A stretch of 62,274 nucleotides of DNA, taken from an uncultured Oscillospiraceae bacterium (GTDB taxonomy: Bacteria; Bacillota; Clostridia; Oscillospirales; Oscillospiraceae). The DNA is taken from positions 1-62,274 of the forward strand of contig CALXDP010000012.1 in assembly GCA_944387095.1 (NCBI GenBank), read 5' to 3'. The notes under the pieces were generated by a model. It ran no database searches and was not told the origin of the DNA. It saw only the letters and a list, made by a program, of their open reading frames with translations. Shown piece by piece: positions 1-62,274 of this stretch. The position numbers and the translations under genes are program-made. Position 1 is the first letter of the stretch; every line of letters starts with the position of its first letter.

Positions 1-4
1 TCAT
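1..4 (-). CDS. start codon of a gene leaving the left edge
   Basis: Only the ATG and one more base lie inside the window. On the minus strand a strong Shine-Dalgarno (AAGGAGG) stands 7 to 8 bases before this ATG, so a real gene starts here and runs out to the left. Nothing can be said of its product. It is divergent from the rhomboid gene. Confidence 0.55.
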
Positions 5-113
5 GGTACACGCCTCCTTGTATTCTCTGCCTTTATTGTACCGCGACAGGGCAAAAAATATCGCGCGGGGCGGAGCCCCCCTTTCCCCTCTTCCCTTTTC
101 CCTCCGAATCGGG

Positions 114-119
114 TATAAT
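114..119 (+). promoter_or_regulatory. -10 box of the rhomboid gene
   Basis: A perfect TATAAT lies 42 bases before the rhomboid start. The -35 position 17 bases upstream (TTCCCT) is poor, so the promoter call rests mainly on the -10 box. Confidence 0.45.
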
Positions 120-160
120 ATCGCCAGAAGTCTTTCAACCACACACCGAGGTGAACGAGC

Positions 161-739
161 ATGAAACGCCCCACACTGAAGATCTCCTACAACGCGCCGG
201 TGTCCCTGACCTTTGCCCTGCTGGCCCTGCTGGCGCTGATTTTGGGCAACGTCACCGACGGCTGGACCACCAGCCACCTGTTCTCTGTCTACCGCTGCTC
301 TCTGACCGATCCCCTGGCTTGGGTGCGGTTCTTCGGACATGTGCTGGGCCACAGCGGCTATGGCCATTACATCTCCAATATGGTACTTATCCTGGTACTG
401 GGTCCCAACCTGGAGGATCGATTCGGAAGCTGGAACGTGTTCTGGGCCATTTTGTTCACTGCCCTGGTGTCCGGCGTGGTACAGTTCGTCTTCTTCCCCG
501 ACACTGCCCTGCTGGGGGCCTCGGGCATCGTGTTCATGATGATCCTGCTATCCTCCTTCGGCGGGGTGCGCAACGGCGTTATCCCCACCACTCTGATTCT
601 GGTGGCCATCTTCTACCTGGGGGGCGAGCTGTGGGACGCCATCTTCGTGAACGATAATGTCTCCCAGCTCACCCATATCGTGGGCGGTCTATGCGGCACC
701 TTTTTGGGCTTCGCCTTGTCGGGGAAGAAACGGCGGTGA
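161..739 (+). CDS. rhomboid family intramembrane serine protease
   Basis: A 192-residue polytopic membrane protein. Rhomboid signatures are in order: H69/N73 in HYISN of the second membrane helix, the catalytic Ser121 in GASG, and the catalytic His172 in THIVGG. Rhomboids cleave transmembrane substrates inside the lipid bilayer using this Ser-His dyad. The protein is the minimal bacterial six-helix size with no added soluble domain. The start is chosen at the ATG preceded by AGGTG at a normal distance. It is a single-gene unit with its own -10 box and a strong terminator. The physiological substrate is unknown. Confidence 0.85.
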   Translation: MKRPTLKISYNAPVSLTFALLALLALILGNVTDGWTTSHLFSVYRCSLTDPLAWVRFFGHVLGHSGYGHYISNMVLILVLGPNLEDRFGSWNVFWAILFTALVSGVVQFVFFPDTALLGASGIVFMMILLSSFGGVRNGVIPTTLILVAIFYLGGELWDAIFVNDNVSQLTHIVGGLCGTFLGFALSGKKRR

Positions 740-757
740 TCGCCTATACTGCTTTTG

Positions 758-795
758 GGGACCGGCACTCCGGTGGGAGGGCCGGTCCCTTTTTT
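758..795 (+). terminator. intrinsic terminator after the rhomboid gene
   Basis: A 9-bp GC stem (GGGACCGGC with GCCGGTCCC) is followed at once by six T residues. It ends the rhomboid transcript before the marR promoter. Confidence 0.85.
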
Positions 796-843
796 CTCTC
801 ATCCGGAAGGGGTAAACAATTTGTGAACAACCGCTTCCCTTCA

Positions 844-872
844 TTGACATGATTACCTTTGGCCGCTATTAT
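844..872 (+). promoter_or_regulatory. promoter of the marR-ABC operon
   Basis: TTGACA at 844-849, a 17-base spacer and TATTAT at 867-872 form a near-consensus sigma-A promoter. Transcription should begin near 879, about 26 bases before the regulator start. Confidence 0.75.
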
Positions 873-880
873 ATGTGAAG

Positions 881-892
881 CAAATATATTTG
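881..892. promoter_or_regulatory. palindrome at the transcription start, candidate MarR operator
   Basis: CAAATATATTTG is a perfect 12-bp palindrome lying just after the predicted start of transcription and touching the Shine-Dalgarno of the MarR gene. MarR proteins commonly repress their own operon from such AT-rich dyads. Binding is inferred. Confidence 0.45.
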
Positions 893-904
893 GGAGGTGA
901 TATT

Positions 905-1360
905 GTGTTGAATCGGAGCCTCGCCATTCTGGAAACCTTTCAGCACTTCAAGGGGAAGATGGCCCAGCTGATTGACCCGCTGGTCCAGTCCGTGGGATTG
1001 ACTCCCCTTCAGGCCATGACGCTGCTGCTGCTGGCCCAGGGCGACCTGACCGTGGGGGCGCTGAGTGAGCGCACCTGCATGGGCCAGAGCAATACCTCCA
1101 CCCTGTGCAAGAAGCTGGAGCGGGGCGGTTTTCTCACCCGCTCCAGAAATCCGAAGGACGAGCGGATGGTGACCTTGTCCCTTACCGAGAAGGGAAGGCA
1201 AGTATTAGAGCGCATGGACGCCCGTCTCGCCCGCTATTATCAGCTGCTGGACCGTCTGCCCCCCCGCGTGGGGGAGGAGATCCGCCGGGGCGCTCAGGCG
1301 GCGCAGTACGCCATGGACTATCTGCAAACACATCTGGAAGGAGAACCCACCCAATGCTGA
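905..1360 (+). CDS. MarR family transcriptional regulator
   Basis: About 151 residues with a winged-helix MarR fold: a helical N-terminus, the DNA-recognition region around LSERTCMGQSNTSTLCKKLE, and the wing with NPKDERMVTLSLTEKG. The start is put at GTG 905, where GGAGG lies 7 bases upstream; an ATG at 875 is in frame but has no ribosome site. The stop overlaps the start of the next gene (ATG 1354, TGA 1358), so the two are translationally coupled. It probably senses a compound exported by the downstream ABC protein and represses the operon through the palindrome at 881-892. The ligand cannot be read from sequence. Confidence 0.85.
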   Translation: MLNRSLAILETFQHFKGKMAQLIDPLVQSVGLTPLQAMTLLLLAQGDLTVGALSERTCMGQSNTSTLCKKLERGGFLTRSRNPKDERMVTLSLTEKGRQVLERMDARLARYYQLLDRLPPRVGEEIRRGAQAAQYAMDYLQTHLEGEPTQC

Positions 1361-4300
1361 AGCTATCGCAAATCACAAAACGTTATGTCATGGGCGACAA
1401 CGTGGTGGAGGCCCTGCGGGGCATTGACCTGGAATTCCGGGAAAATGAGTTTGTCTCCATTTTGGGCCCCTCGGGCTGCGGCAAGACCACCACGCTGAAT
1501 ATCATCGGCGGCCTGGACCGGTACACCAGCGGCGACCTCATCATCAATGGCCGATCCACCAAGCAGTACAAGGACCGGGACTGGGACACCTACCGTAACC
1601 ACTCCATCGGCTTTGTATTCCAGAGCTATAACCTGATCCCCCACCAGACGGTGCTGGCCAACGTGGAGCTGGCCCTCACCCTGTCCGGGGTGTCCAAGGC
1701 GGAACGCCACCGCCGGGCCAAGGAGGCCCTGGAGAAGGTGGGGCTGGCCGACCAAATGAACAAGAAGCCCAACCAGATGTCCGGCGGGCAGATGCAGCGG
1801 GTGGCTATCGCCCGGGCCTTGATCAACGACCCGGACATCCTGCTGGCCGATGAGCCCACGGGCGCCCTGGACAGCGAGACCTCGGTACAGGTCATGGCCC
1901 TGCTCAAGGAAGTTGCCAAGGACCGGCTGGTCATCATGGTCACCCACAACCCGGAGCTGGCGGAGGAGTACTCCACCCGGATCATCAAGCTGAAGGATGG
2001 GCTGGTCATTGATGACTCCAACCCCTACCACGCCGGGGCGGAGGCCCCCGCCCCTGCCGGGGAAAAGCGGGTACGCCAGGCCAAGGGGCAGAAGACCTCC
2101 ATGTCCTTTCTCACCGCCCTGTCCCTGTCCCTCAACAACCTGATGACCAAGAAAGGCCGCACGGTGCTCACCAGCTTCGCCGGTTCCATCGGCATCATCG
2201 GCATCGCCCTGATCCTGGCCCTGTCCTCAGGCATCAACACCTATATCAACCAGGTGCAGGAAGACACCCTGTCCAGCTATCCCATCACCATCCAGGCCGA
2301 GAGCGTGGACATGACCGCCATGCTCACCTCCCTCATGGGGGCGGGCCACGAGGGAGATCCAGAGGAGCTGGCAAACCGGGAGGAGGACCGGGTCTACTCC
2401 TCCACCGTCATGTATGACCTGATGGACTCCATGCTCAATGCCGAGACCGTTACCAATAACCTGACCGCCTTTAAGCAGTACCTGGAAGAGGGAGGCGGCG
2501 GCATCGCGCAGCTGGCCGCCATCCGGTACGGCTATGACTTCCAGTTCGACATCTACAACGAGGACGCCGACGGCAGCATCGTGAAAAGCGACGTTACCAG
2601 TCTGATGCAGCAGGCCATGTCCGCCATGTATGGCGGGGATTACTCCTCCTACTTTGACTCCATGGGCTCCATGTATGAAAGCATGAACGTGTGGGACGAG
2701 CTCATGCCCGGGGAAAACGGCGAGCTCATCGATCCCCAGGTGCAGGACTCCTACGAACTGCTCTACGGCAGCTGGCCCCAGAGCTATGACGAGGTCATCC
2801 TGTTCGTGGACGGAAACAACGAGATCTCCGATCTGATGCTCTACGCCCTGGGGCTGATGTCCCAGGCGGATATGGAGGAAACCCTCACCGCCCTGCAAAA
2901 CGGCGAAGCGGTGGATACCAGCCCGGTGTCCTGGTCCTATGAGGAGCTGTGCCAGACCACCTTCAAGCTCATCCTCCCGGCGGAGTACTATCAGTATGAT
3001 GAGCGCACAGATACCTACGTGGATCTGTCCGCCACCCAGTCCGGCATTGAGCTTTTGTATAACAGCGAGGACGTGGGCATCCCCCTGAAGGTGGTGGGCA
3101 TCGCCCGCCCCGGGGAAAACGCCTCCCTCACCTCCTCCATGACCGCTGGCAGCGTGGGCTACACCAGCGCCCTCACCGACCACGCCATCCAGGCCACGGC
3201 GGAGTCTGACGTGGCCCAGGACCAGCTGGCCCATCCAGACACCGATGTGATCACCGGCCTGCCCTTTCCCACCGGCGACGAGGTGGAACCCACCGATGAG
3301 GAGAAGATCGCGGACATCACCGAATACCTATCCGGCCTCACCGACGGAGAAAAGGCCGATGTCTATGTGGACGCCGCCGGCCAGGCGGACGAGAGCTATA
3401 TCCAGCAAATGGTGGACCAGCAGATGGCCGGACTGGCCCGGGAGGACATCGTGGCCATGATCACCCAGCAGTATGCCGGTGAAATGGGGGTAGACGCGAA
3501 CACCATCACCGCCTACATCGACGAGATGAGCGATGAGGAGTTATTCGCCCAGGTGGAGGAGGCCGTGGCAGCTCAGATACAGCAGCAGTATGCCCAGGCC
3601 GTGGCCCAGCGGATGTCCGCTCTGAGTGCCGGGCAGCTGTCCGGGATGCTGGATCTGGCCCTGGCTCAGGGCCCGGTGGAGGACACTTCCGCCGGTGGGC
3701 TGACCCAGGCGCAGCTGCTCTACCTCTACGACACCTATATGCCCCCCACGGTGTCCGAGTCCACCTATGAGGACAACCTGGACCGCATGGGCTATGTGGA
3801 CCTGGACAGCCCAGACACCATCAGCCTGTACGCGGATACCTTTGTGGACAAGGATACCATTGCGCAGCTCATTGACCAGTATAACGCCCAGGTAGAGAAC
3901 GAGGAGGATCAGATCACCTATACCGACTATGTGGCCCTGCTCATGAGTTCCATCACCGACATCATCAGCGGCATCAGCTATTTGCTCATTGCCTTTGTAT
4001 CCATCTCCCTGGTGGTGTCCTCCATCATGATCGGCATCATCACCTATATCTCCGTGCTGGAGCGCACCAAGGAGATCGGCATTCTCCGGGCAGTGGGCGC
4101 CTCCAAGCGGGATATCTCCCGGGTGTTCAATGCCGAGACCCTCATCGTGGGCCTGGGCGCCGGTCTGATCGGCATCGGCGTCACTCTGCTGCTCATCATC
4201 CCCATCAACGCCATTCTGCTCCATGTCACCGGTCTGGTCGGGCTGAAGGCCGCGCTGCCCGTGGCGGGGGGTGTCATCCTGGTGGTCATCAGCGCCCTGC

Positions 4301-4377
4301 TCACCATTGTTGCGGGGCTCATCCCCGCCAAGGTGGCCGCCCGGAAGGACCCGGTGGAGGCCCTGAGAAGCGAGTGA
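1354..4377 (+). CDS. fused ABC transporter ATPase/permease, MacB/FtsX type
   Basis: A 1007-residue single-chain exporter half. The N-terminal ATPase has Walker [10 protein letters not shown] (38-46), the signature MSGGQ (about 142) and Walker B ILLADEP (162-168). It is closest to MacB/LolD enzymes. A first membrane helix follows at about 262-290. An unusually large extracytoplasmic part of some 575 residues, rich in Asp, Glu and Tyr, runs to about 865. It ends with the FtsX core (three helices, motif [20 protein letters not shown]). MacB-type proteins use mechanotransmission to move peptides or drugs across the envelope. The start overlaps the MarR gene by 7 bases. Substrate unknown; antimicrobial peptide or drug resistance is the usual role. 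Confidence 0.85.
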
Positions 4378-4397
4378 TCCCCTCTCTCCTGCGCAGA

Positions 4398-4436
4398 CAG
4401 TGCCGCCCACCCGCAATGAGCGGGCGGGCGGTGCTG
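4398..4436 (+). terminator. GC-rich hairpin after the ABC gene
   Basis: A 17-bp stem with two wobble positions (CAGTGCCGCCC arm with GGGCGGTGCTG) and a 5-base loop lies 20 bases after the stop codon. The T run after it is weak (TAAGTCTTT). Confidence 0.5.
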
Positions 4437-4536
4437 TAAGTCTTTCCAAATCTTAAAGAATTCTTTATCTATTGTTTATCGTTTTTTTCGACAGGTATGG
4501 TAGGATAGAGTGTATCCAATAGGAGCGTGATATCCC

Positions 4537-5229
4537 ATGTCAAAACCCAACGCGGCAGTGGAAGTCCTGCGGGAAGGCCAGAGTGCCGCGGCAAAACAAA
4601 TCACTCTGTTTCGCCTGTTCTGGCTGTTTCTCCTCTCCAGTTTTCTGGGTGATCTCATCGAGGTGGCCTTCTGGGCCGTCACCCGGGGTGAGCTGGTCAG
4701 CCGCAGCAGCTTGCTCTGGGGTCCTTTCAGCCTGGTGTGGGGCCTGGGCGCGGTGGTGCTCACCCTGGCGCTCCACCCCCTGCATGCCCAGAACAATCTG
4801 ATTCTATTTGCCGCCGGTTCCCTGCTGGGCGGCGGCTATGAGTACCTATGTTCCTGGTTCCAGGAATGGGCCTTTGGAGCCTACTTTTGGGATTACAGCC
4901 ATCTCCCCTTCAACCTCAACGGCCGGATCAACCTGGTGTTTTGCCTGTTCTGGGGGCTGGTCGCGGTGGCCTGGGTCCGGGTAGTGCTTCCTCTGTTTAT
5001 CGTGTGGATCGACCGAATCCAGCGGGGCCGCACCCGGGTCCTCACCGGTTTACTGGCCGCCTTTCTCCTGATCAGCACCACCCTTTCCGCGGCGGCTCTT
5101 ATCCGCATGCACCAGCGGCAGGAAGCCATCCCCGCCTCCAATCCGATCCAGGTCTTTCTGGACGAGCGCTTTCCCGACCAGCGGCTCCAGGACCGATACC
5201 CCTATATGGGGCTGACCGGAGAGCGCTGA
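4537..5229 (+). CDS. putative ABC-transporter type IV membrane protein (CmpB-like, PF06541)
   Basis: A 230-residue membrane protein with about five hydrophobic helices. The stretch FWDYSHLPFNLNGRINL near residue 125 is the hallmark of this Firmicutes family, annotated as putative ABC transporter permease. No ATPase partner lies next to it, and biochemical function is not established for the family. The C-terminus carries a soluble tail after the last helix. It stands alone between the ABC gene's hairpin and the shared terminator at 5279-5328. Confidence 0.6.
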   Translation: MSKPNAAVEVLREGQSAAAKQITLFRLFWLFLLSSFLGDLIEVAFWAVTRGELVSRSSLLWGPFSLVWGLGAVVLTLALHPLHAQNNLILFAAGSLLGGGYEYLCSWFQEWAFGAYFWDYSHLPFNLNGRINLVFCLFWGLVAVAWVRVVLPLFIVWIDRIQRGRTRVLTGLLAAFLLISTTLSAAALIRMHQRQEAIPASNPIQVFLDERFPDQRLQDRYPYMGLTGER

Positions 5230-5278
5230 CAAAGGCGGGCAACTGAACCAGACCAGGCCGCTTTCATTTATAGGCTCT

Positions 5279-5328
5279 GAAAAGATAAAAAGGCCGGACT
5301 CGCATGAGTCCGGCCTTTTTATCTTTTC
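5279..5328. terminator. bidirectional terminator between convergent genes
   Basis: A perfect 23-bp inverted repeat (arms 5279-5301 and 5306-5328, loop GCAT) has A-rich and T-rich outer ends. It reads as an intrinsic terminator on both strands. It serves the CmpB-like gene and the zinc-ribbon gene that converge here. Confidence 0.9.
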
Positions 5329-5333
5329 AGTAT

Positions 5334-5777
5334 TTACTCTTCGTCCTCTTTGCCGCAGCAACAGCCGTCCCCGCACCCCTTCTCCTCTTCCTCAAAAGAG
5401 AGGGCAAACTTCTGGCCGCAGGCTGGGCAGTCCACGGTTCCCGCCTCCAGTACATCGTCGTCGATGACCAGATCCTCCCCGCAGTTGGGGCAGGCGACCT
5501 CGAAGAAGTCCTCCTCGAGCTCCTCGTCCCCGTCGTCCTCCTCGTCCTCGTCATCCCCGAACACCTCTTCCTCCACATCGGACAGGTCGTCGGAAATGGC
5601 GTCGATCTCTTCGCCGAACTCGTCCAGGGTGGCGTCCACATTGTCCAGCTGGTCGCCGATCTCCTTGAGCACATCCAGCATCTCAGCCAGGATCTTCGCC
5701 TCGCCGGACTGGGCCTTGTCCAGCCCCATGCCGTCAAACAGGCCCTGGATATAAGCAACCTTCTCGGAAATAGTCAT
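5334..5777 (-). CDS. CD1247-type zinc-ribbon protein
   Basis: A 147-residue soluble acidic protein. The N-terminus (MTISEKVAYIQGLFDGMGLD) matches the CD1247 N-terminal domain found in Clostridia. The middle is a helical segment, then a long Asp/Glu tract. A zinc ribbon follows (CPNCG, then CPACG) and a Cys-rich tail (CGDGCCCG). The ATG at 5777 is chosen because AAAGGAG precedes it; an upstream ATG has none. It lies downstream of efp but is separated from it by about 200 bp of repeated DNA. Function is unknown in the family. Confidence 0.65.
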   Translation of the reverse strand: MTISEKVAYIQGLFDGMGLDKAQSGEAKILAEMLDVLKEIGDQLDNVDATLDEFGEEIDAISDDLSDVEEEVFGDDEDEEDDGDEELEEDFFEVACPNCGEDLVIDDDVLEAGTVDCPACGQKFALSFEEEEKGCGDGCCCGKEDEE

Positions 5778-5819
5778 GACGTATTCTCCTTTTTTCTTAT
5801 ACGCGTACGGCCCGGTATT

Positions 5820-5985
5820 CATCCAGGCGGTTCGCAACGGCTCCGCGCTTTCCTCTCACGCTTTGCCTGCTCCCGACGCCCGGCTTCCCTCCGATTCGGA
5901 ACACAAACGCTCGGGGCTTCGCCCCTTCCCTGGTTTGTATTCCTCACTCCGGTCCATCCGGGCTGCTCACAGCGGCTCCGCGCTT
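5820..5985. repeat. 31-bp direct repeat flanking a structured spacer
   Basis: Two copies of a 31-bp sequence (5820-5850 and 5955-5985) ending in CGGCTCCGCGCTT agree at 25 of 31 positions. Between them lies an imperfect hairpin with arms near GGAACACAAAC and GTTTGTATTCC. The second copy overlaps the efp stop codon. This accounts for the 206-bp gap without a gene. Confidence 0.5.
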
Positions 5986-6553
5986 AATTCTTGCAGCGCT
6001 CCAGGTATTCCCCGGTGCGGGTGTCGATGCGGATCTTGTCGCCGGGATTGATAAACAGGGGCACCTTGATCTCGGCCCCGGTCTCCAGCGTGGCAGGCTT
6101 GGTGACATTGGTGGCGGTGTCGCCCTTAAAGCCGGGATCGGTTTGAGTGACTTCCAGCTCCACAAAGTTGGGAGGCTCTACCCCAAACACGCTGCCCTTG
6201 TAAGACATGATCTTGCAGGGCATATTCTCCTTGACGAACTTGAAGTTCTCCCCCAGCACATCCTTGTTGATGGGAGTCATCTCATAAGATTCCATATCCA
6301 TGAAGTAGTACAGGTCGCCGTCGTTGTAGCTGTACTCCATCTCTTTGCGGTCTACGAAGGCCTGCTCAAACTTGGCGGTGGGGTTGAATGAAGTCTCGGT
6401 GACGGCGCCGGTGATGACATTCTTCATCTTGGTACGCACGAAGGCCGCGCCCTTGCCCGGCTTGACGTGCTGGAACTCCACCACCTGCATCACCTTGCCG
6501 TCCATCTCAAAGGTCACGCCGTTGCGGAAATCACCTGCTGTGATCATTGCCAT
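5984..6553 (-). CDS. efp: translation elongation factor P
   Basis: A 189-residue protein of the usual EF-P length and three-domain order: KOW-like N-domain, then two OB folds. The conserved loop PGKGAAF carries Lys34, the position that is modified in many bacteria. EF-P relieves ribosome stalling at consecutive prolines. The ATG at 6553 has GGAGG 9 bases upstream; an ATG two codons later is the alternative. It has its own strong promoter at 6608-6636. No modification enzyme gene is visible in the window. Confidence 0.95.
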
Positions 6554-6607
6554 TGGTATCTTCCTCCAGTACTCAAATGTTTTGAATAATCAGAATCGAA
6601 TCGCTAT

Positions 6608-6636
6608 ATTATACCCTATTTTTCTTTTGTTTGCAA
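6608..6636 (-). promoter_or_regulatory. efp promoter
   Basis: On the minus strand TTGCAA, a 17-base spacer and TATAAT lie 55 bases before the efp start. The -35 box overlaps a small GCAAGG/CCTTGC hairpin at 6633-6650. Confidence 0.7.
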
Positions 6637-6658
6637 GGGCTTTTCCTTGCGTTCCAGA

Positions 6659-7729
6659 TTACAGGATGATCAGCTCCTTGGGGGAGTGGGTGATGTCAAT
6701 GCAGCCGTCGTCGGTAAGCATGATCACATCCTCAATGCGCACGCCGAACCTGCCCGGCAGGTAGATGCCCGGCTCCGCAGACAGGCAGGCCCCAGAGGGG
6801 ATCGCCTTGTCCCACAGGGGAGAGAAGCGGGGATTCTCGTGGATCTCAATGCCCAGGGAGTGGCCAAAGCCGTGGCCGAAATAGTCCCCGTACCCCGCGT
6901 CGGCAATGACCTTGGCACCGATGTTGTGGATCTCCGCCCCGGTGACGCCGCCACGGGCGGCGGCAATGCCCGCCAGCTGGGCTTTGAGCACCGTGTCGTA
7001 CACGAGCTTCATCTCATCGGTGGGCTGGCCCACTGCCACAGTGCGGGTCATGTCCGAGCAATAGCCCCCCACCACGCAGCCAAAGTCCATGGTGACAAAC
7101 TGCCCATTTTGGATCAGGTCTTGCCCAGGCACGGCGTGGGGCTTGGAGCCGTTGGCGCCGCAGGCCACAATGGGGTCGAAGGAGTTGCGCTCCGCCCCTT
7201 TGCGGGCCATGAGGTAGGTCAGCTTGGCGGCGATCTCGCACTCGGCCACCCCCGGCTTAACGTCGTTGAGAATCTCGGCAAAGGCCTCGTCGGTGATCCG
7301 CTGGGCCTCCCGCATGGCCGCCAGCTCGTCCTCATCCTTGACCATGCGCAGCAGATCCAAGATCTCCGAGGCGGGCACCAGTTCGGCCGTGATCCCCTGC
7401 TTCCACCGGTTGTACTCGGCCACGGACATGGAGCTGTCCTCAAAGCCCAGGCGGCAGACCCCCTTGTCCTGCACAATCTCCTGGGCCAGCTGGCGGTAGG
7501 TCTGTCCGGTGCGGATCATCCCCACATGAGCGCCCGTCACCTGCTGCTGGGCGACTTCAATGTACCGGGAATCGGTATAGTACCAGGTCTCGTCTTTGGT
7601 GATGACCGCCATACCCTCGCCGTGAAACCCGGCGGCGTAGAACTCCCCGGGAGCGGAGGTAACCAGCATGGCGTCCAGGTTGTGCCCGGCAAGCTGGGCC
7701 GCGATTTTTCCAAAGTGGTTCATGGTCAT
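6659..7729 (-). CDS. M24 family metallopeptidase, Xaa-Pro aminopeptidase type
   Basis: A 356-residue cytosolic enzyme with a creatinase-like N-domain and a pita-bread catalytic domain. The metal ligands appear in order: Asp in VTMDFG, Asp in CSDMTR, His in GHGFGHSLG, Glu in SAEPGIY and Glu in RIEDV. These enzymes remove an N-terminal residue before proline using two metal ions. The start at 7729 is preceded by AGAGG; an ATG two codons later is possible. Gene order peptidase-efp is common in Firmicutes and may help with proline-rich peptides. Confidence 0.9.
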   Translation of the reverse strand: MTMNHFGKIAAQLAGHNLDAMLVTSAPGEFYAAGFHGEGMAVITKDETWYYTDSRYIEVAQQQVTGAHVGMIRTGQTYRQLAQEIVQDKGVCRLGFEDSSMSVAEYNRWKQGITAELVPASEILDLLRMVKDEDELAAMREAQRITDEAFAEILNDVKPGVAECEIAAKLTYLMARKGAERNSFDPIVACGANGSKPHAVPGQDLIQNGQFVTMDFGCVVGGYCSDMTRTVAVGQPTDEMKLVYDTVLKAQLAGIAAARGGVTGAEIHNIGAKVIADAGYGDYFGHGFGHSLGIEIHENPRFSPLWDKAIPSGACLSAEPGIYLPGRFGVRIEDVIMLTDDGCIDITHSPKELIIL

Positions 7730-7770
7730 ATCTGCCTCTTTTCTATGAAAATATAACGAATGCACGTCCA

Positions 7771-8085
7771 TCATTTTATGTCCATCATGGCGCCGCAGCG
7801 GGGGCAGCGGAACTTCCCCTCCCTGGTATATTGGGCGATCCCCATGCCGCGGTGACCGCCGCCCCACTGGGTCCCACAGTTGGGGCAGCGCACACCCCCG
7901 TGCCGGCTGGCAAACAGGCACAGCACCGCCGCGAGGATACCCACTCCCATGAGGAAAAGCACAATCTTCACCCCGTTGGGAGCGCTCTGAGGAAGCAGCA
8001 GAGGCATGCAGAACGCCAGCAGGCCGACCACAGCGCCCACCACCAGCTGCCAGGCTTTCCGCTCTCGTTTCGTGTTTTTCTCCAT
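7771..8085 (-). CDS. small membrane protein with C-terminal zinc ribbon
   Basis: A 104-residue protein not assigned to a named family. Two hydrophobic helices (about 13-33 and 40-59) are followed by CPNCG and CPRCG, spaced as a zinc ribbon on the cytoplasmic side. The start has only a weak ribosome site. It lies between the M24 peptidase and a TIM-barrel gene on the same strand and may be co-transcribed. Function unknown. Confidence 0.55.
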   Translation of the reverse strand: MEKNTKRERKAWQLVVGAVVGLLAFCMPLLLPQSAPNGVKIVLFLMGVGILAAVLCLFASRHGGVRCPNCGTQWGGGHRGMGIAQYTREGKFRCPRCGAMMDIK

Positions 8086-8116
8086 GTTGATATACTCTTT
8101 CAGGTTCCAGGATCGG

Positions 8117-8974
8117 TCAAAGCCTCTTCAGCGCCTGCTGGTAGGCCTTCTTCATCACCAGCGCGTCCTCCGCCTGCGTGCCCGCGGACTCGCAAATAAA
8201 CGTGGGACTCCACCCCCTCCGGGCCACGGCGGCGGCCAGCGGCTCCCAGGCGGGCCCAAAGCCCCCGTCATCGGCAAAGGTACGGTGGCACTTCTCTCCG
8301 CCCTTTTGGGTGAACTCAATGTGGGAGAAGTGGCTGTGAAATACCCTGGCCCGTTCCTCCCCAAGCACCTCTTCCATGCGCTCCAGCATCCGCTCCATGG
8401 CCTGCGCCCCGTCCAGCTCTCCCAAGGTTCTGGCATACAGGTGGCCGAAATCCACACAGGGCACCAGCCGCTGATCCACACAGCACAGCTCCAGCACCTC
8501 GTCCAGGTCCCCCAGCTGGCCCAGCTTGCCCATGGTCTCCGGACACAGGGTGATGTGGTCGAAACCCGCGCCGTCGCAGGCCCGGATAACCTCCCGGAGG
8601 GACTTCAGGGCAATGTCCAGGGCCTCCCTTCTGGTGCGCTTCATCAAGGCGCCGGAGTGGATGACCACCCGCGTGGCCCCCATCCAATCCGCCACCAGGC
8701 AGGCCCCGGTGATATAGCCGATGGTCTTTTGCAGGGCCTCTGGGTCCGGGTTGGCCAGATTGATGAAATAGGGGGCGTGTAAGGACAGGGCAATGCCATC
8801 TTCCCGGGCCGCCAGTCCCACCTTCCGGGCCGTCTCCTCTCCCACATGGACCCCCTTACCGCATTGGTACTCATAACAGTCCAGCCCCAGCTCCTTGAGC
8901 CACCTGGGCGCGTCCGCCGAAGACTTATAGGGGAAATTTTCCGCGTTACCTGCCGGGCCAAATTTTGCGCTCAC
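8117..8974 (-). CDS. AP endonuclease 2-like TIM-barrel protein (deoxyribonuclease IV family)
   Basis: A 285-residue xylose-isomerase-like barrel. Segments matching endonuclease IV are SLHAPYFINLANP, VIHSGAL, CPETMGK, CVDFGHLYA, FHSHFSHIEF and FICESAG, which supply the metal-binding His, Glu and Asp residues. Endonuclease IV cuts DNA 5' to abasic sites, but several relatives are sugar isomerases, so DNA repair is likely rather than certain. The start is GTG 8974, with GGAGG 9 bases upstream. It overlaps the YqeG stop by the four-base GTGA junction, so the pair is translationally coupled. Confidence 0.7.
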   Translation of the reverse strand: MSAKFGPAGNAENFPYKSSADAPRWLKELGLDCYEYQCGKGVHVGEETARKVGLAAREDGIALSLHAPYFINLANPDPEALQKTIGYITGACLVADWMGATRVVIHSGALMKRTRREALDIALKSLREVIRACDGAGFDHITLCPETMGKLGQLGDLDEVLELCCVDQRLVPCVDFGHLYARTLGELDGAQAMERMLERMEEVLGEERARVFHSHFSHIEFTQKGGEKCHRTFADDGGFGPAWEPLAAAVARRGWSPTFICESAGTQAEDALVMKKAYQQALKRL

Positions 8975-9474
8975 AGTCGTTCTCCTCCCTTTGACAGCAA
9001 TCGGAAGGGCACCTCCGCAGCATACCGCAGATACCGCCCCGGATTGCCCGCCAGCCGGATGGGCTTGACCAAAATGGTGGCCACCCCCGCCCGGTTTCCC
9101 CCCAGCACGTCGGTGAACACCTGGTCGCCCACAATGGCGGTCTGGGCCGCCGTCACCCCTTGGCGCTCCATGGCCTTTACAAAAGACGCCCTCTTGGGCT
9201 TTCCCGCATGGCCAATATAGGGAACTTCCAGCCCCTGGGCAAAGATCCGGGGTCGGCTCTCGTGGCGGTTGTTGGATAGGATAAATAAGCTCACCCCATG
9301 GACGGCCAGATCGTCCCGCCAAGCCTTGAGTTTCTTGTCCGGAAGTGGTACACCGTAGGGAACCAGGGTGTTGTCCAGATCGGCCAGCAGCAGCCGAATC
9401 CCCCGCCGCTCCAGGGCCTCGCCGGTAATCTGATAGATGTCGTCGGCCAGGAATCCGGCCTGGAATAATGCCAT
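8971..9474 (-). CDS. YqeG family HAD IIIA-type phosphatase
   Basis: A 167-residue HAD hydrolase. Motif I is DLDNT (Asp32, Asp34), motif II is the Asn in LSNNR, the Lys sits in GKPKRASF, and motif IV is GDQVFTD. Length and motifs match Firmicutes YqeG, a phosphatase of unknown natural substrate (phosphatidylglycerophosphate phosphatase activity is known for its eukaryotic relatives). The start at 9474 carries AAGGTG. It is coupled to the downstream endonuclease-like gene. Confidence 0.85.
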   Translation of the reverse strand: MALFQAGFLADDIYQITGEALERRGIRLLLADLDNTLVPYGVPLPDKKLKAWRDDLAVHGVSLFILSNNRHESRPRIFAQGLEVPYIGHAGKPKRASFVKAMERQGVTAAQTAIVGDQVFTDVLGGNRAGVATILVKPIRLAGNPGRYLRYAAEVPFRLLSKGGERL

Positions 9475-9612
9475 GTCACACCTTCTATTCTCCCTGGGAC
9501 GGGCATATATAAATAGGGAATTGGCCACGTCCGTCTCGCACGTCGAGGCAAACCCTTTCACGTTGGCTATCATACCACACTTCATCACAACTCACAAGAG
9601 GGGGTAATTCCA

Positions 9613-10383
9613 ATGGAAGAACTGCTGCTGGCCCTCCCCGCCGGACAGGAAAGCCGCGGCGGACCATTCAACCTCATACCGGCTCATATGGCCTACCGCA
9701 TCGGAATTGGGCCCCGGCTGCTGGGCATCCAACTGCCCGCCTCCCTGCGGGGCGGGTTGATGATGGTGGACTGCCGGGACTTTGACGGCCAGGGCGATCC
9801 CACCAACTGCTGCCGGCAGATCCTGGGGGAGTGCCGGCGCCGAGAATTTCACGGCGTGGTATGCGACTTTGAGGGCCCGCCCACCGGCTGTCTGCCCCGG
9901 CTGGTAGAGATTCTCTCCCGCAACTGCGCCAGCCAGGGCTGGAATCTCTATGTTCCAGAGGCCTATGCTCCCCACGCCAGCACCGCCCGGATCCTCATCC
10001 CCTCCTGCCTCACCTCGGGCACCTTGGAGCGGCGGATCCGGACCGCCCTGGTCCACTATCCCCCGGAGCGGCTGGCTCTGGCGGTGGAGTGGGTGCGGGA
10101 GGACTTTCTGCTGCCGGCCGCCGGCCGGGGCACTCCCCTGTCCCAGGCCTCCCTGGAAGAACAGCTTCACCGCCTGGAGCCGGCGGTATTCTTTGACCGG
10201 GGGCTGTGCGCCCATTATTACACCTATATGGCCCCTGGAGGGCAGGCCCATTTCGTGCTTTTCGACACCCCCCGTTCCATCCGGGAGAAGCTGGGTGTGG
10301 CCCAGCGCTTGGGGCTGACGGCGGCTCTGCTGCCCGGCCCCGAGGTGGAGGACTGTCTGGAGGAGATCTTTGCCCCCTCCTAA
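9613..10383 (+). CDS. GH18-like TIM-barrel protein, function unknown
   Basis: A 256-residue protein without signal peptide. The segment FHGVVCDFEG resembles the end of the chitinase-family strand 4 motif (DxDxE). The C-terminal part, with VLFDTPRSIREKLGVAQRLGL, resembles the closing helix of GH18 barrels such as spore-cortex enzymes. Only part of the catalytic signature is present, so activity is uncertain. AGAGGGGG precedes the start. It is divergent from yqeG and ends in a terminator shared with rpsU. Confidence 0.45.
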   Translation: MEELLLALPAGQESRGGPFNLIPAHMAYRIGIGPRLLGIQLPASLRGGLMMVDCRDFDGQGDPTNCCRQILGECRRREFHGVVCDFEGPPTGCLPRLVEILSRNCASQGWNLYVPEAYAPHASTARILIPSCLTSGTLERRIRTALVHYPPERLALAVEWVREDFLLPAAGRGTPLSQASLEEQLHRLEPAVFFDRGLCAHYYTYMAPGGQAHFVLFDTPRSIREKLGVAQRLGLTAALLPGPEVEDCLEEIFAPS

Positions 10384-10433
10384 AGCCCCGGTCCAGCCGC
10401 CGTCTTTCACTTCGTCCCTTTTATCTGCGCATA

Positions 10434-10468
10434 AAAACAGCGTTCCGCAACCTACGGAACGCTGTTTT
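10434..10468. terminator. bidirectional terminator
   Basis: A perfect 14-bp stem (AAAACAGCGTTCCG with its complement, 7-base loop) separates the GH18-like gene from the convergent rpsU gene. The outer A and T runs make it usable on both strands. Confidence 0.85.
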
Positions 10469-10475
10469 CCTATCC

Positions 10476-10658
10476 TCAATAATACTTCTTTCGGTTCTTC
10501 CTGGCGGCCTCGCTCTTCTTGCGGCGCTTGACGCTGGGGCTGTCATAGTACTCACGTTTACGCACTTCAGCTAAAACGCCGGACTTGGCGCAGCTGCGCT
10601 TAAAACGCTTCAGGGCGTTCTCCAGAGATTCGCCCTCGCGGACATGAATTTCAGACAT
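10476..10658 (-). CDS. rpsU: 30S ribosomal protein S21
   Basis: A 60-residue basic protein starting [20 protein letters not shown], which is typical bacterial S21. It binds the small subunit near the anti-Shine-Dalgarno and helps mRNA initiation. GGAGGGA precedes the start, and a consensus promoter lies upstream. It is a single-gene unit here. Confidence 0.95.
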
Positions 10659-10735
10659 CTATATTTCCCTCCCTCCGAGGCATCCGGCTCCATCCAGGAT
10701 GCTTTAAGGGCCATGAATATGGCATTAACATTTAT

Positions 10736-10764
10736 ATTATATGAGAGAAACTGCCGCTTGTCAA
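10736..10764 (-). promoter_or_regulatory. rpsU promoter
   Basis: TTGACA, exactly 17 bases, then TATAAT on the minus strand: a full consensus sigma-A promoter 78 bases before rpsU, as expected for a highly expressed ribosomal gene. Confidence 0.85.
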
Positions 10765-10915
10765 CCGAAATTTCTTTTCCTTCCGCTGAAATCCGCCCAT
10801 TGCCTGGCTCAACTGCCGTTTGAGTGGGCTGACGCACAAAGCACTGGAAAAGGCGGCGGATCCAGTTTATACTGAGCTTACCCGGCCGGGAAATCGAACA
10901 AAGTGAGGAAACTTC

Positions 10916-12100
10916 ATGGAAATCGGAACCCAGATCAAAGCCCTGCGCACCGCCCGGGGCGTCACCCAGGAGGCCCTGGCGGAGCAGCTGGGGGTCAGTC
11001 CCCAGGCGGTGAGCAAGTGGGAGCGAAACGCCACCGTCCCCGATATTGCCCTGCTCCCCGCCCTATCCGCCTACTTTGGGGTCACCATCGACGAGCTGTT
11101 CGCCCTGAGCGACGACACCCGGATGGAGCGCATCCAGAACATGCTGTGGGACGAGCGGGTGCTGGACCGGGCAGTGGCCGCCCGGGAGGAAGCCTTTCTG
11201 CTGGACAAGGCCCGGAGGGAACCGGGCGACGGCCGGCCCTATGAGCTGCTGGCCGACCTGCACAATCACCTGGCCGGGGAACACCAGGCCTCAGCGGCCA
11301 GCTATGCCAAAATGGCCTTAGAGCGGGATGCGGATCTGAAAAACGCCCACAGTGAATTGGTCCGTGCTATGGGCGGCCGTCTGCCCGACTGGAACGGCTC
11401 CAACCACTACCAGCTCATCGACTGGTACCAGGACTTTCTGGAGCGACACCCGGACAACTGGCACGGCTATCTCTTTATTCTGGATCAGCTGATGGACGAC
11501 GGGCGGTTTGACGAGGCTCAGGGGTATCTGGACCGGCTGGCCCAAATCGACCAAACCTTCCGCACCCCCCTGTACCGGGGGCTGCTGCTGTGGTATTCGG
11601 GACAGCGGGCCCAGGCCATGGAGGTGTGGGAACAGATGTGCCGGGACTTCCCAGAGGAGTGGTGCGTGTGGCTCCAAATGGGGGACGCCATGGCCCGCTC
11701 CTGCCAGTGGGAAAAGGCCAAGGAGTACTACCGCAGGGGGCTGGAACTGCAAAAGCCGCCCCGATTCGTGGATGCCCTGGAATCCATCGCCCAGATTTGC
11801 CAGATCACCGGGGACCTTTCCGGGGCCATCGCCGCCTTAGAGGAAGAGCTGGCGCTGCTGGCCCAGGACTGGGACACTACCACCGGGGAGACGGCGGATG
11901 GGGTACGCCGGAGGATTCAGGCCCTGGAGGAGCAGGCAAAGCGACAGGCCAAGATTATAATAAGCAAACGGGCAGCTGACATCGTTCAGCTGCCCGTTTT
12001 GGCCTGTATTTCGTCTATCTGCGTTACTGGGGCTTTACGATCAGGTTCACCAGCCGGCCGGGCACCACGATGGACTTCACCAAGGTCATGCCGTCGGTAA
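10916..12100 (+). CDS. XRE family regulator with TPR-like repeats
   Basis: The N-terminal 65 residues form an XRE helix-turn-helix ([21 protein letters not shown]). The rest, to about residue 350, is a series of helical hairpins with TPR character. This resembles Firmicutes regulators whose repeats bind peptides or partner proteins. The frame then runs straight through a strong terminator hairpin (11966-12000) and 77 bases into the antisense strand of leuS. The last 45 or so residues therefore look artefactual. Removing one T in GATTATAATAAGC at about 11953 would give TAA stops right there. A recent frameshift or a sequence error is likely. Confidence 0.7.
11966..12000. terminator. bidirectional terminator before leuS
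   Basis: A 14-bp perfect stem (AAACGGGCAGCTGA, loop CATCGT) is followed by TTTT on the plus strand and TTTGCTT on the minus strand. It lies between the convergent XRE gene and leuS. Confidence 0.85.
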
Positions 12101-14453
12101 ACCGGCGCACCTTCTCATCTGCCAGGGCGGCGGCCACAATGGCGTCGTTGTCCGCGCCGGCGGCCACGGTGATGCTGCCCCGCAGCTTGCCGCCCACCTG
12201 AACGGCCATGGTGATCTGGCTGGCCACGGTCTTGCTCTCGTCATACTCCGGCCAGCTCTGCCGGCAGGCGAAACCCAGCTGGGCATAGAAGCCCAGCATC
12301 TCCCACAGTTCCTCAGCAATATGGGGGGCGAAGGGAGAAAGCATCACCAGCAGGGCCTTCAGATCCCCCTTGGAGCAGCCGTTTTTCTGGAAGTCCCCTG
12401 CCAGGGTCATCATGGCGGCGATGGCGGTGTTGAACTTCATATTCTCAATGTCGTCGGCCACCTTTTTGATGCACTTGTGGAGGGCAGCGGCGTTGGCGCC
12501 CGTCTGCTCCAGGCTGTCCGTACAGTTCTCCGCCAGATTCCAAACCTTGTCCAAAAACCGCTTACAGCCCTTCACCGCGTTGTCGCTCCAAACAGCGGCC
12601 TGCTCAAAGTCGCCGATGAACATGATATACAGCCGCAGGGTGTCCGCCCCGTACTGGGCCACGATGTCGTTGGGGTTGACCACGTTGCCCCGGGACTTGG
12701 ACATCTTCTCCCCACCCTCGCCCAAGATCATGCCGTGGCTGGTGCGCTTCTGGTAGGGCTCCTTGGTGGGTACCACACCGATGTCGTACAGGAACTTGTG
12801 CCAGAAACGGGAGTAGAGCAGGTGGAGGGTGGTGTGCTCCATGCCGCCGTTGTACCAGTCCACCGGGGACCAGTAGTCCAGCGCCTCCTTGGAGGCCAGG
12901 GCCTTATCATTGTGGGGATCCATATACCGCAGGTAGTACCAGCTGGACCCGGCCCACTGGGGCATGGTGTCCGTCTCCCGCCTGGCAGGGCCGCCGCAAT
13001 GGGGGCAGGCGGTGTTCACCCAGTCGGTCATCTTGGACAGGGGAGATTCCCCGTCATCGGTGGGCTCGTAGCTCTCCACGTCGGGCAGCAGCAGGGGCAG
13101 CTGGTCCTCGGGCAGAGGTACCCAGCCGCACTTCTCGCACCATACCATGGGGATGGGCTCCCCCCAGTACCGCTGGCGGGAGAATACCCAGTCCCGGAGT
13201 TTGTAGTTGACCTTGGCCTTCCCGATACCCTTCTCCTCCAACCACTTGGTGATAGCTGGAATGGCGTCCTTGACGGTCATGCCATTGAGGAAGTCGGAGT
13301 TGACCAGGACGCCCGTCTCGTCCTTGGCGGTAAAGGCCCCCTTCTGCACGTCCTCGCCCCCGGACACCACCTCCACAATGTCGCAGCCAAACTTCTTGGC
13401 AAATTCCCAGTCCCTCTCGTCGTGGGCGGGAACGGCCATGATAGCGCCAGTGCCGTAAGTGGACAGCACGTAATCGGAAATGAAGATGGGGATCTCCCTG
13501 CCATTCACCGGGTTGATGCCACACACCCCGTCCAGCCGCACGCCGGTCTTTTCCTTGTTCAGCTCGGTGCGCTCCAAATCGGACTTGGAGGCGGCGGCCT
13601 TCTGATAAGCGGTCACGTCGCCGGCATTGGCAATGAGCCCCGCCTCCAGCCACTTGCGGATCAGCTCATGCTCGGGAGACAGCACCATATAGGTGGCCCC
13701 AAACAGAGTGTCCGGCCGGGTGGTGAACACCACAATGTCGTCCCCGGCGGTGGCCTGGAAGGTGACCTCCGCGCCGGTGGACCGGCCGATCCAGTTGCGC
13801 TGCTGAATCTTCACCCGCTCGATGAAGTCCACGTCGTCCAGATCGTCCAGGAGTCGCTGGGCATATTCGGTGATCTTCAGCATCCACTGGGACTTCTCCT
13901 TGCGGATGACCGAGGAGCCGCACCGCTCACACACCCCCTCCACCACCTCCTCGTTGGCCAGCACGCACTTGCAGGAGGTGCACCAGTTTACCGGCATCGT
14001 GGCCTTGTAAGCCAGGCCGTGTTTGTAGAGTTGGAGAAAAATCCACTGGGTCCACCTGTAGTACTTGGGGTCGGTGGTGTCGATGACCCGGTCCCAATCA
14101 AAGCCAAAGCCCAGCATCTTCAGCTGACGGGTGAAGTTCTGGATGTTGTCGTGGGTGACCTTAGCCGGGTGGACATGGTTTTTGATGGCATAGTTCTCCG
14201 TGGGCAGACCGAAGGCGTCAAACCCGATGGGAAAGAGCACATTATATCCATCCATGCGCTTCTTCCGGGTGACGATGTCCATGGCAGTGTAGGGCCGGGG
14301 ATGGCCCACATGGAGTCCCTGGCCGGAGGGGTAGGGAAACTCCACCAAACCGTAGAACTTGGGCTTCTGGCTGTGGTTGTGGCCCTCATAGACCTTGGCC
14401 TCGTCCCAGCGCTTTTGCCACTTGGGCTCGATGCTGGCAAAATCGTACTTCAA
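12024..14453 (-). CDS. leuS: leucyl-tRNA synthetase
   Basis: About 809 residues, a class I synthetase. The ATP-binding HIGH equivalent is in [13 protein letters not shown] and the KMSKS loop is EKMSKSRGN. The editing CP1 domain, with the Thr-rich [10 protein letters not shown] segment, is complete. It charges tRNA-Leu. I place the start at TTG 14453: it gives [13 protein letters not shown], the usual N-terminus, with AGGAAG 8 bases upstream. The ATG at 14474 lacks a ribosome site. Promoter at 14510-14538. No T-box leader fits in the short 5' region. Confidence 0.95.
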
Positions 14454-14509
14454 TCCAAACACTTCCTTTATCATCCGGCGGCTTTTGCCGCATTGGTACA
14501 ATCCCAAAT

Positions 14510-14538
14510 ATTATATCGGAAAAGTGCCGGGATTGCAA
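14510..14538 (-). promoter_or_regulatory. leuS promoter
   Basis: TTGCAA, 17 bases and TATAAT on the minus strand, ending about 57 bases before the leuS start. Confidence 0.7.
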
Positions 14539-14589
14539 GGGGAAAGGGCCATCTCCCTGACGGGTACGGAGTCTCCCCCTCCGCCCGTC

Positions 14590-15010
14590 TCCTGCTCCCT
14601 TTTCTCAGGAGCGCAGCCAGTGCCCCTCCCCGCTGTGCCGCCGGCATAGCGGGGGACATACCAGTTGCCCAGGGATACCCCCACGACAGCAGCAAGGTTC
14701 CCCGGATTGGGCACATCCAGTACCTCTAATCCAGTTGTCCGCCGCATCCCTGTTCCAGATCTTCACAACAGAGTATCCGACCGCTTTTCTTCCGCGGCCG
14801 CCGGGCGCAGTTCGCCGTGATCTGCACCAGCCAAGGGCCAGCTCCCCCAGGATCTCGGAGCCGTCCCCGCTTCTGCCAGGCTGGCAGGACAGCCTCGCCC
14901 CCGCGCCCTCGGCACCTGCGTCCCGTCCCACGATGGCCCGGGCTGCCCGGAAACATCACCCGGTCGTGCTCCGTCACCGCCTGGATCCAGTTCTCCTTTG
15001 TCAATCCCAT
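14590..15010 (-). pseudogene. decayed sigma-70 family (ECF-like) sigma factor gene
   Basis: A ribosome site and ATG (15008-15010) open a frame MGLTKENWIQAVTEHDRVMF that soon slips. Pieces of a sigma factor then appear in different frames: region 2 as RAARAIVGRD, then EAVLPAWQKRGRLRD and WLVQITANCARR (about 14833-14798), and region 4 as LAAVVGVSLG (14696-14667) and ALAALLRKG (14623-14597). At least three frame changes and an internal loss between the regions show it is dead. No partner anti-sigma gene was recognised. It fills the gap between leuS and the P-loop ATPase. Confidence 0.7.
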
Positions 15011-15197
15011 TCACATCGCTCCTGTTTCATTGCCCGGCCACCCTTAAGGTACTGAAATGAAGGGGAACGTTCCATCTCTTTTCAAAAATTTTTCTCTTGT
15101 CGCAAAAACAGCCTGTTCTCCCCTGTCCCAGCGGTCACTGAGACTGGCCAAAGCGCATAGGCTAACTTGTAATCCAACCTGTGAGGAGGCCTTGGCC

Positions 15198-16286
15198 ATG
15201 TCCCAAATTCAATACTTTCTGGGGGGCAACACGCCCTCCGGGTTTTATTCCCTCTACCATGAGCTGTCCAAGCCGGAGCGGATGCAGGCCCTGTACATAC
15301 TCAAAGGGGGCGCCGGGTGCGGCAAGTCCTCTCTGATGAAGCGGGTAGGTCGCCATGCCCAGGCCGCAGGGCTGGCCACGGTAGAGGTCCCCTGCTCCGG
15401 CGACCCCGGATCTCTGGACGCGCTGATCCTGCCCCAGTTGGCCGCCGCCGTAGTGGACGGCACCGCCCCCCATGTTGTGGAGGCAAAATGTCCCGGAGCG
15501 GTAGAGCGCTATGTGGATCTGAGCCAGTTCTACCGCCGGGAAGAGCTCCAGCCCATCAAAGAGAATTTGCTGGCCGCCGCCCGCGCCTATCAGGGTCACT
15601 ACAAGCGGGTTTACCGCTGCCTGGGGGCGGCGGGAGCGCTGCGTCAGGACATCTACGAGTCCGTATCCGCCCCCGCTGTGCAGCAGAGACTGGGTAAGCG
15701 GGCCAAGGGGATCATCGGCCGGGAACTGAAAAAGGGCAGCAGCGGCAGCAGCGGCCAGCTGTCCCAACGTTTTTTATCCGCCGTTACCCACCAGGGTTAT
15801 ATCACCCTATGGGATACGGTATCCGCCCAGGCCAGTCGGATCTATGAGGTACATGACCGATATGGTCTGGCCCACCACCTGCTCTCCCCCATTCTCACCG
15901 CCGCGCTGGCCTGCGGACATGACGCGGTGGCCTGCCCTGATCCCATGGCCCCCGACCGGCTGGCCCATCTCATCCTTCCCGGCCTGTCCCTGGCCTTTGT
16001 CACCTGCGTGCCGGAGCGTACCTGGCCCCGTCATTCCTACCGGCGGCTTCGCCTGGACGCCATGCTGGATCCGGACGCCTGCCGGATCAACCGGCCCAAG
16101 CTGCGTTTCACCCAGAAGGTGGTGGACGCGCTGGAGGCCGAGGCGGTATCCGGTCTAGAGCAGGCAAAAGAGGCCCACGACGCGCTGGAGGCACTATATA
16201 ATCCCCATGTGGATTTCCAAGGAGTCTATCAGACAGCGGACACTCTGGCTCAGGAGATACTGGAACTCCCCGCCGTCCTCCCATAG
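15198..16286 (+). CDS. P-loop ATPase of the PRK06851 type
   Basis: A 362-residue protein with Walker A LKGGAGCGKSS at 35-45 near the N-terminus. It resembles an uncharacterised Firmicutes family of ATP-binding proteins with two similar P-loop-like halves; the second half here lacks a clear Walker A. The start at 15198 has GAGGAGG upstream; an in-frame upstream ATG has no site. It lies between a sigma-factor pseudogene and a terminator. Role unknown. Confidence 0.55.
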   Translation: MSQIQYFLGGNTPSGFYSLYHELSKPERMQALYILKGGAGCGKSSLMKRVGRHAQAAGLATVEVPCSGDPGSLDALILPQLAAAVVDGTAPHVVEAKCPGAVERYVDLSQFYRREELQPIKENLLAAARAYQGHYKRVYRCLGAAGALRQDIYESVSAPAVQQRLGKRAKGIIGRELKKGSSGSSGQLSQRFLSAVTHQGYITLWDTVSAQASRIYEVHDRYGLAHHLLSPILTAALACGHDAVACPDPMAPDRLAHLILPGLSLAFVTCVPERTWPRHSYRRLRLDAMLDPDACRINRPKLRFTQKVVDALEAEAVSGLEQAKEAHDALEALYNPHVDFQGVYQTADTLAQEILELPAVLP

Positions 16287-16317
16287 TCCGCTTGGCTCTG
16301 TCCGCACACCCCCGGGC

Positions 16318-16351
16318 AAGAAAAAGCCCCGGAGCTATCCGCTCCGGAGCT
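16318..16351 (-). terminator. terminator of the DUF6514 gene
   Basis: On the minus strand an 11-bp stem (AGCTCCGGAGC arm, one mismatch, 5-base loop) is followed by TTTTTCTT. Confidence 0.75.
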
Positions 16352-16400
16352 TGCTGCGCAGGCAGGACAATATCGTTTTCCCCTGCCTCCATGTGAAATC

Positions 16401-16673
16401 TTAAAGCCAATCGCTGATCACATCGCGTAAGGTCAAAGGCGTTACCCCACTGCCCACCACCAGCTCGCACAGCTCATCAATCCGGGCAATGCTGCACGTC
16501 ACGTTATGTACCGCCTCTGATTCCCCTCCGTCCTGACGGGTGATTCGGATGCCGTAACTCTCACAGGCATAGGCCCCCACTTCCATTTCATCGATGGTGA
16601 TGTAATAATCGTAGCTGCGCCGCACACCCGATTCATCCGTCAGGCTCAATGACTTCAGAAACAGATCTCGCAT
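16401..16673 (-). CDS. DUF6514 family protein
   Basis: A 90-residue soluble protein. The pattern YGIRIT in the middle, VTCSIARIDELCELV, and the C-terminus TLRDVISDWL match small Clostridia proteins of DUF6514. Function is unknown; the family is near-universal in Oscillospirales and Lachnospirales. GAGGTG lies upstream of the ATG. It is a single-gene unit with its own terminator. Confidence 0.6.
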   Translation of the reverse strand: MRDLFLKSLSLTDESGVRRSYDYYITIDEMEVGAYACESYGIRITRQDGGESEAVHNVTCSIARIDELCELVVGSGVTPLTLRDVISDWL

Positions 16674-16850
16674 GGTTCCATATTCACCTCACTCTCCCTC
16701 TTCCCGCTTTAGTATGGGATAAAAAAGTGAGGTGCGCAAGGGTTTCTTTTCGCAAATACCGACAGATCCCGACATGAGCACAAGATATAGAATTTGACTT
16801 CCATTTTTCTCCACAATTTCTTGGAACACAGGCGGAAATATTTTATCCTC

Positions 16851-16894
16851 AAAAAAAACAGGACCGCCGCGGAAAATTCCCGCGGCGGTCCTGT
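16851..16894 (-). terminator. terminator of the butyrate operon
   Basis: A 15-bp stem of ACAGGACCGCCGCGG with its complement is followed on the minus strand by eight T residues. It lies 26 bases after the core etfA stop. The rest of the 16674-16919 gap holds no credible gene. Confidence 0.9.
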
Positions 16895-16919
16895 CATATC
16901 AATTTACGCTTTGGCCTGA

Positions 16920-18026
16920 TCAGGCTTTCGCCGCCTTATACTTGGCAATAGCCTCAGTGAGCATGGGGCCAACCTTAAACAGATCGCCGGTGATACCGTA
17001 AGTAGCCACGTCAAAGATGGGGGCGGAACCGTTCTTATTCACCGCGATGATGCACTCAGAGTCCTGCATGCCCGCCAGGTGCTGAATGGCGCCGGAGATG
17101 CCCAGGGCCACATAAATCTTGGCGTGAACGGTCTTGCCGGTCTGGCCCACCTGATGGTCGGCGGCGATGAGGCCGGCGTCCACCACCGCACGGGAGGCGC
17201 CTACCACGCCACCCAGCACGTTGGCCAGCTCCTCGGCAATCTCGATGCCCCGCTTCGGATCGGAGCTGATGCCGCGGCCGACGCTCACCACCACGTCGGC
17301 GCCCACCAGATCCACCAGCTTCTTGGCAGATTTTTTGATCTCCACCAGATCCACATGGATGTCGGAGGCGTCCAGCTTTACGTCCACCCGCTCCAGCACG
17401 GTCTTGGCGGCAGTCTGCTCATTGTAGGGGGCGGTCTGCATCACACCGGGGCGCACCGTGCACATCTGGGGCCGGTAATCCGGGCACACGATGGTGGCCA
17501 TCAGGTGGCCGCCAAAGGCGGGACGGGTGGCCTTCAGGTTCTTGTTCTCCTCAAAGCGGGTGTTGTCCACATCCACGTTGGAGGTCTCCCGCAGGAACTG
17601 CTTGTACTTCTCCACATCCACGTCCAGGTGGGTACAGTCGGCGGTCAGGCCGGTGTGCAGCCGGGCGGCCACACGGGGACCCAGGTCCCGGCCGATGTTG
17701 GTGGCGCCGATGAGAAATACCTCAGGCTTCTTGTCCTCCACCAGGTCGCAGATGACCTTGGTGTAGGCATCGGTGGTATAATCCTTCAACAGGGGGTGCT
17801 CACAGACGTACACCCGGTCCGCGCCGTAGCCGCCCAAGGCCTTGGCATAGTCCTCGTTGAGCTTGTCTCCCAGCAGCACGCCGCACAGCTCCACGCCCAG
17901 ATCGTCGGCCAGCTTGCGGCCCTCGCTGAGCAGCTGGTAGCCGGTGCCCAGAATGACGCCATCCCGCTGCTCGCAGAATACCCACACGCCCTTGAAGGCG
18001 GCGGTGTCTTTACTGTTAAAAGCCAT
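16920..18026 (-). CDS. etfA: electron transfer flavoprotein alpha subunit (butyrate operon)
   Basis: About 368 residues. The C-terminal FAD domain is clear (VSVGRGISSDPKRG, GASRAVVDAG, HQVGQTGKTV, ALGISGAIQH). With EtfB it moves electrons to or from butyryl-CoA dehydrogenase; in clostridial butyrate producers this complex bifurcates electrons from NADH to ferredoxin and crotonyl-CoA. Compared with the second EtfA in this window it has an extra stretch of about 20 to 25 residues before TRPAFGG. ATG 18026 is chosen because GGAG stands 9 bases upstream. Last gene of the operon. Confidence 0.92.
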   Translation of the reverse strand: MAFNSKDTAAFKGVWVFCEQRDGVILGTGYQLLSEGRKLADDLGVELCGVLLGDKLNEDYAKALGGYGADRVYVCEHPLLKDYTTDAYTKVICDLVEDKKPEVFLIGATNIGRDLGPRVAARLHTGLTADCTHLDVDVEKYKQFLRETSNVDVDNTRFEENKNLKATRPAFGGHLMATIVCPDYRPQMCTVRPGVMQTAPYNEQTAAKTVLERVDVKLDASDIHVDLVEIKKSAKKLVDLVGADVVVSVGRGISSDPKRGIEIAEELANVLGGVVGASRAVVDAGLIAADHQVGQTGKTVHAKIYVALGISGAIQHLAGMQDSECIIAVNKNGSAPIFDVATYGITGDLFKVGPMLTEAIAKYKAAKA

Positions 18027-18044
18027 GTCCAAACGCTCCTTTCC

Positions 18045-18848
18045 TTAAATGATGTGCTTCTCGCCCAGGATAGACACCAGCTGCTCGCAGGTGGCCTTGT
18101 CGGCCCCCTCCAGCATGGTGCCCGCGCCCTTCACCGGAGGGGAGAAGGACTTGTACACCTGGGTGGGAGAGCCCTTCAGGCCCACGGTCTCCACCTGGAT
18201 GGTGGGGTCGTCGGACAGAGCGTTGAAATCCCACACGGTATAGGGCTTGGAATAGCACTCCATGATGCCGCCCACGCTCATGTAGCGGGGGGTGTTCAGC
18301 TCCTTGATGCAGGTGAGCAGGCAGGGGGTGTGTACCTTGATGGTCATGTAGCCGTCCTCCAGCTCCCGGCGGACGGTGAGCTCGCCATTGGTGCAGTCAA
18401 TGGCGGTGACATAGGTAACCTGGGGAATCTCCAGCTTCTCGGCAATCTGGGGACCCACCTGGGCCGTGTCGCCGTCGATGGCCTGCCGGCCGCAGAAGAC
18501 CACGTCATTTTTCTCCAGGCCAATCTTCCGGATGGCCGCGGTGAGGGTGGAGGAGGTGGCGTAGGTATCCGCGCCGCCGAACTCCCGGGCGGAGACCAGC
18601 ACCGCCTCATCCGCCCCCATGGCCAGACACTCCCGGAGCATGGACTCGGTGGGAGCGGGACCCATGGACAGGACGATCACCTTCACATCGGGGTTGGCGT
18701 CCTTGATCTGGAGGGCGGCCTCCAGGGCGTTCATATCATCAGGGTTGGAAATGGTATCCATGGCGGCACGGTCCATGGTGCCGTCCTCTTTCACCGCCAC
18801 CTTGCCGGAGGTGTCGGGCACCTGCTTCACACAGACAATGATTTTCAT
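18045..18848 (-). CDS. etfB: electron transfer flavoprotein beta subunit (butyrate operon)
   Basis: 267 residues beginning MKIIVCVKQVPDT, the standard EtfB opening, with the adenine-nucleotide signature DGDTAQVGPQIAEKLEIPQV. It pairs with the downstream EtfA. AGGAGTGAG lies upstream of the ATG. The position between bcd and etfA is the classic clostridial order and supports a bifurcating Bcd-Etf complex that conserves energy as reduced ferredoxin. Confidence 0.93.
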   Translation of the reverse strand: MKIIVCVKQVPDTSGKVAVKEDGTMDRAAMDTISNPDDMNALEAALQIKDANPDVKVIVLSMGPAPTESMLRECLAMGADEAVLVSAREFGGADTYATSSTLTAAIRKIGLEKNDVVFCGRQAIDGDTAQVGPQIAEKLEIPQVTYVTAIDCTNGELTVRRELEDGYMTIKVHTPCLLTCIKELNTPRYMSVGGIMECYSKPYTVWDFNALSDDPTIQVETVGLKGSPTQVYKSFSPPVKGAGTMLEGADKATCEQLVSILGEKHII

Positions 18849-18864
18849 ATGCTCACTCCTCCTT

Positions 18865-20025
<1,161 letters not shown>

Positions 20026-20110
20026 GTAATGGTCCTCCTTGTATAGAATGCCCCGGCGGGGCAGGTTTCTCCGCCCGGGGTTGAGCAATACATTGTCTGT
20101 CAGGGGCCGC

Positions 20111-20959
20111 TCACTTGGCGTAGCTGAAGAATCCCTCGCCGGTCTTGCGGCCCAGCTTGCCGGCCCGCACCATCTTGCGCAGCAGCAGGCTGGCGCGATA
20201 CTTGGGATCATGGGTCTCGCTGTACAGGGTGTCCATAATGGCCAGGCACACGTCCAGGCCGATCAGGTCGCCCAGAGCCAGGGGGCCCATGGGGTGGTTG
20301 GCGCCCAGCTTCATGGCGGTATCGATGCCCTCGGCGGTGGCCACGCCGGTGTAAAGCAGATCCACGGCCTCATTAATCATGGGCACCAGGATCTTGTTGA
20401 CCACAAAGCCGGGGGCCTCCTGGACCTCCACAGGCTCCTTGCCGATCTCACGGGACAGCTCGGTGATGGTGGCGCAGGTCTCGTCAGAGGTGTGGGCGCC
20501 CCGGATAACCTCCACCAGCTTCATCACGGTGGCGGGATTGAAGAAGTGCATACCGATGAACTTGTCGGGGCGCTTGGTGGCCGCGGCAATGGCGGTGATG
20601 GAGATGGAGGAGGTGTTGGACGCCAGAATCGTCTCCGGCTTGCAGATCTGGTCCAGCTCAGAGAAGACGCTCTTCTTGATGTCCAGGTTCTCCACGGCGG
20701 CCTCCACCACCAGGTCGGCGTCGGCGGCCAGCTTCAGGTCGGTGGTAAAGGTCATCTTGCCCAGGATAGCGGCCTTGCCGGCCTCATCCAGCTTGCCCTT
20801 GGCCACCTGCTTATCCAAGGTCTTGTTCAGACGGGCCTCAGAAGCCTGGATGATCTGATCATTGATGTCCCGGACCACCACGTCATAGCCCTTCTTGGCA
20901 AAAACCTGGGCAATGTCCAGGCCCATGGTGCCGCCGCCGATTACTACGATTTTTTTCAT
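20111..20959 (-). CDS. hbd: 3-hydroxybutyryl-CoA dehydrogenase
   Basis: 282 residues. The NAD-binding GGGTMG lies at the N-terminus and the catalytic His in [17 protein letters not shown]. It reduces acetoacetyl-CoA to (S)-3-hydroxybutyryl-CoA. AGGAGG precedes the start. Second gene of the butyrate operon. A paralogue (40187-41041) lies in the catabolic island. Confidence 0.93.
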
Positions 20960-21034
20960 ACGGTTTTCCTCCTGTTCATTTCAGTCCAACATATTTATAT
21001 GTATGAATTGGTCTCAATACTTCCAAAATGCGGA

Positions 21035-21811
21035 TCAGCGATTTTGGAAATGCTTCTCTGCTCTCTTCTCCAAGAAGGCGCCCATACCCTCATTCTTATC
21101 CTCGGTACCACAGGTGACGCCGAAGGCCTCCGCTTCAAAGGCGCTGCCGGTGGCGATGTCGGTCTGCATGCCCATGCGGATGCACCGCTTGGACTCACAC
21201 ACCGCGATGGGGGCGTTAGCGCAAATGGCGTTGGCCAGCTCCATGGCCTTATCCATCAGCTCCTCGGGGGGATATACCTCGCTGACCAAGCCAATCTCCT
21301 TGGCCTCCTGAGCGCCGATGGTCTTGGCCGTGAGGATCAGCTCCATGGCTTTGGACACGCCCACGATCCGGGGCAGACGCTGGGTGCCGCCGAAACCGGG
21401 GGTGATGCCCAGTCCGGTTTCAGGCTGGCCAAACTTGGCCTTCTCGCTGGCCAGTCGGATGTCACAGGCCATGGACAGCTCACAACCACCGCCCAGGGCA
21501 AAGCCGTTGACCGCGGCGATGACCGGCACGGCCAGGTTTTCCAGACGCAGGAAGATCCCGCCGCCGTGGACGCCGAACTTTTTCCCGTCAATGGCGGAAA
21601 AGCCCTTCATCTCACCGATATCCGCGCCGGCCACAAAAGAGCGGCCCGCGCCGGTGAGGATGACAGCCCGGACGTCATCAGACTGCTCCACCTTCGTAAT
21701 CGCCTCATCCAGGTCACAAAGCACCTGGCTGTTCAGGGCATTGAGGGCCTCGGGACGGTCAATGGTGAGGATCGCCACCGGCCCCTGCTGTTCGAACTTG
21801 ACAAATGACAT
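21035..21811 (-). CDS. crt: 3-hydroxybutyryl-CoA dehydratase (crotonase)
   Basis: 258 residues, crotonase fold. The oxyanion-hole segments are SFVAGADIGEM and NGFALGGGCELSMACD. The catalytic Glu pair lies in GGGCE and QPETGLG. It dehydrates (S)-3-hydroxybutyryl-CoA to crotonyl-CoA. ATG 21811 has AGGAGG upstream. First gene of the operon. No thiolase accompanies it, so acetoacetyl-CoA must come from a thiolase elsewhere, perhaps one of the island pair. Confidence 0.92.
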   Translation of the reverse strand: MSFVKFEQQGPVAILTIDRPEALNALNSQVLCDLDEAITKVEQSDDVRAVILTGAGRSFVAGADIGEMKGFSAIDGKKFGVHGGGIFLRLENLAVPVIAAVNGFALGGGCELSMACDIRLASEKAKFGQPETGLGITPGFGGTQRLPRIVGVSKAMELILTAKTIGAQEAKEIGLVSEVYPPEELMDKAMELANAICANAPIAVCESKRCIRMGMQTDIATGSAFEAEAFGVTCGTEDKNEGMGAFLEKRAEKHFQNR

Positions 21812-22009
21812 GGATACATCCTCCTTTGCATGTTTCGTCCTCAGGAGTCGTCCTTCTGGTTCCTGGGACCAGCCTATCACATTTTCCCACCCATGAAAAG
21901 CGGATTATAAAAATTCAATGATAACTTTTATAAATGCCTCCATTCCATGTTGCTATGGATGTGACAGTTCGCTGTTCAAAGAGATTTCCCGGCCAAGGCG
22001 CCGCTATTT

Positions 22010-22027
22010 TTGTTATTTTTTTAACGA
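22010..22027. promoter_or_regulatory. Rex-like operator upstream of crt
   Basis: TTGTTA, six T residues, then TAACGA: one base off the TTGTTA-N6-TAACAA core bound by the NADH sensor Rex. It lies about 200 bases before crt. Rex is known to control crt-bcd-etf-hbd operons in clostridia. The rest of the 21812-22205 region shows no gene. Confidence 0.45.
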
Positions 22028-22205
22028 TTTCATTTCACAAAAAAACCAAGCACCCTTGGCTAAATCCAGTATACCGTTCTGGCATTCAGATTGCAAGGAG
22101 AATTTGTACGAAATTTTCACGGTTTCCCCAAAAGACACCGCCCTTTTTTTGTGGATTCTGACATTTTCGTTTGATGTCCCCTTTTGTCCGACGGTTCCCC
22201 GCATC

Positions 22206-22233
22206 CAAAAAAGCGGGGCCAATGCCCCGCTTT
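22206..22233 (-). terminator. terminator closing the rimP-to-DUF554 operon
   Basis: A 10-bp stem AAAGCGGGGC with loop CAAT is followed on the minus strand by a T run. It follows the outer copy of the DUF554 gene end. Confidence 0.85.
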
Positions 22234-22253
22234 CCAATACTCACAGCAAGTTT

Positions 22254-22316
22254 CCCAGCCAGTCTGCCAGGGGCAGGTAGGCGATGGGTAAAAATATGGC
22301 AGGCAGCAGATTGCCC
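22254..22316 (-). repeat. outer copy of the DUF554 gene 3' end
   Basis: 63 bases that match 22478-22540 at 61 positions. Read on the minus strand it encodes the end of the DUF554 protein (NLLPAIFLPIAY and so on), followed by its own stop and the terminator. It is separated from the live gene by the intergenic repeat. Confidence 0.8.
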
Positions 22317-22477
22317 TCCCATCAAGCAGGGCTTAATGGATACCCGTTTTCATCCTGCTCGGGGCAAGTAAATTGCCCCTGCGCCAAGGTTTTGCCTTGG
22401 GGCAAAACCTTGCACGGCGCACAGCGCCGCCCCGCCTTGCGGGGCCCCAAGGTGGGCAATCCCATTACAGCAGGCCC
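22317..22477. repeat. intergenic repeat element, copy A
   Basis: About 160 bp with three nested hairpins: GGGGCAA / TTGCCCC, CAAGGTTTTGCC / GGCAAAACCTTG and GGCGC / GCGCC. The core (22371-22440) closely resembles copy B at 27541-27617. It sits exactly between the two copies of the DUF554 gene end. It has no coding capacity. Confidence 0.7.
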
Positions 22478-23172
22478 CCCAGCCAGTCCGCCAGGAGCAG
22501 GTAGGCGATGGGTAAAAATATGGCAGGCAGCAGATTGCCCACCTGGATTCTGGTCCTGCCCAGCTCCAGCATGTTGATGGCAATGGCCACAATGAGCGTA
22601 CCCCCCACAGCGGTCATCTCCGTGACCACCGCCCCAGGCAGATAGGGCCCCACCAGCCCGGCCAGCAGGGTAATGCCCCCTTGGTAAATCAGCAGCGGGA
22701 TGGTGGAAAAGGCCACCCCAATGCCCATGGTGGCCGCAAAGGAGATGGCGGTCACCCCGTCGATAACCCCCTTGGAAATGATGATCTCATAGTTGTGGTT
22801 CAGCCCCGCCTCGATGGAGCCGGTGATGGCCATGGCCCCCACGCAGAACAGCAGAGCGGCGTTGACGAAGCCCTCGGTGAAGCGGCCGCCCCCCTGCCCC
22901 TTGAGCAGCCGGCCCCGGATCAAGTTCCCCGCCCCCTCCAGGCGGCGCTCGATATCGGCGGCATTTCCCAGGATGGCGCCCACCACCATGCACACGATGA
23001 CGCACAGGGTGTTCTGGGTACCCAGCATGTTACTCACGCCAATGCCCAGCACGCACAGGCCCAGGGCGTGGGTCAGGATGGACATGAGCCGTGGGGAAAT
23101 CAGATTTCGGAAAAGCAGTCCCACCGCGCTGCCGGCCAGTATCAGCGCCACATTGATGATCGTTGCCAACAT
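22465..23172 (-). CDS. DUF554 family membrane protein
   Basis: 235 residues with about seven hydrophobic helices, opening MLATIINVALILAGSAVGLL. The pattern GFVNAALLFCVGAMAITGSIEAGL is typical of DUF554 (YdfK-like) proteins. Function is unknown, possibly transport. AGGAGG precedes the start. It lies 12 bases after ribF and probably shares its transcript. Its last 20 codons are duplicated at 22254-22316, with intergenic repeat copy A between the two copies. Confidence 0.75.
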   Translation of the reverse strand: MLATIINVALILAGSAVGLLFRNLISPRLMSILTHALGLCVLGIGVSNMLGTQNTLCVIVCMVVGAILGNAADIERRLEGAGNLIRGRLLKGQGGGRFTEGFVNAALLFCVGAMAITGSIEAGLNHNYEIIISKGVIDGVTAISFAATMGIGVAFSTIPLLIYQGGITLLAGLVGPYLPGAVVTEMTAVGGTLIVAIAINMLELGRTRIQVGNLLPAIFLPIAYLLLADWLGGLL

Positions 23173-23184
23173 AGCCTTTCCTCC

Positions 23185-24111
23185 TCAGCCCCGCTCTTCC
23201 ACCCCATACCGTACAAAAAAGTCCCGGGTCTGGCCGGCATTGCGCAGGATCTCCGCCTTCAGCTCCTCCACGCCGGCAAACTTTTTCTCTGGCCGGATCC
23301 GGGTATAAAACTCCACCCGGATCTCCTGACCGTACAGATCCCCGGAGTAGTCCAGCACCCAGGGCTCCACTGTCACCCGGCCGTCGTGGTCCACCGTGGG
23401 GCGCACCCCTACATTGGTCACCGCGATATGGCGCTCACCGCCGGCAACCACCCGGGCGGCGTAAACTCCAAATGCGGGCGGCAGGATGCCCTCCGGCAAA
23501 AATAGATTGGCGGTTGGAATACCCAGCCGCCGGCCCAACTGTTTACCGTGAACCACCCGGCCGGACAGCACATGGGGATGGCCCAGGAAACGGTTGGCCC
23601 GCTCCATCTCCCCCGCCTCCAGAAGCCCCCGGATATAGGTGGAGGATACGGTGACACCGTCCAGCTCCACCTGGCGGATGACGTCACAGCCCAGGCCCAG
23701 GGCCTGGCACAGCCCGGCCAGCCGTTCCGGCGTGCCCTCCCCCCGGTGGCCGAAGCGGTGGTTATGGCCCACCACCACATGGACGGCCCGAAAGCGTCCC
23801 ACCACCACTTCGGTGACGAACCGGTCCCAGGGCATCTCCATCATGGCTCGGTCGAAGGGCAGCACCTCCACCTCCCCCACGCCGTAATACTCCCCCATCA
23901 GCCACGCCCGATCCTGGGGCGTATTGAGCAGCGGAACGGCCCGCCCTGTGATCATTTCCCGGGGGTGGCGGGCAAAGGTCAAGGCTGACGGAACAGCCCC
24001 AATCTCCCCCGCCACCTGGACCACCCGGCTCAGCAGCGCCCCGTGGCCCAGATGCACCCCGTCAAAAAAGCCCAGGGCAATCACGCGTTTTTCTTGATCT
24101 GTGATATGCAA
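23185..24111 (-). CDS. ribF: bifunctional riboflavin kinase / FAD synthetase
   Basis: 308 residues. The N-terminal adenylyltransferase domain has GFFDGVHLGH and SSTYIR. The C-terminal riboflavin kinase domain has GRRLGIPTANL. It makes FMN and then FAD, which the Etf and acyl-CoA dehydrogenase genes of this window need. The start is TTG 24111, with GAGGTG 6 bases upstream; no ATG is near. It lies three bases from truB, the usual Firmicutes order. Confidence 0.93.
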   Translation of the reverse strand: MHITDQEKRVIALGFFDGVHLGHGALLSRVVQVAGEIGAVPSALTFARHPREMITGRAVPLLNTPQDRAWLMGEYYGVGEVEVLPFDRAMMEMPWDRFVTEVVVGRFRAVHVVVGHNHRFGHRGEGTPERLAGLCQALGLGCDVIRQVELDGVTVSSTYIRGLLEAGEMERANRFLGHPHVLSGRVVHGKQLGRRLGIPTANLFLPEGILPPAFGVYAARVVAGGERHIAVTNVGVRPTVDHDGRVTVEPWVLDYSGDLYGQEIRVEFYTRIRPEKKFAGVEELKAEILRNAGQTRDFFVRYGVEERG

Positions 24112-24114
24112 TGT

Positions 24115-24978
24115 TTACACCTCGAAAAAGCTCTTTACTGTACGCAGCTGTCCGTCTACGCCGCGGCAAACTGCCAGAAATTCTCCCTCCGGGCTATATG
24201 CCCGCCAGGTCCCCTCCCGCGGGAAGGTAAATGCCGCGCCGCTGCGCACCCGCTTGGCCTGGGCGGCGGTCAGCTCCAGCGTCGGAAGGTGCCGGAAACA
24301 GCTGTCCACCGGCAGCAGCAGTTCCCCCGGGTCCTCCCGCTGCTGTACCTGCTCCAGAGTAACGGCCTCCGCCAGGGTATAGCCCGCCGCCATGGTGCGC
24401 CGTAGGCTGCTCATACATCCCCCGCAGCCCAGCGCCTGCCCGACGTCATGGCACAGGGTTCGCACATAGGTGCCCTTGGAGCAGCGCACCCGCAAGCTGT
24501 AATCCGCCGGGCCCGTCTGCCCCTCCACCTTCAGGTCGTAAATGGTAACCCGCCGGGGCTTGCGCTCCACCTCCCGGCCCTCCCGGGCCAGCTCGTAGAG
24601 CTTCTTCCCGTTGATCTTCACCGCGGAGTACATGGGGGGGATCTGCTGGATCTCTCCCCGGAACCGCTCCAGCACGTCCTCCAGTTCCTGGCGGGAAACC
24701 GTCACGGGCCGGGTTTCCAGCACCATGCCGGTGGCATCCTGGGTGTCGGTAACCTGGCCCAGGCGCAGCCCCGCCACATACTCCTTCTCCCCCCCAGCGG
24801 CAAATTCCACCGCCCGGGTGGCCCGGCCCACAAACACCGGCAGTACCCCAGTGGCCATGGGATCCAGAGTGCCGGCGTGGCCGATGCGTTTCTCATGGAA
24901 AACACCCCGCAGCTTGGCGCATACATCCATGGAGGTCCACTCCTCCGGTTTGTCAATGATGATGATGCCGCTGGGCAT
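24115..24978 (-). CDS. truB: tRNA pseudouridine(55) synthase
   Basis: 287 residues. The catalytic Asp39 lies in GHAGTLDPMATGVL; KINGKKLYELAREG and RCSKGTYVRTLCHD are further TruB motifs. A PUA-like domain closes the protein. It makes pseudouridine 55 in the T-loop of tRNA. The start at ATG 24978 has GAGGAGG upstream. Part of the infB-rbfA-nrnA-truB-ribF chain. Confidence 0.94.
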   Translation of the reverse strand: MPSGIIIIDKPEEWTSMDVCAKLRGVFHEKRIGHAGTLDPMATGVLPVFVGRATRAVEFAAGGEKEYVAGLRLGQVTDTQDATGMVLETRPVTVSRQELEDVLERFRGEIQQIPPMYSAVKINGKKLYELAREGREVERKPRRVTIYDLKVEGQTGPADYSLRVRCSKGTYVRTLCHDVGQALGCGGCMSSLRRTMAAGYTLAEAVTLEQVQQREDPGELLLPVDSCFRHLPTLELTAAQAKRVRSGAAFTFPREGTWRAYSPEGEFLAVCRGVDGQLRTVKSFFEV

Positions 24979-25043
24979 TGATCTTCCTCCTCTCAGAAGG
25001 ACGCGCCGGATTTGTCCACCGCGCCTCAAAGGATCCGGGGCCT

Positions 25044-25997
25044 TCAGCCCCGCTCTTCCCCCATCTCATCATCAATGGCCCCGATGATCGCTTGCTCCGC
25101 CTCAGCCACGCTGCCGTACACCGTGCAGCCGGCCGCAGCCTTATGCCCGCCGCCACCCAGCCGGGCGCACGCGGCGCTGGCGTTCAGATCGGCGGCGGTG
25201 CGCAGGGAGATCTTGCACTCTCCCGGGCGCAGCTCCCGGATGGTGGCCGAGTGGCGCACCCCCTCGATCTGACCCACGAAGGCGGCGATATCCTCCGCGT
25301 CGTCCTCGGTTGCCTGGGCCTGGGCCATCATCTCCAAGGAAATGGGGGCCACCGCCACCGTGTTGCCATGGTACAGCTTCATATTCTGCAAAATCAAGCT
25401 CTCCAGCCGCAGCCGGGCCATGGTCTTGGTGCGGAAGTGCTTCTTGTTCAACCGCTGATAGGGGATCCCCGTCTCCATAAGCGCCGCCGCCACCCGGTGG
25501 GTATTGGGGGTTGTATTGGAATAGACAAAGCAGCCGGTGTCTGTGGACACCGCCACATACAAGGGCAAGGCTACCTTCTCATCCAGGCCACCCAGCTCTG
25601 CCGCCAGGGCGTATACCAGCTCGCCGCAGGCCGCCTTGTCCGTCTCCAGCCAGGTCTCCCGGGCGAAGAACTCCTGAGAGGGATGGTGGTCAATGGCCAG
25701 GTCAATCCGCTCCCGGTAGGGCTGGGCATTGGGCGGCAGCAGACCAAGAGACGCCACATCCACGCTCACCACTGTCTCCGGCGCGAACCCCTCCGGGGCA
25801 CACCGCCCCTCCAGATACTCCTGAAAGATTTTCGTAGCGTCCCGGCTCTCCAGCAGCCAGGCAGTCTTGCCCATCCCCCGCAGCAGCTCCATCAGGGCGG
25901 CGGCGCAGCCGATGGTGTCCCCATCGGGGCGCTTGTGGGTCAAAATCAGGTAGTTGTCCCGCTCCCGCAGGAATTGGGCGGTCTGCTTGCAGTCCAT
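25044..25997 (-). CDS. nrnA: DHH/DHHA1 phosphoesterase, NrnA type
   Basis: 317 residues. The DHH domain has HKRPDGDTIG, VDVAS and DHHPS as metal ligands; the DHHA1 domain ends with GGGGHKAAAG. NrnA enzymes degrade very short RNAs and 3'-phosphoadenosine phosphate. GAGGAG stands before the ATG. It is three bases downstream of rbfA, the conserved order in Firmicutes. Confidence 0.88.
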   Translation of the reverse strand: MDCKQTAQFLRERDNYLILTHKRPDGDTIGCAAALMELLRGMGKTAWLLESRDATKIFQEYLEGRCAPEGFAPETVVSVDVASLGLLPPNAQPYRERIDLAIDHHPSQEFFARETWLETDKAACGELVYALAAELGGLDEKVALPLYVAVSTDTGCFVYSNTTPNTHRVAAALMETGIPYQRLNKKHFRTKTMARLRLESLILQNMKLYHGNTVAVAPISLEMMAQAQATEDDAEDIAAFVGQIEGVRHSATIRELRPGECKISLRTAADLNASAACARLGGGGHKAAAGCTVYGSVAEAEQAIIGAIDDEMGEERG

Positions 25998-26000
25998 GAC

Positions 26001-26393
26001 TCACTCCTCCTCGTCGTCCAACACGATGTGGGCGTTGGCCGGGTTGGCCGGCTTGACCACATTGGGATCCCGGAGCAGCTCCAGAATGTGGGCGCCGTGA
26101 CGGATGGAATCGTCCTCCTCAAAGACCAGCTCCGGGGTGTAGCGCAGGTTCAGCCGCTGTCCCAGCTCCCGGCGCAGATAGCCCGCGGCGGACTTCAGCC
26201 CCTTCACCACCTGGAGGGCCGAGGACTTGTCCAGCATGGACACATAAACCTTGGCATAGCGCAGGTCGGAGGTGGTCTCCACGGCGGTAACCGAGATCAT
26301 CCCCGTCACCCGGGGGTCCTTCACATTGGGGATGAGGGCAGCCAGCTCCCGCTGGATCTCCTCATTGATGCGTCCCATTCGATTGCTTGGCAT
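26001..26393 (-). CDS. rbfA: ribosome-binding factor A
   Basis: 130 residues, KH-like fold, opening MPSNRMGRINEEIQRELAAL, with LRYAKVYVSMLD and LNLRYTPELVFEEDDSI in place. It helps mature the 30S subunit. AAAGGAG precedes the start. Two unrelated genes and a repeat separate it from infB, which is its usual direct neighbour. Confidence 0.93.
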   Translation of the reverse strand: MPSNRMGRINEEIQRELAALIPNVKDPRVTGMISVTAVETTSDLRYAKVYVSMLDKSSALQVVKGLKSAAGYLRRELGQRLNLRYTPELVFEEDDSIRHGAHILELLRDPNVVKPANPANAHIVLDDEEE

Positions 26394-26438
26394 AGTTCGT
26401 TCTCCTTTCCGGACAGTGGCCTGCCCGCGGGTTTCCCA

Positions 26439-26861
26439 TCAGATCGTGACCGTCAGCCAACACTGGCCAGGGCAGCCTCGTCCCATGGGAGGGGAGCACA
26501 GCTGCTCCAACGTGTCCAGAGCCAGGCCGGCCAGCTCCCCCTGAAAGTGGGGCACCCGGTCCTCCCGATCCACCCCCACCCACAGGTTCCACAGCTCTGC
26601 CCGCTCCCCTGGGCGACAGTGCCCCATCAGATAGGAGCGCAGGGCATCGGCATCTTCCTGTGTGGCCTCCAGATCCAGCTCATACTGGAATGGTTTCAGT
26701 GCCAGCCCAAGCTCATCCACCGCGCTCCGGTAATATTCATGGGGCCGCACGAAAAAACCGTCCGACTCCACCGTAAATTTACCCGTACACCTGACCCGGC
26801 GAAAGGCCGGCTCCAGCAGAGGCAGCGGACGGTCAGCCGCCAGCAGGATCACTCTGCTCAT
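26439..26861 (-). CDS. hypothetical protein
   Basis: A 140-residue soluble protein not recognised. It has no signal peptide or membrane helix. A good ribosome site (AAAGGAG) stands 8 bases before the ATG. It lies between the GNAT gene and rbfA inside the translation operon, where most relatives have nothing, so it is probably a lineage-specific addition. Confidence 0.5.
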   Translation of the reverse strand: MSRVILLAADRPLPLLEPAFRRVRCTGKFTVESDGFFVRPHEYYRSAVDELGLALKPFQYELDLEATQEDADALRSYLMGHCRPGERAELWNLWVGVDREDRVPHFQGELAGLALDTLEQLCSPPMGRGCPGQCWLTVTI

Positions 26862-26882
26862 GAAATGCTCCTTTCCGACCGC

Positions 26883-27392
26883 TCACACCGGTCTGGCAAA
26901 TTCCAGCCTTACCTCTTTTCTCTCCACATCTGTCTGGGAGTATGCGGTCAAATCAAAGCCGATGAGAGAGAAGCCCATTTTTCGGTAAAAACAAATGGCC
27001 GGGTAGTTGCAGCTCTGGGTCTCCAGCACCAGGGAGCGGGTCCCAGCAGAGCGGGCCTCGGCCACCGCTCTTTCCATCAGGCCCCTTCCCACACCGCCCC
27101 GGCGGCAGTCCTCCGCCACCCACAGGTTGCTCACTCGCATCCGGTTGTTCCACTGCTCGTGGCTCAGCTCCAGGTAGCCCAGCTCCCGCCCCGCCTCCAC
27201 TGCGGCGAACACCTGGGGCTCCTCCAGCCAGGGCTCCATCAGGGTATCCTCAAACTGTTTCTCCACCGGGACGGGAAAGGCCCGCCGGATCAGGGCAACG
27301 GTGAAGGTATCCTCCCTTTCCCGGAACTCCACATCGTAATAATACTCCGTCTGGTAGCGAAAAACCAGCTTTTCCCCCCCGGCAGGATTCAT
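26883..27392 (-). CDS. GNAT family N-acetyltransferase
   Basis: 169 residues. The acetyl-CoA loop RRGGVGRGLMERAVAEA and the following NYPAICFYRKMGF mark the GNAT fold. The acceptor is unknown; candidates include small amines or protein N-termini. The start lacks a clear ribosome site, so the N-terminus may be a few codons off. It lies in the translation operon between infB and rbfA. Confidence 0.75.
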   Translation of the reverse strand: MNPAGGEKLVFRYQTEYYYDVEFREREDTFTVALIRRAFPVPVEKQFEDTLMEPWLEEPQVFAAVEAGRELGYLELSHEQWNNRMRVSNLWVAEDCRRGGVGRGLMERAVAEARSAGTRSLVLETQSCNYPAICFYRKMGFSLIGFDLTAYSQTDVERKEVRLEFARPV

Positions 27393-27431
27393 CCAGTTTC
27401 ATGAGTTCCATTGTCTTTCCTCAATATGGCG

Positions 27432-27459
27432 GCGGGGCGGGCGAAACCGCCCGCCCCGC
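27432..27459. repeat. GC-rich hairpin downstream of the outer infB end copy
   Basis: A perfect 12-bp stem GCGGGGCGGGCG with loop AAAC. No T run follows on the minus strand, so it may be a remnant of the old infB 3' region rather than a working terminator. Confidence 0.5.
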
Positions 27460-27466
27460 AAAAATT

Positions 27467-27499
27467 TCACACTTCAACCTGCTTTCTCTGGAAGGCCAC
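27467..27499 (-). repeat. outer degenerate copy of the infB 3' end
   Basis: Read on the minus strand it encodes FQRKQVEV and a stop, next to the live infB end FQMEQIEV and stop. The DNA agrees at about 21 of 29 positions. Repeat copy B lies between the two. Confidence 0.55.
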
Positions 27500-27644
27500 C
27501 CCATAGGACAGGTTCCATGGGAACCCCGCTTCACCCGCCCGGGGCAAGCAAATTGCCCCTGCGCCAAAGTTTTCGCTTTCCGCGAAAACGCTTGCGCGGC
27601 GCTTACCGCGCCGCCCCATCCGCGATAGGGCCTCAGAAACAGGC
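27500..27644. repeat. intergenic repeat element, copy B
   Basis: Same family as 22317-22477. The shared core (27541-27617) has GGGGCAAGCAAATTGCCCC, then a GTTTTCGC / GCGAAAAC hairpin and a GGCGC / GCGCC hairpin. It sits directly after the infB stop. This covers most of the 252-bp gap between infB and the GNAT gene. Confidence 0.7.
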
Positions 27645-30005
27645 TTAGACCTCAATCTGTTCCATTTGGAAGGCCTCGATGACATCGCCCTCCTTGATGT
27701 CCTGATACTTTTCAATCGTAATACCGCACTCGTAACCCCGGGCCACTTCCTTGACGCTGTCCTTGAAGCGCTGCAGGGAGCTCATGACGCCCTCGTGGAT
27801 GACGATGCCGTCCCGCACCAGGCGGATCTGGGCGTTGCGCACCATCTTGCCCTCGGTGACGTAGCAACCGGCCACGATACCCACACCGGTGATCTTGTAT
27901 ACCTGGCGCACCTCGGCCTCGCCCAGGGCCACCTCCCGGAACTTGGGGGAGAGCATGCCCTTCATGGCCGCCTCAATCTCGTTGATGGCGTCGTAAATCA
28001 CCCGGTACATGCGCATATCCACCTTGTTTCGGGCAGCACTCTCGGCGGCGTTCTTGTCCGGCCGGACATTGAAGCCCACAATGATGGCGTTGGAGGTGGT
28101 GGCCAGCATCACGTCAGACTCATTGATGGCGCCCACCGCGCAGTGGATGACTCGCACCCGCACCTCCTCATTGGAGATCTTCTCCAGGCTGGCCTTCACC
28201 GCCTCGGCGGAGCCCTGCACGTCGGCCTTGACGATGAGGTTGAGCTCCTTCATCTCTCCGGCCTGGATTTGGCTGAACAGCTCCTCCAGGGACACCTTGG
28301 TCTTGGCCGCGCCGGTGGTGGCGTTCTTCCGCTCCGCCTTGCGCTGTTCCACCAGCTCTCGGGCCATGCGCTCGTCGGCCACGGCGTGGAAGTCATCGCC
28401 CGCCCCGGGCACCTCTCCCATACCGATGATCTCCACCGGGACGGAGGGGCCGGCCTGGGTGACCTTGTTGCCCTTGTAGTCGGTCATGGCCCGCACCCGG
28501 CCCACCGCGGTGCCGGCAATGATGATGTCGCCCTGGTGGAGGGTACCGTTCTGTACCAGCAAAGTGGCCACGGGGCCACGGGCCTTGTCCAGCCGGGCCT
28601 CAATAACCGCGCCGTGGGCAGCCCGGTTGGGGTTGGCCTTCAGCTCCTGCACCTCGGCGGTGAGGGTGACCATCTCCAGCAGGTTCTCGATGCCCATGCC
28701 GGTCTTGGCGGAGATGGGGCAGACGATGGTCTCCCCGCCCCACTCCTCAGGCACCAGCTCATACTCGGTGAGCTGCTGCTTGATCCGCTCGGGGTTGGCC
28801 TCCGGCTTATCCATCTTGTTGACGGCCACGATGATGGGGATGTTGGCCGCCTTAGCGTGGTTGATCGACTCCACCGTCTGGGGCATGATGCCGTCATCTG
28901 CGGCCACCACCAGGATGGCGATGTCAGTGACCATGGCTCCCCGGGCCCGCATGGCGGTAAACGCCTCGTGGCCGGGGGTGTCCAGGAAGGTGATGGGCTT
29001 GCCGTTCACCTCCACCTGGTAGGCGCCGATGTGCTGGGTGATGCCCCCCGCCTCCCCGGATACCACGTTGGCGTGGCGGATATAGTCCAGCAGGGAGGTC
29101 TTGCCGTGGTCCACGTGGCCCATGACCACCACCACCGGAGCCCGGGGCACCAGATCCTCAGGTCTATCCTCAGCGGTGTCGATGAGCTTTTCCTCGATGG
29201 TGACGATAACTTCCTTCTCCACCTTGCACCCCAGCTCCATGGCGATAAGGGCGGCAGTGTCGTAGTCGATGATATCGCTGAGGGAGGCCATGACGCCGTT
29301 TTTCATCAGACACTTGACCACCTCGGCCCCGGTCTTCTTCATCCGGCTGGCCAGTTCGCCCACCCCGATCTCCTCCGGGATCTTGACGGTGAGGGGGATC
29401 TTTTTGGCAATCTCCAGCTGGAGGCGGCGCATCTTCTCCGCCTCTTCCTGCCTGCGCTTGCTGCCGAAGTTCTGGTTCCGGTTCCGGCTGTTGCGGTTCT
29501 GGAACTTCTGCTTGCCGGTCTGCATACGGCTGGCCTTGTCAGGGGCCAGGTCCTCCAGCCGCTGGTCGTACTTCTCCAGGTTCACCTGGCCGCCCTTTCT
29601 GGTATCCACCACCTTCTTGGCGGGCGTGCGGCTGACGGGGGCGGCAGACTGCTTACCCTCTCCGCCCTTTTGGGTGTTGGGCTGGGCCGGCTTGGTCTGC
29701 CGCTGATCTGCAGCCGCCTCCTGGCCAGCCGAGGCCCCCTTCTCCCCTTCCGCCGCCTTGGGCGCGGGGGCAGGGGGTTCCTCCTTTTTGGGCTCATGGT
29801 ACACATCGGCATAGATGGACTCGATGGAGTCCACCTGGTTGTGCTGGGTCAAATGCTCAAAAATGATGCTCAGCTCTCGGTCGGTGAGCACCTTGGTGGG
29901 AGACACCGTCTCCTTGGTGTGCTCGGCCAGAATGCCGGTGATGGCTTTGGCTTGCATGCCAAAGTCCTTTGCCACGTCCCGGGCGTTGTATTTCGCAAGG
30001 CTCAA
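27645..30005 (-). CDS. infB: translation initiation factor IF-2
   Basis: About 786 residues. An N-terminal IF2-N domain is followed by a charged, low-complexity linker. The second IF2-N domain precedes the G domain ([21 protein letters not shown]), and the C1 and C2 domains end the protein. It delivers initiator tRNA to the 30S subunit. I choose TTG 30005: AGGAGG lies 8 bases before it, whereas the GTG at 30014 overlaps that site. The C-terminal codons have a diverged second copy at 27467-27499. Confidence 0.95.
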
Positions 30006-30023
30006 ACAGGCCACCTCCTATGG

Positions 30024-30461
30024 TTACACGTCCACATCCGCGGGCTTTTCTTCCACCCGCACTGTCTTATTCCGGTTCGGCCGGCGCTCTTTCCGCCGGC
30101 CGGCCTTTTCCTCCAGCTGCCCGGCCAGTTCCAGCAGGCTCTCATCCCGTTGGGCCAGGCGGCGGATCAAGGCCGCGGTCAGTCCCAGATCCGTGGGGGC
30201 CAACAGCGCACAGCTGCCCCGGCCCAGCCCCCAGCCCAGCTCCCCCTTGGAATAGGGCAATCGGACCAGGGGAACACTCCCCCGCTGGGCCAGCTTTTCC
30301 GCCCGGCGGCCAGTGGCCGCCCCGGCATCCGCCGCCAGCAGCACCGCCTTGGCCCGGCCGGCCTGACAGGCACCAGCTACGGGGTCCTCCCCCACCACCA
30401 GATTTCCGCTGCGCAGGGTCAGGCCCAACAGGCCCAATACATTATCCGTCACCGCCGTCAC
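30024..30461 (-). CDS. ylxQ: L7Ae/L30e-type ribosomal protein (YlxQ)
   Basis: 145 residues. The first 100 form an L7Ae-like RNA-binding fold (GLTLRSGNLVVGED, AVLLAADAG); a basic tail follows. These proteins bind kink-turn RNA. It starts with GTG and overlaps ylxR by 20 bases. The order nusA-ylxR-ylxQ-infB is standard in Firmicutes. Confidence 0.8.
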   Translation of the reverse strand: MTAVTDNVLGLLGLTLRSGNLVVGEDPVAGACQAGRAKAVLLAADAGAATGRRAEKLAQRGSVPLVRLPYSKGELGWGLGRGSCALLAPTDLGLTAALIRRLAQRDESLLELAGQLEEKAGRRKERRPNRNKTVRVEEKPADVDV

Positions 30462-30720
30462 CCGCTCTCATCTGCTCGGCCAGGGCGGCATAGACCTCCT
30501 GGGATACCTGAGCGGACAGGGCCCGCTCAATGGCCCGGCTCTTCTGCGCCTTGGCCAGGCAGGCCGCGGTGGGGCACAGATAGGCCCCCCGGCCGGGCTT
30601 TTTGCCCCGGAAGTCCAGGGAGATCTCCCCCTCCGGCGAGCGCACCACCCGGATCAGCTCGTTTTTGGGCTTGTGTTCCCGACAGCCCAGGCACTGGCGT
30701 ATGGGTACTTTTTTCGGCAT
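30442..30720 (-). CDS. ylxR: YlxR/RnpM RNA-binding protein
   Basis: 92 residues. PIRQCLGCREHKPKNELIRVV and GRGAYLCPTAACL are the YlxR signature. The B. subtilis homologue (RnpM) binds RNase P and modulates it. It lies between nusA and ylxQ as usual. AAGG precedes the start. Confidence 0.88.
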   Translation of the reverse strand: MPKKVPIRQCLGCREHKPKNELIRVVRSPEGEISLDFRGKKPGRGAYLCPTAACLAKAQKSRAIERALSAQVSQEVYAALAEQMRAGDGGDG

Positions 30721-30771
30721 GTGCCTTCACCCCCCTAACTGCGGCCCCGGCGTACCGGACCCATTCTCTGC

Positions 30772-31941
30772 TTAAGTTTCCTCCGGCTCCTGCTCCGGCG
30801 TTTCTTCTGTCTCATCCTGTGCCAGCACCGGCTCCTCTTCCGGGGGCGGCTCCGGCGCGCTGGCCGGGCGGATGTCAATTTTATAGCCCGTGAGCCGGGC
30901 GGCCAGGCGGGCGTTCTGCCCCTCCTTGCCGATGGCCAGGGAGAGCTGGTCGTCGGGCACCACCACCCGGCAGCTCTTGCCCGGCTCCAGCTCGGTGACA
31001 CTGAGCACGTCGGCAGGGGCCAGAGCGGCGGCCACATATTGGCCAGGATCCTCTGACCACTTGATGATATCCACCTTTTCGCCCCGCAGCTCCTCCACCA
31101 CGGCGTTCACCCGCTGGCCCCGGGGGCCGACGCAGGCGCCGATGGGATCCACGTTGGGATCCTCGCTCCAAACGGCCAGCTTGGTGCGGCTGCCCGCCTC
31201 CCGGGCAATGGACATGACCTCCACAGTGCCGTCGTAAATTTCGGGCACCTCCAACTCGAACAGCCGCTTGACCAGGCCGGGGTGGGTGCGGGAGATGAGC
31301 ACCTGAGGCCCCCGGGTGGTGCGGCGCACCTCCACCACGTACACCCGGACCCGGTCCCCCTCGTGGATGATCTCCCCCTTCACCTGCTCGTTGGCCCCCA
31401 GGAATGCGTCGGTATACTCTCCCCCAGAGGTCAGGCGGATGGCCACCGAGCCGGTGCGCCCGTCCACCCGGGTGACAGTGCCGGTGAGGATCTCGTGCTC
31501 CTTGGAGGAGAACTCGTCGAAGACCATGCTCCGCTCCGCTTCCCGCATGCCCTGGATGATCACCTGGCGGGCGGTCTGGGCGGCAATGCGGCCAAAGTTT
31601 TTGGGCTTGATCTCAATGCGCAGCACATCTCCCAGCTGGGCCCGGGGCAGGGCCTTCTGCGCATCCTCCAGACTCATCTCGGTGTGGGGATTGTCCACCG
31701 CCTCCACCACGTCCTTCTTGACGTACATGCGCACCTCGCCCTTTTCCTCGTTGGCGTCCACCACCACGTTATCCGTGATGCCTTCGTGGTCCCGCTTATA
31801 GGCGGCAATGAGCGCCTGGGTGATCTTCTCGATCATATACGCCTTGGGAATGCCTTTCTCCCGCTCAATATCCGAGATTGCCGCGAAAAACTCCTTGGCA
31901 TCCAGTTCGGTGCTCTTGACAGGGACCTTTTTCTTAGCCAT
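30772..31941 (-). CDS. nusA: transcription termination/antitermination factor NusA
   Basis: 389 residues. The N-terminal RNA-polymerase-binding domain is followed by an S1 domain (GTVTRVDGRTGSVAI) and two KH domains (GACVGPRGQRVNAVVEEL and LAIGKEGQNARLAARL). An acidic tail of about 30 residues ends it. NusA slows RNA polymerase and strengthens intrinsic terminators. GGAG stands 8 bases before ATG 31941. A terminator in the operon leader (32426-32451) suggests that NusA limits its own synthesis. Confidence 0.95.
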   Translation of the reverse strand: MAKKKVPVKSTELDAKEFFAAISDIEREKGIPKAYMIEKITQALIAAYKRDHEGITDNVVVDANEEKGEVRMYVKKDVVEAVDNPHTEMSLEDAQKALPRAQLGDVLRIEIKPKNFGRIAAQTARQVIIQGMREAERSMVFDEFSSKEHEILTGTVTRVDGRTGSVAIRLTSGGEYTDAFLGANEQVKGEIIHEGDRVRVYVVEVRRTTRGPQVLISRTHPGLVKRLFELEVPEIYDGTVEVMSIAREAGSRTKLAVWSEDPNVDPIGACVGPRGQRVNAVVEELRGEKVDIIKWSEDPGQYVAAALAPADVLSVTELEPGKSCRVVVPDDQLSLAIGKEGQNARLAARLTGYKIDIRPASAPEPPPEEEPVLAQDETEETPEQEPEET

Positions 31942-31954
31942 GACCATTACTCCT

Positions 31955-32398
31955 TCAAAATGAGACGTGCAGGCGCACCTGCGCCACGTCCTTCTTTTCA
32001 AAGCGCCTGTCGTCCACCAGCACGTCCCCGTCCTGGTATCCGGTCAGCACGCCGGTATACTCTTTGCTCCCCGCCTGGGGGCGGTACAACTTCACATCCA
32101 CCTGCTGCCCCATGCACGTTTCAAAGTGCTCCGGCTTGCGCAGCGCCCGGTCCAGACCCGCGGAGGACACCTCAAAGAGGTAGCTGGTGGGAATGGGATC
32201 TGCCTCGTCCAACAGGTCGGAGAGGGGACGGGACACCGCCTCGCAGTCGTCGATGGACACGCCGCCCTCCTTGTCGATGTAGATGCGCAGGTACCACTCC
32301 CCCGCTTCCTTAACATATTCCACATCCCATAGGGCGCAGCCGCACCGCTCTACCACCGGAGCGGCCAGGGCGGCCACCATATCGGTCACCTTTGCCAT
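31955..32398 (-). CDS. rimP: ribosome maturation factor RimP
   Basis: 147 residues with the two RimP domains: LWDVEYVKEAGEWYLRIYID and ISDPL-like SRPLSDLLDEADPI. It is needed for 30S assembly. GAGGAG precedes the ATG. First gene of the long translation operon, directly behind the leader terminator. Confidence 0.92.
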   Translation of the reverse strand: MAKVTDMVAALAAPVVERCGCALWDVEYVKEAGEWYLRIYIDKEGGVSIDDCEAVSRPLSDLLDEADPIPTSYLFEVSSAGLDRALRKPEHFETCMGQQVDVKLYRPQAGSKEYTGVLTGYQDGDVLVDDRRFEKKDVAQVRLHVSF

Positions 32399-32425
32399 GC
32401 CAGATCTCCTCTCTTCTCGAAAAGA

Positions 32426-32451
32426 AAGAGTGAGGCGGGCGCCTCACTCTT
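32426..32451 (-). terminator. leader terminator / attenuator before rimP-nusA
   Basis: An 11-bp stem AAGAGTGAGGC with a 4-base loop is followed on the minus strand by TTTCTTTT. It lies between the promoter at 32476-32504 and the rimP start, so most transcripts from that promoter must pass it. It would also end the upstream glycosyltransferase transcript. Confidence 0.75.
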
Positions 32452-32475
32452 CCTAACTACCATACTTACGATGGG

Positions 32476-32504
32476 ATTATAGCATATTGTTCCAGATAAC
32501 GCAA
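32476..32504 (-). promoter_or_regulatory. promoter of the rimP-nusA-infB operon
   Basis: TTGCGT, 17 bases and TATAAT on the minus strand, predicted start near 32469. It lies between the glycosyltransferase stop and the leader terminator. Confidence 0.75.
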
Positions 32505-32513
32505 GCACTTTTT

Positions 32514-33866
32514 TTACGGCTTGCGCGCCTCCTTCCCCCATGCGGAACGCTCCGCCCGCTCCGCCACCGGCTGGGGCCGGGGGTAGCCCGTCCTCCGCTC
32601 CTGAAGTGTTGCCGAAGAATGGTGCCGGATGGGCTTCCACTCCACTCGGCAGAACAGGGCCGCCAGGGAGATGGGTATGTAGGTGAGCATGAACAGGGGG
32701 AACAGGATCAGCAGCGTCCCCTTGCGCCAGGCCGGGGCGGCAATCTCCCGCCACTCGGAGATCAGGGTGACCCCGCCGTAGAGCAGCAGGCTGATATAGA
32801 AGCTGAACGCGCTTTGCCACAGGAATTGCAGCGTCTGGGAAAACACCCTGGCGGACACGGCCAGCGGCTGGGTCAACCCGGAAAAAATAATGAAGATCTG
32901 GAAGCCGAAGATGGCCAGGCTGAGCAGCATGCCGGGGGCCACGGTCATGAGCATGTCAAAACAGGCAAACCGCCCGCCCTTCCGAGTGAAACAGCCCTTG
33001 AGCAGGGGCAACCAGTACTTTCCGGCTACCTGATAGATCCCTTTGGACCAGCGCATGCGCTGGTGCCAGGACTGGACGAAGCCGGTGGGCTGCTCGTCGT
33101 AGATCACCGCCCTGTCACAGTAGCCGATCTTCCGCCCCTTCACCGCGCAGTCGGCGGAAAACTCAATGTCCTCCGTGAGCAGGTGAAAGGGCCAGCCTCC
33201 TTCCTCCCGGATCACCCGGGAGGAAATCAGGTATCCGGTGCCGGATACCGCGCAGCCGGTGCCCAGCTGCATCCGGGGAAAGTTGAGGAACCGGGCCTCC
33301 CGAATGAACCACAGGGAGTAGCCGGCAGAGATCCAGTTGGAGGCGTAGTTCTTGGAGTTGCGGTAGCAGGTGACGGCGTCGTACTTCCCGGTGTCGAACA
33401 CGGCGTTCATCTCGGCCACAAAGTTCCGGTCCACCAGATTATCCGCGTCGAAGATGAGATATCCCGCGTAGTCCTCCGCCAGTCCCTCGTCCTCCAGACG
33501 GCGGAACAGCCAGTCCATGGCCCAACCCTTGCCCACCTTCACACTGTCAAACCGCTCGTACACCCGGGCGCCGTGGGAGGCGGCCACATCGGCGGTACGG
33601 TCGGTACAGTTATCCGCCACCACATAGACATCCAGCAGATAAGCGGGATAGTTCTGCCCCTTCAGACAGTCGATCACCTCTCCGATGACCCCCTCCTCAT
33701 TCCGGGCGCAGATGACGGCGGCAAAGCGATGCTGCCGCACCGCCGGGCCGTAGACCGGCCGTTTGCGCAGCAGCACACTGACCACCACATAGAACACCTG
33801 ATATAGATAAAGCACCGCCAGCAGCAGCGTCAAAAGGCCGCAAAACTTTTGCAGTGTAAGCAGCAT
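32514..33866 (-). CDS. membrane glycosyltransferase family 2
   Basis: 450 residues. An N-terminal membrane helix is followed by a GT2 domain with the UDP-sugar DADN motif, TED and the processive-type QRMRW (HQRMRWSKG). Three or four helices follow. This is the plan of BcsA/HAS-like enzymes that polymerise and export a beta-linked polysaccharide or transfer sugar to a lipid. No partner export genes are near, so the product is unknown. AGGGGTG precedes the start. Confidence 0.85.
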   Translation of the reverse strand: MLLTLQKFCGLLTLLLAVLYLYQVFYVVVSVLLRKRPVYGPAVRQHRFAAVICARNEEGVIGEVIDCLKGQNYPAYLLDVYVVADNCTDRTADVAASHGARVYERFDSVKVGKGWAMDWLFRRLEDEGLAEDYAGYLIFDADNLVDRNFVAEMNAVFDTGKYDAVTCYRNSKNYASNWISAGYSLWFIREARFLNFPRMQLGTGCAVSGTGYLISSRVIREEGGWPFHLLTEDIEFSADCAVKGRKIGYCDRAVIYDEQPTGFVQSWHQRMRWSKGIYQVAGKYWLPLLKGCFTRKGGRFACFDMLMTVAPGMLLSLAIFGFQIFIIFSGLTQPLAVSARVFSQTLQFLWQSAFSFYISLLLYGGVTLISEWREIAAPAWRKGTLLILFPLFMLTYIPISLAALFCRVEWKPIRHHSSATLQERRTGYPRPQPVAERAERSAWGKEARKP

Positions 33867-34056
33867 AACAAACGCACCCCTATTGCACGTTTTATGGTAA
33901 CTTTCTGTTTGATTTTATCGAAAACAGGGCGCTAGTTCAACCACTTTCCGCAAAGATTCAGAAAATCTTAAGAAATGAAACGCTCCCCGCGGAACCGCGG
34001 CGGCAGCTGCGGCCATTCCGGGCGGAAAGGCCACCCGGCCTGCTGCTGCGGCGGCG

Positions 34057-35805
34057 TTACATTTTCTCCGGCGCGGAAACCCCTAACAGAGCCAGCCCAT
34101 TGGCCAGCACCAGCCGGACGGTATCCGCCAGCTTCAGCCGGGCAAAGCGCATCCCCTGCTCCTCTCCCCGGATACGGCAGGCGTTGTAGAACCGATGAAA
34201 ATCCCCGGCCAGGCCGGTGAGGTAGCGGTTGATCCGGCTGGGGTCGTAGTCCCGGGCAGCCAGCTTCAGCTCCTGGGGATACTGGGCCAGATTTTTGATC
34301 AGCTCCCGCTCCTCGCCTGTGGCCAGCAGAGCGGCATCCACCTGGGCCGCAGTAGGCACCCGGTCCCCGTCCTGGGCCAGGTTGGCCAGCAGGGAGCAGA
34401 TCCGGGCGTGGGCGTACTGGACATAGTAAACCGGATTATCCGAGTCCTGGCGCACCGCCAGATCCAGGTCAAAATCCAGGGGGCTGGTGGCCGCCCGGTT
34501 GTTGAAGTAGTAGCGGGCGGCGTCCACGCTGATCTCATCCAGCAGATCGTGCAAGGCGATGGCCTTCCCCGTGCGCTTGGACATGCGCACGGGCTTTCCG
34601 TCCTGCAGCAGGTTGACCAGCTGCATGAGCACGATGACCAGCCGGCCCGAGCCGTCCAGCCCCAGCCCGTCCAGGGCGGCCTGGAGCCGGGCCACATGGC
34701 CGTGGTGGTCGGCCCCCCACACGTTGATAACCTTGTCAAAGCCCCGCTTCTCAAACTTATTGCGGTGGTAGGCGATGTCGGCGGCGAAGTAGGTGTAGAA
34801 CCCGTTGGCCCGGCGCAGCACGTCGTCCTTCAGGTCCAGCTTATCCACCTGCTCCTGGCTCTTGCCCTCCCGGAGATATTTCTCCTTGAGCAGCCCTGTG
34901 GTGTCCAGCCACAGCGCCCCCTCCTTCTCGTAGGTCCAGCCCTTTTGGGTGAGCAGTTCCACCGTCTCGGCCACATAGCCGCTGTCATGCAGGGAGGACT
35001 CGAAGAACCACTCATCATACTCAATGCGGTACTTGCGCAGATCCGCCTTCATCTTGGGAATGTTGCGCTCCAGGCCGAACCGGGCCATATCTTTTTCCCA
35101 CTGTTCCTCCAGAGCGTCCCGGTAAGCGTCGCCGTAGGCCTCGTAGAAGCCCTGGGCCAGCTCCTTGATGTCATCCCCGTGATAGCCCTCTTCGGGGAAG
35201 GGATAGCCCTCTTCCCCCAGCAGAATCTGCATATACCGGGCGTGAATGGACTGGGCAAACTTGTGGATCTGGTTGCCCGCGTCGTTGACGTAGAACTCCT
35301 TCCAGGTGTCGTAGCCCTCCCGCTTCAGGACGTTGGCCAGGGTGTCCCCCAGCACACCCCCCCGGGCGTTGCCCATATGCATGGGCCCCGTGGGGTTGGC
35401 GGAGACGAACTCCACCATCACCTTCCGGCCATTTCCCTCGTCGGAGCCGCCGTACCCCTGGGGGTCAGCCTCCACTGCGGCCAGCACCCCGCCGTACCAC
35501 CGGGGATCATAGAAGAAATTCAGAAAACCCGGCCCGGCCAGGTCCACCCGCTGAAAATAGGAGCCGGACAGTTCCAGGTGGTCCAGGATGATCTGGGCCA
35601 CCTCTCGGGGGGGCTTGCCCAGAGCCTTGGCCCCTGCCATGGCAAAGGAGGAGGCAAAATCCCCGTTGCGGCTGTCCTTGGGCACCTCCACGCTGCCCCG
35701 GATGGTCTGCCCGCCGGGCAGCAGCCCCTCCGCCGCAGCCTTTTCATAAGCAGCCTGGGTCAAATGGGCCACCTGTTCCCGGGCGGCCTGGATCATGTTC
35801 GCCAT
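34057..35805 (-). CDS. argS: arginyl-tRNA synthetase
   Basis: 582 residues. N-terminal Add1 domain, then the catalytic core with SANPTGPMHMGNARGG (HIGH equivalent), then the anticodon-binding domain ending in LALLGVSAPEKM. It charges tRNA-Arg. ATG 35805 has AGGTG 8 bases upstream; a GTG three codons before is possible. The 190-bp gap on its downstream side (33867-34056) holds only GC-rich palindromes and no gene. Confidence 0.95.
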   Translation of the reverse strand: MANMIQAAREQVAHLTQAAYEKAAAEGLLPGGQTIRGSVEVPKDSRNGDFASSFAMAGAKALGKPPREVAQIILDHLELSGSYFQRVDLAGPGFLNFFYDPRWYGGVLAAVEADPQGYGGSDEGNGRKVMVEFVSANPTGPMHMGNARGGVLGDTLANVLKREGYDTWKEFYVNDAGNQIHKFAQSIHARYMQILLGEEGYPFPEEGYHGDDIKELAQGFYEAYGDAYRDALEEQWEKDMARFGLERNIPKMKADLRKYRIEYDEWFFESSLHDSGYVAETVELLTQKGWTYEKEGALWLDTTGLLKEKYLREGKSQEQVDKLDLKDDVLRRANGFYTYFAADIAYHRNKFEKRGFDKVINVWGADHHGHVARLQAALDGLGLDGSGRLVIVLMQLVNLLQDGKPVRMSKRTGKAIALHDLLDEISVDAARYYFNNRAATSPLDFDLDLAVRQDSDNPVYYVQYAHARICSLLANLAQDGDRVPTAAQVDAALLATGEERELIKNLAQYPQELKLAARDYDPSRINRYLTGLAGDFHRFYNACRIRGEEQGMRFARLKLADTVRLVLANGLALLGVSAPEKM

Positions 35806-35853
35806 TGCATTCACACCTATCTTCCCGTAAAGTTCAGTCCTGATATTCTATGC

Positions 35854-36300
35854 TCACTGTTTCAGCTTTAATGCCGGGTCCCGCTTCACGCTCATGCGGA
35901 ACAGGTTCTGCCCGGCCAGCAGATTGTCGATCTCCACGGCGTAGTCGATCTCCAGATCACCGCCGTTCTCCCCCACGGTGTTCTTCATCCGCTTGGTGTT
36001 GATCCCCACCGAGAGGGCACCATAGGGCGTCTCATACATAGACAGGTGACGGCAGCCCTCTTCAAACACCATCTGGGAGTTCACGCTGCCCTCCCGCAGC
36101 AGGGTCACCCGGCCGCCCTCAATCCGCAGCACAGTGGTGGTCCCTTCCAGGCCGGTCAGCTCACTCTCCTCATAGGAGATGGTATATCCCCCCTGGCCAT
36201 CCCGAATCAGGCTGCCCGGAGTGACCAGCTCCATCTCCTCAGAGCCGTTCTCCCCGTTGTACTGGCTGCCCTTGATGGAAATAATCACATTGTCCGTCAT
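35854..36300 (-). CDS. DUF1934 (YwiB-like) beta-barrel protein
   Basis: 148 residues, mostly beta strand, opening MTDNVIISIKGSQ and ending in a RMSV pattern. The family often lies next to argS in Firmicutes, as here, but its role is unknown. GAGGGG precedes the start. Probably co-transcribed with murI and argS. Confidence 0.75.
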   Translation of the reverse strand: MTDNVIISIKGSQYNGENGSEEMELVTPGSLIRDGQGGYTISYEESELTGLEGTTTVLRIEGGRVTLLREGSVNSQMVFEEGCRHLSMYETPYGALSVGINTKRMKNTVGENGGDLEIDYAVEIDNLLAGQNLFRMSVKRDPALKLKQ

Positions 36301-36325
36301 GCCGTTATCCCCTCATTCCACGTTT

Positions 36326-37141
36326 TCAATAGATCGTGATGTCAATCTCTTCCACCTCCGCGCCCACATCCTCTCCCAAAAAGGCAGAGGCCAGGGCGGC
36401 GAAGTCCCCAGTGTCGTCGCTGATGAAATACCGGTGCCGGCCAGGCCGCGTCCGGCCGGACCGCAGGCCCTGGACGGAGAGCTGTCCAGCCACCCACTGG
36501 GCGCACTGCTCCCCCACGTCCACCAAAGTCACCTGGGGCCCCATATACCGGGCGATGAGGGGCTTGAGCAGAGGATAATGGGTGCATCCAAGCATGAGCG
36601 TATCCACCCCCTGCTCCCGCACAGGAGCTAAGTACTCCGCCACCACAGTCTCGGCCACAACGTCCCCGGGCCGGTACCGGCCGTTTTCCACCAGGGGCAC
36701 CAGCAGCGGGCAGGCCCGGGCGATCACTTCGGTTCCAGGCCGCAGGGTGGCCAGAGCCCGCTCGTAGGCCCCGGAGCGGATGGTGGCGCGGGTGCCGATC
36801 AGCCCCACCCTGCCATTGGCGGTACACTGGGCGGCCGCTCTAGCCGCCGGCTCCACCACGCCGAACAGCGGCACCGTCCCTTCCGCCCTGAGCACATCCA
36901 GCGCGGTGGTGGACACGGTGCCGCAGGCCACCACAATAGCCTTGGGCTGAAAGCCGCTGAGAAAGGCCACGTCCTGCCGGGCATACCGGATGATGGTCTC
37001 CCGGGACCGGCCGCCGTAGGGCACCCGACCGGTGTCCCCAAAATAGACCAGGTCCTCCTCGGGCATAATCCTGGCCAGCTCCCGCACCGCGGTCAGCCCG
37101 CCAAGGCCGGAGTCAAACACCCCGATGGGCCGGTTGTCCAT
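36326..37141 (-). CDS. murI: glutamate racemase
   Basis: 271 residues. The two catalytic cysteines lie in VVACGTVSTTAL and MLGCTHYPLL; GVFDSGLGGLTAVREL is the N-terminal signature. It makes D-glutamate for peptidoglycan. GGGAGG precedes the start. First gene of a murI-DUF1934-argS unit, divergent from gltX. Confidence 0.95.
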   Translation of the reverse strand: MDNRPIGVFDSGLGGLTAVRELARIMPEEDLVYFGDTGRVPYGGRSRETIIRYARQDVAFLSGFQPKAIVVACGTVSTTALDVLRAEGTVPLFGVVEPAARAAAQCTANGRVGLIGTRATIRSGAYERALATLRPGTEVIARACPLLVPLVENGRYRPGDVVAETVVAEYLAPVREQGVDTLMLGCTHYPLLKPLIARYMGPQVTLVDVGEQCAQWVAGQLSVQGLRSGRTRPGRHRYFISDDTGDFAALASAFLGEDVGAEVEEIDITIY

Positions 37142-37189
37142 AGGCCGCCTCCCTCTCTATCGCTCCGGATTCTCTTCTAAAACCATGCT

Positions 37190-37218
37190 ATTATATGCTA
37201 TCTCTTCTATAAAAACAA
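37190..37218 (-). promoter_or_regulatory. murI promoter
   Basis: TTGTTT, 17 bases and TATAAT on the minus strand, about 50 bases before murI. Confidence 0.6.
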
Positions 37219-37298
37219 GTGGGGATTTTCCCAATTTCTTTTCCGCCGGGCAGACATCCCCTATGAGGTTCTCTCTGGGCGGCGGCCTATTTTCCGGC

Positions 37299-37327
37299 TT
37301 GCAAAATCTCCCTGCCCACATTATAAT
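37299..37327 (+). promoter_or_regulatory. gltX promoter
   Basis: TTGCAA, 17 bases and TATAAT on the plus strand, 40 bases before gltX. Confidence 0.7.
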
Positions 37328-37366
37328 ATCCGGGAATAGAATTCATTTCACACGGAGGTCTTTCTT

Positions 37367-38899
37367 ATGTCTTTGGACAAGCAGTGGTTCCAGGACCTGG
37401 AGGCGCGCATCCCCAAAGGAGAGGTGCGCACCCGCTTCGCCCCCTCCCCCACGGGATATATGCACGTGGGCAACCTGCGCACCGCGCTGTACACCTACCT
37501 CATCGCCCGCCACGCCGGGGGTAAGTTCCTCCTGCGCATCGAGGACACCGATCAGGGCCGGCTGGTGGAAGACGCCGCCGACATCATCTACGCCACCATG
37601 CGCCGCTGCGGCCTGAACTGGGACGAGGGCCCCGACGTAGGCGGCCCCGTGGGCCCCTATATCCAGACCCAGCGCCGGGATCTGTACGGCAAGTATGCCG
37701 AACTGCTCATCGAGTCGGGCCACGCCTACCGCTGCTTCTGTTCCGAGGAGCGGTTGAGCCAGCTCCACCAGGATGACCCCAACGCCAAGTACGACCGCCA
37801 CTGTCTGTCCCTCACGCCCGAGGAGATCCAGGAAAAGCTCGCCGCCGGCACGCCCTGTGTCATCCGCCAGCGCATCCCAGAGGGCACCACCACCTTCCAC
37901 GATGCGGTGTACGGCGACATCACCGTGGATAACAGCGAGCTGGACGACCAAATTTTGATCAAGTCCGACGGCCTGCCCACCTACAACTTCGCCAACGTGG
38001 TGGACGACCACCTCATGGGCATCACTCACGTGGTGCGCGGGGCCGAGTACCTGTCCTCCGCCCCCAAGTACAACCTGCTCTACCAGGCCTTTGGCTGGGA
38101 GATCCCCACTTACGTTCACTGTGCCAGCGTCATGATTGCCGACCCGGCCACCGGCTCGGTGCGCAAGATGTCCAAGCGGAAGGGCGACCCCTCCTACGAG
38201 GATCTGATGGAGCAGGGCTATCTGTCCGAGGCGGTGGTCAATTACGTGGCTCTGCTGGGCTGGGCTCCCCATGGAGCGCTTTCCGAGCAGGAGTTCTTTA
38301 CCCTGCCCCAGCTGGTGGACGCCTTCGACATCTCCGGCATCTCCAAGTCCCCCTCCGCCTTTGACCTGGAAAAGCTCAACTACTTTAACGCCGCCTATCT
38401 CCGGGCCATGTCCCCGGAGGAATTTGCCAAGGTGGCCCAGCCCTATATCCGCCAGGGAGTAAAAAACCCCGCCTATAACACCACCGCCATCGCCGCCCTG
38501 CTCCAAGCCCGGTGCGAAAAGCTCACCGACATTCCGGAGAAGGTAGACTTCTTCGACGCCCTGCCGGACTATGATGTGGAACTGTTCACCAACAAGAAAT
38601 CCAAGACCAATTCGGAGGTGTCTCTGCAGATGCTCCAGGCGGCCTACCCCCTTCTGTCCGCTCTGCCGGAGTGGAGCCAACAGGCCATCCACGACGCCCT
38701 CATCGCCCTGGCTGAATCCCTGGGGGTGAAGAATGCCACACTCCTGTGGCCGGTGCGCATTGCGCTGGCGGGCAAAACCGTGACCCCCGGCGGGGCCGTG
38801 GAGATCTGCCACATTCTTGGCCGGGACGAAGCCCTGCGCCGCATTCAGCTTGGAGTGGATAAGCTGAATCAGTCCGTCTCCGCCGGGGATCCCCAGTGA
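37367..38899 (+). CDS. gltX: glutamyl-tRNA synthetase
   Basis: 510 residues. The HIGH equivalent is FAPSPTGYMHVGN and the KMSKS loop is RKMSKRKGD. The C-terminal helical anticodon domain is complete. It charges tRNA-Glu. GGAGG lies upstream of the ATG. Single-gene unit with a strong promoter and terminator. Confidence 0.94.
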   Translation: MSLDKQWFQDLEARIPKGEVRTRFAPSPTGYMHVGNLRTALYTYLIARHAGGKFLLRIEDTDQGRLVEDAADIIYATMRRCGLNWDEGPDVGGPVGPYIQTQRRDLYGKYAELLIESGHAYRCFCSEERLSQLHQDDPNAKYDRHCLSLTPEEIQEKLAAGTPCVIRQRIPEGTTTFHDAVYGDITVDNSELDDQILIKSDGLPTYNFANVVDDHLMGITHVVRGAEYLSSAPKYNLLYQAFGWEIPTYVHCASVMIADPATGSVRKMSKRKGDPSYEDLMEQGYLSEAVVNYVALLGWAPHGALSEQEFFTLPQLVDAFDISGISKSPSAFDLEKLNYFNAAYLRAMSPEEFAKVAQPYIRQGVKNPAYNTTAIAALLQARCEKLTDIPEKVDFFDALPDYDVELFTNKKSKTNSEVSLQMLQAAYPLLSALPEWSQQAIHDALIALAESLGVKNATLLWPVRIALAGKTVTPGGAVEICHILGRDEALRRIQLGVDKLNQSVSAGDPQ

Positions 38900-38952
38900 T
38901 TGATAGGCTCAGGCGGGCTGAATTCGCCCTGCGCCTCCTGCCGCAACCTCAT

Positions 38953-38990
38953 AAACCTGCCCCCCTGCCCGTGGGCAGAGGGGCAGGTTT
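38953..38990. terminator. terminator between gltX and a convergent methyltransferase gene
   Basis: An 18-bp stem AAACCTGCCCC...GGGGCAGGTTT with one mismatch and a 2-base loop. It is GC-rich with A and T ends on both sides. Confidence 0.75.
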
Positions 38991-39052
38991 GTGTATAGCT
39001 TATTCCCTTTACCTTTTGTGGCGCTCTAGTGGGTGCGGCCCCACACCCCCGG

Positions 39053-39892
39053 TCACTCCTTCTCAAACACGCACACCACCATCTTGACCAGCAGCTCCCT
39101 CAGCCCCGGCAGCTTGGCCAGCGGAGCCAGAAATCCCCGCAGAGGCACCTGCCGGTAATAGACCTGCTTCATGCCCGCCTGAGCCCGCAGCCGGTCAAAG
39201 CGCTTGATGGTCATGTGGTTGATGTAGGAGAAGTATTCCTTCCCCTGATCATTGGTGGAGATCCGGAACGCGATACGCTCCTCCCCATCCGGCACTGTCT
39301 TGCACAACTCCTTATAGGCCGCCACCAGAGTGCCCTCCGAGAAGAACAGGTGTACCCATGGAATGCCGATCAGGTCGGACAGATGGGCGCCAAAGGGATG
39401 GTAATAGGGCGGAAAATTCACGTATAGGCGGCCGCCTGGCTTCAGGATCCGCTTGACCTCCGCCAGCACCAGATCGGGGCGGTCCACATGCTCCATGGCG
39501 TCGTTCATGATGATGGTGTCAAAGCTGTTGTCGGGAAAGCCGGTCTGGGCAGCGTCCCCCACTACGAAGGTGAAGCGGTCGGCATATCCCAGCTCCCGGG
39601 CCAAGGCCTCCGCCTCCTCTTTGTAGTGGGCCACGATGTCCATGCCCACAATATGCTTGACACCCTGGGCGGCGTAGTACATCGTCTTCCCTCCCGCGCC
39701 GCAGCCCACATCCAGCACAGTCTTGCCCTCAAACATCTCCTGCGTGGTGTACCGCTCCCGGTAAAAGGCGATGGTATCGCCACCCCGTTTGTACTGCCAC
39801 ATAGCGTAGCTTTCTTTTCCCTCGTTTTGCAGATTGAATGGGTGGACCGGCAGAGGGAACAGCCGGTTCACCGTCAAGAGGAGTTTTTTCAT
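39053..39892 (-). CDS. class I SAM-dependent methyltransferase
   Basis: 279 residues. SAM motif VLDVGCGAGGKTMYYA, then IVGMDI and the motif IV region DTIIMNDAMEHV. The substrate is unknown. The C-terminal third (GAHLSDLIGIPW, RLRAQAGMKQV) is helical and could form a substrate cap. The start at 39892 has AGGA upstream. Last core gene before the low-GC island. Confidence 0.75.
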   Translation of the reverse strand: MKKLLLTVNRLFPLPVHPFNLQNEGKESYAMWQYKRGGDTIAFYRERYTTQEMFEGKTVLDVGCGAGGKTMYYAAQGVKHIVGMDIVAHYKEEAEALARELGYADRFTFVVGDAAQTGFPDNSFDTIIMNDAMEHVDRPDLVLAEVKRILKPGGRLYVNFPPYYHPFGAHLSDLIGIPWVHLFFSEGTLVAAYKELCKTVPDGEERIAFRISTNDQGKEYFSYINHMTIKRFDRLRAQAGMKQVYYRQVPLRGFLAPLAKLPGLRELLVKMVVCVFEKE

Positions 39893-40056
39893 AGAGGTCC
39901 TGCGCGGAACAGCCCGCCTTACGCTCCCTTCTGTTTTGTCTCTGCCAAGGTGCAGCCCAGGCGCCGCCCCCAAGAAAACCTGTTCGGCACCTTCGGCCCA
40001 TTTCCCGTCACAGCCGAGGTAAACCACACAGCTTTTGACACAGGATATTCCCGCCT

Positions 40057-40085
40057 AGTGTATCACAGGAAAAAACTTTTCTCAA
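40057..40085 (-). promoter_or_regulatory. candidate methyltransferase promoter
   Basis: TTGAGA, 17 bases and TACACT on the minus strand. The transcript would carry a leader of about 160 bases; no riboswitch was recognised in it. Confidence 0.4.
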
Positions 40086-40110
40086 GTGCTGTTGACAAAA
40101 CTCTTTTACG

Positions 40111-40149
40111 CATTCAGGCCCCTGCCGCAGGGCGGCAGGGGCCTGAATG
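40111..40149. terminator. strong hairpin at the left end of the island
   Basis: A perfect 18-bp stem (CATTCAGGCCCCTGCCGC with its complement, loop AGG) lies 38 bases after the last island gene. No T run follows directly on the minus strand, so it may act as a transcript end stabiliser. Confidence 0.6.
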
Positions 40150-40186
40150 TGTCTTTTCGCTCTATGGGGCGATACAACCGCTTTCT

Positions 40187-41041
40187 TTACACATAATCGT
40201 AGAATCCATGACCTACCTGCCGGCCGATCCGGCCGCGCTTCACCAAGTCCTCATAGATATCATACATATCGGGCTTTACTCCCGTTTTTTCATACTGGGC
40301 CTTCATCATGTCGAAGGACAAGTTGATGCCAGTCAGATCGTTCAAGCGGAATGGCCCCATGGGGTAATGGAATCCCTCCTCCATGGCGGTATCCACGTCT
40401 TGGTAGGTACAGTAGCCATGCTCCACCAAGTATTTCGCCCGCTCCATCAGTCCGGCAAACAGATAGTTGCCCGCAAATCCATCAATTTCTTTTTTCTGCC
40501 AAATCGGCTTTTTCCCCACGCTTACGCAGAAATCATATGCAGCTTTGGCTGTTTCGTCACTGGTATGTGGGCCTTGCACAACCTCTACAAACCTCATCAC
40601 CAGTGCCGGATTATAAAAGTGCATATTACAGAGCCTGGAGGGGTTCTTGACGCAATCGGCAAATTTAGACGAAACCATAAAGCTCGAGTTGGTCGCCAGA
40701 ATTACATTTTCATCCACAATATCGCTAATCTGTTTGAAAAGATCCCGTTTGGCAGACTCAACCTCAACAATACATTCGATGACGCAATCCACCCCTTGAC
40801 ACGCTTTGGCCAGGTCAGTTTCTACGCGAAATAAACTTTTGGTCTTTGCCACCTGCTCTTCCGTGAGCTTATTTTTTGTAATGCGCTCGGCCAAGTACTC
40901 CTCAGCCCATTTCGCCACATCCTCACATACCGCGGGATCTAAATCATACACGACGGCGCCGTGCCCATAAATTGCTGCGTTCAGTGCTATCTGACGGCCC
41001 ATTCTGCCGCCCCCGACAACACAGATTTTGTCAATGGTCAT
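40187..41041 (-). CDS. 3-hydroxyacyl-CoA dehydrogenase (island paralogue)
   Basis: 284 residues. The NAD-binding GGGRMG is at 10-15 and the catalytic His is in MHFYNPALVMRFVEVVQGPHTSDE. It matches HBD-type enzymes acting on (S)-3-hydroxyacyl-CoA but differs from the core Hbd, so its chain length or substrate may differ. GGGAG precedes the start. It is the last gene of the left sigma-54 operon, 50 bases after the BKACE gene. Confidence 0.85.
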   Translation of the reverse strand: MTIDKICVVGGGRMGRQIALNAAIYGHGAVVYDLDPAVCEDVAKWAEEYLAERITKNKLTEEQVAKTKSLFRVETDLAKACQGVDCVIECIVEVESAKRDLFKQISDIVDENVILATNSSFMVSSKFADCVKNPSRLCNMHFYNPALVMRFVEVVQGPHTSDETAKAAYDFCVSVGKKPIWQKKEIDGFAGNYLFAGLMERAKYLVEHGYCTYQDVDTAMEEGFHYPMGPFRLNDLTGINLSFDMMKAQYEKTGVKPDMYDIYEDLVKRGRIGRQVGHGFYDYV

Positions 41042-41089
41042 GACAATGATCTCCCTTTCAAACTAAAATCAACCAGCCCGGTTTCAACC

Positions 41090-41950
41090 CTATGCTTTTT
41101 TATACTCTTTTAACGCATGCCGGGTAATGCCAAGCATCGCCCTTGCTTCGTCTGCGGTGGCCGGCTCACGCCCAACCATACGGGCAATGGAAGCGGCGCG
41201 CTCCACCAGCTGAACATTGGTCGCCTTGACCCCTCTGGTCAGATAGAGGTTATCTTCCAACCCCACGCGCAGGCCGTCTGCCCCAAGCGCCAAGCCCGCC
41301 AGCAGCATTGTCAGGTGTGCCTTGCCGATTCCGGTTACGCTCCAGGTACAGCCTTCCGGCAGTTTGCTGTGCAGGTACTGCAAGTTCTCTACCGTTCCGT
41401 CCATGGCGCCCAAAACACCTAAGACAAATTGAATGTGGCAGGGCGTTTTTAGTACACCTTTTTTGATGTAGGCCAGCGTATTGCCCAGCATACCGTAATC
41501 AAACACCTCGATCTCAGGCTTGATGTCTAATTCTTGGGTCAGCCTTCCGCACCGCTCCAAAAAGTCTGGGCTATTCTCAAAGATACCGCCTAGTCCCCAG
41601 TTAAAAGAACCGGAGTCATAGGAACACACTTCAGGGCGCAGCGCTTTCAGGTGCGCCAGGCGCAGCTGCGTGTCATAGGACCCTCCAGATGTGGTCAGGT
41701 TTACAATGATGTCCACCCCGGCCGCCTCCACGGACTCTTTGACAGCCTCAAACGCCTCTACAAAATAATTTGTATCCATGGTGGGCTTGCCATCCTTGTC
41801 ATGGACATGAATGTGAACCATGGAGGCGCCCGCTTTCGCCACCGCAACCGCTTCCGCTCCGATTTCTTCAGGCGTAATCGGAATGTGTTCAGACAAAGCT
41901 TTGGAACCTGCAGACCCTGTAATCGCCGCAGAAATAATCAGTTTTTTCAT
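41090..41950 (-). CDS. beta-keto acid cleavage enzyme (BKACE, DUF849)
   Basis: 286 residues, TIM barrel. The zinc ligands H46 and H48 lie in VHIHVHD; RVGLEDNLYL carries the later Glu. BKACE enzymes condense a beta-keto acid with acetyl-CoA to give acetoacetate and a shortened acyl-CoA. Known members act on 3-keto-5-aminohexanoate (lysine fermentation), 3-dehydrocarnitine and others. The neighbour is an L-carnitine-dehydrogenase-like gene and no lysine-pathway gene is present, so a carnitine-type substrate is the better guess. AGGTGATG stands before the ATG. Confidence 0.88.
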   Translation of the reverse strand: MKKLIISAAITGSAGSKALSEHIPITPEEIGAEAVAVAKAGASMVHIHVHDKDGKPTMDTNYFVEAFEAVKESVEAAGVDIIVNLTTSGGSYDTQLRLAHLKALRPEVCSYDSGSFNWGLGGIFENSPDFLERCGRLTQELDIKPEIEVFDYGMLGNTLAYIKKGVLKTPCHIQFVLGVLGAMDGTVENLQYLHSKLPEGCTWSVTGIGKAHLTMLLAGLALGADGLRVGLEDNLYLTRGVKATNVQLVERAASIARMVGREPATADEARAMLGITRHALKEYKKA

Positions 41951-41971
41951 ATCATCACCTATTCTCTGCTT

Positions 41972-42967
41972 CTAAGTCAGCTTGTGATATTTCAACAGCT
42001 CCAGCAGTCCTTTGTCGCGAAATTCCATCAAATCCCGGTTTGTGTAACCGCCTTCTTGCATCAGCCGGTCCACTTCCTCAGGCAGTTCCCCATTCATATA
42101 GGCGCGTGCTTCCGGTGGATATTCGGTCCAGTTGCATAATGTCTGCATTACTGTCTGCTTCTGTTCCTGGGTATCATTTGGGCCCCTTCCATACATGTGT
42201 CCACCGAACAGGCCGCGTATTCCCAGGTCTCCGCCGGTCAGTTGGTAAACCATGAATGGGCCAAGCAGGGCATAGCGCAGGCCAGGCCCGAAGGTAAAAG
42301 CGGTATCCAGGTCTTCTACACTGCACACACCGTTCATCAGCATGCTGATCGATTCCCGGCAAATTGTGTTCATCAAGCGGGTGCCAATATAACCAGGGCA
42401 CTCTTTTTTGAGCACCACCGGCTTCTTTCCCACGCTGACCAAAAAGTCCTTGAGGACATCCAGATAGTTCTGCTCTACCTTTTCGTCAATCACGATTTCC
42501 ACCAAAGGCAATAAATAAACCGGCAAATATGGATGCGCGCCAATCACCCTCTGCGGTCGTTTCGCATGCTGCGCAATTTCCCGAATCATAATGGCGGACG
42601 TGCTGGATGTGATGATCGCTTCATCTGGGCAAACCGCCTCGATGCTCGCCAGAATGCTTTGCTTGATGGCGAGATTTTCCGGCCCGTTTTCCAAGATGAA
42701 ATCTGCGTCACCCACAGCCTCCTCCAATTTCGTGGTATAAGTGGGAATCGACAGATAAAGCTCAAGTTGGGCTTCCCCGAAAACGCCGTTATCCTTCAAC
42801 CACTGAAGGCCTTCCGCAATGCGCTCCTTGGCCCGCTGCAGCGCCTGAGGCGAAGGATCATACAGGCAGATGTGCTCTATCCCGTGATACAAAAACTGGA
42901 TGGCCCACCCCGAGCCAATCAGCCCTGAGCCTACCAGCGCGACTTTTTTGTTTGAATAATTCCCCAT
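41972..42967 (-). CDS. L-carnitine dehydrogenase-like 3-hydroxyacid dehydrogenase
   Basis: About 331 residues of the 3-hydroxyacyl-CoA dehydrogenase family. The Rossmann motif is GSGLIGSG (13-20). The segments GAHPYLPVYLLPLVEIV and FGPGLRYALLGPFMVYQLTGGD match the L-carnitine dehydrogenase / lambda-crystallin branch rather than true acyl-CoA enzymes. That branch oxidises free beta-hydroxy acids with NAD. The product would be a beta-keto acid, the substrate of the adjacent BKACE. ATG 42967 has GGGAG 7 bases upstream. Actual substrate not shown. Confidence 0.75.
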   Translation of the reverse strand: MGNYSNKKVALVGSGLIGSGWAIQFLYHGIEHICLYDPSPQALQRAKERIAEGLQWLKDNGVFGEAQLELYLSIPTYTTKLEEAVGDADFILENGPENLAIKQSILASIEAVCPDEAIITSSTSAIMIREIAQHAKRPQRVIGAHPYLPVYLLPLVEIVIDEKVEQNYLDVLKDFLVSVGKKPVVLKKECPGYIGTRLMNTICRESISMLMNGVCSVEDLDTAFTFGPGLRYALLGPFMVYQLTGGDLGIRGLFGGHMYGRGPNDTQEQKQTVMQTLCNWTEYPPEARAYMNGELPEEVDRLMQEGGYTNRDLMEFRDKGLLELLKYHKLT

Positions 42968-42987
42968 GGCCATTCTCCCATCGGCTC

Positions 42988-43695
42988 TTAAATGCCAAGA
43001 TAAGTTTTTTGCAAGTCGGCGTTGTTTCTCATTTCCTCGCCGGTTCCGCTCATGGCATTTTCGCCAGACTCAATCACATAGATTCGGCTTGCCACTTCCA
43101 ACGAGAAGGACACATTTTGCTCAACCAGCAAAATCGTGACGCCCTGCCGGCTAATATTTTGGATCGTTTCAAAAATACCTTCAACTATAATGGGCGCCAA
43201 ACCCAACGATGGCTCGTCCAACATCAGCAGCTTGGGATTGGACATCAGCCCTCTGGCAATGGCAACCATCTGCTGCTCACCGCCGGACAGGGTTCCCGCC
43301 TGCTGTTTCCGGCGTTCAGCCAATTTGGGAAACATCGCATAGCAGCGCTCCATATTTTCCTTGCGTTTCATACGATTATTCTTGAGGAAGGAGCCTGCGA
43401 TGAGGTTTTCTTCAATCGTAAGATACGGGAACAGTCTGCGGCCTTCCGGGACCTGAATCACACCCCTCTTTACCCGATCATAGATGGGCATCTGAGAGAT
43501 GTCTTCCCCGTTAAAGGATATGCTGCCTTTGCTTTGGATCAATTGCCCGGAAACCGTTTTCAGCGTAGTTGTCTTACCGGCACCATTGCTGCCCAGCAGC
43601 GCAACAATCTCGCCTTCATTCACATGAAAGGAAATGCCATGCAAGGCCTGAAAATCGCCGTAACTTACATAGATATTATCAACGTTAAGAAGCAT
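42988..43695 (-). CDS. livF: branched-chain-type ABC transporter ATPase LivF
   Basis: 235 residues. Walker A GSNGAGKTT, signature LSGGEQQM, Walker B LLMLDEPSLGLAP. LivF pairs with LivG beneath the permeases LivH and LivM. It overlaps livG by 11 bases. Members of this importer class take amino acids, but also urea, amides and aromatic or hydroxylated acids, so the family name does not fix the cargo. Confidence 0.9.
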   Translation of the reverse strand: MLLNVDNIYVSYGDFQALHGISFHVNEGEIVALLGSNGAGKTTTLKTVSGQLIQSKGSISFNGEDISQMPIYDRVKRGVIQVPEGRRLFPYLTIEENLIAGSFLKNNRMKRKENMERCYAMFPKLAERRKQQAGTLSGGEQQMVAIARGLMSNPKLLMLDEPSLGLAPIIVEGIFETIQNISRQGVTILLVEQNVSFSLEVASRIYVIESGENAMSGTGEEMRNNADLQKTYLGI

Positions 43696-44419
43696 AATGT
43701 CTCTCCCCTATGTAAGATTTTATCACCTCAGGGTGTTCCATTACTTTCTGCGGCGTATCCTCGGCAATCAAACACCCCTGATTCAGGACATAGGCGCGGT
43801 CAGCCAGTGTCATAATTACTTTCATGATATGTTCAATGATAATGATGGAAATCCCCGTTTCCTTAATCTTTTGCATGGTCTCCAGCAGTTCCACCCGCTC
43901 CCCCGGATTCAGGCCGGCCATCACCTCGTCCAGCAGCAGAACCTTTGGCTCTGTGGCCAGCGCGCGGGCAATTTCCATGCGTTTGAGCTGAATCAACGTC
44001 AAAGAAGCTCCTTTTGTATTCTTCAGATGGCTGATCCCCAACATATCGATGATGCCTTCCGCAACCTCGCGGGCATCAGCCACTCTTGGATGGCGCATCA
44101 AGGCGCCGGCCAGTACGTTTTCCAGCAGTGTCAGGGTGGTAAACGGCTGTACGATCTGGTAGGTACGGCCAATCCCCATTTTGCAAATCTCGTGGGCTTT
44201 TTTCTTTTGAATCTCAACGCCATCAAATGTAATCGTACCGCTGGTCGGCTTCAACACGCCAGAGATCATATTGAACAGTGTGGTTTTGCCCGCGCCATTG
44301 GCCCCGATCAAGCCCAGAGTTTCCCCCCGGTTGAGATGAATGGATACGTCATCCACGGCTTTCAGCCCACCAAATCGCTTGGTCAAATGGTCTACCACAA
44401 TGATGCGCTCTTCGCTCAT
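43685..44419 (-). CDS. livG: branched-chain-type ABC transporter ATPase LivG
   Basis: 244 residues. Walker A GANGAGKTT, a degenerate signature (ASLTLIQLKRMEIARAL instead of LSGGQ), Walker B VLLLDEVMAGL. The weak signature is common in LivG. GGAGGT precedes the ATG. It overlaps livM by four bases. Confidence 0.9.
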   Translation of the reverse strand: MSEERIIVVDHLTKRFGGLKAVDDVSIHLNRGETLGLIGANGAGKTTLFNMISGVLKPTSGTITFDGVEIQKKKAHEICKMGIGRTYQIVQPFTTLTLLENVLAGALMRHPRVADAREVAEGIIDMLGISHLKNTKGASLTLIQLKRMEIARALATEPKVLLLDEVMAGLNPGERVELLETMQKIKETGISIIIIEHIMKVIMTLADRAYVLNQGCLIAEDTPQKVMEHPEVIKSYIGERHYAS

Positions 44420-45450
44420 TGCACACTTACCTCCTTCGTCTCAGATTTTTTCTTCCCGAGACTCCCCTTGATCTTGTTGATCAGCATCTGGCCAAGCTGA
44501 TACAGGCCTCCAGGGGCAAAGCGAACAATCAAAATCAGGGCCACGCCATAGAACGCAGATGCCAGGGGCGCAATATCCGACCCCAGTTGAACCCGAAGCG
44601 TTTCATTGATAATCCCGAGAACAAGCGCGCCGAAAACAGGCCCCCACAAGGTCCCGGAACCACCAATCACGCAGTAGATCATGATTTCCAGGGACAGATC
44701 ATACCCAAAAACATCGTAGGGGGAAACATTCAGCAGAAAATGGACGTAGACGGCACCGCCCAATGCCAGGCAAAATGCAGAGATGCACTGCGCCATCATT
44801 TTATATTTTGGAACGTTTATGCCAATCGTAGAGGCCGCCCCTTGATTGGTTTTGATCGCCGATAAATAGTATCCCATTTTACTGGTACGGATTACGTTGG
44901 AAACAACCAAAATCAGAACCAGCATAACCAAAATGACGTAGTAGAATCCTTCTTTGCCAAATTGCATATCCTGCCACCGGCCAGTATAGGGAATCATGAT
45001 CCCCATGCCTCCGTTGGTCTCCATGCCGAAGATACTGTTGAAGCCCAGGATGATATAGCGCACAATGTGCAGGAAGGCAACAGTGGCCAGAGAAAAATAA
45101 GTCCCCCGAAGCTTGAAGCATGGTTTGGAGATGATGAAGGCAAACATCACGGAAATTACCCCGCCCAGCACCATGCCAATCCACGGGGATCCAAAGCCCT
45201 CTTGGTGAAACAGCACCGCAACATAGGCTCCGATGCCGATGTATACGCCATTTCCCAGCGCAAATTGGCCGGCGTAACCGCCAATGATGTTCCAGGCGCT
45301 GGACCAGTAGCAGTAAATCAGCACGGTAATGGCAATTTGGATAAAATAAGGCTGGGTGACGATCTGCGGAAACAGAAAGGCCAATACCAACAGCGCAAGA
45401 ACGAGAATATGCTTTGGCGCAATCTTGTCTTTCAATAATGTTTTACTCAT
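44416..45450 (-). CDS. livM: branched-chain-type ABC transporter permease LivM
   Basis: 344 residues with about nine or ten membrane helices and the LivM-type loop PCFKLRGTYFSLATVAF. It forms the membrane channel with LivH. ATG 45450 has AGGGGGT upstream. It overlaps livG (ATGA junction). Confidence 0.9.
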   Translation of the reverse strand: MSKTLLKDKIAPKHILVLALLVLAFLFPQIVTQPYFIQIAITVLIYCYWSSAWNIIGGYAGQFALGNGVYIGIGAYVAVLFHQEGFGSPWIGMVLGGVISVMFAFIISKPCFKLRGTYFSLATVAFLHIVRYIILGFNSIFGMETNGGMGIMIPYTGRWQDMQFGKEGFYYVILVMLVLILVVSNVIRTSKMGYYLSAIKTNQGAASTIGINVPKYKMMAQCISAFCLALGGAVYVHFLLNVSPYDVFGYDLSLEIMIYCVIGGSGTLWGPVFGALVLGIINETLRVQLGSDIAPLASAFYGVALILIVRFAPGGLYQLGQMLINKIKGSLGKKKSETKEVSVQ

Positions 45451-45454
45451 GCTA

Positions 45455-46333
45455 TTACCCCCTATCCTTGGACAGCAACCCATTCGGCTTTAGGAACAGC
45501 ACCAGGGCGAAAATAGCAAATACAATGATCTGTGCATACAAGGAAGAGAATAGGAACCCGCCAAAGCTCTCCACCAGGCCGACAATGATGCCGCCGAGCA
45601 AGGCCCCGGGAACGGATCCCTTTCCGCCCAGCACCACGATGGTCAGCGTTTTGAATCCAAAGGTGGCCCCGGTAGACGGACTTACTGCATAGATTGGGGA
45701 CATCAGTCCACCAGCTACACCAAGGCATGCAAATCCGATCGCCTGCGCCAGGCAGTACAGCAATTTATTGTTCATGCCCATCAACTGGGCGACCTCTCTG
45801 TCCTGGGAAGTGGCCCGCAGCGCCCGCCCCCATTCAGCTTTCTGCAAAAACAGCTGAATTCCAAAGGTCAGTCCCAGCGCCACCACAAACGCGATCAGCT
45901 TCGGCGTGGAGATAAACATCGAGGCAATATTGATGCTTCTCCCAGTCAGGGGGGTTGTCACAGACTGGGAATTGGACGTGAACAGGAACGTGGCCAGATT
46001 GGACAGCACAAAGGACATACCTGCAGTTGTGAGCAGCACGCTCAAAGGCTCGCGCTCTTTCGCGCGGATCACCAGGGGGTTCAGCAGAAATTTTTGCACG
46101 AAAAAGCCGATGACGAACATGACCGGTCCAACGACAAGAATGCTCACCAGCGGATGGATTCCGGTTCCCTGAATCAAGAAAATGGCCATGTACAGCGCCA
46201 TCATCAGCAGATCTCCCTGCGCCCAGTTGAACAATCTCATTACGCCAAAAGACAGGCTGAGGCCAACTGCAACACAGGCATAAATACCCCCTGTCAACAG
46301 TCCGTCTATTAAGGCCTGAAAAAATATCGCCAT
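45455..46333 (-). CDS. livH: branched-chain-type ABC transporter permease LivH
   Basis: 292 residues with about eight helices, opening MAIFFQALIDGLLTGGIYA and with RALRATSQDREVAQLMGM, the LivH coupling-loop signature. AGAGGTG precedes ATG 46333. It lies four bases from livM. It is separated from livJ by a hairpin at 46378-46436. Confidence 0.9.
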   Translation of the reverse strand: MAIFFQALIDGLLTGGIYACVAVGLSLSFGVMRLFNWAQGDLLMMALYMAIFLIQGTGIHPLVSILVVGPVMFVIGFFVQKFLLNPLVIRAKEREPLSVLLTTAGMSFVLSNLATFLFTSNSQSVTTPLTGRSINIASMFISTPKLIAFVVALGLTFGIQLFLQKAEWGRALRATSQDREVAQLMGMNNKLLYCLAQAIGFACLGVAGGLMSPIYAVSPSTGATFGFKTLTIVVLGGKGSVPGALLGGIIVGLVESFGGFLFSSLYAQIIVFAIFALVLFLKPNGLLSKDRG

Positions 46334-46377
46334 AATCAATTCACCTCTGTTCAAGCATATGGGTTTGGTAAAGAAAC

Positions 46378-46436
46378 GCAAAAGGGCATTCCATGTCCCT
46401 TCATCCCAGTACTCACAACACAGAATGCCCTTTTGC
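46378..46436 (-). terminator. inter-gene hairpin between livJ and livH
   Basis: A 14-bp inverted repeat (GCAAAAGGGCATTC with its complement) with a 31-base loop and a CTTTTGC end. Such hairpins let the binding protein be made in excess over the permeases by partial termination and mRNA protection. Confidence 0.6.
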
Positions 46437-46478
46437 CTAAACTATCGTGAAATTACAGTGAATGACATTTGGAAAGAT

Positions 46479-47801
46479 TCAGCGTTCATCCCAGCTGGGG
46501 ATGGGCCAGGTAAACTCATACTCCTGGCTGGCCAGCTCCTCCGGCCAAACCACACGGTACTCACCGTCACGGATGCAAGCCCAGGGCACCGGGGTGTCAA
46601 AGTTCTGATTGTACACCATCACACCGGCGGCGCCTTCGCGGTCCTCGAACTTGACGGTCTTGCTCCCGGAGAGGAGGGTGGCATAGTGCTCGCCGGAGAT
46701 GTCCGTCTCCGCCATCGCCTGGGCAATGGCTTCCCGGTCGGCGCTGCCTGCCCGCTCCAGGGCATCCCAGACGCACCAGAAGCCCAGCCAGGCACAGGAC
46801 GCGGACTCATCAAAGTCATAGCCAAATTCCTCATAGTAGGCGTCCATGACCGTTTGGGCAAAATCCGTGTCCCAGGCGGTCTCCCACATGGAGGGGAACC
46901 ACATCGAGGTGGAGAACACATAGTCCGCCGCGTCGCCGGCCTGCTCGATGAAGTCGGCCTGCAGGAAGCCGCCGCCATTGCCAAAGATGGGGAGCGCCAC
47001 GTCATATTCCTTCATCTGGCGCACGAACAGGATGGCGTCGCTCATGTTCATGGACGGCTGCACCCACTCGATCTCGGGATCGTTTTTCAGCTGCAGGATC
47101 TGGCTGGAAAAATCGGCGGAACCGGCCTCAATGGGAATGCCTACGATCTCCTCATATCCGTTTTCCTCCATATTGGCCAATGCCGTCTCATAGCTCTCAC
47201 GCCCATAGTCCGCGGAGTCGTATACATAAGCAAACTTCTTCATGGGCTGGATCACTTCCCGCATCCATTCCGTCCGCTGGTTGGAGAACAGCGTGTTGGT
47301 GGCGTTGCACCCATTGGCGTGGAAGACATAGTCATTGGGTTGGGAGAAGGCCTCGTCGCCCACCGCATTCGTAGCGATGGCGGGCACCTGATTGGCGATA
47401 CAGTACTGAGACAGAGTGTTGGTCACGGCCGTGTTGTAGAAGCCAAACATGACGCTGACATTCTCCACGTTGACCATGCGCTCAAACTCAGTCAAGCCGA
47501 CCTGGCTGTCCCCCTTGGAGTCGCCAACCACCAACTCGATCTTCGCACCATCCATGGATTGGATCCCCCCGAGTTCATTATTGATATAATCGGTAATCCA
47601 TTCCACGGCCCACAGCGCCGAGTTGCCGGCTGTCGCTGTACTGCCGGATAGCGGGTACAGCACACCAATCTTGATCGTTTCCCCGCCTTCCTGACCGCTA
47701 GACTGGTTGGGCTCTTGGGATTGCTCACCGCTGGGTCCGCCGCAAGCAACCAGGGACAGGCACATCACGATTGCAAGGATAGTTGCGATTAGTTTTTTCA
47801 T
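46479..47801 (-). CDS. livJ: branched-chain-type ABC transporter substrate-binding lipoprotein LivJ
   Basis: 440 residues. Signal peptide with lipobox LVAC (Cys20), then a Ser/Gln/Glu linker, then a two-lobe binding fold of the PBP type 1 family (IKIGVLYPLSG, VNVENVSVMFG, FAYVYDSADYGRESYE). It captures the cargo outside the membrane. AAGGAGG precedes the start. Its GC content looks like the core genome (41 of 60 bases in one sampled line) and higher than livH, livM or livG. It may have been swapped in separately. Cargo unknown. Confidence 0.88.
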   Translation of the reverse strand: MKKLIATILAIVMCLSLVACGGPSGEQSQEPNQSSGQEGGETIKIGVLYPLSGSTATAGNSALWAVEWITDYINNELGGIQSMDGAKIELVVGDSKGDSQVGLTEFERMVNVENVSVMFGFYNTAVTNTLSQYCIANQVPAIATNAVGDEAFSQPNDYVFHANGCNATNTLFSNQRTEWMREVIQPMKKFAYVYDSADYGRESYETALANMEENGYEEIVGIPIEAGSADFSSQILQLKNDPEIEWVQPSMNMSDAILFVRQMKEYDVALPIFGNGGGFLQADFIEQAGDAADYVFSTSMWFPSMWETAWDTDFAQTVMDAYYEEFGYDFDESASCAWLGFWCVWDALERAGSADREAIAQAMAETDISGEHYATLLSGSKTVKFEDREGAAGVMVYNQNFDTPVPWACIRDGEYRVVWPEELASQEYEFTWPIPSWDER

Positions 47802-48099
47802 GGGGATCCTCCTTAAAAATAATGTATTTACAATTGGGTATTCACCCGGATTGCCTGAATAGAAATATCACTTCTGCTTGATGATCCTAAAGCGCCCATT
47901 GATTGAACGACCCATAATCTCTTGCGGCTATCCAACACGATTCAAACCATTCTGCCATGATTTACCGGCATCAGGACTGCGTCAGCAGGTCCGTCGGCAC
48001 ACGCATACCCCGGGTATTGATGCATGTCCACCACGCAATTCCTTCCCCACCCTTGCAGATTTTCTCCACCCGTCCTTATGCTCTATACATCCCGTCCGG

Positions 48100-48591
48100 T
48101 CATATCATGTCACTTAGCTTTGCTTTGGCTGCATGGACGGTGTAGAATATGCCTACTGCAGTGGCCAAAGCGGAATGGGGTTTTTCCGGGAGAAAAATGT
48201 CCGCCGTCATCTGTGTGCTTGTGGCCCCCGTCGTCACCGCCCAAACCCGGACTATTATGTCGGCATTCAAAGGAATTGGCCGGGCATAATTGATGGCCAA
48301 AGAAACCGTGGGTGTTACAACATCTTTGCGCGCGCCATAAATGCTGCGGCAGGTAATGCCCATCGTATTATCCAGCAAAGTGGCCACCATACCGCCGTGA
48401 ACAACTCCGCTGTAATTTGCCATCCAGGGATAGGTGTGATAGCGTAAGCCGACCGTATGAGTCGGCCCATCGCAGAACTCAATGCTGGGTTTAAACACAA
48501 GCCCAGGCAGCTCCGGCGTAGGGTTTTCGATATGTGCAAGCAGGTTTGATACGGCCTGCTCAAGCTGTTCTGTTGTGATGTCTTTATACAT
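48100..48591 (-). CDS. PaaI-type hot-dog thioesterase
   Basis: 163 residues. The hot-dog helix GVVHGGMVATLLDNTMG with its Asp is the PaaI/YdiI signature. It would hydrolyse an acyl-CoA. Next to BKACE and a carnitine-dehydrogenase-like gene it could play the role of the betainyl-CoA thioesterase of carnitine catabolism, releasing the shortened acid. The ribosome site is weak. A 298-bp gap (47802-48099) to livJ shows no gene. Confidence 0.75.
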   Translation of the reverse strand: MYKDITTEQLEQAVSNLLAHIENPTPELPGLVFKPSIEFCDGPTHTVGLRYHTYPWMANYSGVVHGGMVATLLDNTMGITCRSIYGARKDVVTPTVSLAINYARPIPLNADIIVRVWAVTTGATSTQMTADIFLPEKPHSALATAVGIFYTVHAAKAKLSDMI

Positions 48592-48613
48592 GTTGTTTGC
48601 CCCTTAAACCAAA

Positions 48614-49396
48614 TTATTTCCCAGAAAAATCCGCGGGCCGCTTTTCCAAGAACGCAGTGGTTCCCTCCATCTTATCCTCAGTGCCCAGCAGTGCCATAAA
48701 TCCCAGTTGCTCCGCCAATATCCCTGATGTCCGGTCTGTATCCAGCGAAATATTGATCACTTTCTTGGCAATATCGAGGGAAACCGGGGCTTTTTTCTTC
48801 ATGGCACAAGCTACCTCAAAGGCGGTCTTCATCAGCTGGTCCGGCTCAGTCACTTTCATGACCAGGCCCGCCTGGTACGCCTCTTCTGCGCTGAGGATTC
48901 GCCCGGCCAAAATGATTTCCTTGGCGCGCCCCACCCCCACAATGCGGGACAGCCGTTGAGTTCCTCCCGCGCCAGGCAGAATTCCCAAATTCACCTCAGG
49001 AAGGCCGAATTTAGCTGTTGAGGAGGCGATACGGACGTCACAGGCGAGCGCGGCCTCAAAGCCACCGCCAAACGCCGTTCCATTCACGGCGGCAATGACC
49101 GGAATGGATAGATTTTCTAGCCGCTGCAGCGTCCAAAGCGAAATGGGGTAATGCAGCTGATACATTGGCGTGCGGGTCCTTAACGTCTGGATATCTGCGC
49201 CGGAAATAAACGCCTTTTCCCCAGCGCCAGTGAAAATCAGAACCCGCAGGTCTGGGTTGCGCTCCACCTCGTCCAGGCAGAGATTGACCTCTTGCCAACA
49301 TTCCGCGCTCATGGCATTGCGCACTTCCTGGCGGTCAACTGTAATCACGGCAACAGATTCTTTGACTTCATACCGTACATAAAGCAAGTTTTCCAC
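48614..49396 (-). CDS. enoyl-CoA hydratase/isomerase (crotonase, island paralogue)
   Basis: 260 residues. Both catalytic Glu positions are present (GTAFGGGFEAALACD and FGLPEVNLG), as is the oxyanion segment AFISGADI. It hydrates trans-2-enoyl-CoA to the (S)-3-hydroxy form. It starts with GTG, AGAGG 8 bases before. It differs clearly from the core Crt. Confidence 0.88.
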   Translation of the reverse strand: MENLLYVRYEVKESVAVITVDRQEVRNAMSAECWQEVNLCLDEVERNPDLRVLIFTGAGEKAFISGADIQTLRTRTPMYQLHYPISLWTLQRLENLSIPVIAAVNGTAFGGGFEAALACDVRIASSTAKFGLPEVNLGILPGAGGTQRLSRIVGVGRAKEIILAGRILSAEEAYQAGLVMKVTEPDQLMKTAFEVACAMKKKAPVSLDIAKKVINISLDTDRTSGILAEQLGFMALLGTEDKMEGTTAFLEKRPADFSGK

Positions 49397-49415
49397 AGCA
49401 AATCCCTCTACAAAA

Positions 49416-50420
49416 TTATTTTTTTGCCTTTTTTACCTCGTTGATCAGCACGGGCAGCACCTCAAACAGATCTCCCACCACACCATAGTCCGCAATCTGA
49501 AAAATCGGCGCGTCAGGATCCTTGTTGATTGCCACAACAACGTCGGATCCACTCATCCCGGCCACATGCTGGACTGCACCGGAAATTCCACACGCAATAT
49601 ACAGCTTGGGCCCCACAGTCTTTCCTGTCTGCCCCACTTGGTGTGCATGGGTGATCCAGCCGGAATCCACCGCCGCACGGGAAGCTCCTACGGTCGCTCC
49701 CAGCTCTTCGGCCAGCATTTGCAGCAGCGCAAAGCCTTCTGGCCCGCCAACCCCGCGCCCGCCGGACACGATAATCTCGGCGCCCTCTAAATCTACATTC
49801 TCCTGACCCACTTCCCGAATGACTTCCAGTACCTGCGTGCGGATTTGCTCCTGGGAAACGGGAATATCTTCCCGGATCAGCTTTGCCACACCAGTTGTAG
49901 GATCGCTTTTTTTGAATACCCCCGGTCTGACGGTCCCCATTTGCGGACGATGGTCCGGACACATGATGGTCGCCATCAAATTGCCGCCAAAAGCAGGTCG
50001 TGTCCAGGCCACGTTGCCGCTCTCCTCATCGATGTCCAGCGCCGTACAGTCCGCCGTCAACCCGGTATTCAGGCGGCAGCTGACTCGGGGGCCTAAATCC
50101 CGCCCGTTACTGGTGGCGCCAATCATCATGCTGGTGGGGCCGTATTTCTCCACCAGCGTACACAGTGCGATGGTATAAGCATCCGTGGAATAGCGGCGGT
50201 ATTCAGGCCTATCCACAATGATAATTTCCTCGGCCCCATGGGCATTGGCCGCCTCTACCGCTTTGTCCACACCGTTTCCAATGACAACGGCCACCAGCTT
50301 CCCGCCTTGCTTTTCTGCCAGTTTCTTCCCAGGCGTCAACAGCTCAAGCCCGACATTTTTTGCAGAGCCATCCTCATTGGTCTCAATGAAAACCCAAAAA
50401 TCCTTTGTCTTTGTCTGCAT
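49416..50420 (-). CDS. etfA: electron transfer flavoprotein alpha subunit (island)
   Basis: About 334 residues with the FAD domain (VSGGRGVGGPEGF, GASRAAVDSGW, HQVGQTGKTV, CGISGAVQH). It accepts electrons from the island acyl-CoA dehydrogenase. It lacks the extra segment seen in the core EtfA. The ATG at 50420 has GAGGGGTG upstream; an ATG five codons earlier overlaps the etfB stop. Confidence 0.9.
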   Translation of the reverse strand: MQTKTKDFWVFIETNEDGSAKNVGLELLTPGKKLAEKQGGKLVAVVIGNGVDKAVEAANAHGAEEIIIVDRPEYRRYSTDAYTIALCTLVEKYGPTSMMIGATSNGRDLGPRVSCRLNTGLTADCTALDIDEESGNVAWTRPAFGGNLMATIMCPDHRPQMGTVRPGVFKKSDPTTGVAKLIREDIPVSQEQIRTQVLEVIREVGQENVDLEGAEIIVSGGRGVGGPEGFALLQMLAEELGATVGASRAAVDSGWITHAHQVGQTGKTVGPKLYIACGISGAVQHVAGMSGSDVVVAINKDPDAPIFQIADYGVVGDLFEVLPVLINEVKKAKK

Positions 50421-50431
50421 GGTTACACCCC

Positions 50432-51235
50432 TCATACAATTCCCGCTTCTCTGAGCAGGCTGTACAGCTTTTGAGCGGAGGCTTCCGCGCCCTCTTCCTG
50501 AATCTTCACACCGCCGATTTTCCTGCTGGGAACAAAGGTCTTTTTCACCTTAGTCGGCGAACCGGACAGGCCGGCGCGGCTCAGATCAATATCCGGCAGA
50601 TCCGCAGCGGTGATTACAGGGATTTCTGCGCGGTTTGCGGCCAATTTGCGCTTGATGTTGGGATACCGCGGATCCCACGCGGGCTTAGTGAAGGTAACCA
50701 CACAGGGCATCTTCACCCCAATCACTTCACTGCCTTCCTCCGTTTCCTTTTGTACGCTCAGGGTGTCTCCCGCCACTTCGGCCACAAGCCCGTATGTCAC
50801 CTGCGGATAGCCCAGATGCTCAGCAATTTCTGGCCCTACCTGCGCAGTGTCACCGTCAATGGCCTGCTTCCCGCAAAAAATAGCGTCAAACTTTCCTTCC
50901 ACCGTCTCAATCTTCCTGACTGCCTGGCTTATGATGTAGCTGGTGGCCAGGGTGTCGGATCCTCCGAATGGTCTATCAGAAATCAGATATGCTTGATCCG
51001 CCGCGATGGCCAAGCACTCCTTCAGCGCCGCCATTGCCTGCGGTAATCCCATGGATACCACCACAATTTTCGTATCTGGATTGGCGTCTTTTATACGGGC
51101 CGCAGCTTCCAGGGCATAGGCGTCAAACGGATTGACAATGCTGGGTACGCCATCTCTGATCAGCGTATTTTTCACCGGGTCTATCTTGATCTCCGCGGTG
51201 TCAGGGACCTGCTTCACGCATACTAAAATGTTCAT
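50432..51235 (-). CDS. etfB: electron transfer flavoprotein beta subunit (island)
   Basis: 267 residues opening MNILVCVKQVPDT, with DGDTAQVGPEIAEHLGYPQV. First gene of the left sigma-54 operon, with a leader of about 235 bases. Partner of the next gene. GGTGA stands 6 bases before the ATG. Having a private Etf pair means the island does not depend on the butyrate-operon Etf. Confidence 0.9.
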   Translation of the reverse strand: MNILVCVKQVPDTAEIKIDPVKNTLIRDGVPSIVNPFDAYALEAAARIKDANPDTKIVVVSMGLPQAMAALKECLAIAADQAYLISDRPFGGSDTLATSYIISQAVRKIETVEGKFDAIFCGKQAIDGDTAQVGPEIAEHLGYPQVTYGLVAEVAGDTLSVQKETEEGSEVIGVKMPCVVTFTKPAWDPRYPNIKRKLAANRAEIPVITAADLPDIDLSRAGLSGSPTKVKKTFVPSRKIGGVKIQEEGAEASAQKLYSLLREAGIV

Positions 51236-51339
51236 GTGAATCACCATTGTCGGCCACGCCGCTGCACTGCTCATTCGAAAACAGCGTCCGCAGCCACATA
51301 GTCTCCTTTCTCAAAATCCTAACTCTTTTGAAAACTCAG

Positions 51340-51405
51340 CGGCAGCGCCTGCATCCCGCTCCGGGAAAAGCCGCCTTCAGATCTCAGATTGTCCGGCAGC
51401 GCCTG
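51340..51405. repeat. 12-bp direct repeats in the left operon leader
   Basis: CGGCAGCGCCTG occurs at 51340-51351 and again at 51394-51405. A short dyad TTTGC-GAA-GCAAA also lies at 51438-51450. They are downstream of the left sigma-54 promoter, in its leader. Role unknown. Confidence 0.45.
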
Positions 51406-51482
51406 ATAAACTTGCCCGGCTTCTCATCTCACGCTCATTTGCGAAGCAAACGCCATTCGTCTCGGTTGTCGCTTTTCATATA

Positions 51483-51498
51483 TGCAAAGGCTGTGCCA
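51483..51498 (-). promoter_or_regulatory. sigma-54 promoter of the left (etfB) operon
   Basis: On the minus strand TGGCACAGCCTTTGCA: GG and GC exactly 10 bases apart, full -24/-12 consensus. Transcription should start near 51471, about 236 bases before etfB. Confidence 0.8.
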
Positions 51499-51574
51499 AC
51501 TTCGATTTTGTTTATTTTCCTTAGGATTGCGCGCCCTTGGTGATCTCTCTGCAACATATTTTTGTTTTTTATGC

Positions 51575-51608
51575 ACGAAAGCCGTCGCCAATTTGCGACG
51601 GCTTTCGT
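51575..51608. promoter_or_regulatory. 14-bp perfect dyad between the divergent sigma-54 promoters
   Basis: ACGAAAGCCGTCGC, loop CAATTT, then its exact complement. No T run follows on either strand, so a terminator is unlikely. It lies 77 bases above the left and 153 bases above the right promoter, a normal distance for an enhancer site of a sigma-54 activator. Binding by the regulator at 59915-61375 is inferred. Confidence 0.55.
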
Positions 51609-51760
51609 CATTTTAAGACATTCTGGGTTTCTCTGTTGGTACGAATCTGCCTGTAAGTGACCTCGGCCTCATCAGCTCCGCTTTACGAAGTGTTTTATCC
51701 CGGTCACAATCCCCTGCAACATTCCAGATCGAATCTCCCAGTTTTCTCCCGCTCCAACAT

Positions 51761-51776
51761 TGGCATAAATATTGCA
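51761..51776 (+). promoter_or_regulatory. sigma-54 promoter of the right (thiolase) operon
   Basis: TGGCATAAATATTGCA: GG and GC exactly 10 bases apart, one base off the TGGCAC-N5-TTGCA consensus. Transcription should start near 51788, about 70 bases before the first thiolase. Confidence 0.78.
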
Positions 51777-51859
51777 TAACATTTTGGCAAGCTGTGCGCA
51801 CTTTCACATTTATCCCCCTCAACCAAGAGAACACGCCTGTATTGGAAAGGAGAAATTTC

Positions 51860-53059
51860 ATGAGAGAAGTTGTATTTGTTGACGCCGCCAGGACGGAATT
51901 TGGGAAAATGGGCGGGCTATTGAAGCACCTGTCCTCTACCGAATTAGCCGCCCATGCCATTCGCGGGTTAGTAGAAAAAACCGGTATTCTGGAAAAAGGC
52001 GGTCTGGATGGCGTATACATGGGGAACGCCCTTCGTGATTCTAAAACAAATCTGATGGCCCGCTACGCCACTTTGCTTGCCGGCCTTCCGGTAGAGGTCG
52101 AGTCGCATTATGTGGAAATGCAGTGCGGTTCTGCGATTACGGCAATCAACCACGCCGCCGGCCAAATTGCTCTGGGATATGCCGACGTGCTGATTGTCGG
52201 CGGGGCGGAGTCGTACAGCACGCTCGTTGCCTACTATTCCATGAGCAATGAACCTTATAAGCTGATTCCGCCCACTCCTCTGACCATGCGGCTGGCTCCC
52301 ACCGATGAGGAAAATATCGACATGATCCATGTCAGCGACAAAATGGCCGCTCGTTGGGGCATTACCCGCGAACAGTGTGATGAATTTGCCTATACCAGCC
52401 AGATGCGTTTAGCTGATGCTTACAGAAATGGAATCACCGGCGAGGAGATCATCCCCTACGTGATCCCCGCTACCCGGAAAACTCCTCAGGTGATCTGCGA
52501 TAAAGATGAATTCCCCAAGCCAAACACCACTCTGGAAGGTCTCGCGAACCTGGCGCCTGTTGTTCCAGGCGGCGTGACCACCGCCGGCAATGCCTCAGGG
52601 CGCAATGACGGGGCCGCTTTCCTCCTCATGATGTCTGCGGACAAAGCTCGTGAGTTGGGCTATACTCCGTACGCCCGCTGGGTATCCGGCGCCGACATCG
52701 GCGTCCAGCCTAGCCTGATGGGTATTGGCCCTGCCTACTCAAACCTGAAGGCTTTGAAAATGGCCGGTTTGCAGATCAAAGATCTGGACGTGTTTGAATG
52801 TAATGAGGCGTTTGCCGCGCAAAATCTGTCTGTCATTCAGGAGATGGAACAGCAAAGCGGCCAACCGATTGACAGGGATAAGTGGAATCCCAACGGCGGC
52901 GCCATTGCCATCGGCCATCCCAATGGAGCCTCTGGCGCCCGCATCGGCTGGTTCGCCATGAAGCAGCTGGAAAAAACCGGCGGTAAATACGGCCTGTTCA
53001 GCTCCTGCTGCGGCGGCGGCCATGGTACCACCACAGTCATCGAAAATCTGCGACGGTAA
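51860..53059 (+). CDS. thiolase (acetyl-CoA acyltransferase), first of a tandem pair
   Basis: 399 residues. The acylated Cys lies in EMQCGSAIT, the active His in AIAIGHPNGASGAR, and the second Cys in SSCCGGGHGTT. It cleaves 3-oxoacyl-CoA with CoA (or acetoacetyl-CoA to two acetyl-CoA). AAAGGAG precedes ATG 51860. It is very similar to the next gene and probably arose by duplication. Confidence 0.9.
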   Translation: MREVVFVDAARTEFGKMGGLLKHLSSTELAAHAIRGLVEKTGILEKGGLDGVYMGNALRDSKTNLMARYATLLAGLPVEVESHYVEMQCGSAITAINHAAGQIALGYADVLIVGGAESYSTLVAYYSMSNEPYKLIPPTPLTMRLAPTDEENIDMIHVSDKMAARWGITREQCDEFAYTSQMRLADAYRNGITGEEIIPYVIPATRKTPQVICDKDEFPKPNTTLEGLANLAPVVPGGVTTAGNASGRNDGAAFLLMMSADKARELGYTPYARWVSGADIGVQPSLMGIGPAYSNLKALKMAGLQIKDLDVFECNEAFAAQNLSVIQEMEQQSGQPIDRDKWNPNGGAIAIGHPNGASGARIGWFAMKQLEKTGGKYGLFSSCCGGGHGTTTVIENLRR

Positions 53060-53073
53060 TGGAGGGTGTTGAT

Positions 53074-54279
53074 ATGAAATCTCGTGAGGTAGTTATTGTT
53101 GATGGCGCCAGATCTGCGTTTGGCAGAATGGGGGGCGGTCTTCGCAAGCTGGCTGGTACTGACATCGCCGCGTTTGTCGTGGATGGTCTGTTGGAAAAAA
53201 CAAACATTTTAGAGCGGGGCATGGTTGACAGCCTTCTGGCCGGATGCGCCCTTTCTGACGCCCAATCCCGCGCGATGGCACGTTACATTGTTTTAAAATC
53301 AAATCTTCCCCTGGAATGCTCCGGTACTTTTGTGGAAATGCAGTGCGGCTCTGCCATCACCAGTTTGAACCATGCCGCGTGGAAAATTAAAATGGGGATG
53401 TCTGACATTGCTCTGGTTGGCGGATTTGAGTCATACAGCACCACCCCGGCCGCCATGTCCACAAGCAATGAGCCCTACAAAGGAATCGCCCCCGCTCCGC
53501 TTCAGCGGCACATTTCTCCCTTCCCCGAAAAGGATATCGACATGATTTCCGTCAGCGACAAAATGGCCTCCATTTGGGGGATCTCCCGGGAAGAGGCGGA
53601 CGCTTTCGCCGTCCGCAGTCAAGAGCGCCTTGACAAAGCGTATCGCACCGGCTTGATTGGCCCTGAAATCATCCCCTACACCATTCCCGCCACCCGCAAG
53701 ACGCCACAGGTGATTGTGGACAGGGATGAACAGCCCCGGCCTGACACCACAATGGAAGGATTGTCCAAACTCGCGCCTGTCAATCCTGGCGGCGTTACCA
53801 CCGCCGGGAACGCCTCTGGCCGCAATGATGGCGCCGCCTTTTTGCTGGTTATGACCGCGGAGAAAGCGCAAGAGCTTGGCTATACCCCTTATGTTCGTTG
53901 GGTTGGCTGCTCTCACCACGGTTGCAGGGAAGACATTATGGGCATCGGCCCCGCTTACTCCAATCTCGAGGCCCTTAAAAATGCCGGCCTGAAAGTAAGC
54001 GATCTTAATGTGTTTGAGTGTAACGAGGCGTTTGCCGCGCAAAATCTATCTGTCATAAAAGAGATGGAGACACAAAGCGGGCTTAAAATCGATCAGGAAA
54101 AATGGAATCCCAATGGCGGCGCCATCGCAATCGGGCATCCCAACGGCGCGTCCGGGGCCCGTATTACATGGTTTGCGATGAAGCAGCTGGAAAAGACAGG
54201 GGGAAGATATGGCCTTGTCTCCTCTTGCTGCGGCGGCGGCCACGGCACCACTGCTATTTTGGAAAACCTCCGGCGCTGA
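53074..54279 (+). CDS. thiolase (acetyl-CoA acyltransferase), second of a tandem pair
   Basis: 401 residues with the same three catalytic motifs (EMQCGSAITSL, AIAIGHPNGASGAR, SSCCGGGHGTT). Long blocks are identical to the first thiolase. It may differ in chain length or form a mixed tetramer with it. GGAGGG precedes ATG 53074, 15 bases after the first thiolase stops. Confidence 0.9.
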   Translation: MKSREVVIVDGARSAFGRMGGGLRKLAGTDIAAFVVDGLLEKTNILERGMVDSLLAGCALSDAQSRAMARYIVLKSNLPLECSGTFVEMQCGSAITSLNHAAWKIKMGMSDIALVGGFESYSTTPAAMSTSNEPYKGIAPAPLQRHISPFPEKDIDMISVSDKMASIWGISREEADAFAVRSQERLDKAYRTGLIGPEIIPYTIPATRKTPQVIVDRDEQPRPDTTMEGLSKLAPVNPGGVTTAGNASGRNDGAAFLLVMTAEKAQELGYTPYVRWVGCSHHGCREDIMGIGPAYSNLEALKNAGLKVSDLNVFECNEAFAAQNLSVIKEMETQSGLKIDQEKWNPNGGAIAIGHPNGASGARITWFAMKQLEKTGGRYGLVSSCCGGGHGTTAILENLRR

Positions 54280-54365
54280 ACACGAAAACGCAGACGGGTG
54301 ATCGGAGAAAGCGATTTCCCCGCAGCGGCGCTGTCTTCAGCAAATTCCAGAGAAAAGGATGTGAT

Positions 54366-55043
54366 ATGCCCATGGCACGCAGCAAGGTCATGCGCGCGTC
54401 AGAAGCCGTTTCCCATATTCGGAACGGCGACAAAGTCATGGTGGGTGGTTTTGGTCTGCGGGGCTGTCCCTTTGAGCTGGTGGACGCATTGATCGAGACC
54501 GGCCAACGGGAGCTTACCATCATTTCGGTAGGAGGCGATTCCCCCGGCATCGGCTTGGGCGCCCTTCTGCGCAGCGGACAGATCAAAAAAATGATTGGGT
54601 CCTTCTATAACGCCAACCGCGAGGTGGCTATGGCCCGCAATTCCGGGCAGATCGAGGTGGTCTTAATGCCCATGGGGAATCTGGCGGAAGCGCTCCGGGC
54701 CGGCGGCATGGGAATTCCCGCTTTTTATGTCCCAGTTGGGGCCGGTACCGACCTGGCCGTTGGGAAAGAAGTCCGCGTCTTTGATGGGCGGCCTCATATT
54801 TTGGTGGACGCTCTGCATGCCGATGTATCCCTGATCCGCGCCAAGGCCTCTGACGCTCTGGGCAATCTGGTATACAGCAAAACCGCCAGAAACTTCAACC
54901 CCGCGATGGCCATGGCGGCTGACTTTACCATCGCTGTCGTAGATGAAATTGTAGAACCCGGCGCCCTCTCTCCTGATGAGATTATCACCTCTCACATCTA
55001 TGTGGACGCACTGGTCCTTGCGGGAGGATGCCGCCATGATTAA
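54366..55043 (+). CDS. 3-oxoacid CoA-transferase subunit A
   Basis: 225 residues. GDKVMVGGFGLRGCPFELV is the N-terminal signature of family I CoA-transferase A subunits (AtoD, ScoA). It works with subunit B to move CoA between acids, for example from acetyl- or butyryl-CoA to acetoacetate. AAGGA precedes ATG 54366. It overlaps subunit B by eight bases. Confidence 0.9.
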   Translation: MPMARSKVMRASEAVSHIRNGDKVMVGGFGLRGCPFELVDALIETGQRELTIISVGGDSPGIGLGALLRSGQIKKMIGSFYNANREVAMARNSGQIEVVLMPMGNLAEALRAGGMGIPAFYVPVGAGTDLAVGKEVRVFDGRPHILVDALHADVSLIRAKASDALGNLVYSKTARNFNPAMAMAADFTIAVVDEIVEPGALSPDEIITSHIYVDALVLAGGCRHD

Positions 55044-55719
55044 ATTACCAAAAGACCAATTGCAGGCCCTCATTGCAAAAAATGCCGCCGCCCTGTTGGA
55101 TGAGCTCTGCTCAGACCACTCATTTGTGGTCAACCTGGGGGTTGGAATCCCTCTTCTTGCTGTCAATTACCTCCATCGCGACAATATTTATATCCATACA
55201 GAAAACGGCATGGTGGGGGTTGGCCCGCTTGCCTATGGCGATCAGGTCCACCCGGATTTGGTCAATGCCGGACGGCAGCCTGTGACGGAGACCATAGGTT
55301 GTAGCTACACCGACGCCAGCGAGTCCTTCGGCATGATCCGCGGCAGGCATATCCACGCAGCGGTGTTGGGTGCATTTCAGGTCGACCAACAGGCCAATAT
55401 TGCAAACTGGATTATCCCGGGCAGCACACTTCTCGGCGTAGGCGGGGCCATGGATCTGGTTGCGGGCGCGCAGACCGTCATCATCGCCATGACCCATTGC
55501 AATGCGGGAAAGCCGAAACTGGTGCACCAATGTTCCTTACCCATCACCGCCTATCACGAAGCGGACTATGTCGTGACAGAATTTGGCCTGTTCCATTTTG
55601 TGGACGGCACCCCCATCCTGGAAAAAATCCATCCGGAGCTTTCTGTCCAGGACGTGCGAAATGCCACCGAATTTGATTTCTCCGTGGCCGATCAACTGTC
55701 CCACACGCTTCTGCTTTAA
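55036..55719 (+). CDS. 3-oxoacid CoA-transferase subunit B
   Basis: 227 residues. The catalytic Glu lies in THTENGMVGVG-like IHTENGMVGVG; VNLGVGIP and GGAMDLVAGA are further AtoA/ScoB motifs. With no acyl-CoA ligase in the island, this pair is the only visible way to activate the imported acid or the acetoacetate made by BKACE. GGGAGG precedes ATG 55036. Confidence 0.9.
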   Translation: MIKLPKDQLQALIAKNAAALLDELCSDHSFVVNLGVGIPLLAVNYLHRDNIYIHTENGMVGVGPLAYGDQVHPDLVNAGRQPVTETIGCSYTDASESFGMIRGRHIHAAVLGAFQVDQQANIANWIIPGSTLLGVGGAMDLVAGAQTVIIAMTHCNAGKPKLVHQCSLPITAYHEADYVVTEFGLFHFVDGTPILEKIHPELSVQDVRNATEFDFSVADQLSHTLLL

Positions 55720-55758
55720 GCGTATTATACCGTGCAGATGAATCAGGAGGGAGCCGTA

Positions 55759-56571
55759 ATGAAGAAAGAATACTACGAGAATCGGGTCTGTATTGTCACA
55801 GGCGCTTCCACCGGCATTGGCTTTGCCCTCAGCAAGGCGCTCTTGGAGATGGGCGCCACCGTTTACATGGTGGCACGCACAAAAGCAAAATTAGCCGAAG
55901 CGCAGGAGGCACTTGGCGTTTATGGAGACAGGGCGAGAATCCATGCGGCAGACGTTTCTGACAACGAGTCCGTCCGTCAGCTGATCGATAATGTGTTCGG
56001 CCGGGAGGGCAGGATCGATTTCCTGTTTAACAATGCCGGGATTGGCTCCGGCGGGCTGACGGAACACGCCTCGCTCAAAGCATGGAAGCGGGTGATTGAC
56101 ACCGATCTTTGGGGTGTTATCTATGCTGTCCACGCCATTTTACCCATCATGTTGGCGCAGGGCAGCGGCCATATCGTCAACACCTCCTCCATCGGCGGCC
56201 TGTTCCCCCTGCCCTACCAGACCCTCTACTGCACCGCAAAATACGGCGTAGTAGGCTTGAGCGAAACCCTGCGCCATGAGATGCTTCCCCGGGGCATCGC
56301 TGTGTCCGTCGTCTGCCCCGGGGCAGTGGCCAGCGAAATTTTCCACAAAGGCGGCCAGAAAACCCCAGCCCATGCTATTTCACCAGAGCAGGCCGCAATC
56401 GAGACGCTGGAAGGCGTCGCCCGGAAGGAAGGTATCATTGTGGTGGGCGACGATGCCAGACACCGTTATGACCTGCTTCTCCACGATCCCGAGGGCGCTG
56501 AACAATATCAGAAAGCGTATTCTCAGAAACGCTATGAGACCTTTGTTCTGGGCGTCAAGCACGACTGGTAA
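55759..56571 (+). CDS. short-chain dehydrogenase/reductase
   Basis: 270 residues. Cofactor motif TGASTGIG, NNAG motif, catalytic Ser in NTSSIGG and YCTAK. It would oxidise or reduce a hydroxy group, probably (R)-3-hydroxyacyl-CoA given the MaoC-type hydratase nearby. AGGAGGG precedes ATG 55759. Substrate not known. Confidence 0.85.
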   Translation: MKKEYYENRVCIVTGASTGIGFALSKALLEMGATVYMVARTKAKLAEAQEALGVYGDRARIHAADVSDNESVRQLIDNVFGREGRIDFLFNNAGIGSGGLTEHASLKAWKRVIDTDLWGVIYAVHAILPIMLAQGSGHIVNTSSIGGLFPLPYQTLYCTAKYGVVGLSETLRHEMLPRGIAVSVVCPGAVASEIFHKGGQKTPAHAISPEQAAIETLEGVARKEGIIVVGDDARHRYDLLLHDPEGAEQYQKAYSQKRYETFVLGVKHDW

Positions 56572-56611
56572 CATGAAACCGAAACTATTATGAATAGGAG
56601 GAATGCCCACT

Positions 56612-57751
56612 ATGATCAACGATTACGACTTTATGTTGACACAAGACCAATTGGATCTGAGGAATCTTGTCCAAGATTTTGCGCAAAACGTGGTCAAGCC
56701 CGTCTGCCGGGTAGCTGAACGCGACGCCATCGTCCCGGAAGAGCAGGTGAAGCAGGCTATGGACATGGGCCTGCATCTGATGACACTGCCTGAAGAATAC
56801 GGCGGCCTCGGCCTTGATCATTTGACAAACGCCATCATCCGCGAGGAACTGTCCAAAGGGGATGCTGGTTTTGCCTCCCGTGTTACGGGCTTTGGCTTTG
56901 CCCCTGTCCAGATCGCGGGAAATGAGTGGCAGAAGCAGTGGGTGGCAGATCTGTTCCTGAACGGCGGAATCATGGCCTTTGGCCTGACAGAGAGTACCGC
57001 CGGCTCCAACGCCGCCGCCATGACCACAACCGCCCGGCGAGACGGCGACGATTACATCATTAACGGCGGCAAAACCTTTATCACCAATGGTGACTGCGCC
57101 GACGTCATCACCATCTTCGCCGTCACCGATAAAGATAAGGGCTCCAAAGGTATCACCGCCTTTCTCCTGCCCAAAGATACCCCGGGCTTCACAGTGGGCG
57201 AGCACGAGGATAAGATGGGAATTCGCTGTGTACACACCAATTCTCTCTTTTTTGATGACATGCGCCTGTCTGCCAAGTACCGCCTGGGTGAAGAGGGCGA
57301 GGGCTTTAAGATCGCCATGAAGATTCTGGATGACTCCCGTCCTTGCACCGCCGCCTCCGCCGTCGGGATTGCCCAGGCCGCGTTGGATGAGGCCCTGGCC
57401 TACTCCAAGGTCCGGGAGGTGTTCGGCAAGCCGATTTGCGAAAACCAGGCCATCGCCTTTATGCTGGCCGACATGGAGATCCAGATTCAGGCGGCCCGCC
57501 GTCTGGTTTGGGGCAACTGTCTTGCCGCTGACGCCGGCGTGATCAACAAGAGGCTGGTCGCCATCGCCAAATGCTTTGCCAGTGACACCGCTATGAAGGT
57601 TACCACGGATGCCGTTCAGATCTTTGGCGGCAACGGGTACAGCAAGGAATACCCTGTGGAAAAGCTGATGCGCGACGCCAAGATCTATCAAATTTTTGAG
57701 GGGACCAACCAGATCCAGCGCACCATCATTTCCCGAGACCTACTGCGTTGA
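56612..57751 (+). CDS. acyl-CoA dehydrogenase (island)
   Basis: 379 residues. Catalytic Glu in IFEGTNQIQRTI; FGLTEST and FGGNGYSKEYPVEK are FAD contacts. It forms the 2-enoyl-CoA and passes electrons to the island Etf pair. It differs from core Bcd, so a longer or modified chain is likely. AGGAGG stands 10 bases before ATG 56612. Confidence 0.9.
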   Translation: MINDYDFMLTQDQLDLRNLVQDFAQNVVKPVCRVAERDAIVPEEQVKQAMDMGLHLMTLPEEYGGLGLDHLTNAIIREELSKGDAGFASRVTGFGFAPVQIAGNEWQKQWVADLFLNGGIMAFGLTESTAGSNAAAMTTTARRDGDDYIINGGKTFITNGDCADVITIFAVTDKDKGSKGITAFLLPKDTPGFTVGEHEDKMGIRCVHTNSLFFDDMRLSAKYRLGEEGEGFKIAMKILDDSRPCTAASAVGIAQAALDEALAYSKVREVFGKPICENQAIAFMLADMEIQIQAARRLVWGNCLAADAGVINKRLVAIAKCFASDTAMKVTTDAVQIFGGNGYSKEYPVEKLMRDAKIYQIFEGTNQIQRTIISRDLLR

Positions 57752-57777
57752 CCTCTACCCGCGTTCCATCAATTTTA

Positions 57778-57809
57778 TGCCTATGGGGGCAGTCACGCCC
57801 CCATAGGCA
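57778..57809 (+). terminator. hairpin between acyl-CoA dehydrogenase and MaoC genes
   Basis: A perfect 13-bp stem TGCCTATGGGGGC with a 6-base loop, followed by GTGAGGTGTTTTTT. It lies 17 bases before the MaoC start, and that T run overlaps the ribosome site. It may attenuate the last genes of the operon. Confidence 0.6.
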
Positions 57810-57826
57810 AGTGAGGTGTTTTTTGT

Positions 57827-58804
57827 ATGTACTTGGAACTGATTGCTCCGTACATCGGGACCAGTAGCGAACTGGTTCCCCAGAAGGTAGAGGCAGGGGC
57901 CATTCGCAGATTTGCCATTGCCTCCTTGGAGACAAACCCAATTTATTACGATGAGGAATATGCAAAAACGACCCCATACGGCACCATCATCGCACCTCCT
58001 AATTTTGCCCGCACCTTTTTCATCCCTCCGGTATGCCCTGTGGAGGGGGAAATTCTCCCCATTCAGGGCCGGATCCACGGCGCTCAGAAGTTTGAGTATC
58101 TAAAGCCTATGAAGGCGGGTGACACCGTCTACTTCCGATCCACACTCCTCTCCGCCAGAGAGACACAGGGAAGTCAAGGCTATTCCCTTTTTGTCACCTT
58201 TGAGCACGCCGTTCTGGACGAGCAGGGTGATGCTTACAGCCTGGGTTACAGCACCTGCGTCTACCGGGAGTCTTTGCTAAAAAGTACCGATCCCAACCGC
58301 TTCAACTCCTGGTACCCACACATCCCCGATGACCGCTGGCTGTCTGGATTGGATGTCTGTGATCCTTCCACCGTCGCCGTTGGTGATACCATTGGTCCTA
58401 TTCAATTCCCCGAGATCACCCGTACCTGGATCGCGCAGTGGGCCGGCGCCAGCGGCGACTTCAACCCCATTCATCTGGATGATTCCGCCGCCAAGGCCTC
58501 CGGCATGGACGGCTGCATCACGCACGGCATGCTCAGTGCCACGGTAGTCTCCAGGGTGTTTAGCTACTGGCTGAGCGAACATGGGCAGCTCGTCCGCTCC
58601 TGTACAAAGTTTACTGCTCCTGTAAAACCAGGCGACCGGTTGACCATGACCGCAACCGTCCTGTCCGTCACACCCGAGGAAGAGCGCATGATAATAGAGT
58701 GGGAATACATCCTCCGCAACGCCTCCCAGGCAACTGTGCTTTCCGGCAGCTTAACCGGCATATTACCACATACCAATCAATCCGATCTTCAGGTATCACC
58801 ATAG
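57827..58804 (+). CDS. double hot-dog MaoC-type enoyl-CoA hydratase
   Basis: 325 residues with two hot-dog domains. The N-domain belongs to MaoC_dehydrat_N; the C-domain has the (R)-hydratase catalytic motif AGASGDFNPIHLDD and THGML. It would hydrate 2-enoyl-CoA to the (R)-3-hydroxy form, the opposite stereochemistry to the island crotonase. GAGGTG precedes the start. Such enzymes are common in aromatic and steroid side-chain pathways. Confidence 0.8.
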   Translation: MYLELIAPYIGTSSELVPQKVEAGAIRRFAIASLETNPIYYDEEYAKTTPYGTIIAPPNFARTFFIPPVCPVEGEILPIQGRIHGAQKFEYLKPMKAGDTVYFRSTLLSARETQGSQGYSLFVTFEHAVLDEQGDAYSLGYSTCVYRESLLKSTDPNRFNSWYPHIPDDRWLSGLDVCDPSTVAVGDTIGPIQFPEITRTWIAQWAGASGDFNPIHLDDSAAKASGMDGCITHGMLSATVVSRVFSYWLSEHGQLVRSCTKFTAPVKPGDRLTMTATVLSVTPEEERMIIEWEYILRNASQATVLSGSLTGILPHTNQSDLQVSP

Positions 58805-58831
58805 CATATGATTTGAGCGAGGTGCATTCAG

Positions 58832-59779
58832 ATGGCAGCAGCAACTCTGGCGATTGAACTTCTCCTGATGAATATTATCGGTATCTTTATCCGCAAATCC
58901 GGCGTCACAAACAAAGACTTTACCACCAAGCTAACTGCTGTTGTCATGGATTTCTGTATCCCCTGTCTGATTTTTTATTCCATCAGCAACGCCACAGAGT
59001 TTTCTATGGATTCCCTGTCCAGTTGTTTGATCGCAGCTGCGTTGGGAACCATCGCCCTTTTTATTTCCCTGTTGGTGGGTCAATGCTTCTATCTCATCAG
59101 CAAAAAAAGCAATTCCGGCCGTATCACTCGCTATGGCCTGACCTTTTGCCATTTTTCCTTCATGGGCATTCCGGTAATCGAAGCCCTGTTTGGAGAATTG
59201 GGTACCTTTTACTACGCTTTTTTCCAATTCTCCATCCGTATCGCTTATTACGCTCTGTCTGAGCGTTTGATGACTCCTCTTGGCATGAAAAATGAAAAAA
59301 AGTCCATCGGAGTATTGCTGAAGTCTATCTTTTTCACACCTCAGATGTTCGCTGTCATACTCGGCCTGCTCTTCTGGATTACCGGCTGGACGCTGCCAGG
59401 TCCGATCAACAACTGTGTATACAGCTTGAATTCCATTTCCTCCCCGCTGGCTCTGCTGCTATGCGGCATGGTAATTGCCGAGTTTGACTTCAAACGGCTG
59501 CTGCGGCTGGAATACTTGAAACTGCCTTTGTTGCGGACAGTTTTAATGCCCGCCCTATTTTTTGGCATATCCCGCCTGCTCCTGCTGCTCAACATTGATG
59601 AAATCCTGTGTCAAATTTTTGTCATCTATGCCGCCCTCCCTGTGGCCTCCCTGATGTCTGTTTACGCGCTGCGGTACGATCCCGACCCAGAGAACCATTT
59701 GATGGCTGCCGGAACCAGCGCAATTTCTGTACTTCTTTCCGCTGTTACCATTCCGATCTGGTACATGCTGATAAGCTGA
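58832..59779 (+). CDS. AEC (auxin efflux carrier) family transporter
   Basis: 315 residues with about ten helices; GLTFCHFSFMGIPVIEALFG and the closing LMAAGTSAISVLLSAVTIPIW are typical of this family. Bacterial members move dicarboxylates or malonate, mostly by unknown mechanism. Here it could export an end product or import the acid. GAGGTG precedes the start. GC is lower than in the genes before it. Confidence 0.8.
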   Translation: MAAATLAIELLLMNIIGIFIRKSGVTNKDFTTKLTAVVMDFCIPCLIFYSISNATEFSMDSLSSCLIAAALGTIALFISLLVGQCFYLISKKSNSGRITRYGLTFCHFSFMGIPVIEALFGELGTFYYAFFQFSIRIAYYALSERLMTPLGMKNEKKSIGVLLKSIFFTPQMFAVILGLLFWITGWTLPGPINNCVYSLNSISSPLALLLCGMVIAEFDFKRLLRLEYLKLPLLRTVLMPALFFGISRLLLLLNIDEILCQIFVIYAALPVASLMSVYALRYDPDPENHLMAAGTSAISVLLSAVTIPIWYMLIS

Positions 59780-59914
59780 ATCACCTTGGTTGACAGCGCA
59801 GGCCGCTTCCCATCCAAAATTACCCTGGAACCTGTTTCCACTATACAAAATTATGGTTTCCGTGATATACTGCTTATGTCTCCTTTATTCTATACCACCG
59901 ATTTGGAAAACGAA

Positions 59915-61375
59915 ATGGACGTTACAAATATGAAAGAATATTGGAATCCAGATGGATTAACGCGAAGCGATTTAATTGAAATCATCCGCTCCATTCCAGA
60001 TAGCGTTATTGTGTACGACTCTGACGGCCGCCGCGTCATATGCAGCAACCGCGTCCTGAAAAGTCATGTCACAGAGTGTGAAACGCTTTCCAATGGAACG
60101 CCGGAGATACGCGCACAGATCCTGCAAAGCAACGAGGAAATGGCCCAGGCCATCGCCTCTGTGATAGAAACCGGAAAGCCCTTATCTTTCATTCTCACCG
60201 CCCCGCATTTTATCTATCCTGTTTTATATACGATGCGGCCGATTTTTGACGAAGCGGGTAAGGTCAAATTTGTGATCGCGGATGGCCGTTCTCAGGCAGT
60301 TGTGAATAAGTTCAGTGAAGAATACATCAAGCTTGAGCAGGACCTGCAGGCCAACCGCAGCTCTCTTCAACTGTTGAATCAACTTCATCTGAAAAATTTC
60401 AATATCGTAGCGGAAAGTCCTGCGATGCAGAAAATTTTGAAAATCATCCACCGGATCGCACCGACAGACAGTACCATTACCATCACCGGCGAAAGCGGCA
60501 CAGGGAAAGAAGTATTGGCAACCGCGATTCACGAAAGCAGCAGGCGTCGGGAAAACACCTTCGTTCCAGTGAATTGTTCCGCCGTCCCTCACGATCTTAT
60601 GGAATCTGAATTCTTCGGGTATGCGGCCGGGGCTTTTACCGGCGCAAAAGCCACCGGGCGGATCGGCCTCTTTGAGCTTGCCAACAATGGTACTATTTTC
60701 CTGGATGAGATCGGTGAATTGCCTCTTACGCTGCAACCCAAACTATTGCGTGTGATCGAGAGCGGTGAAATCCGGCCAGTCGGTTCCAACCAGACAAAAA
60801 AGATCAATGTCCGCATCATTGCAGCGACCAACCGAGACCTGAAAGAAATGGTGCGAAAAAATGAGTTCCGTGAAGATCTGTTTTATCGTCTTCAAATTAT
60901 TCCCATTCGCCTCCCGCCTTTGCGGGAGCGCCAAGAGGACATCATTCCTTTGGCTCAACATTTTCTAAATATTTACAACAAAAAGTATCAACGCAACTGC
61001 TACTTAACGGATACCGCCAAGAGTGAACTCTTGCGATACCATTGGCCTGGCAATATTCGAGAGTTGCGAAACCTGATTGAGCGGCTGGTCATCGTATCTG
61101 AAACAGATGCCATTTTGCCAATCCAAATTCTATCCCACAAAACATCCTTCCTTTCCACCGCCGCTGCGGAACCTGGCTTCTCCATCGCAGAGGGAGAAGC
61201 CTATTCCGACGCTCTTTCCAAATTTGAAAAAGCCTATATCGAACACATGATTAGCATCTGTGGGGGAAGCGTGACCAAGGCCGCTGAACGTATGGGTATC
61301 CATAAAAGCGTCGTTTATCGGAAAATGAAGAAATACAAAGAGACGGAGCCGCCGACAGGCGAAACCAATGCGTAA
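59915..61375 (+). CDS. sigma-54-dependent activator, PAS-AAA-Fis
   Basis: About 486 residues from ATG 59915. A PAS domain (15-117) senses a signal. The AAA domain has Walker A GESGTGKE (192-199), the sigma-54 loop GAFTGA (239-244) and Walker B GTIFLDEIGE. A Fis helix-turn-helix (453-475) binds DNA. It should activate the two sigma-54 promoters at 51483 and 51761. The true start is unsure: TTG 59786 and ATG 59876 are in frame, but only 59915 has a weak ribosome site (GGAAAA). No response-regulator receiver domain is present. Confidence 0.88.
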   Translation: MDVTNMKEYWNPDGLTRSDLIEIIRSIPDSVIVYDSDGRRVICSNRVLKSHVTECETLSNGTPEIRAQILQSNEEMAQAIASVIETGKPLSFILTAPHFIYPVLYTMRPIFDEAGKVKFVIADGRSQAVVNKFSEEYIKLEQDLQANRSSLQLLNQLHLKNFNIVAESPAMQKILKIIHRIAPTDSTITITGESGTGKEVLATAIHESSRRRENTFVPVNCSAVPHDLMESEFFGYAAGAFTGAKATGRIGLFELANNGTIFLDEIGELPLTLQPKLLRVIESGEIRPVGSNQTKKINVRIIAATNRDLKEMVRKNEFREDLFYRLQIIPIRLPPLRERQEDIIPLAQHFLNIYNKKYQRNCYLTDTAKSELLRYHWPGNIRELRNLIERLVIVSETDAILPIQILSHKTSFLSTAAAEPGFSIAEGEAYSDALSKFEKAYIEHMISICGGSVTKAAERMGIHKSVVYRKMKKYKETEPPTGETNA

Positions 61376-61452
61376 GAAACATTCGTTGATGACTGTTAAC
61401 GGGTACGCACAGGCGGTCAACCCTCTCAAGGTTCCAGCATAGTGCATGGTTA

Positions 61453-61493
61453 AAAAGTCAGAGCGGTCTCCAATGGAGACCGCTCTGACTTTT
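61453..61493 (+). terminator. terminator after the sigma-54 activator
   Basis: A perfect 19-bp stem (AAAAGTCAGAGCGGTCTCC with its complement, loop AAT) ending in TTTT. It closes the right operon of the island. Between here and 61678 no gene was recognised. Confidence 0.9.
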
Positions 61494-61678
61494 CTATGCA
61501 CTTTTGAGCGCTACATCACCTGTCTTGTGGCCGGTCTGCCCAGTGCGCCGGGCTGCCTGGGCCGGCCAACACAAATAGTGGAGTTGGCTCAGGCCAGCGG
61601 CACCCAGGGTGTCCCCCTACTGGCCGCAGAGGTCATAGTGATCCGGCCAGGAAAAGCTTCGCTGCTTGGGCCGGCGCT

Positions 61679-62191
61679 TCATGCAGCTTCCCGCTGCGAC
61701 CGATTCTCTCGTTTCCTCCGCCCATCCCGGTACAGGACCACTGCCGTGGCCGCCGCCAGCGCCAACAACAGCCCCAAGTGGATCCAGGCCAAAAAGCTGC
61801 CCGGGCCAGTGAATCGGAGCACAATAAAAGCGCCTGACCACAGCAGCAATGTCACAGGAAGATAGAGCGCCCACAGGCACCACAGCAGGGTATGCCGCCG
61901 CACCGCCAGGCACACTACCCCCGCCGCCAGCAGGGAAGGGGTCAGGAACAGCGGAAGGAAAGTCCGCCACAGCAGCAGGGCGATCAGCCCGCCCACCGCC
62001 AGCAGGACGATGCCGGTCACCGTCCGGGCCGAGGACCCCTGGCAGGCAGGCGCTGGCTGCCAGGCCGGTCCCCCGGTTTTTTCCCGGGGCTCCGGGCTTC
62101 CTTTCACCAGCTCATCCAGGGACACCCCGAACAACTCGCTCATGGCTGTCAATTTGTTCAGGTCGGGTACCGAAGCCCCGGTATCACATAG
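61679..62191 (-). pseudogene. 5'-truncated XRE family regulator with membrane domain
   Basis: The frame reads TGASVPDLNKLTAMSELFGV, the second half of an XRE helix-turn-helix, followed by three or four membrane helices. The first half of the DNA-binding domain (about 45 residues, up to the usual KWE) is missing: at 62192-62194 an in-frame stop comes instead. The fragment still opens at ATG 62152 but can no longer bind DNA in the usual way. The break sits within 20 bases of the recombinase-like stop at 62211, so an insertion probably cut the gene. Confidence 0.7.
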
Positions 62192-62210
62192 TTAAAAATA
62201 TTGGTGTCAT

Positions 62211-62274
62211 TTAATCAATTTTGCCGATAAAGCGGTAGAAGATTTCTACCTCCTGTTCCCGGCTTCCGTCCTCA
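62211..62274 (-). CDS. C-terminal fragment, possible large serine recombinase
   Basis: Twenty codons run in from the right edge and end at a stop (62211-62213), with the sequence EVEIFYRFIGKID. This resembles the end of DUF4368-type serine recombinases of conjugative elements. Only 20 residues are visible, so the call is tentative. Confidence 0.35.
   Translation of the reverse strand, partial: EDGSREQEVEIFYRFIGKID

Follow-up and report, generated by a model that had tools for sequence, protein, structure and literature searches.

A putative sigma-54-controlled BKACE island for an uncharged 3-hydroxy acid in an uncultured Oscillospiraceae bacterium

How would an organic acid be activated and degraded by a gene set that encodes an importer and a full range of acyl-CoA enzymes, and that holds no acyl-CoA ligase? 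The window, i.e. the whole stretch of 62,274 nucleotides from an uncultured Oscillospiraceae bacterium that was analysed here, contains between positions 40187 and 61375 such a set: 21 open, recognisable genes that form two divergent operons and an activator gene, with 12 genes on the minus strand and nine (the activator included) on the plus strand (Table 1). In a profile search each of the 21 genes has a Pfam match above cut-off, which bears out the gene content listed in an earlier note on this DNA; that note had also remarked on the missing ligase, and indeed no AMP-binding acyl-CoA ligase was recognised by Pfam among the 21 genes. Searches of the whole window with Rfam (gathering threshold) and for tRNAs both came back empty. 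The reading that we favour, with a probability of roughly 0.6, is that of a horizontally acquired, sigma-54-controlled pathway around a beta-keto acid cleavage enzyme (BKACE), which would convert an uncharged 3-hydroxy acid to acetyl-CoA and/or butyrate-type acids; we infer the substrate class, the reactions and their directions alike.

Table 1. Genes and regulatory features of the island, with positions in the window
Feature	Position	Strand	Basis
284-aa 3-hydroxyacyl-CoA dehydrogenase, HBD-like	40187..41041	-	Pfam 3HCDH_N/3HCDH; above no NCBIfam cut-off among the matches listed (best PRK08293, 202 bits, cut-off 312)
BKACE	41090..41950	-	Pfam BKACE (PF05853), 305 bits, cut-off 24.8
333-aa 3HCDH-family dehydrogenase, carnitine-dehydrogenase-like group	41972..42973	-	Pfam, NCBIfam, grouping with homologues
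LivF-type ATPase	42988..43695	-	Pfam
LivG-type ATPase	43685..44419	-	Pfam
LivM-type permease; translation probably starts slightly further in	44416..45483	-	Pfam
LivH-type permease; true start probably inside	45455..46381	-	Pfam
Liv-type substrate-binding protein	46479..47801	-	Pfam Peripla_BP_6; best PDB match 8wch, E 3.7e-35
Hotdog-fold thioesterase (4HBT)	48100..48591	-	Pfam
Crotonase / enoyl-CoA hydratase	48614..49396	-	Pfam ECH_1; best NCBIfam short-chain-enoyl-CoA hydratase, 258 bits, cut-off 394
EtfA	49416..50435	-	Pfam
EtfB with bifurcation-type glycine; likely start 51235	50432..51274	-	Pfam; alignment
TGGCACAGCCTTTGCA, sigma-54 promoter match directed towards the etfB operon	51483..51498	-	the window's sole exact match to TGGCACN5TTGCW
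Candidate activator-binding site: inverted repeat with arms of 17 bases, 94% complementary	51575..51608		function inferred
TGGCATAAATATTGCA, sigma-54 promoter match directed towards the thiolase operon	51761..51776	+	1 mismatch to TGGCACN5TTGCW
Thiolase 1; start inferred, scanned from 51794	51860..53059	+	Pfam, NCBIfam
Thiolase 2, sharing 67% identity with thiolase 1	53059..54279	+	Pfam, NCBIfam
CoA-transferase subunit A (CtfA)	54366..55043	+	TIGR02429, 227 bits, cut-off 128.5
CoA-transferase subunit B (CtfB); start inferred, scanned from 54976	55036..55719	+	Pfam CoA_trans; TIGR02428, 226 bits, cut-off 243.55
Short-chain dehydrogenase (SDR)	55732..56571	+	Pfam
Acyl-CoA dehydrogenase (ACAD)	56603..57751	+	Pfam; best NCBIfam AcrC, 372 bits, cut-off 640
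FAS1_DH + MaoC didomain protein, putative (R)-specific enoyl-CoA hydratase	57827..58804	+	Pfam
AEC-family (Mem_trans) transporter	58832..59779	+	Pfam
Sigma-54 activator, AAA+ and Fis-type HTH	59786..61375	+	Pfam; best NCBIfam PrdR, 384 bits, cut-off 795

The composition of the island and its surroundings are best read as those of a horizontally acquired insertion. Its GC content is 0.528, as against 0.613 for positions 1-40100 and 0.603 for the last 0.9 kb, and in 1-kb steps it runs from 0.466 to 0.561 inside the island versus 0.549 to 0.679 left of 40 kb, ranges that touch at their extremes. GC3 lies between 0.53 and 0.71 in 20 of the 21 island genes and is 0.76 in the binding-protein gene; two left flank genes have 0.77 and 0.85. 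The genes that border the island, for a methyltransferase on one side and NFACT/RqcH on the other, are adjacent in three genomes of the same genus (G003, G036 and G020), in line with the inserted, GC-poor island of the earlier note. In a fourth genome of the genus, G035, the same place is occupied by the left part of the island, so that the locus is shared in part with a relative, but the composition of that copy (GC 0.501 versus 0.61 in the G035 flank) is not the core-like one that would have spoken against an insertion. The 284-aa dehydrogenase matches its G035 counterpart at 96%, and dN/dS between the two genomes is 0.013-0.089 for five island genes (0.066 and 0.120 for two flank genes), which shows that these five are under purifying selection. 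The G035 contig ends in LivM, and the remaining 16 kb of the island find only short matches of 65-78% in that genome. Larger genome samples returned only the source genome itself, and a donor search with the MaoC gene matched 16 plasmid records, the best 10 of which are 26.8-34.4% identical.

Both operons are apparently under common sigma-54 control, as had been proposed. The strict form TGGCAYN5TTGCA, which was composed after the two intergenic sites had been seen, occurs three times in the window (0.11 expected; none of 100 shuffles reaches three), and two of the three sites lie in the divergent intergenic region, one directed into each operon; TGGCACN5TTGCW with up to two mismatches shows no excess in the window (32 found, 39.9 expected). 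The -24/-12 matches are accompanied by an AAA+ activator gene within the island and, according to a genome search, by a gene with the sigma-54 DNA-binding domain in the genome. BKACE genes occur at three separate loci of this genome, and a sigma-54 activator gene and a -24/-12 match accompany each of them; the two other loci encode Trp-type enzymes with a TGAW motif, and one of them also has a PF04199 cyclase.

With respect to the substrate, the BKACE and the 333-aa dehydrogenase are the most telling genes. In an alignment to 2y7d the BKACE keeps the HxH motif, the Glu and the Arg, which we take to be the zinc ligands and the catalytic Arg. It has Ala14 at the position of Glu14 in Kce of lysine fermentation, a residue that binds the 5-amino group (PMC10470551, in excerpt), and because no acidic residue is found there the substrate is probably uncharged at its far end. 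The Kce model NF052387 (cut-off 382) gives 270 bits, below its cut-off, as are the other six of six BKACEs scanned. With Ala14 in place of Glu14 the enzyme was rejected as the lysine Kce, and in place of Trp as the phloroglucinol TAL; the substrate is probably not 3-keto-5-aminohexanoate, triacetate or, on the grounds given below, carnitine. The 333-aa dehydrogenase groups in a tree with carnitine-dehydrogenase-like proteins and not with HBD, on a long branch and in a clade with a support of only 84/93. It lacks the CoA-contact Asn (positions as mapped in this analysis). Because of this grouping and the missing CoA-contact Asn, its predicted substrate is a free 3-hydroxy acid; the long branch, the clade support and a Thr where Asn is expected at the stereospecificity position count against the reading. 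Around proteins of this group, in 80 fetched named loci (L032-L111, many of them from Pseudomonas), a BKACE match is present in 56, CtfA and CtfB both in 14, and BKACE, CtfAB and thiolase together in 12. The binding protein adds no clue to the substrate: 59 plasmid records matched, and three annotated neighbourhoods among them are too distant (29.6-31.0% identity) to inform.

In the favoured BKACE pathway, the Liv-type importer, perhaps together with the AEC carrier, would take up the acid, and the 333-aa dehydrogenase would oxidise the free R-CHOH-CH2-COO- to a beta-keto acid, which BKACE would convert with acetyl-CoA to R-CO-CoA and acetoacetate. CtfAB would then put CoA on acetoacetate, the resulting acetoacetyl-CoA being cleaved by thiolase, and R-CO-CoA would pass to crotonase/MaoC, the 284-aa dehydrogenase/SDR, ACAD-EtfAB (possibly as a reductive, electron-bifurcating step of the butyrate type) and thiolase, with the thioesterase freeing the end-product acid. 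Since R-CO-CoA would arise in the reaction with acetyl-CoA, activation would proceed without an ATP-dependent ligase; an acyl-CoA ligase would be unnecessary if the two enzymes indeed turn a free 3-hydroxy acid into an acyl-CoA and acetoacetate that CtfAB can recover. The two hydratases (the (R)-specificity of the MaoC-type one is presumed from its family), two further dehydrogenases and two thiolases exceed the needs of a minimal pathway of this kind, which counts against the reading.

The direction of the acyl-CoA chemistry hinges on EtfB, in which the motif AIDGDTAQ, aligned to 4kpu_B (which we take to be the A. fermentans protein), contains the glycine that corresponds to Gly123 in A. fermentans numbering. 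This glycine is a criterion for bifurcating ETFs (PMC12630350, in excerpt). Because EtfB has it and no quinone-linked ETF acceptor was recognised among the 21 genes, ACAD/EtfAB may work reductively rather than oxidatively. The complete beta-oxidation claimed before therefore stands as far as enzyme families go, with ACAD, hydratase, 3-hydroxyacyl-CoA dehydrogenase and thiolase all recognised by Pfam, and is not supported in its oxidative direction. The same two observations, and a butyrate-type operon 18 kb away, weigh on the reading of the earlier note, in which a medium-chain or aryl-substituted acid is activated by CtfAB and oxidised, with the 333-aa dehydrogenase and BKACE as a side branch for 3-hydroxy acids. 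We regard it as doubtful, although the four core activities and the CoA-transferase are there by family, the thiolases score higher with 3-oxoadipyl-CoA/BktB-type models than with that of PhaA, Ala where the phloroglucinol enzyme has Trp might allow a bulkier group to fit, and dehydrogenase, BKACE, ACAD and crotonase matches occur together in three alphaproteobacterial loci and one of Chloroflexota. A further alternative is an oxygen analogue of lysine fermentation, in which a 3,5-dihydroxy or 5-hydroxy-3-oxo C6 acid would yield 3-hydroxybutyryl-CoA and acetoacetate, followed by dehydration, reduction by ACAD/EtfAB and release of butyrate via CtfAB. Its back end equals that of lysine fermentation (PMC3149608, in excerpt), the amino-binding Glu14 is lost, a homologue of BKACE shows some activity towards 5-hydroxy-beta-ketohexanoate (PMC6365646, in excerpt), and hydratases of opposite stereospecificity could take either 3-hydroxybutyryl-CoA isomer; but such a substrate has no known source, and the Liv importer, the thioesterase and the second thiolase are left unexplained, which makes the analogue improbable. 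Degradation of L-carnitine or gamma-butyrobetaine (carnitine dehydrogenase, dehydrocarnitine cleavage and betainyl-CoA thioesterase) would account for dehydrogenase, BKACE and thioesterase being found together, with some 40% identity to the Pseudomonas enzymes along 246 aa, but is rejected as highly implausible by the L-carnitine dehydrogenase model PRK07066 (180 bits, cut-off 414, versus 658 for a Pseudomonas positive control), by a BKACE tree (34 rows, only eight of the loci L075-L111 admitted) in which the island enzyme clusters with those of Bacillota (99/94) apart from the Pseudomonas/Hyphomicrobiales clade (100/100), and by the residue table, in which it lacks the Asp of that clade.

BKACE-based routes can spare anaerobes the ATP cost of activating hydroxy acids, and the favoured pathway, if confirmed, would add a substrate class that feeds acetate or butyrate formation in Oscillospiraceae, with the 333-aa dehydrogenase and BKACE as a concrete, testable enzyme pair. 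In a bolder and decidedly tentative version, the island, acquired as a single sigma-54 regulon, would serve a gut-type fermentation of an uncharged 3-hydroxy acid that has not been described before; BKACE would cleave and activate the substrate without spending ATP, and a dedicated bifurcating ACAD/ETF would couple the released acyl-CoA to ferredoxin reduction.

As for known systems, the core of a free 3-hydroxy-acid dehydrogenase, BKACE, CoA-transferase and thiolase is already described for phloroglucinol. In the Clostridium scatologenes pathway (PGR-DPGC-TfD-TAL) a 3HCDH-family enzyme acting on a free 3-hydroxy acid feeds a BKACE, CoA-transferase and thiolase are encoded in the cluster and there is a link to butyrate fermentation (PMC10470551, in excerpt). 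The island differs in that no cyclase-family dihydrophloroglucinol hydrolase (PF04199) is found among its 21 genes, in the absent BKACE Trp and in the dehydrogenase group, and it adds the Liv importer and the acyl-CoA set. Lysine fermentation (Kam-Kdd-Kce-Kal-AtoDA, Bcd) has a related core, i.e. BKACE-type cleavage, acetoacetate CoA-transferase, thiolase and acyl-CoA dehydrogenase/ETF (PMC3149608, in excerpt), whereas the island BKACE lacks Glu14 and no aminomutase (KamA/KamDE), Kdd or Kal was recognised by Pfam among the 21 genes. Carnitine catabolism of Pseudomonas shares the dehydrogenase group, BKACE and possibly the thioesterase (PMC12482172, in excerpt), but both key island enzymes fail the subfamily tests, and CoA-transferase, acyl-CoA enzymes and ETF are extra in the island. 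The putative front end has precedents in all three systems, of each of which it lacks a defining feature. Of the 80 named loci, the one most similar in gene content is that of the Firmicutes bacterium HGW-Firmicutes-12, which shares in one direction the activator (40%), dehydrogenase (40%), BKACE (38%), CtfA/CtfB (41/45%), crotonase (30%), HBD (27%) and a partial thiolase (35%); its 20.9 kb hold no ACAD, MaoC, EtfAB or thioesterase match and a single Liv-type ATPase match (29%). Flavonifractor and relatives have dehydrogenase/CtfAB/thiolase/BKACE clusters, in one of which these proteins match at 40% (dehydrogenase), 48% (BKACE), 32% (CtfA), 38% (CtfB) and 34% (thiolase); the fetched DNA of that cluster gave no match to Liv, ACAD, EtfAB or MaoC. 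The earlier statement that no such system had been described holds for the whole set, which we found neither in the literature searched nor elsewhere in the genomes sampled, and has to be qualified by the related cores above; judged by its genes, the island consists of parts of familiar types, and what appears new, within these genomes and this literature, is their combination.

All 21 genes of the catabolic island (window 40187-61375) score above their Pfam family cut-offs, and their spacing within the two divergent operons is operon-like, the widest gap being the 298 bases between the genes for the thioesterase and the binding protein. The two thiolases are 67% identical to one another. In an NCBIfam scan of 20 of the 21 genes (LivH was left out), cut-offs were passed, among the rows listed, only by TIGR01930 (both thiolases) and TIGR02429 (CtfA), and the profiles therefore give no exact functions to the island proteins. 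Among the 21 genes there is no integrase or transposase and, as the earlier note had it, no acyl-CoA ligase.

Gene order of the two island operons and sigma-54 sites in the divergent intergenic region
Feature	Position (window)	Strand	Content
Minus operon, first part		-	etfB, etfA, crotonase, hotdog thioesterase, Liv binding protein
Minus operon, rest		-	livHMGF, 333-aa 3HCDH-family dehydrogenase, BKACE, 284-aa 3HCDH
Plus operon, first part		+	two thiolases, CtfA, CtfB, SDR
Plus operon, rest		+	acyl-CoA dehydrogenase, FAS1_DH/MaoC didomain, AEC transporter, sigma-54 activator
Sigma-54 site	51498-51483	-	strict match, faces minus operon
Sigma-54 site	51761-51776	+	strict match, faces plus operon

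A ligase would be unnecessary, because the BKACE step would take its CoA from acetyl-CoA and the acetoacetate would be recovered by CtfAB and thiolase. In C. scatologenes, a 3HCDH-family enzyme uses a free 3-hydroxy acid and its product is passed to a BKACE, after which come a CoA-transferase and a thiolase (passages of PMC10470551). The 333-aa dehydrogenase of the island falls in the carnitine-dehydrogenase-like group (in a tree of 71 rows that admitted 12 of the named-species loci L075-L111); by our own mapping of positions, it lacks the CoA-contact Asn, which is likewise missing from the free-acid enzyme (same passages of PMC10470551), and has Thr instead of Asn at the stereospecificity position. 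The island BKACE retains the Zn ligands and the Arg, and carries Ala at the site of Glu14 in Kce (the lysine-fermentation BKACE) and of Trp in the phloroglucinol enzyme. This Ala makes a cationic substrate, as well as triacetate, less likely, and it may leave room for a larger neutral group. In the trees of BKACE and of the dehydrogenase, the island protein and its partner from the same-genus genome G035 share a long, separate branch within the Bacillota homologues (support of the dehydrogenase clade 84/93).

The best PDB alignments of EtfB are with bifurcating-type ETFs, and it keeps the glycine that marks these (criterion from passages of PMC12630350). Its nearest relatives found (71-73% identity) occur in the same-genus genome G020, where they adjoin an acyl-CoA dehydrogenase and a FAD_binding_4/FAD-oxidase_C oxidase (Pfam), in our reading of the lactate-dehydrogenase kind; moreover, the window holds a butyrate-type operon (16920-21880, minus strand: EtfA, EtfB, acyl-CoA dehydrogenase, HBD and crotonase). 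For the island's acyl-CoA dehydrogenase and EtfAB, a reductive role is accordingly no less likely than the beta-oxidation of the earlier reading.

The motif TGGCAYN5TTGCA occurs three times in the window versus 0.11 expected, a number reached in 0 of 100 shuffles, although the statistic is a favourable one since this strict form was written after both intergenic sites were known. For TGGCACN5TTGCW, the minus-strand intergenic site is the sole exact match in the window, and the number of sites with at most two mismatches does not exceed expectation. An inverted repeat with 17-base arms between the two intergenic sites is a candidate activator site, and the genome contains a gene with a sigma-54 DNA-binding domain. 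The third strict site (22080-22095, plus strand), which is followed by no obvious plus-strand gene, is identical in G035 (locus L027, 3586).

The lower GC content that had been noted for the island holds: 0.528, versus 0.613 on the left side and, over 0.9 kb, 0.603 on the right side. A long GC-rich hairpin, likely a terminator, lies between the methyltransferase gene and the island (40108-40152). This methyltransferase gene is found at E 1e-40 or better in 5 of 37 same-genus genomes, the own genome (G000) included, the others being G003, G020, G035 and G036; in G003, G036 and G020 it adjoins an NFACT/RqcH-type gene (family confirmed by Pfam for G003). In the own genome the latter gene sits at the end of contig C44, followed by what is, by eye, the first part of an XRE-type regulator gene (L134, 5769-5953), whose apparent second part (also by eye; no Pfam match) forms the right end of the window (61679-62274). 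The two contig ends have ACCGGGG in common, and contig C20 opens with a stretch like the last window bases (95% over 59 bases). This suggests that a repeated mobile element splits the regulator gene, and the right-hand placement of the island would depend on this reading.

The earlier note counted relatives with the same genes, at the same locus and of core-like composition, as evidence against an island. G035 does hold the left part there (93% DNA identity, to the contig end inside LivM), but at a low GC (0.501 vs 0.61). The other 16 kb give only short matches in G035 (65-78% identity), and the MaoC and NFACT genes were not found in its assembly (87% complete). Relative to G035, dN/dS is 0.013-0.089 in the five comparable island genes, which speaks for function, and 0.066 and 0.120 in two flank genes; dS of LivG is unusually low (0.066).

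The own genome was the sole match in samples of the phylum (MaoC, E 1e-40, 398 genomes), order (binding protein, E 1e-70, 394), class (BKACE, E 1e-85, 391) and family (dehydrogenase, E 1e-90, 400), the last two of which evidently lacked G035, since it carries both genes. Among 60 relatives, G035 alone exceeds 42% identity to the dehydrogenase; in the named species collection, which may omit records very close to the own genome, the highest value among the matches listed (best 80 of at least 562 relatives) is 44%. The combination, previously proposed as new, occurs complete in none of the 80 named loci (each spanning at most about 10 kb per side), nor was a system with this gene set found in the literature searched, mainly outside subscription journals and partly in excerpts. 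However, partial sets within 27-45% identity count against strict uniqueness: locus L036 unites activator, dehydrogenase, BKACE, CtfAB, crotonase, HBD and a partial thiolase match, and L079, L087, L103 and L107 unite dehydrogenase, BKACE, acyl-CoA dehydrogenase and crotonase.

A carnitine-dehydrogenase-like enzyme accompanies CtfAB, thiolase and BKACE in the Oscillospiraceae clusters L029 (470-12012; also two SDRs, a PTE-family hydrolase and a crotonase-family protein) and L062 (9854-17766), and BKACE, CtfAB and thiolase lie near such an enzyme in 12 of the 80 named loci (best 80 of at least 562 relatives). The own genome has three BKACE loci in total. The two outside the island, L024 (9548-13381) and L025 (8814-16913), each have a -24/-12 match, a PAS-containing sigma-54 activator and a BKACE that carries the triacetate acetoacetate-lyase motif TGAW, L025 additionally a PF04199 cyclase, a symporter, a CoA-transferase and a thiolase; a phloroglucinol-type degradation is possible. 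The island would work like the known BKACE modules for the breakdown of lysine, phloroglucinol or carnitine, but it lacks a defining feature of each.
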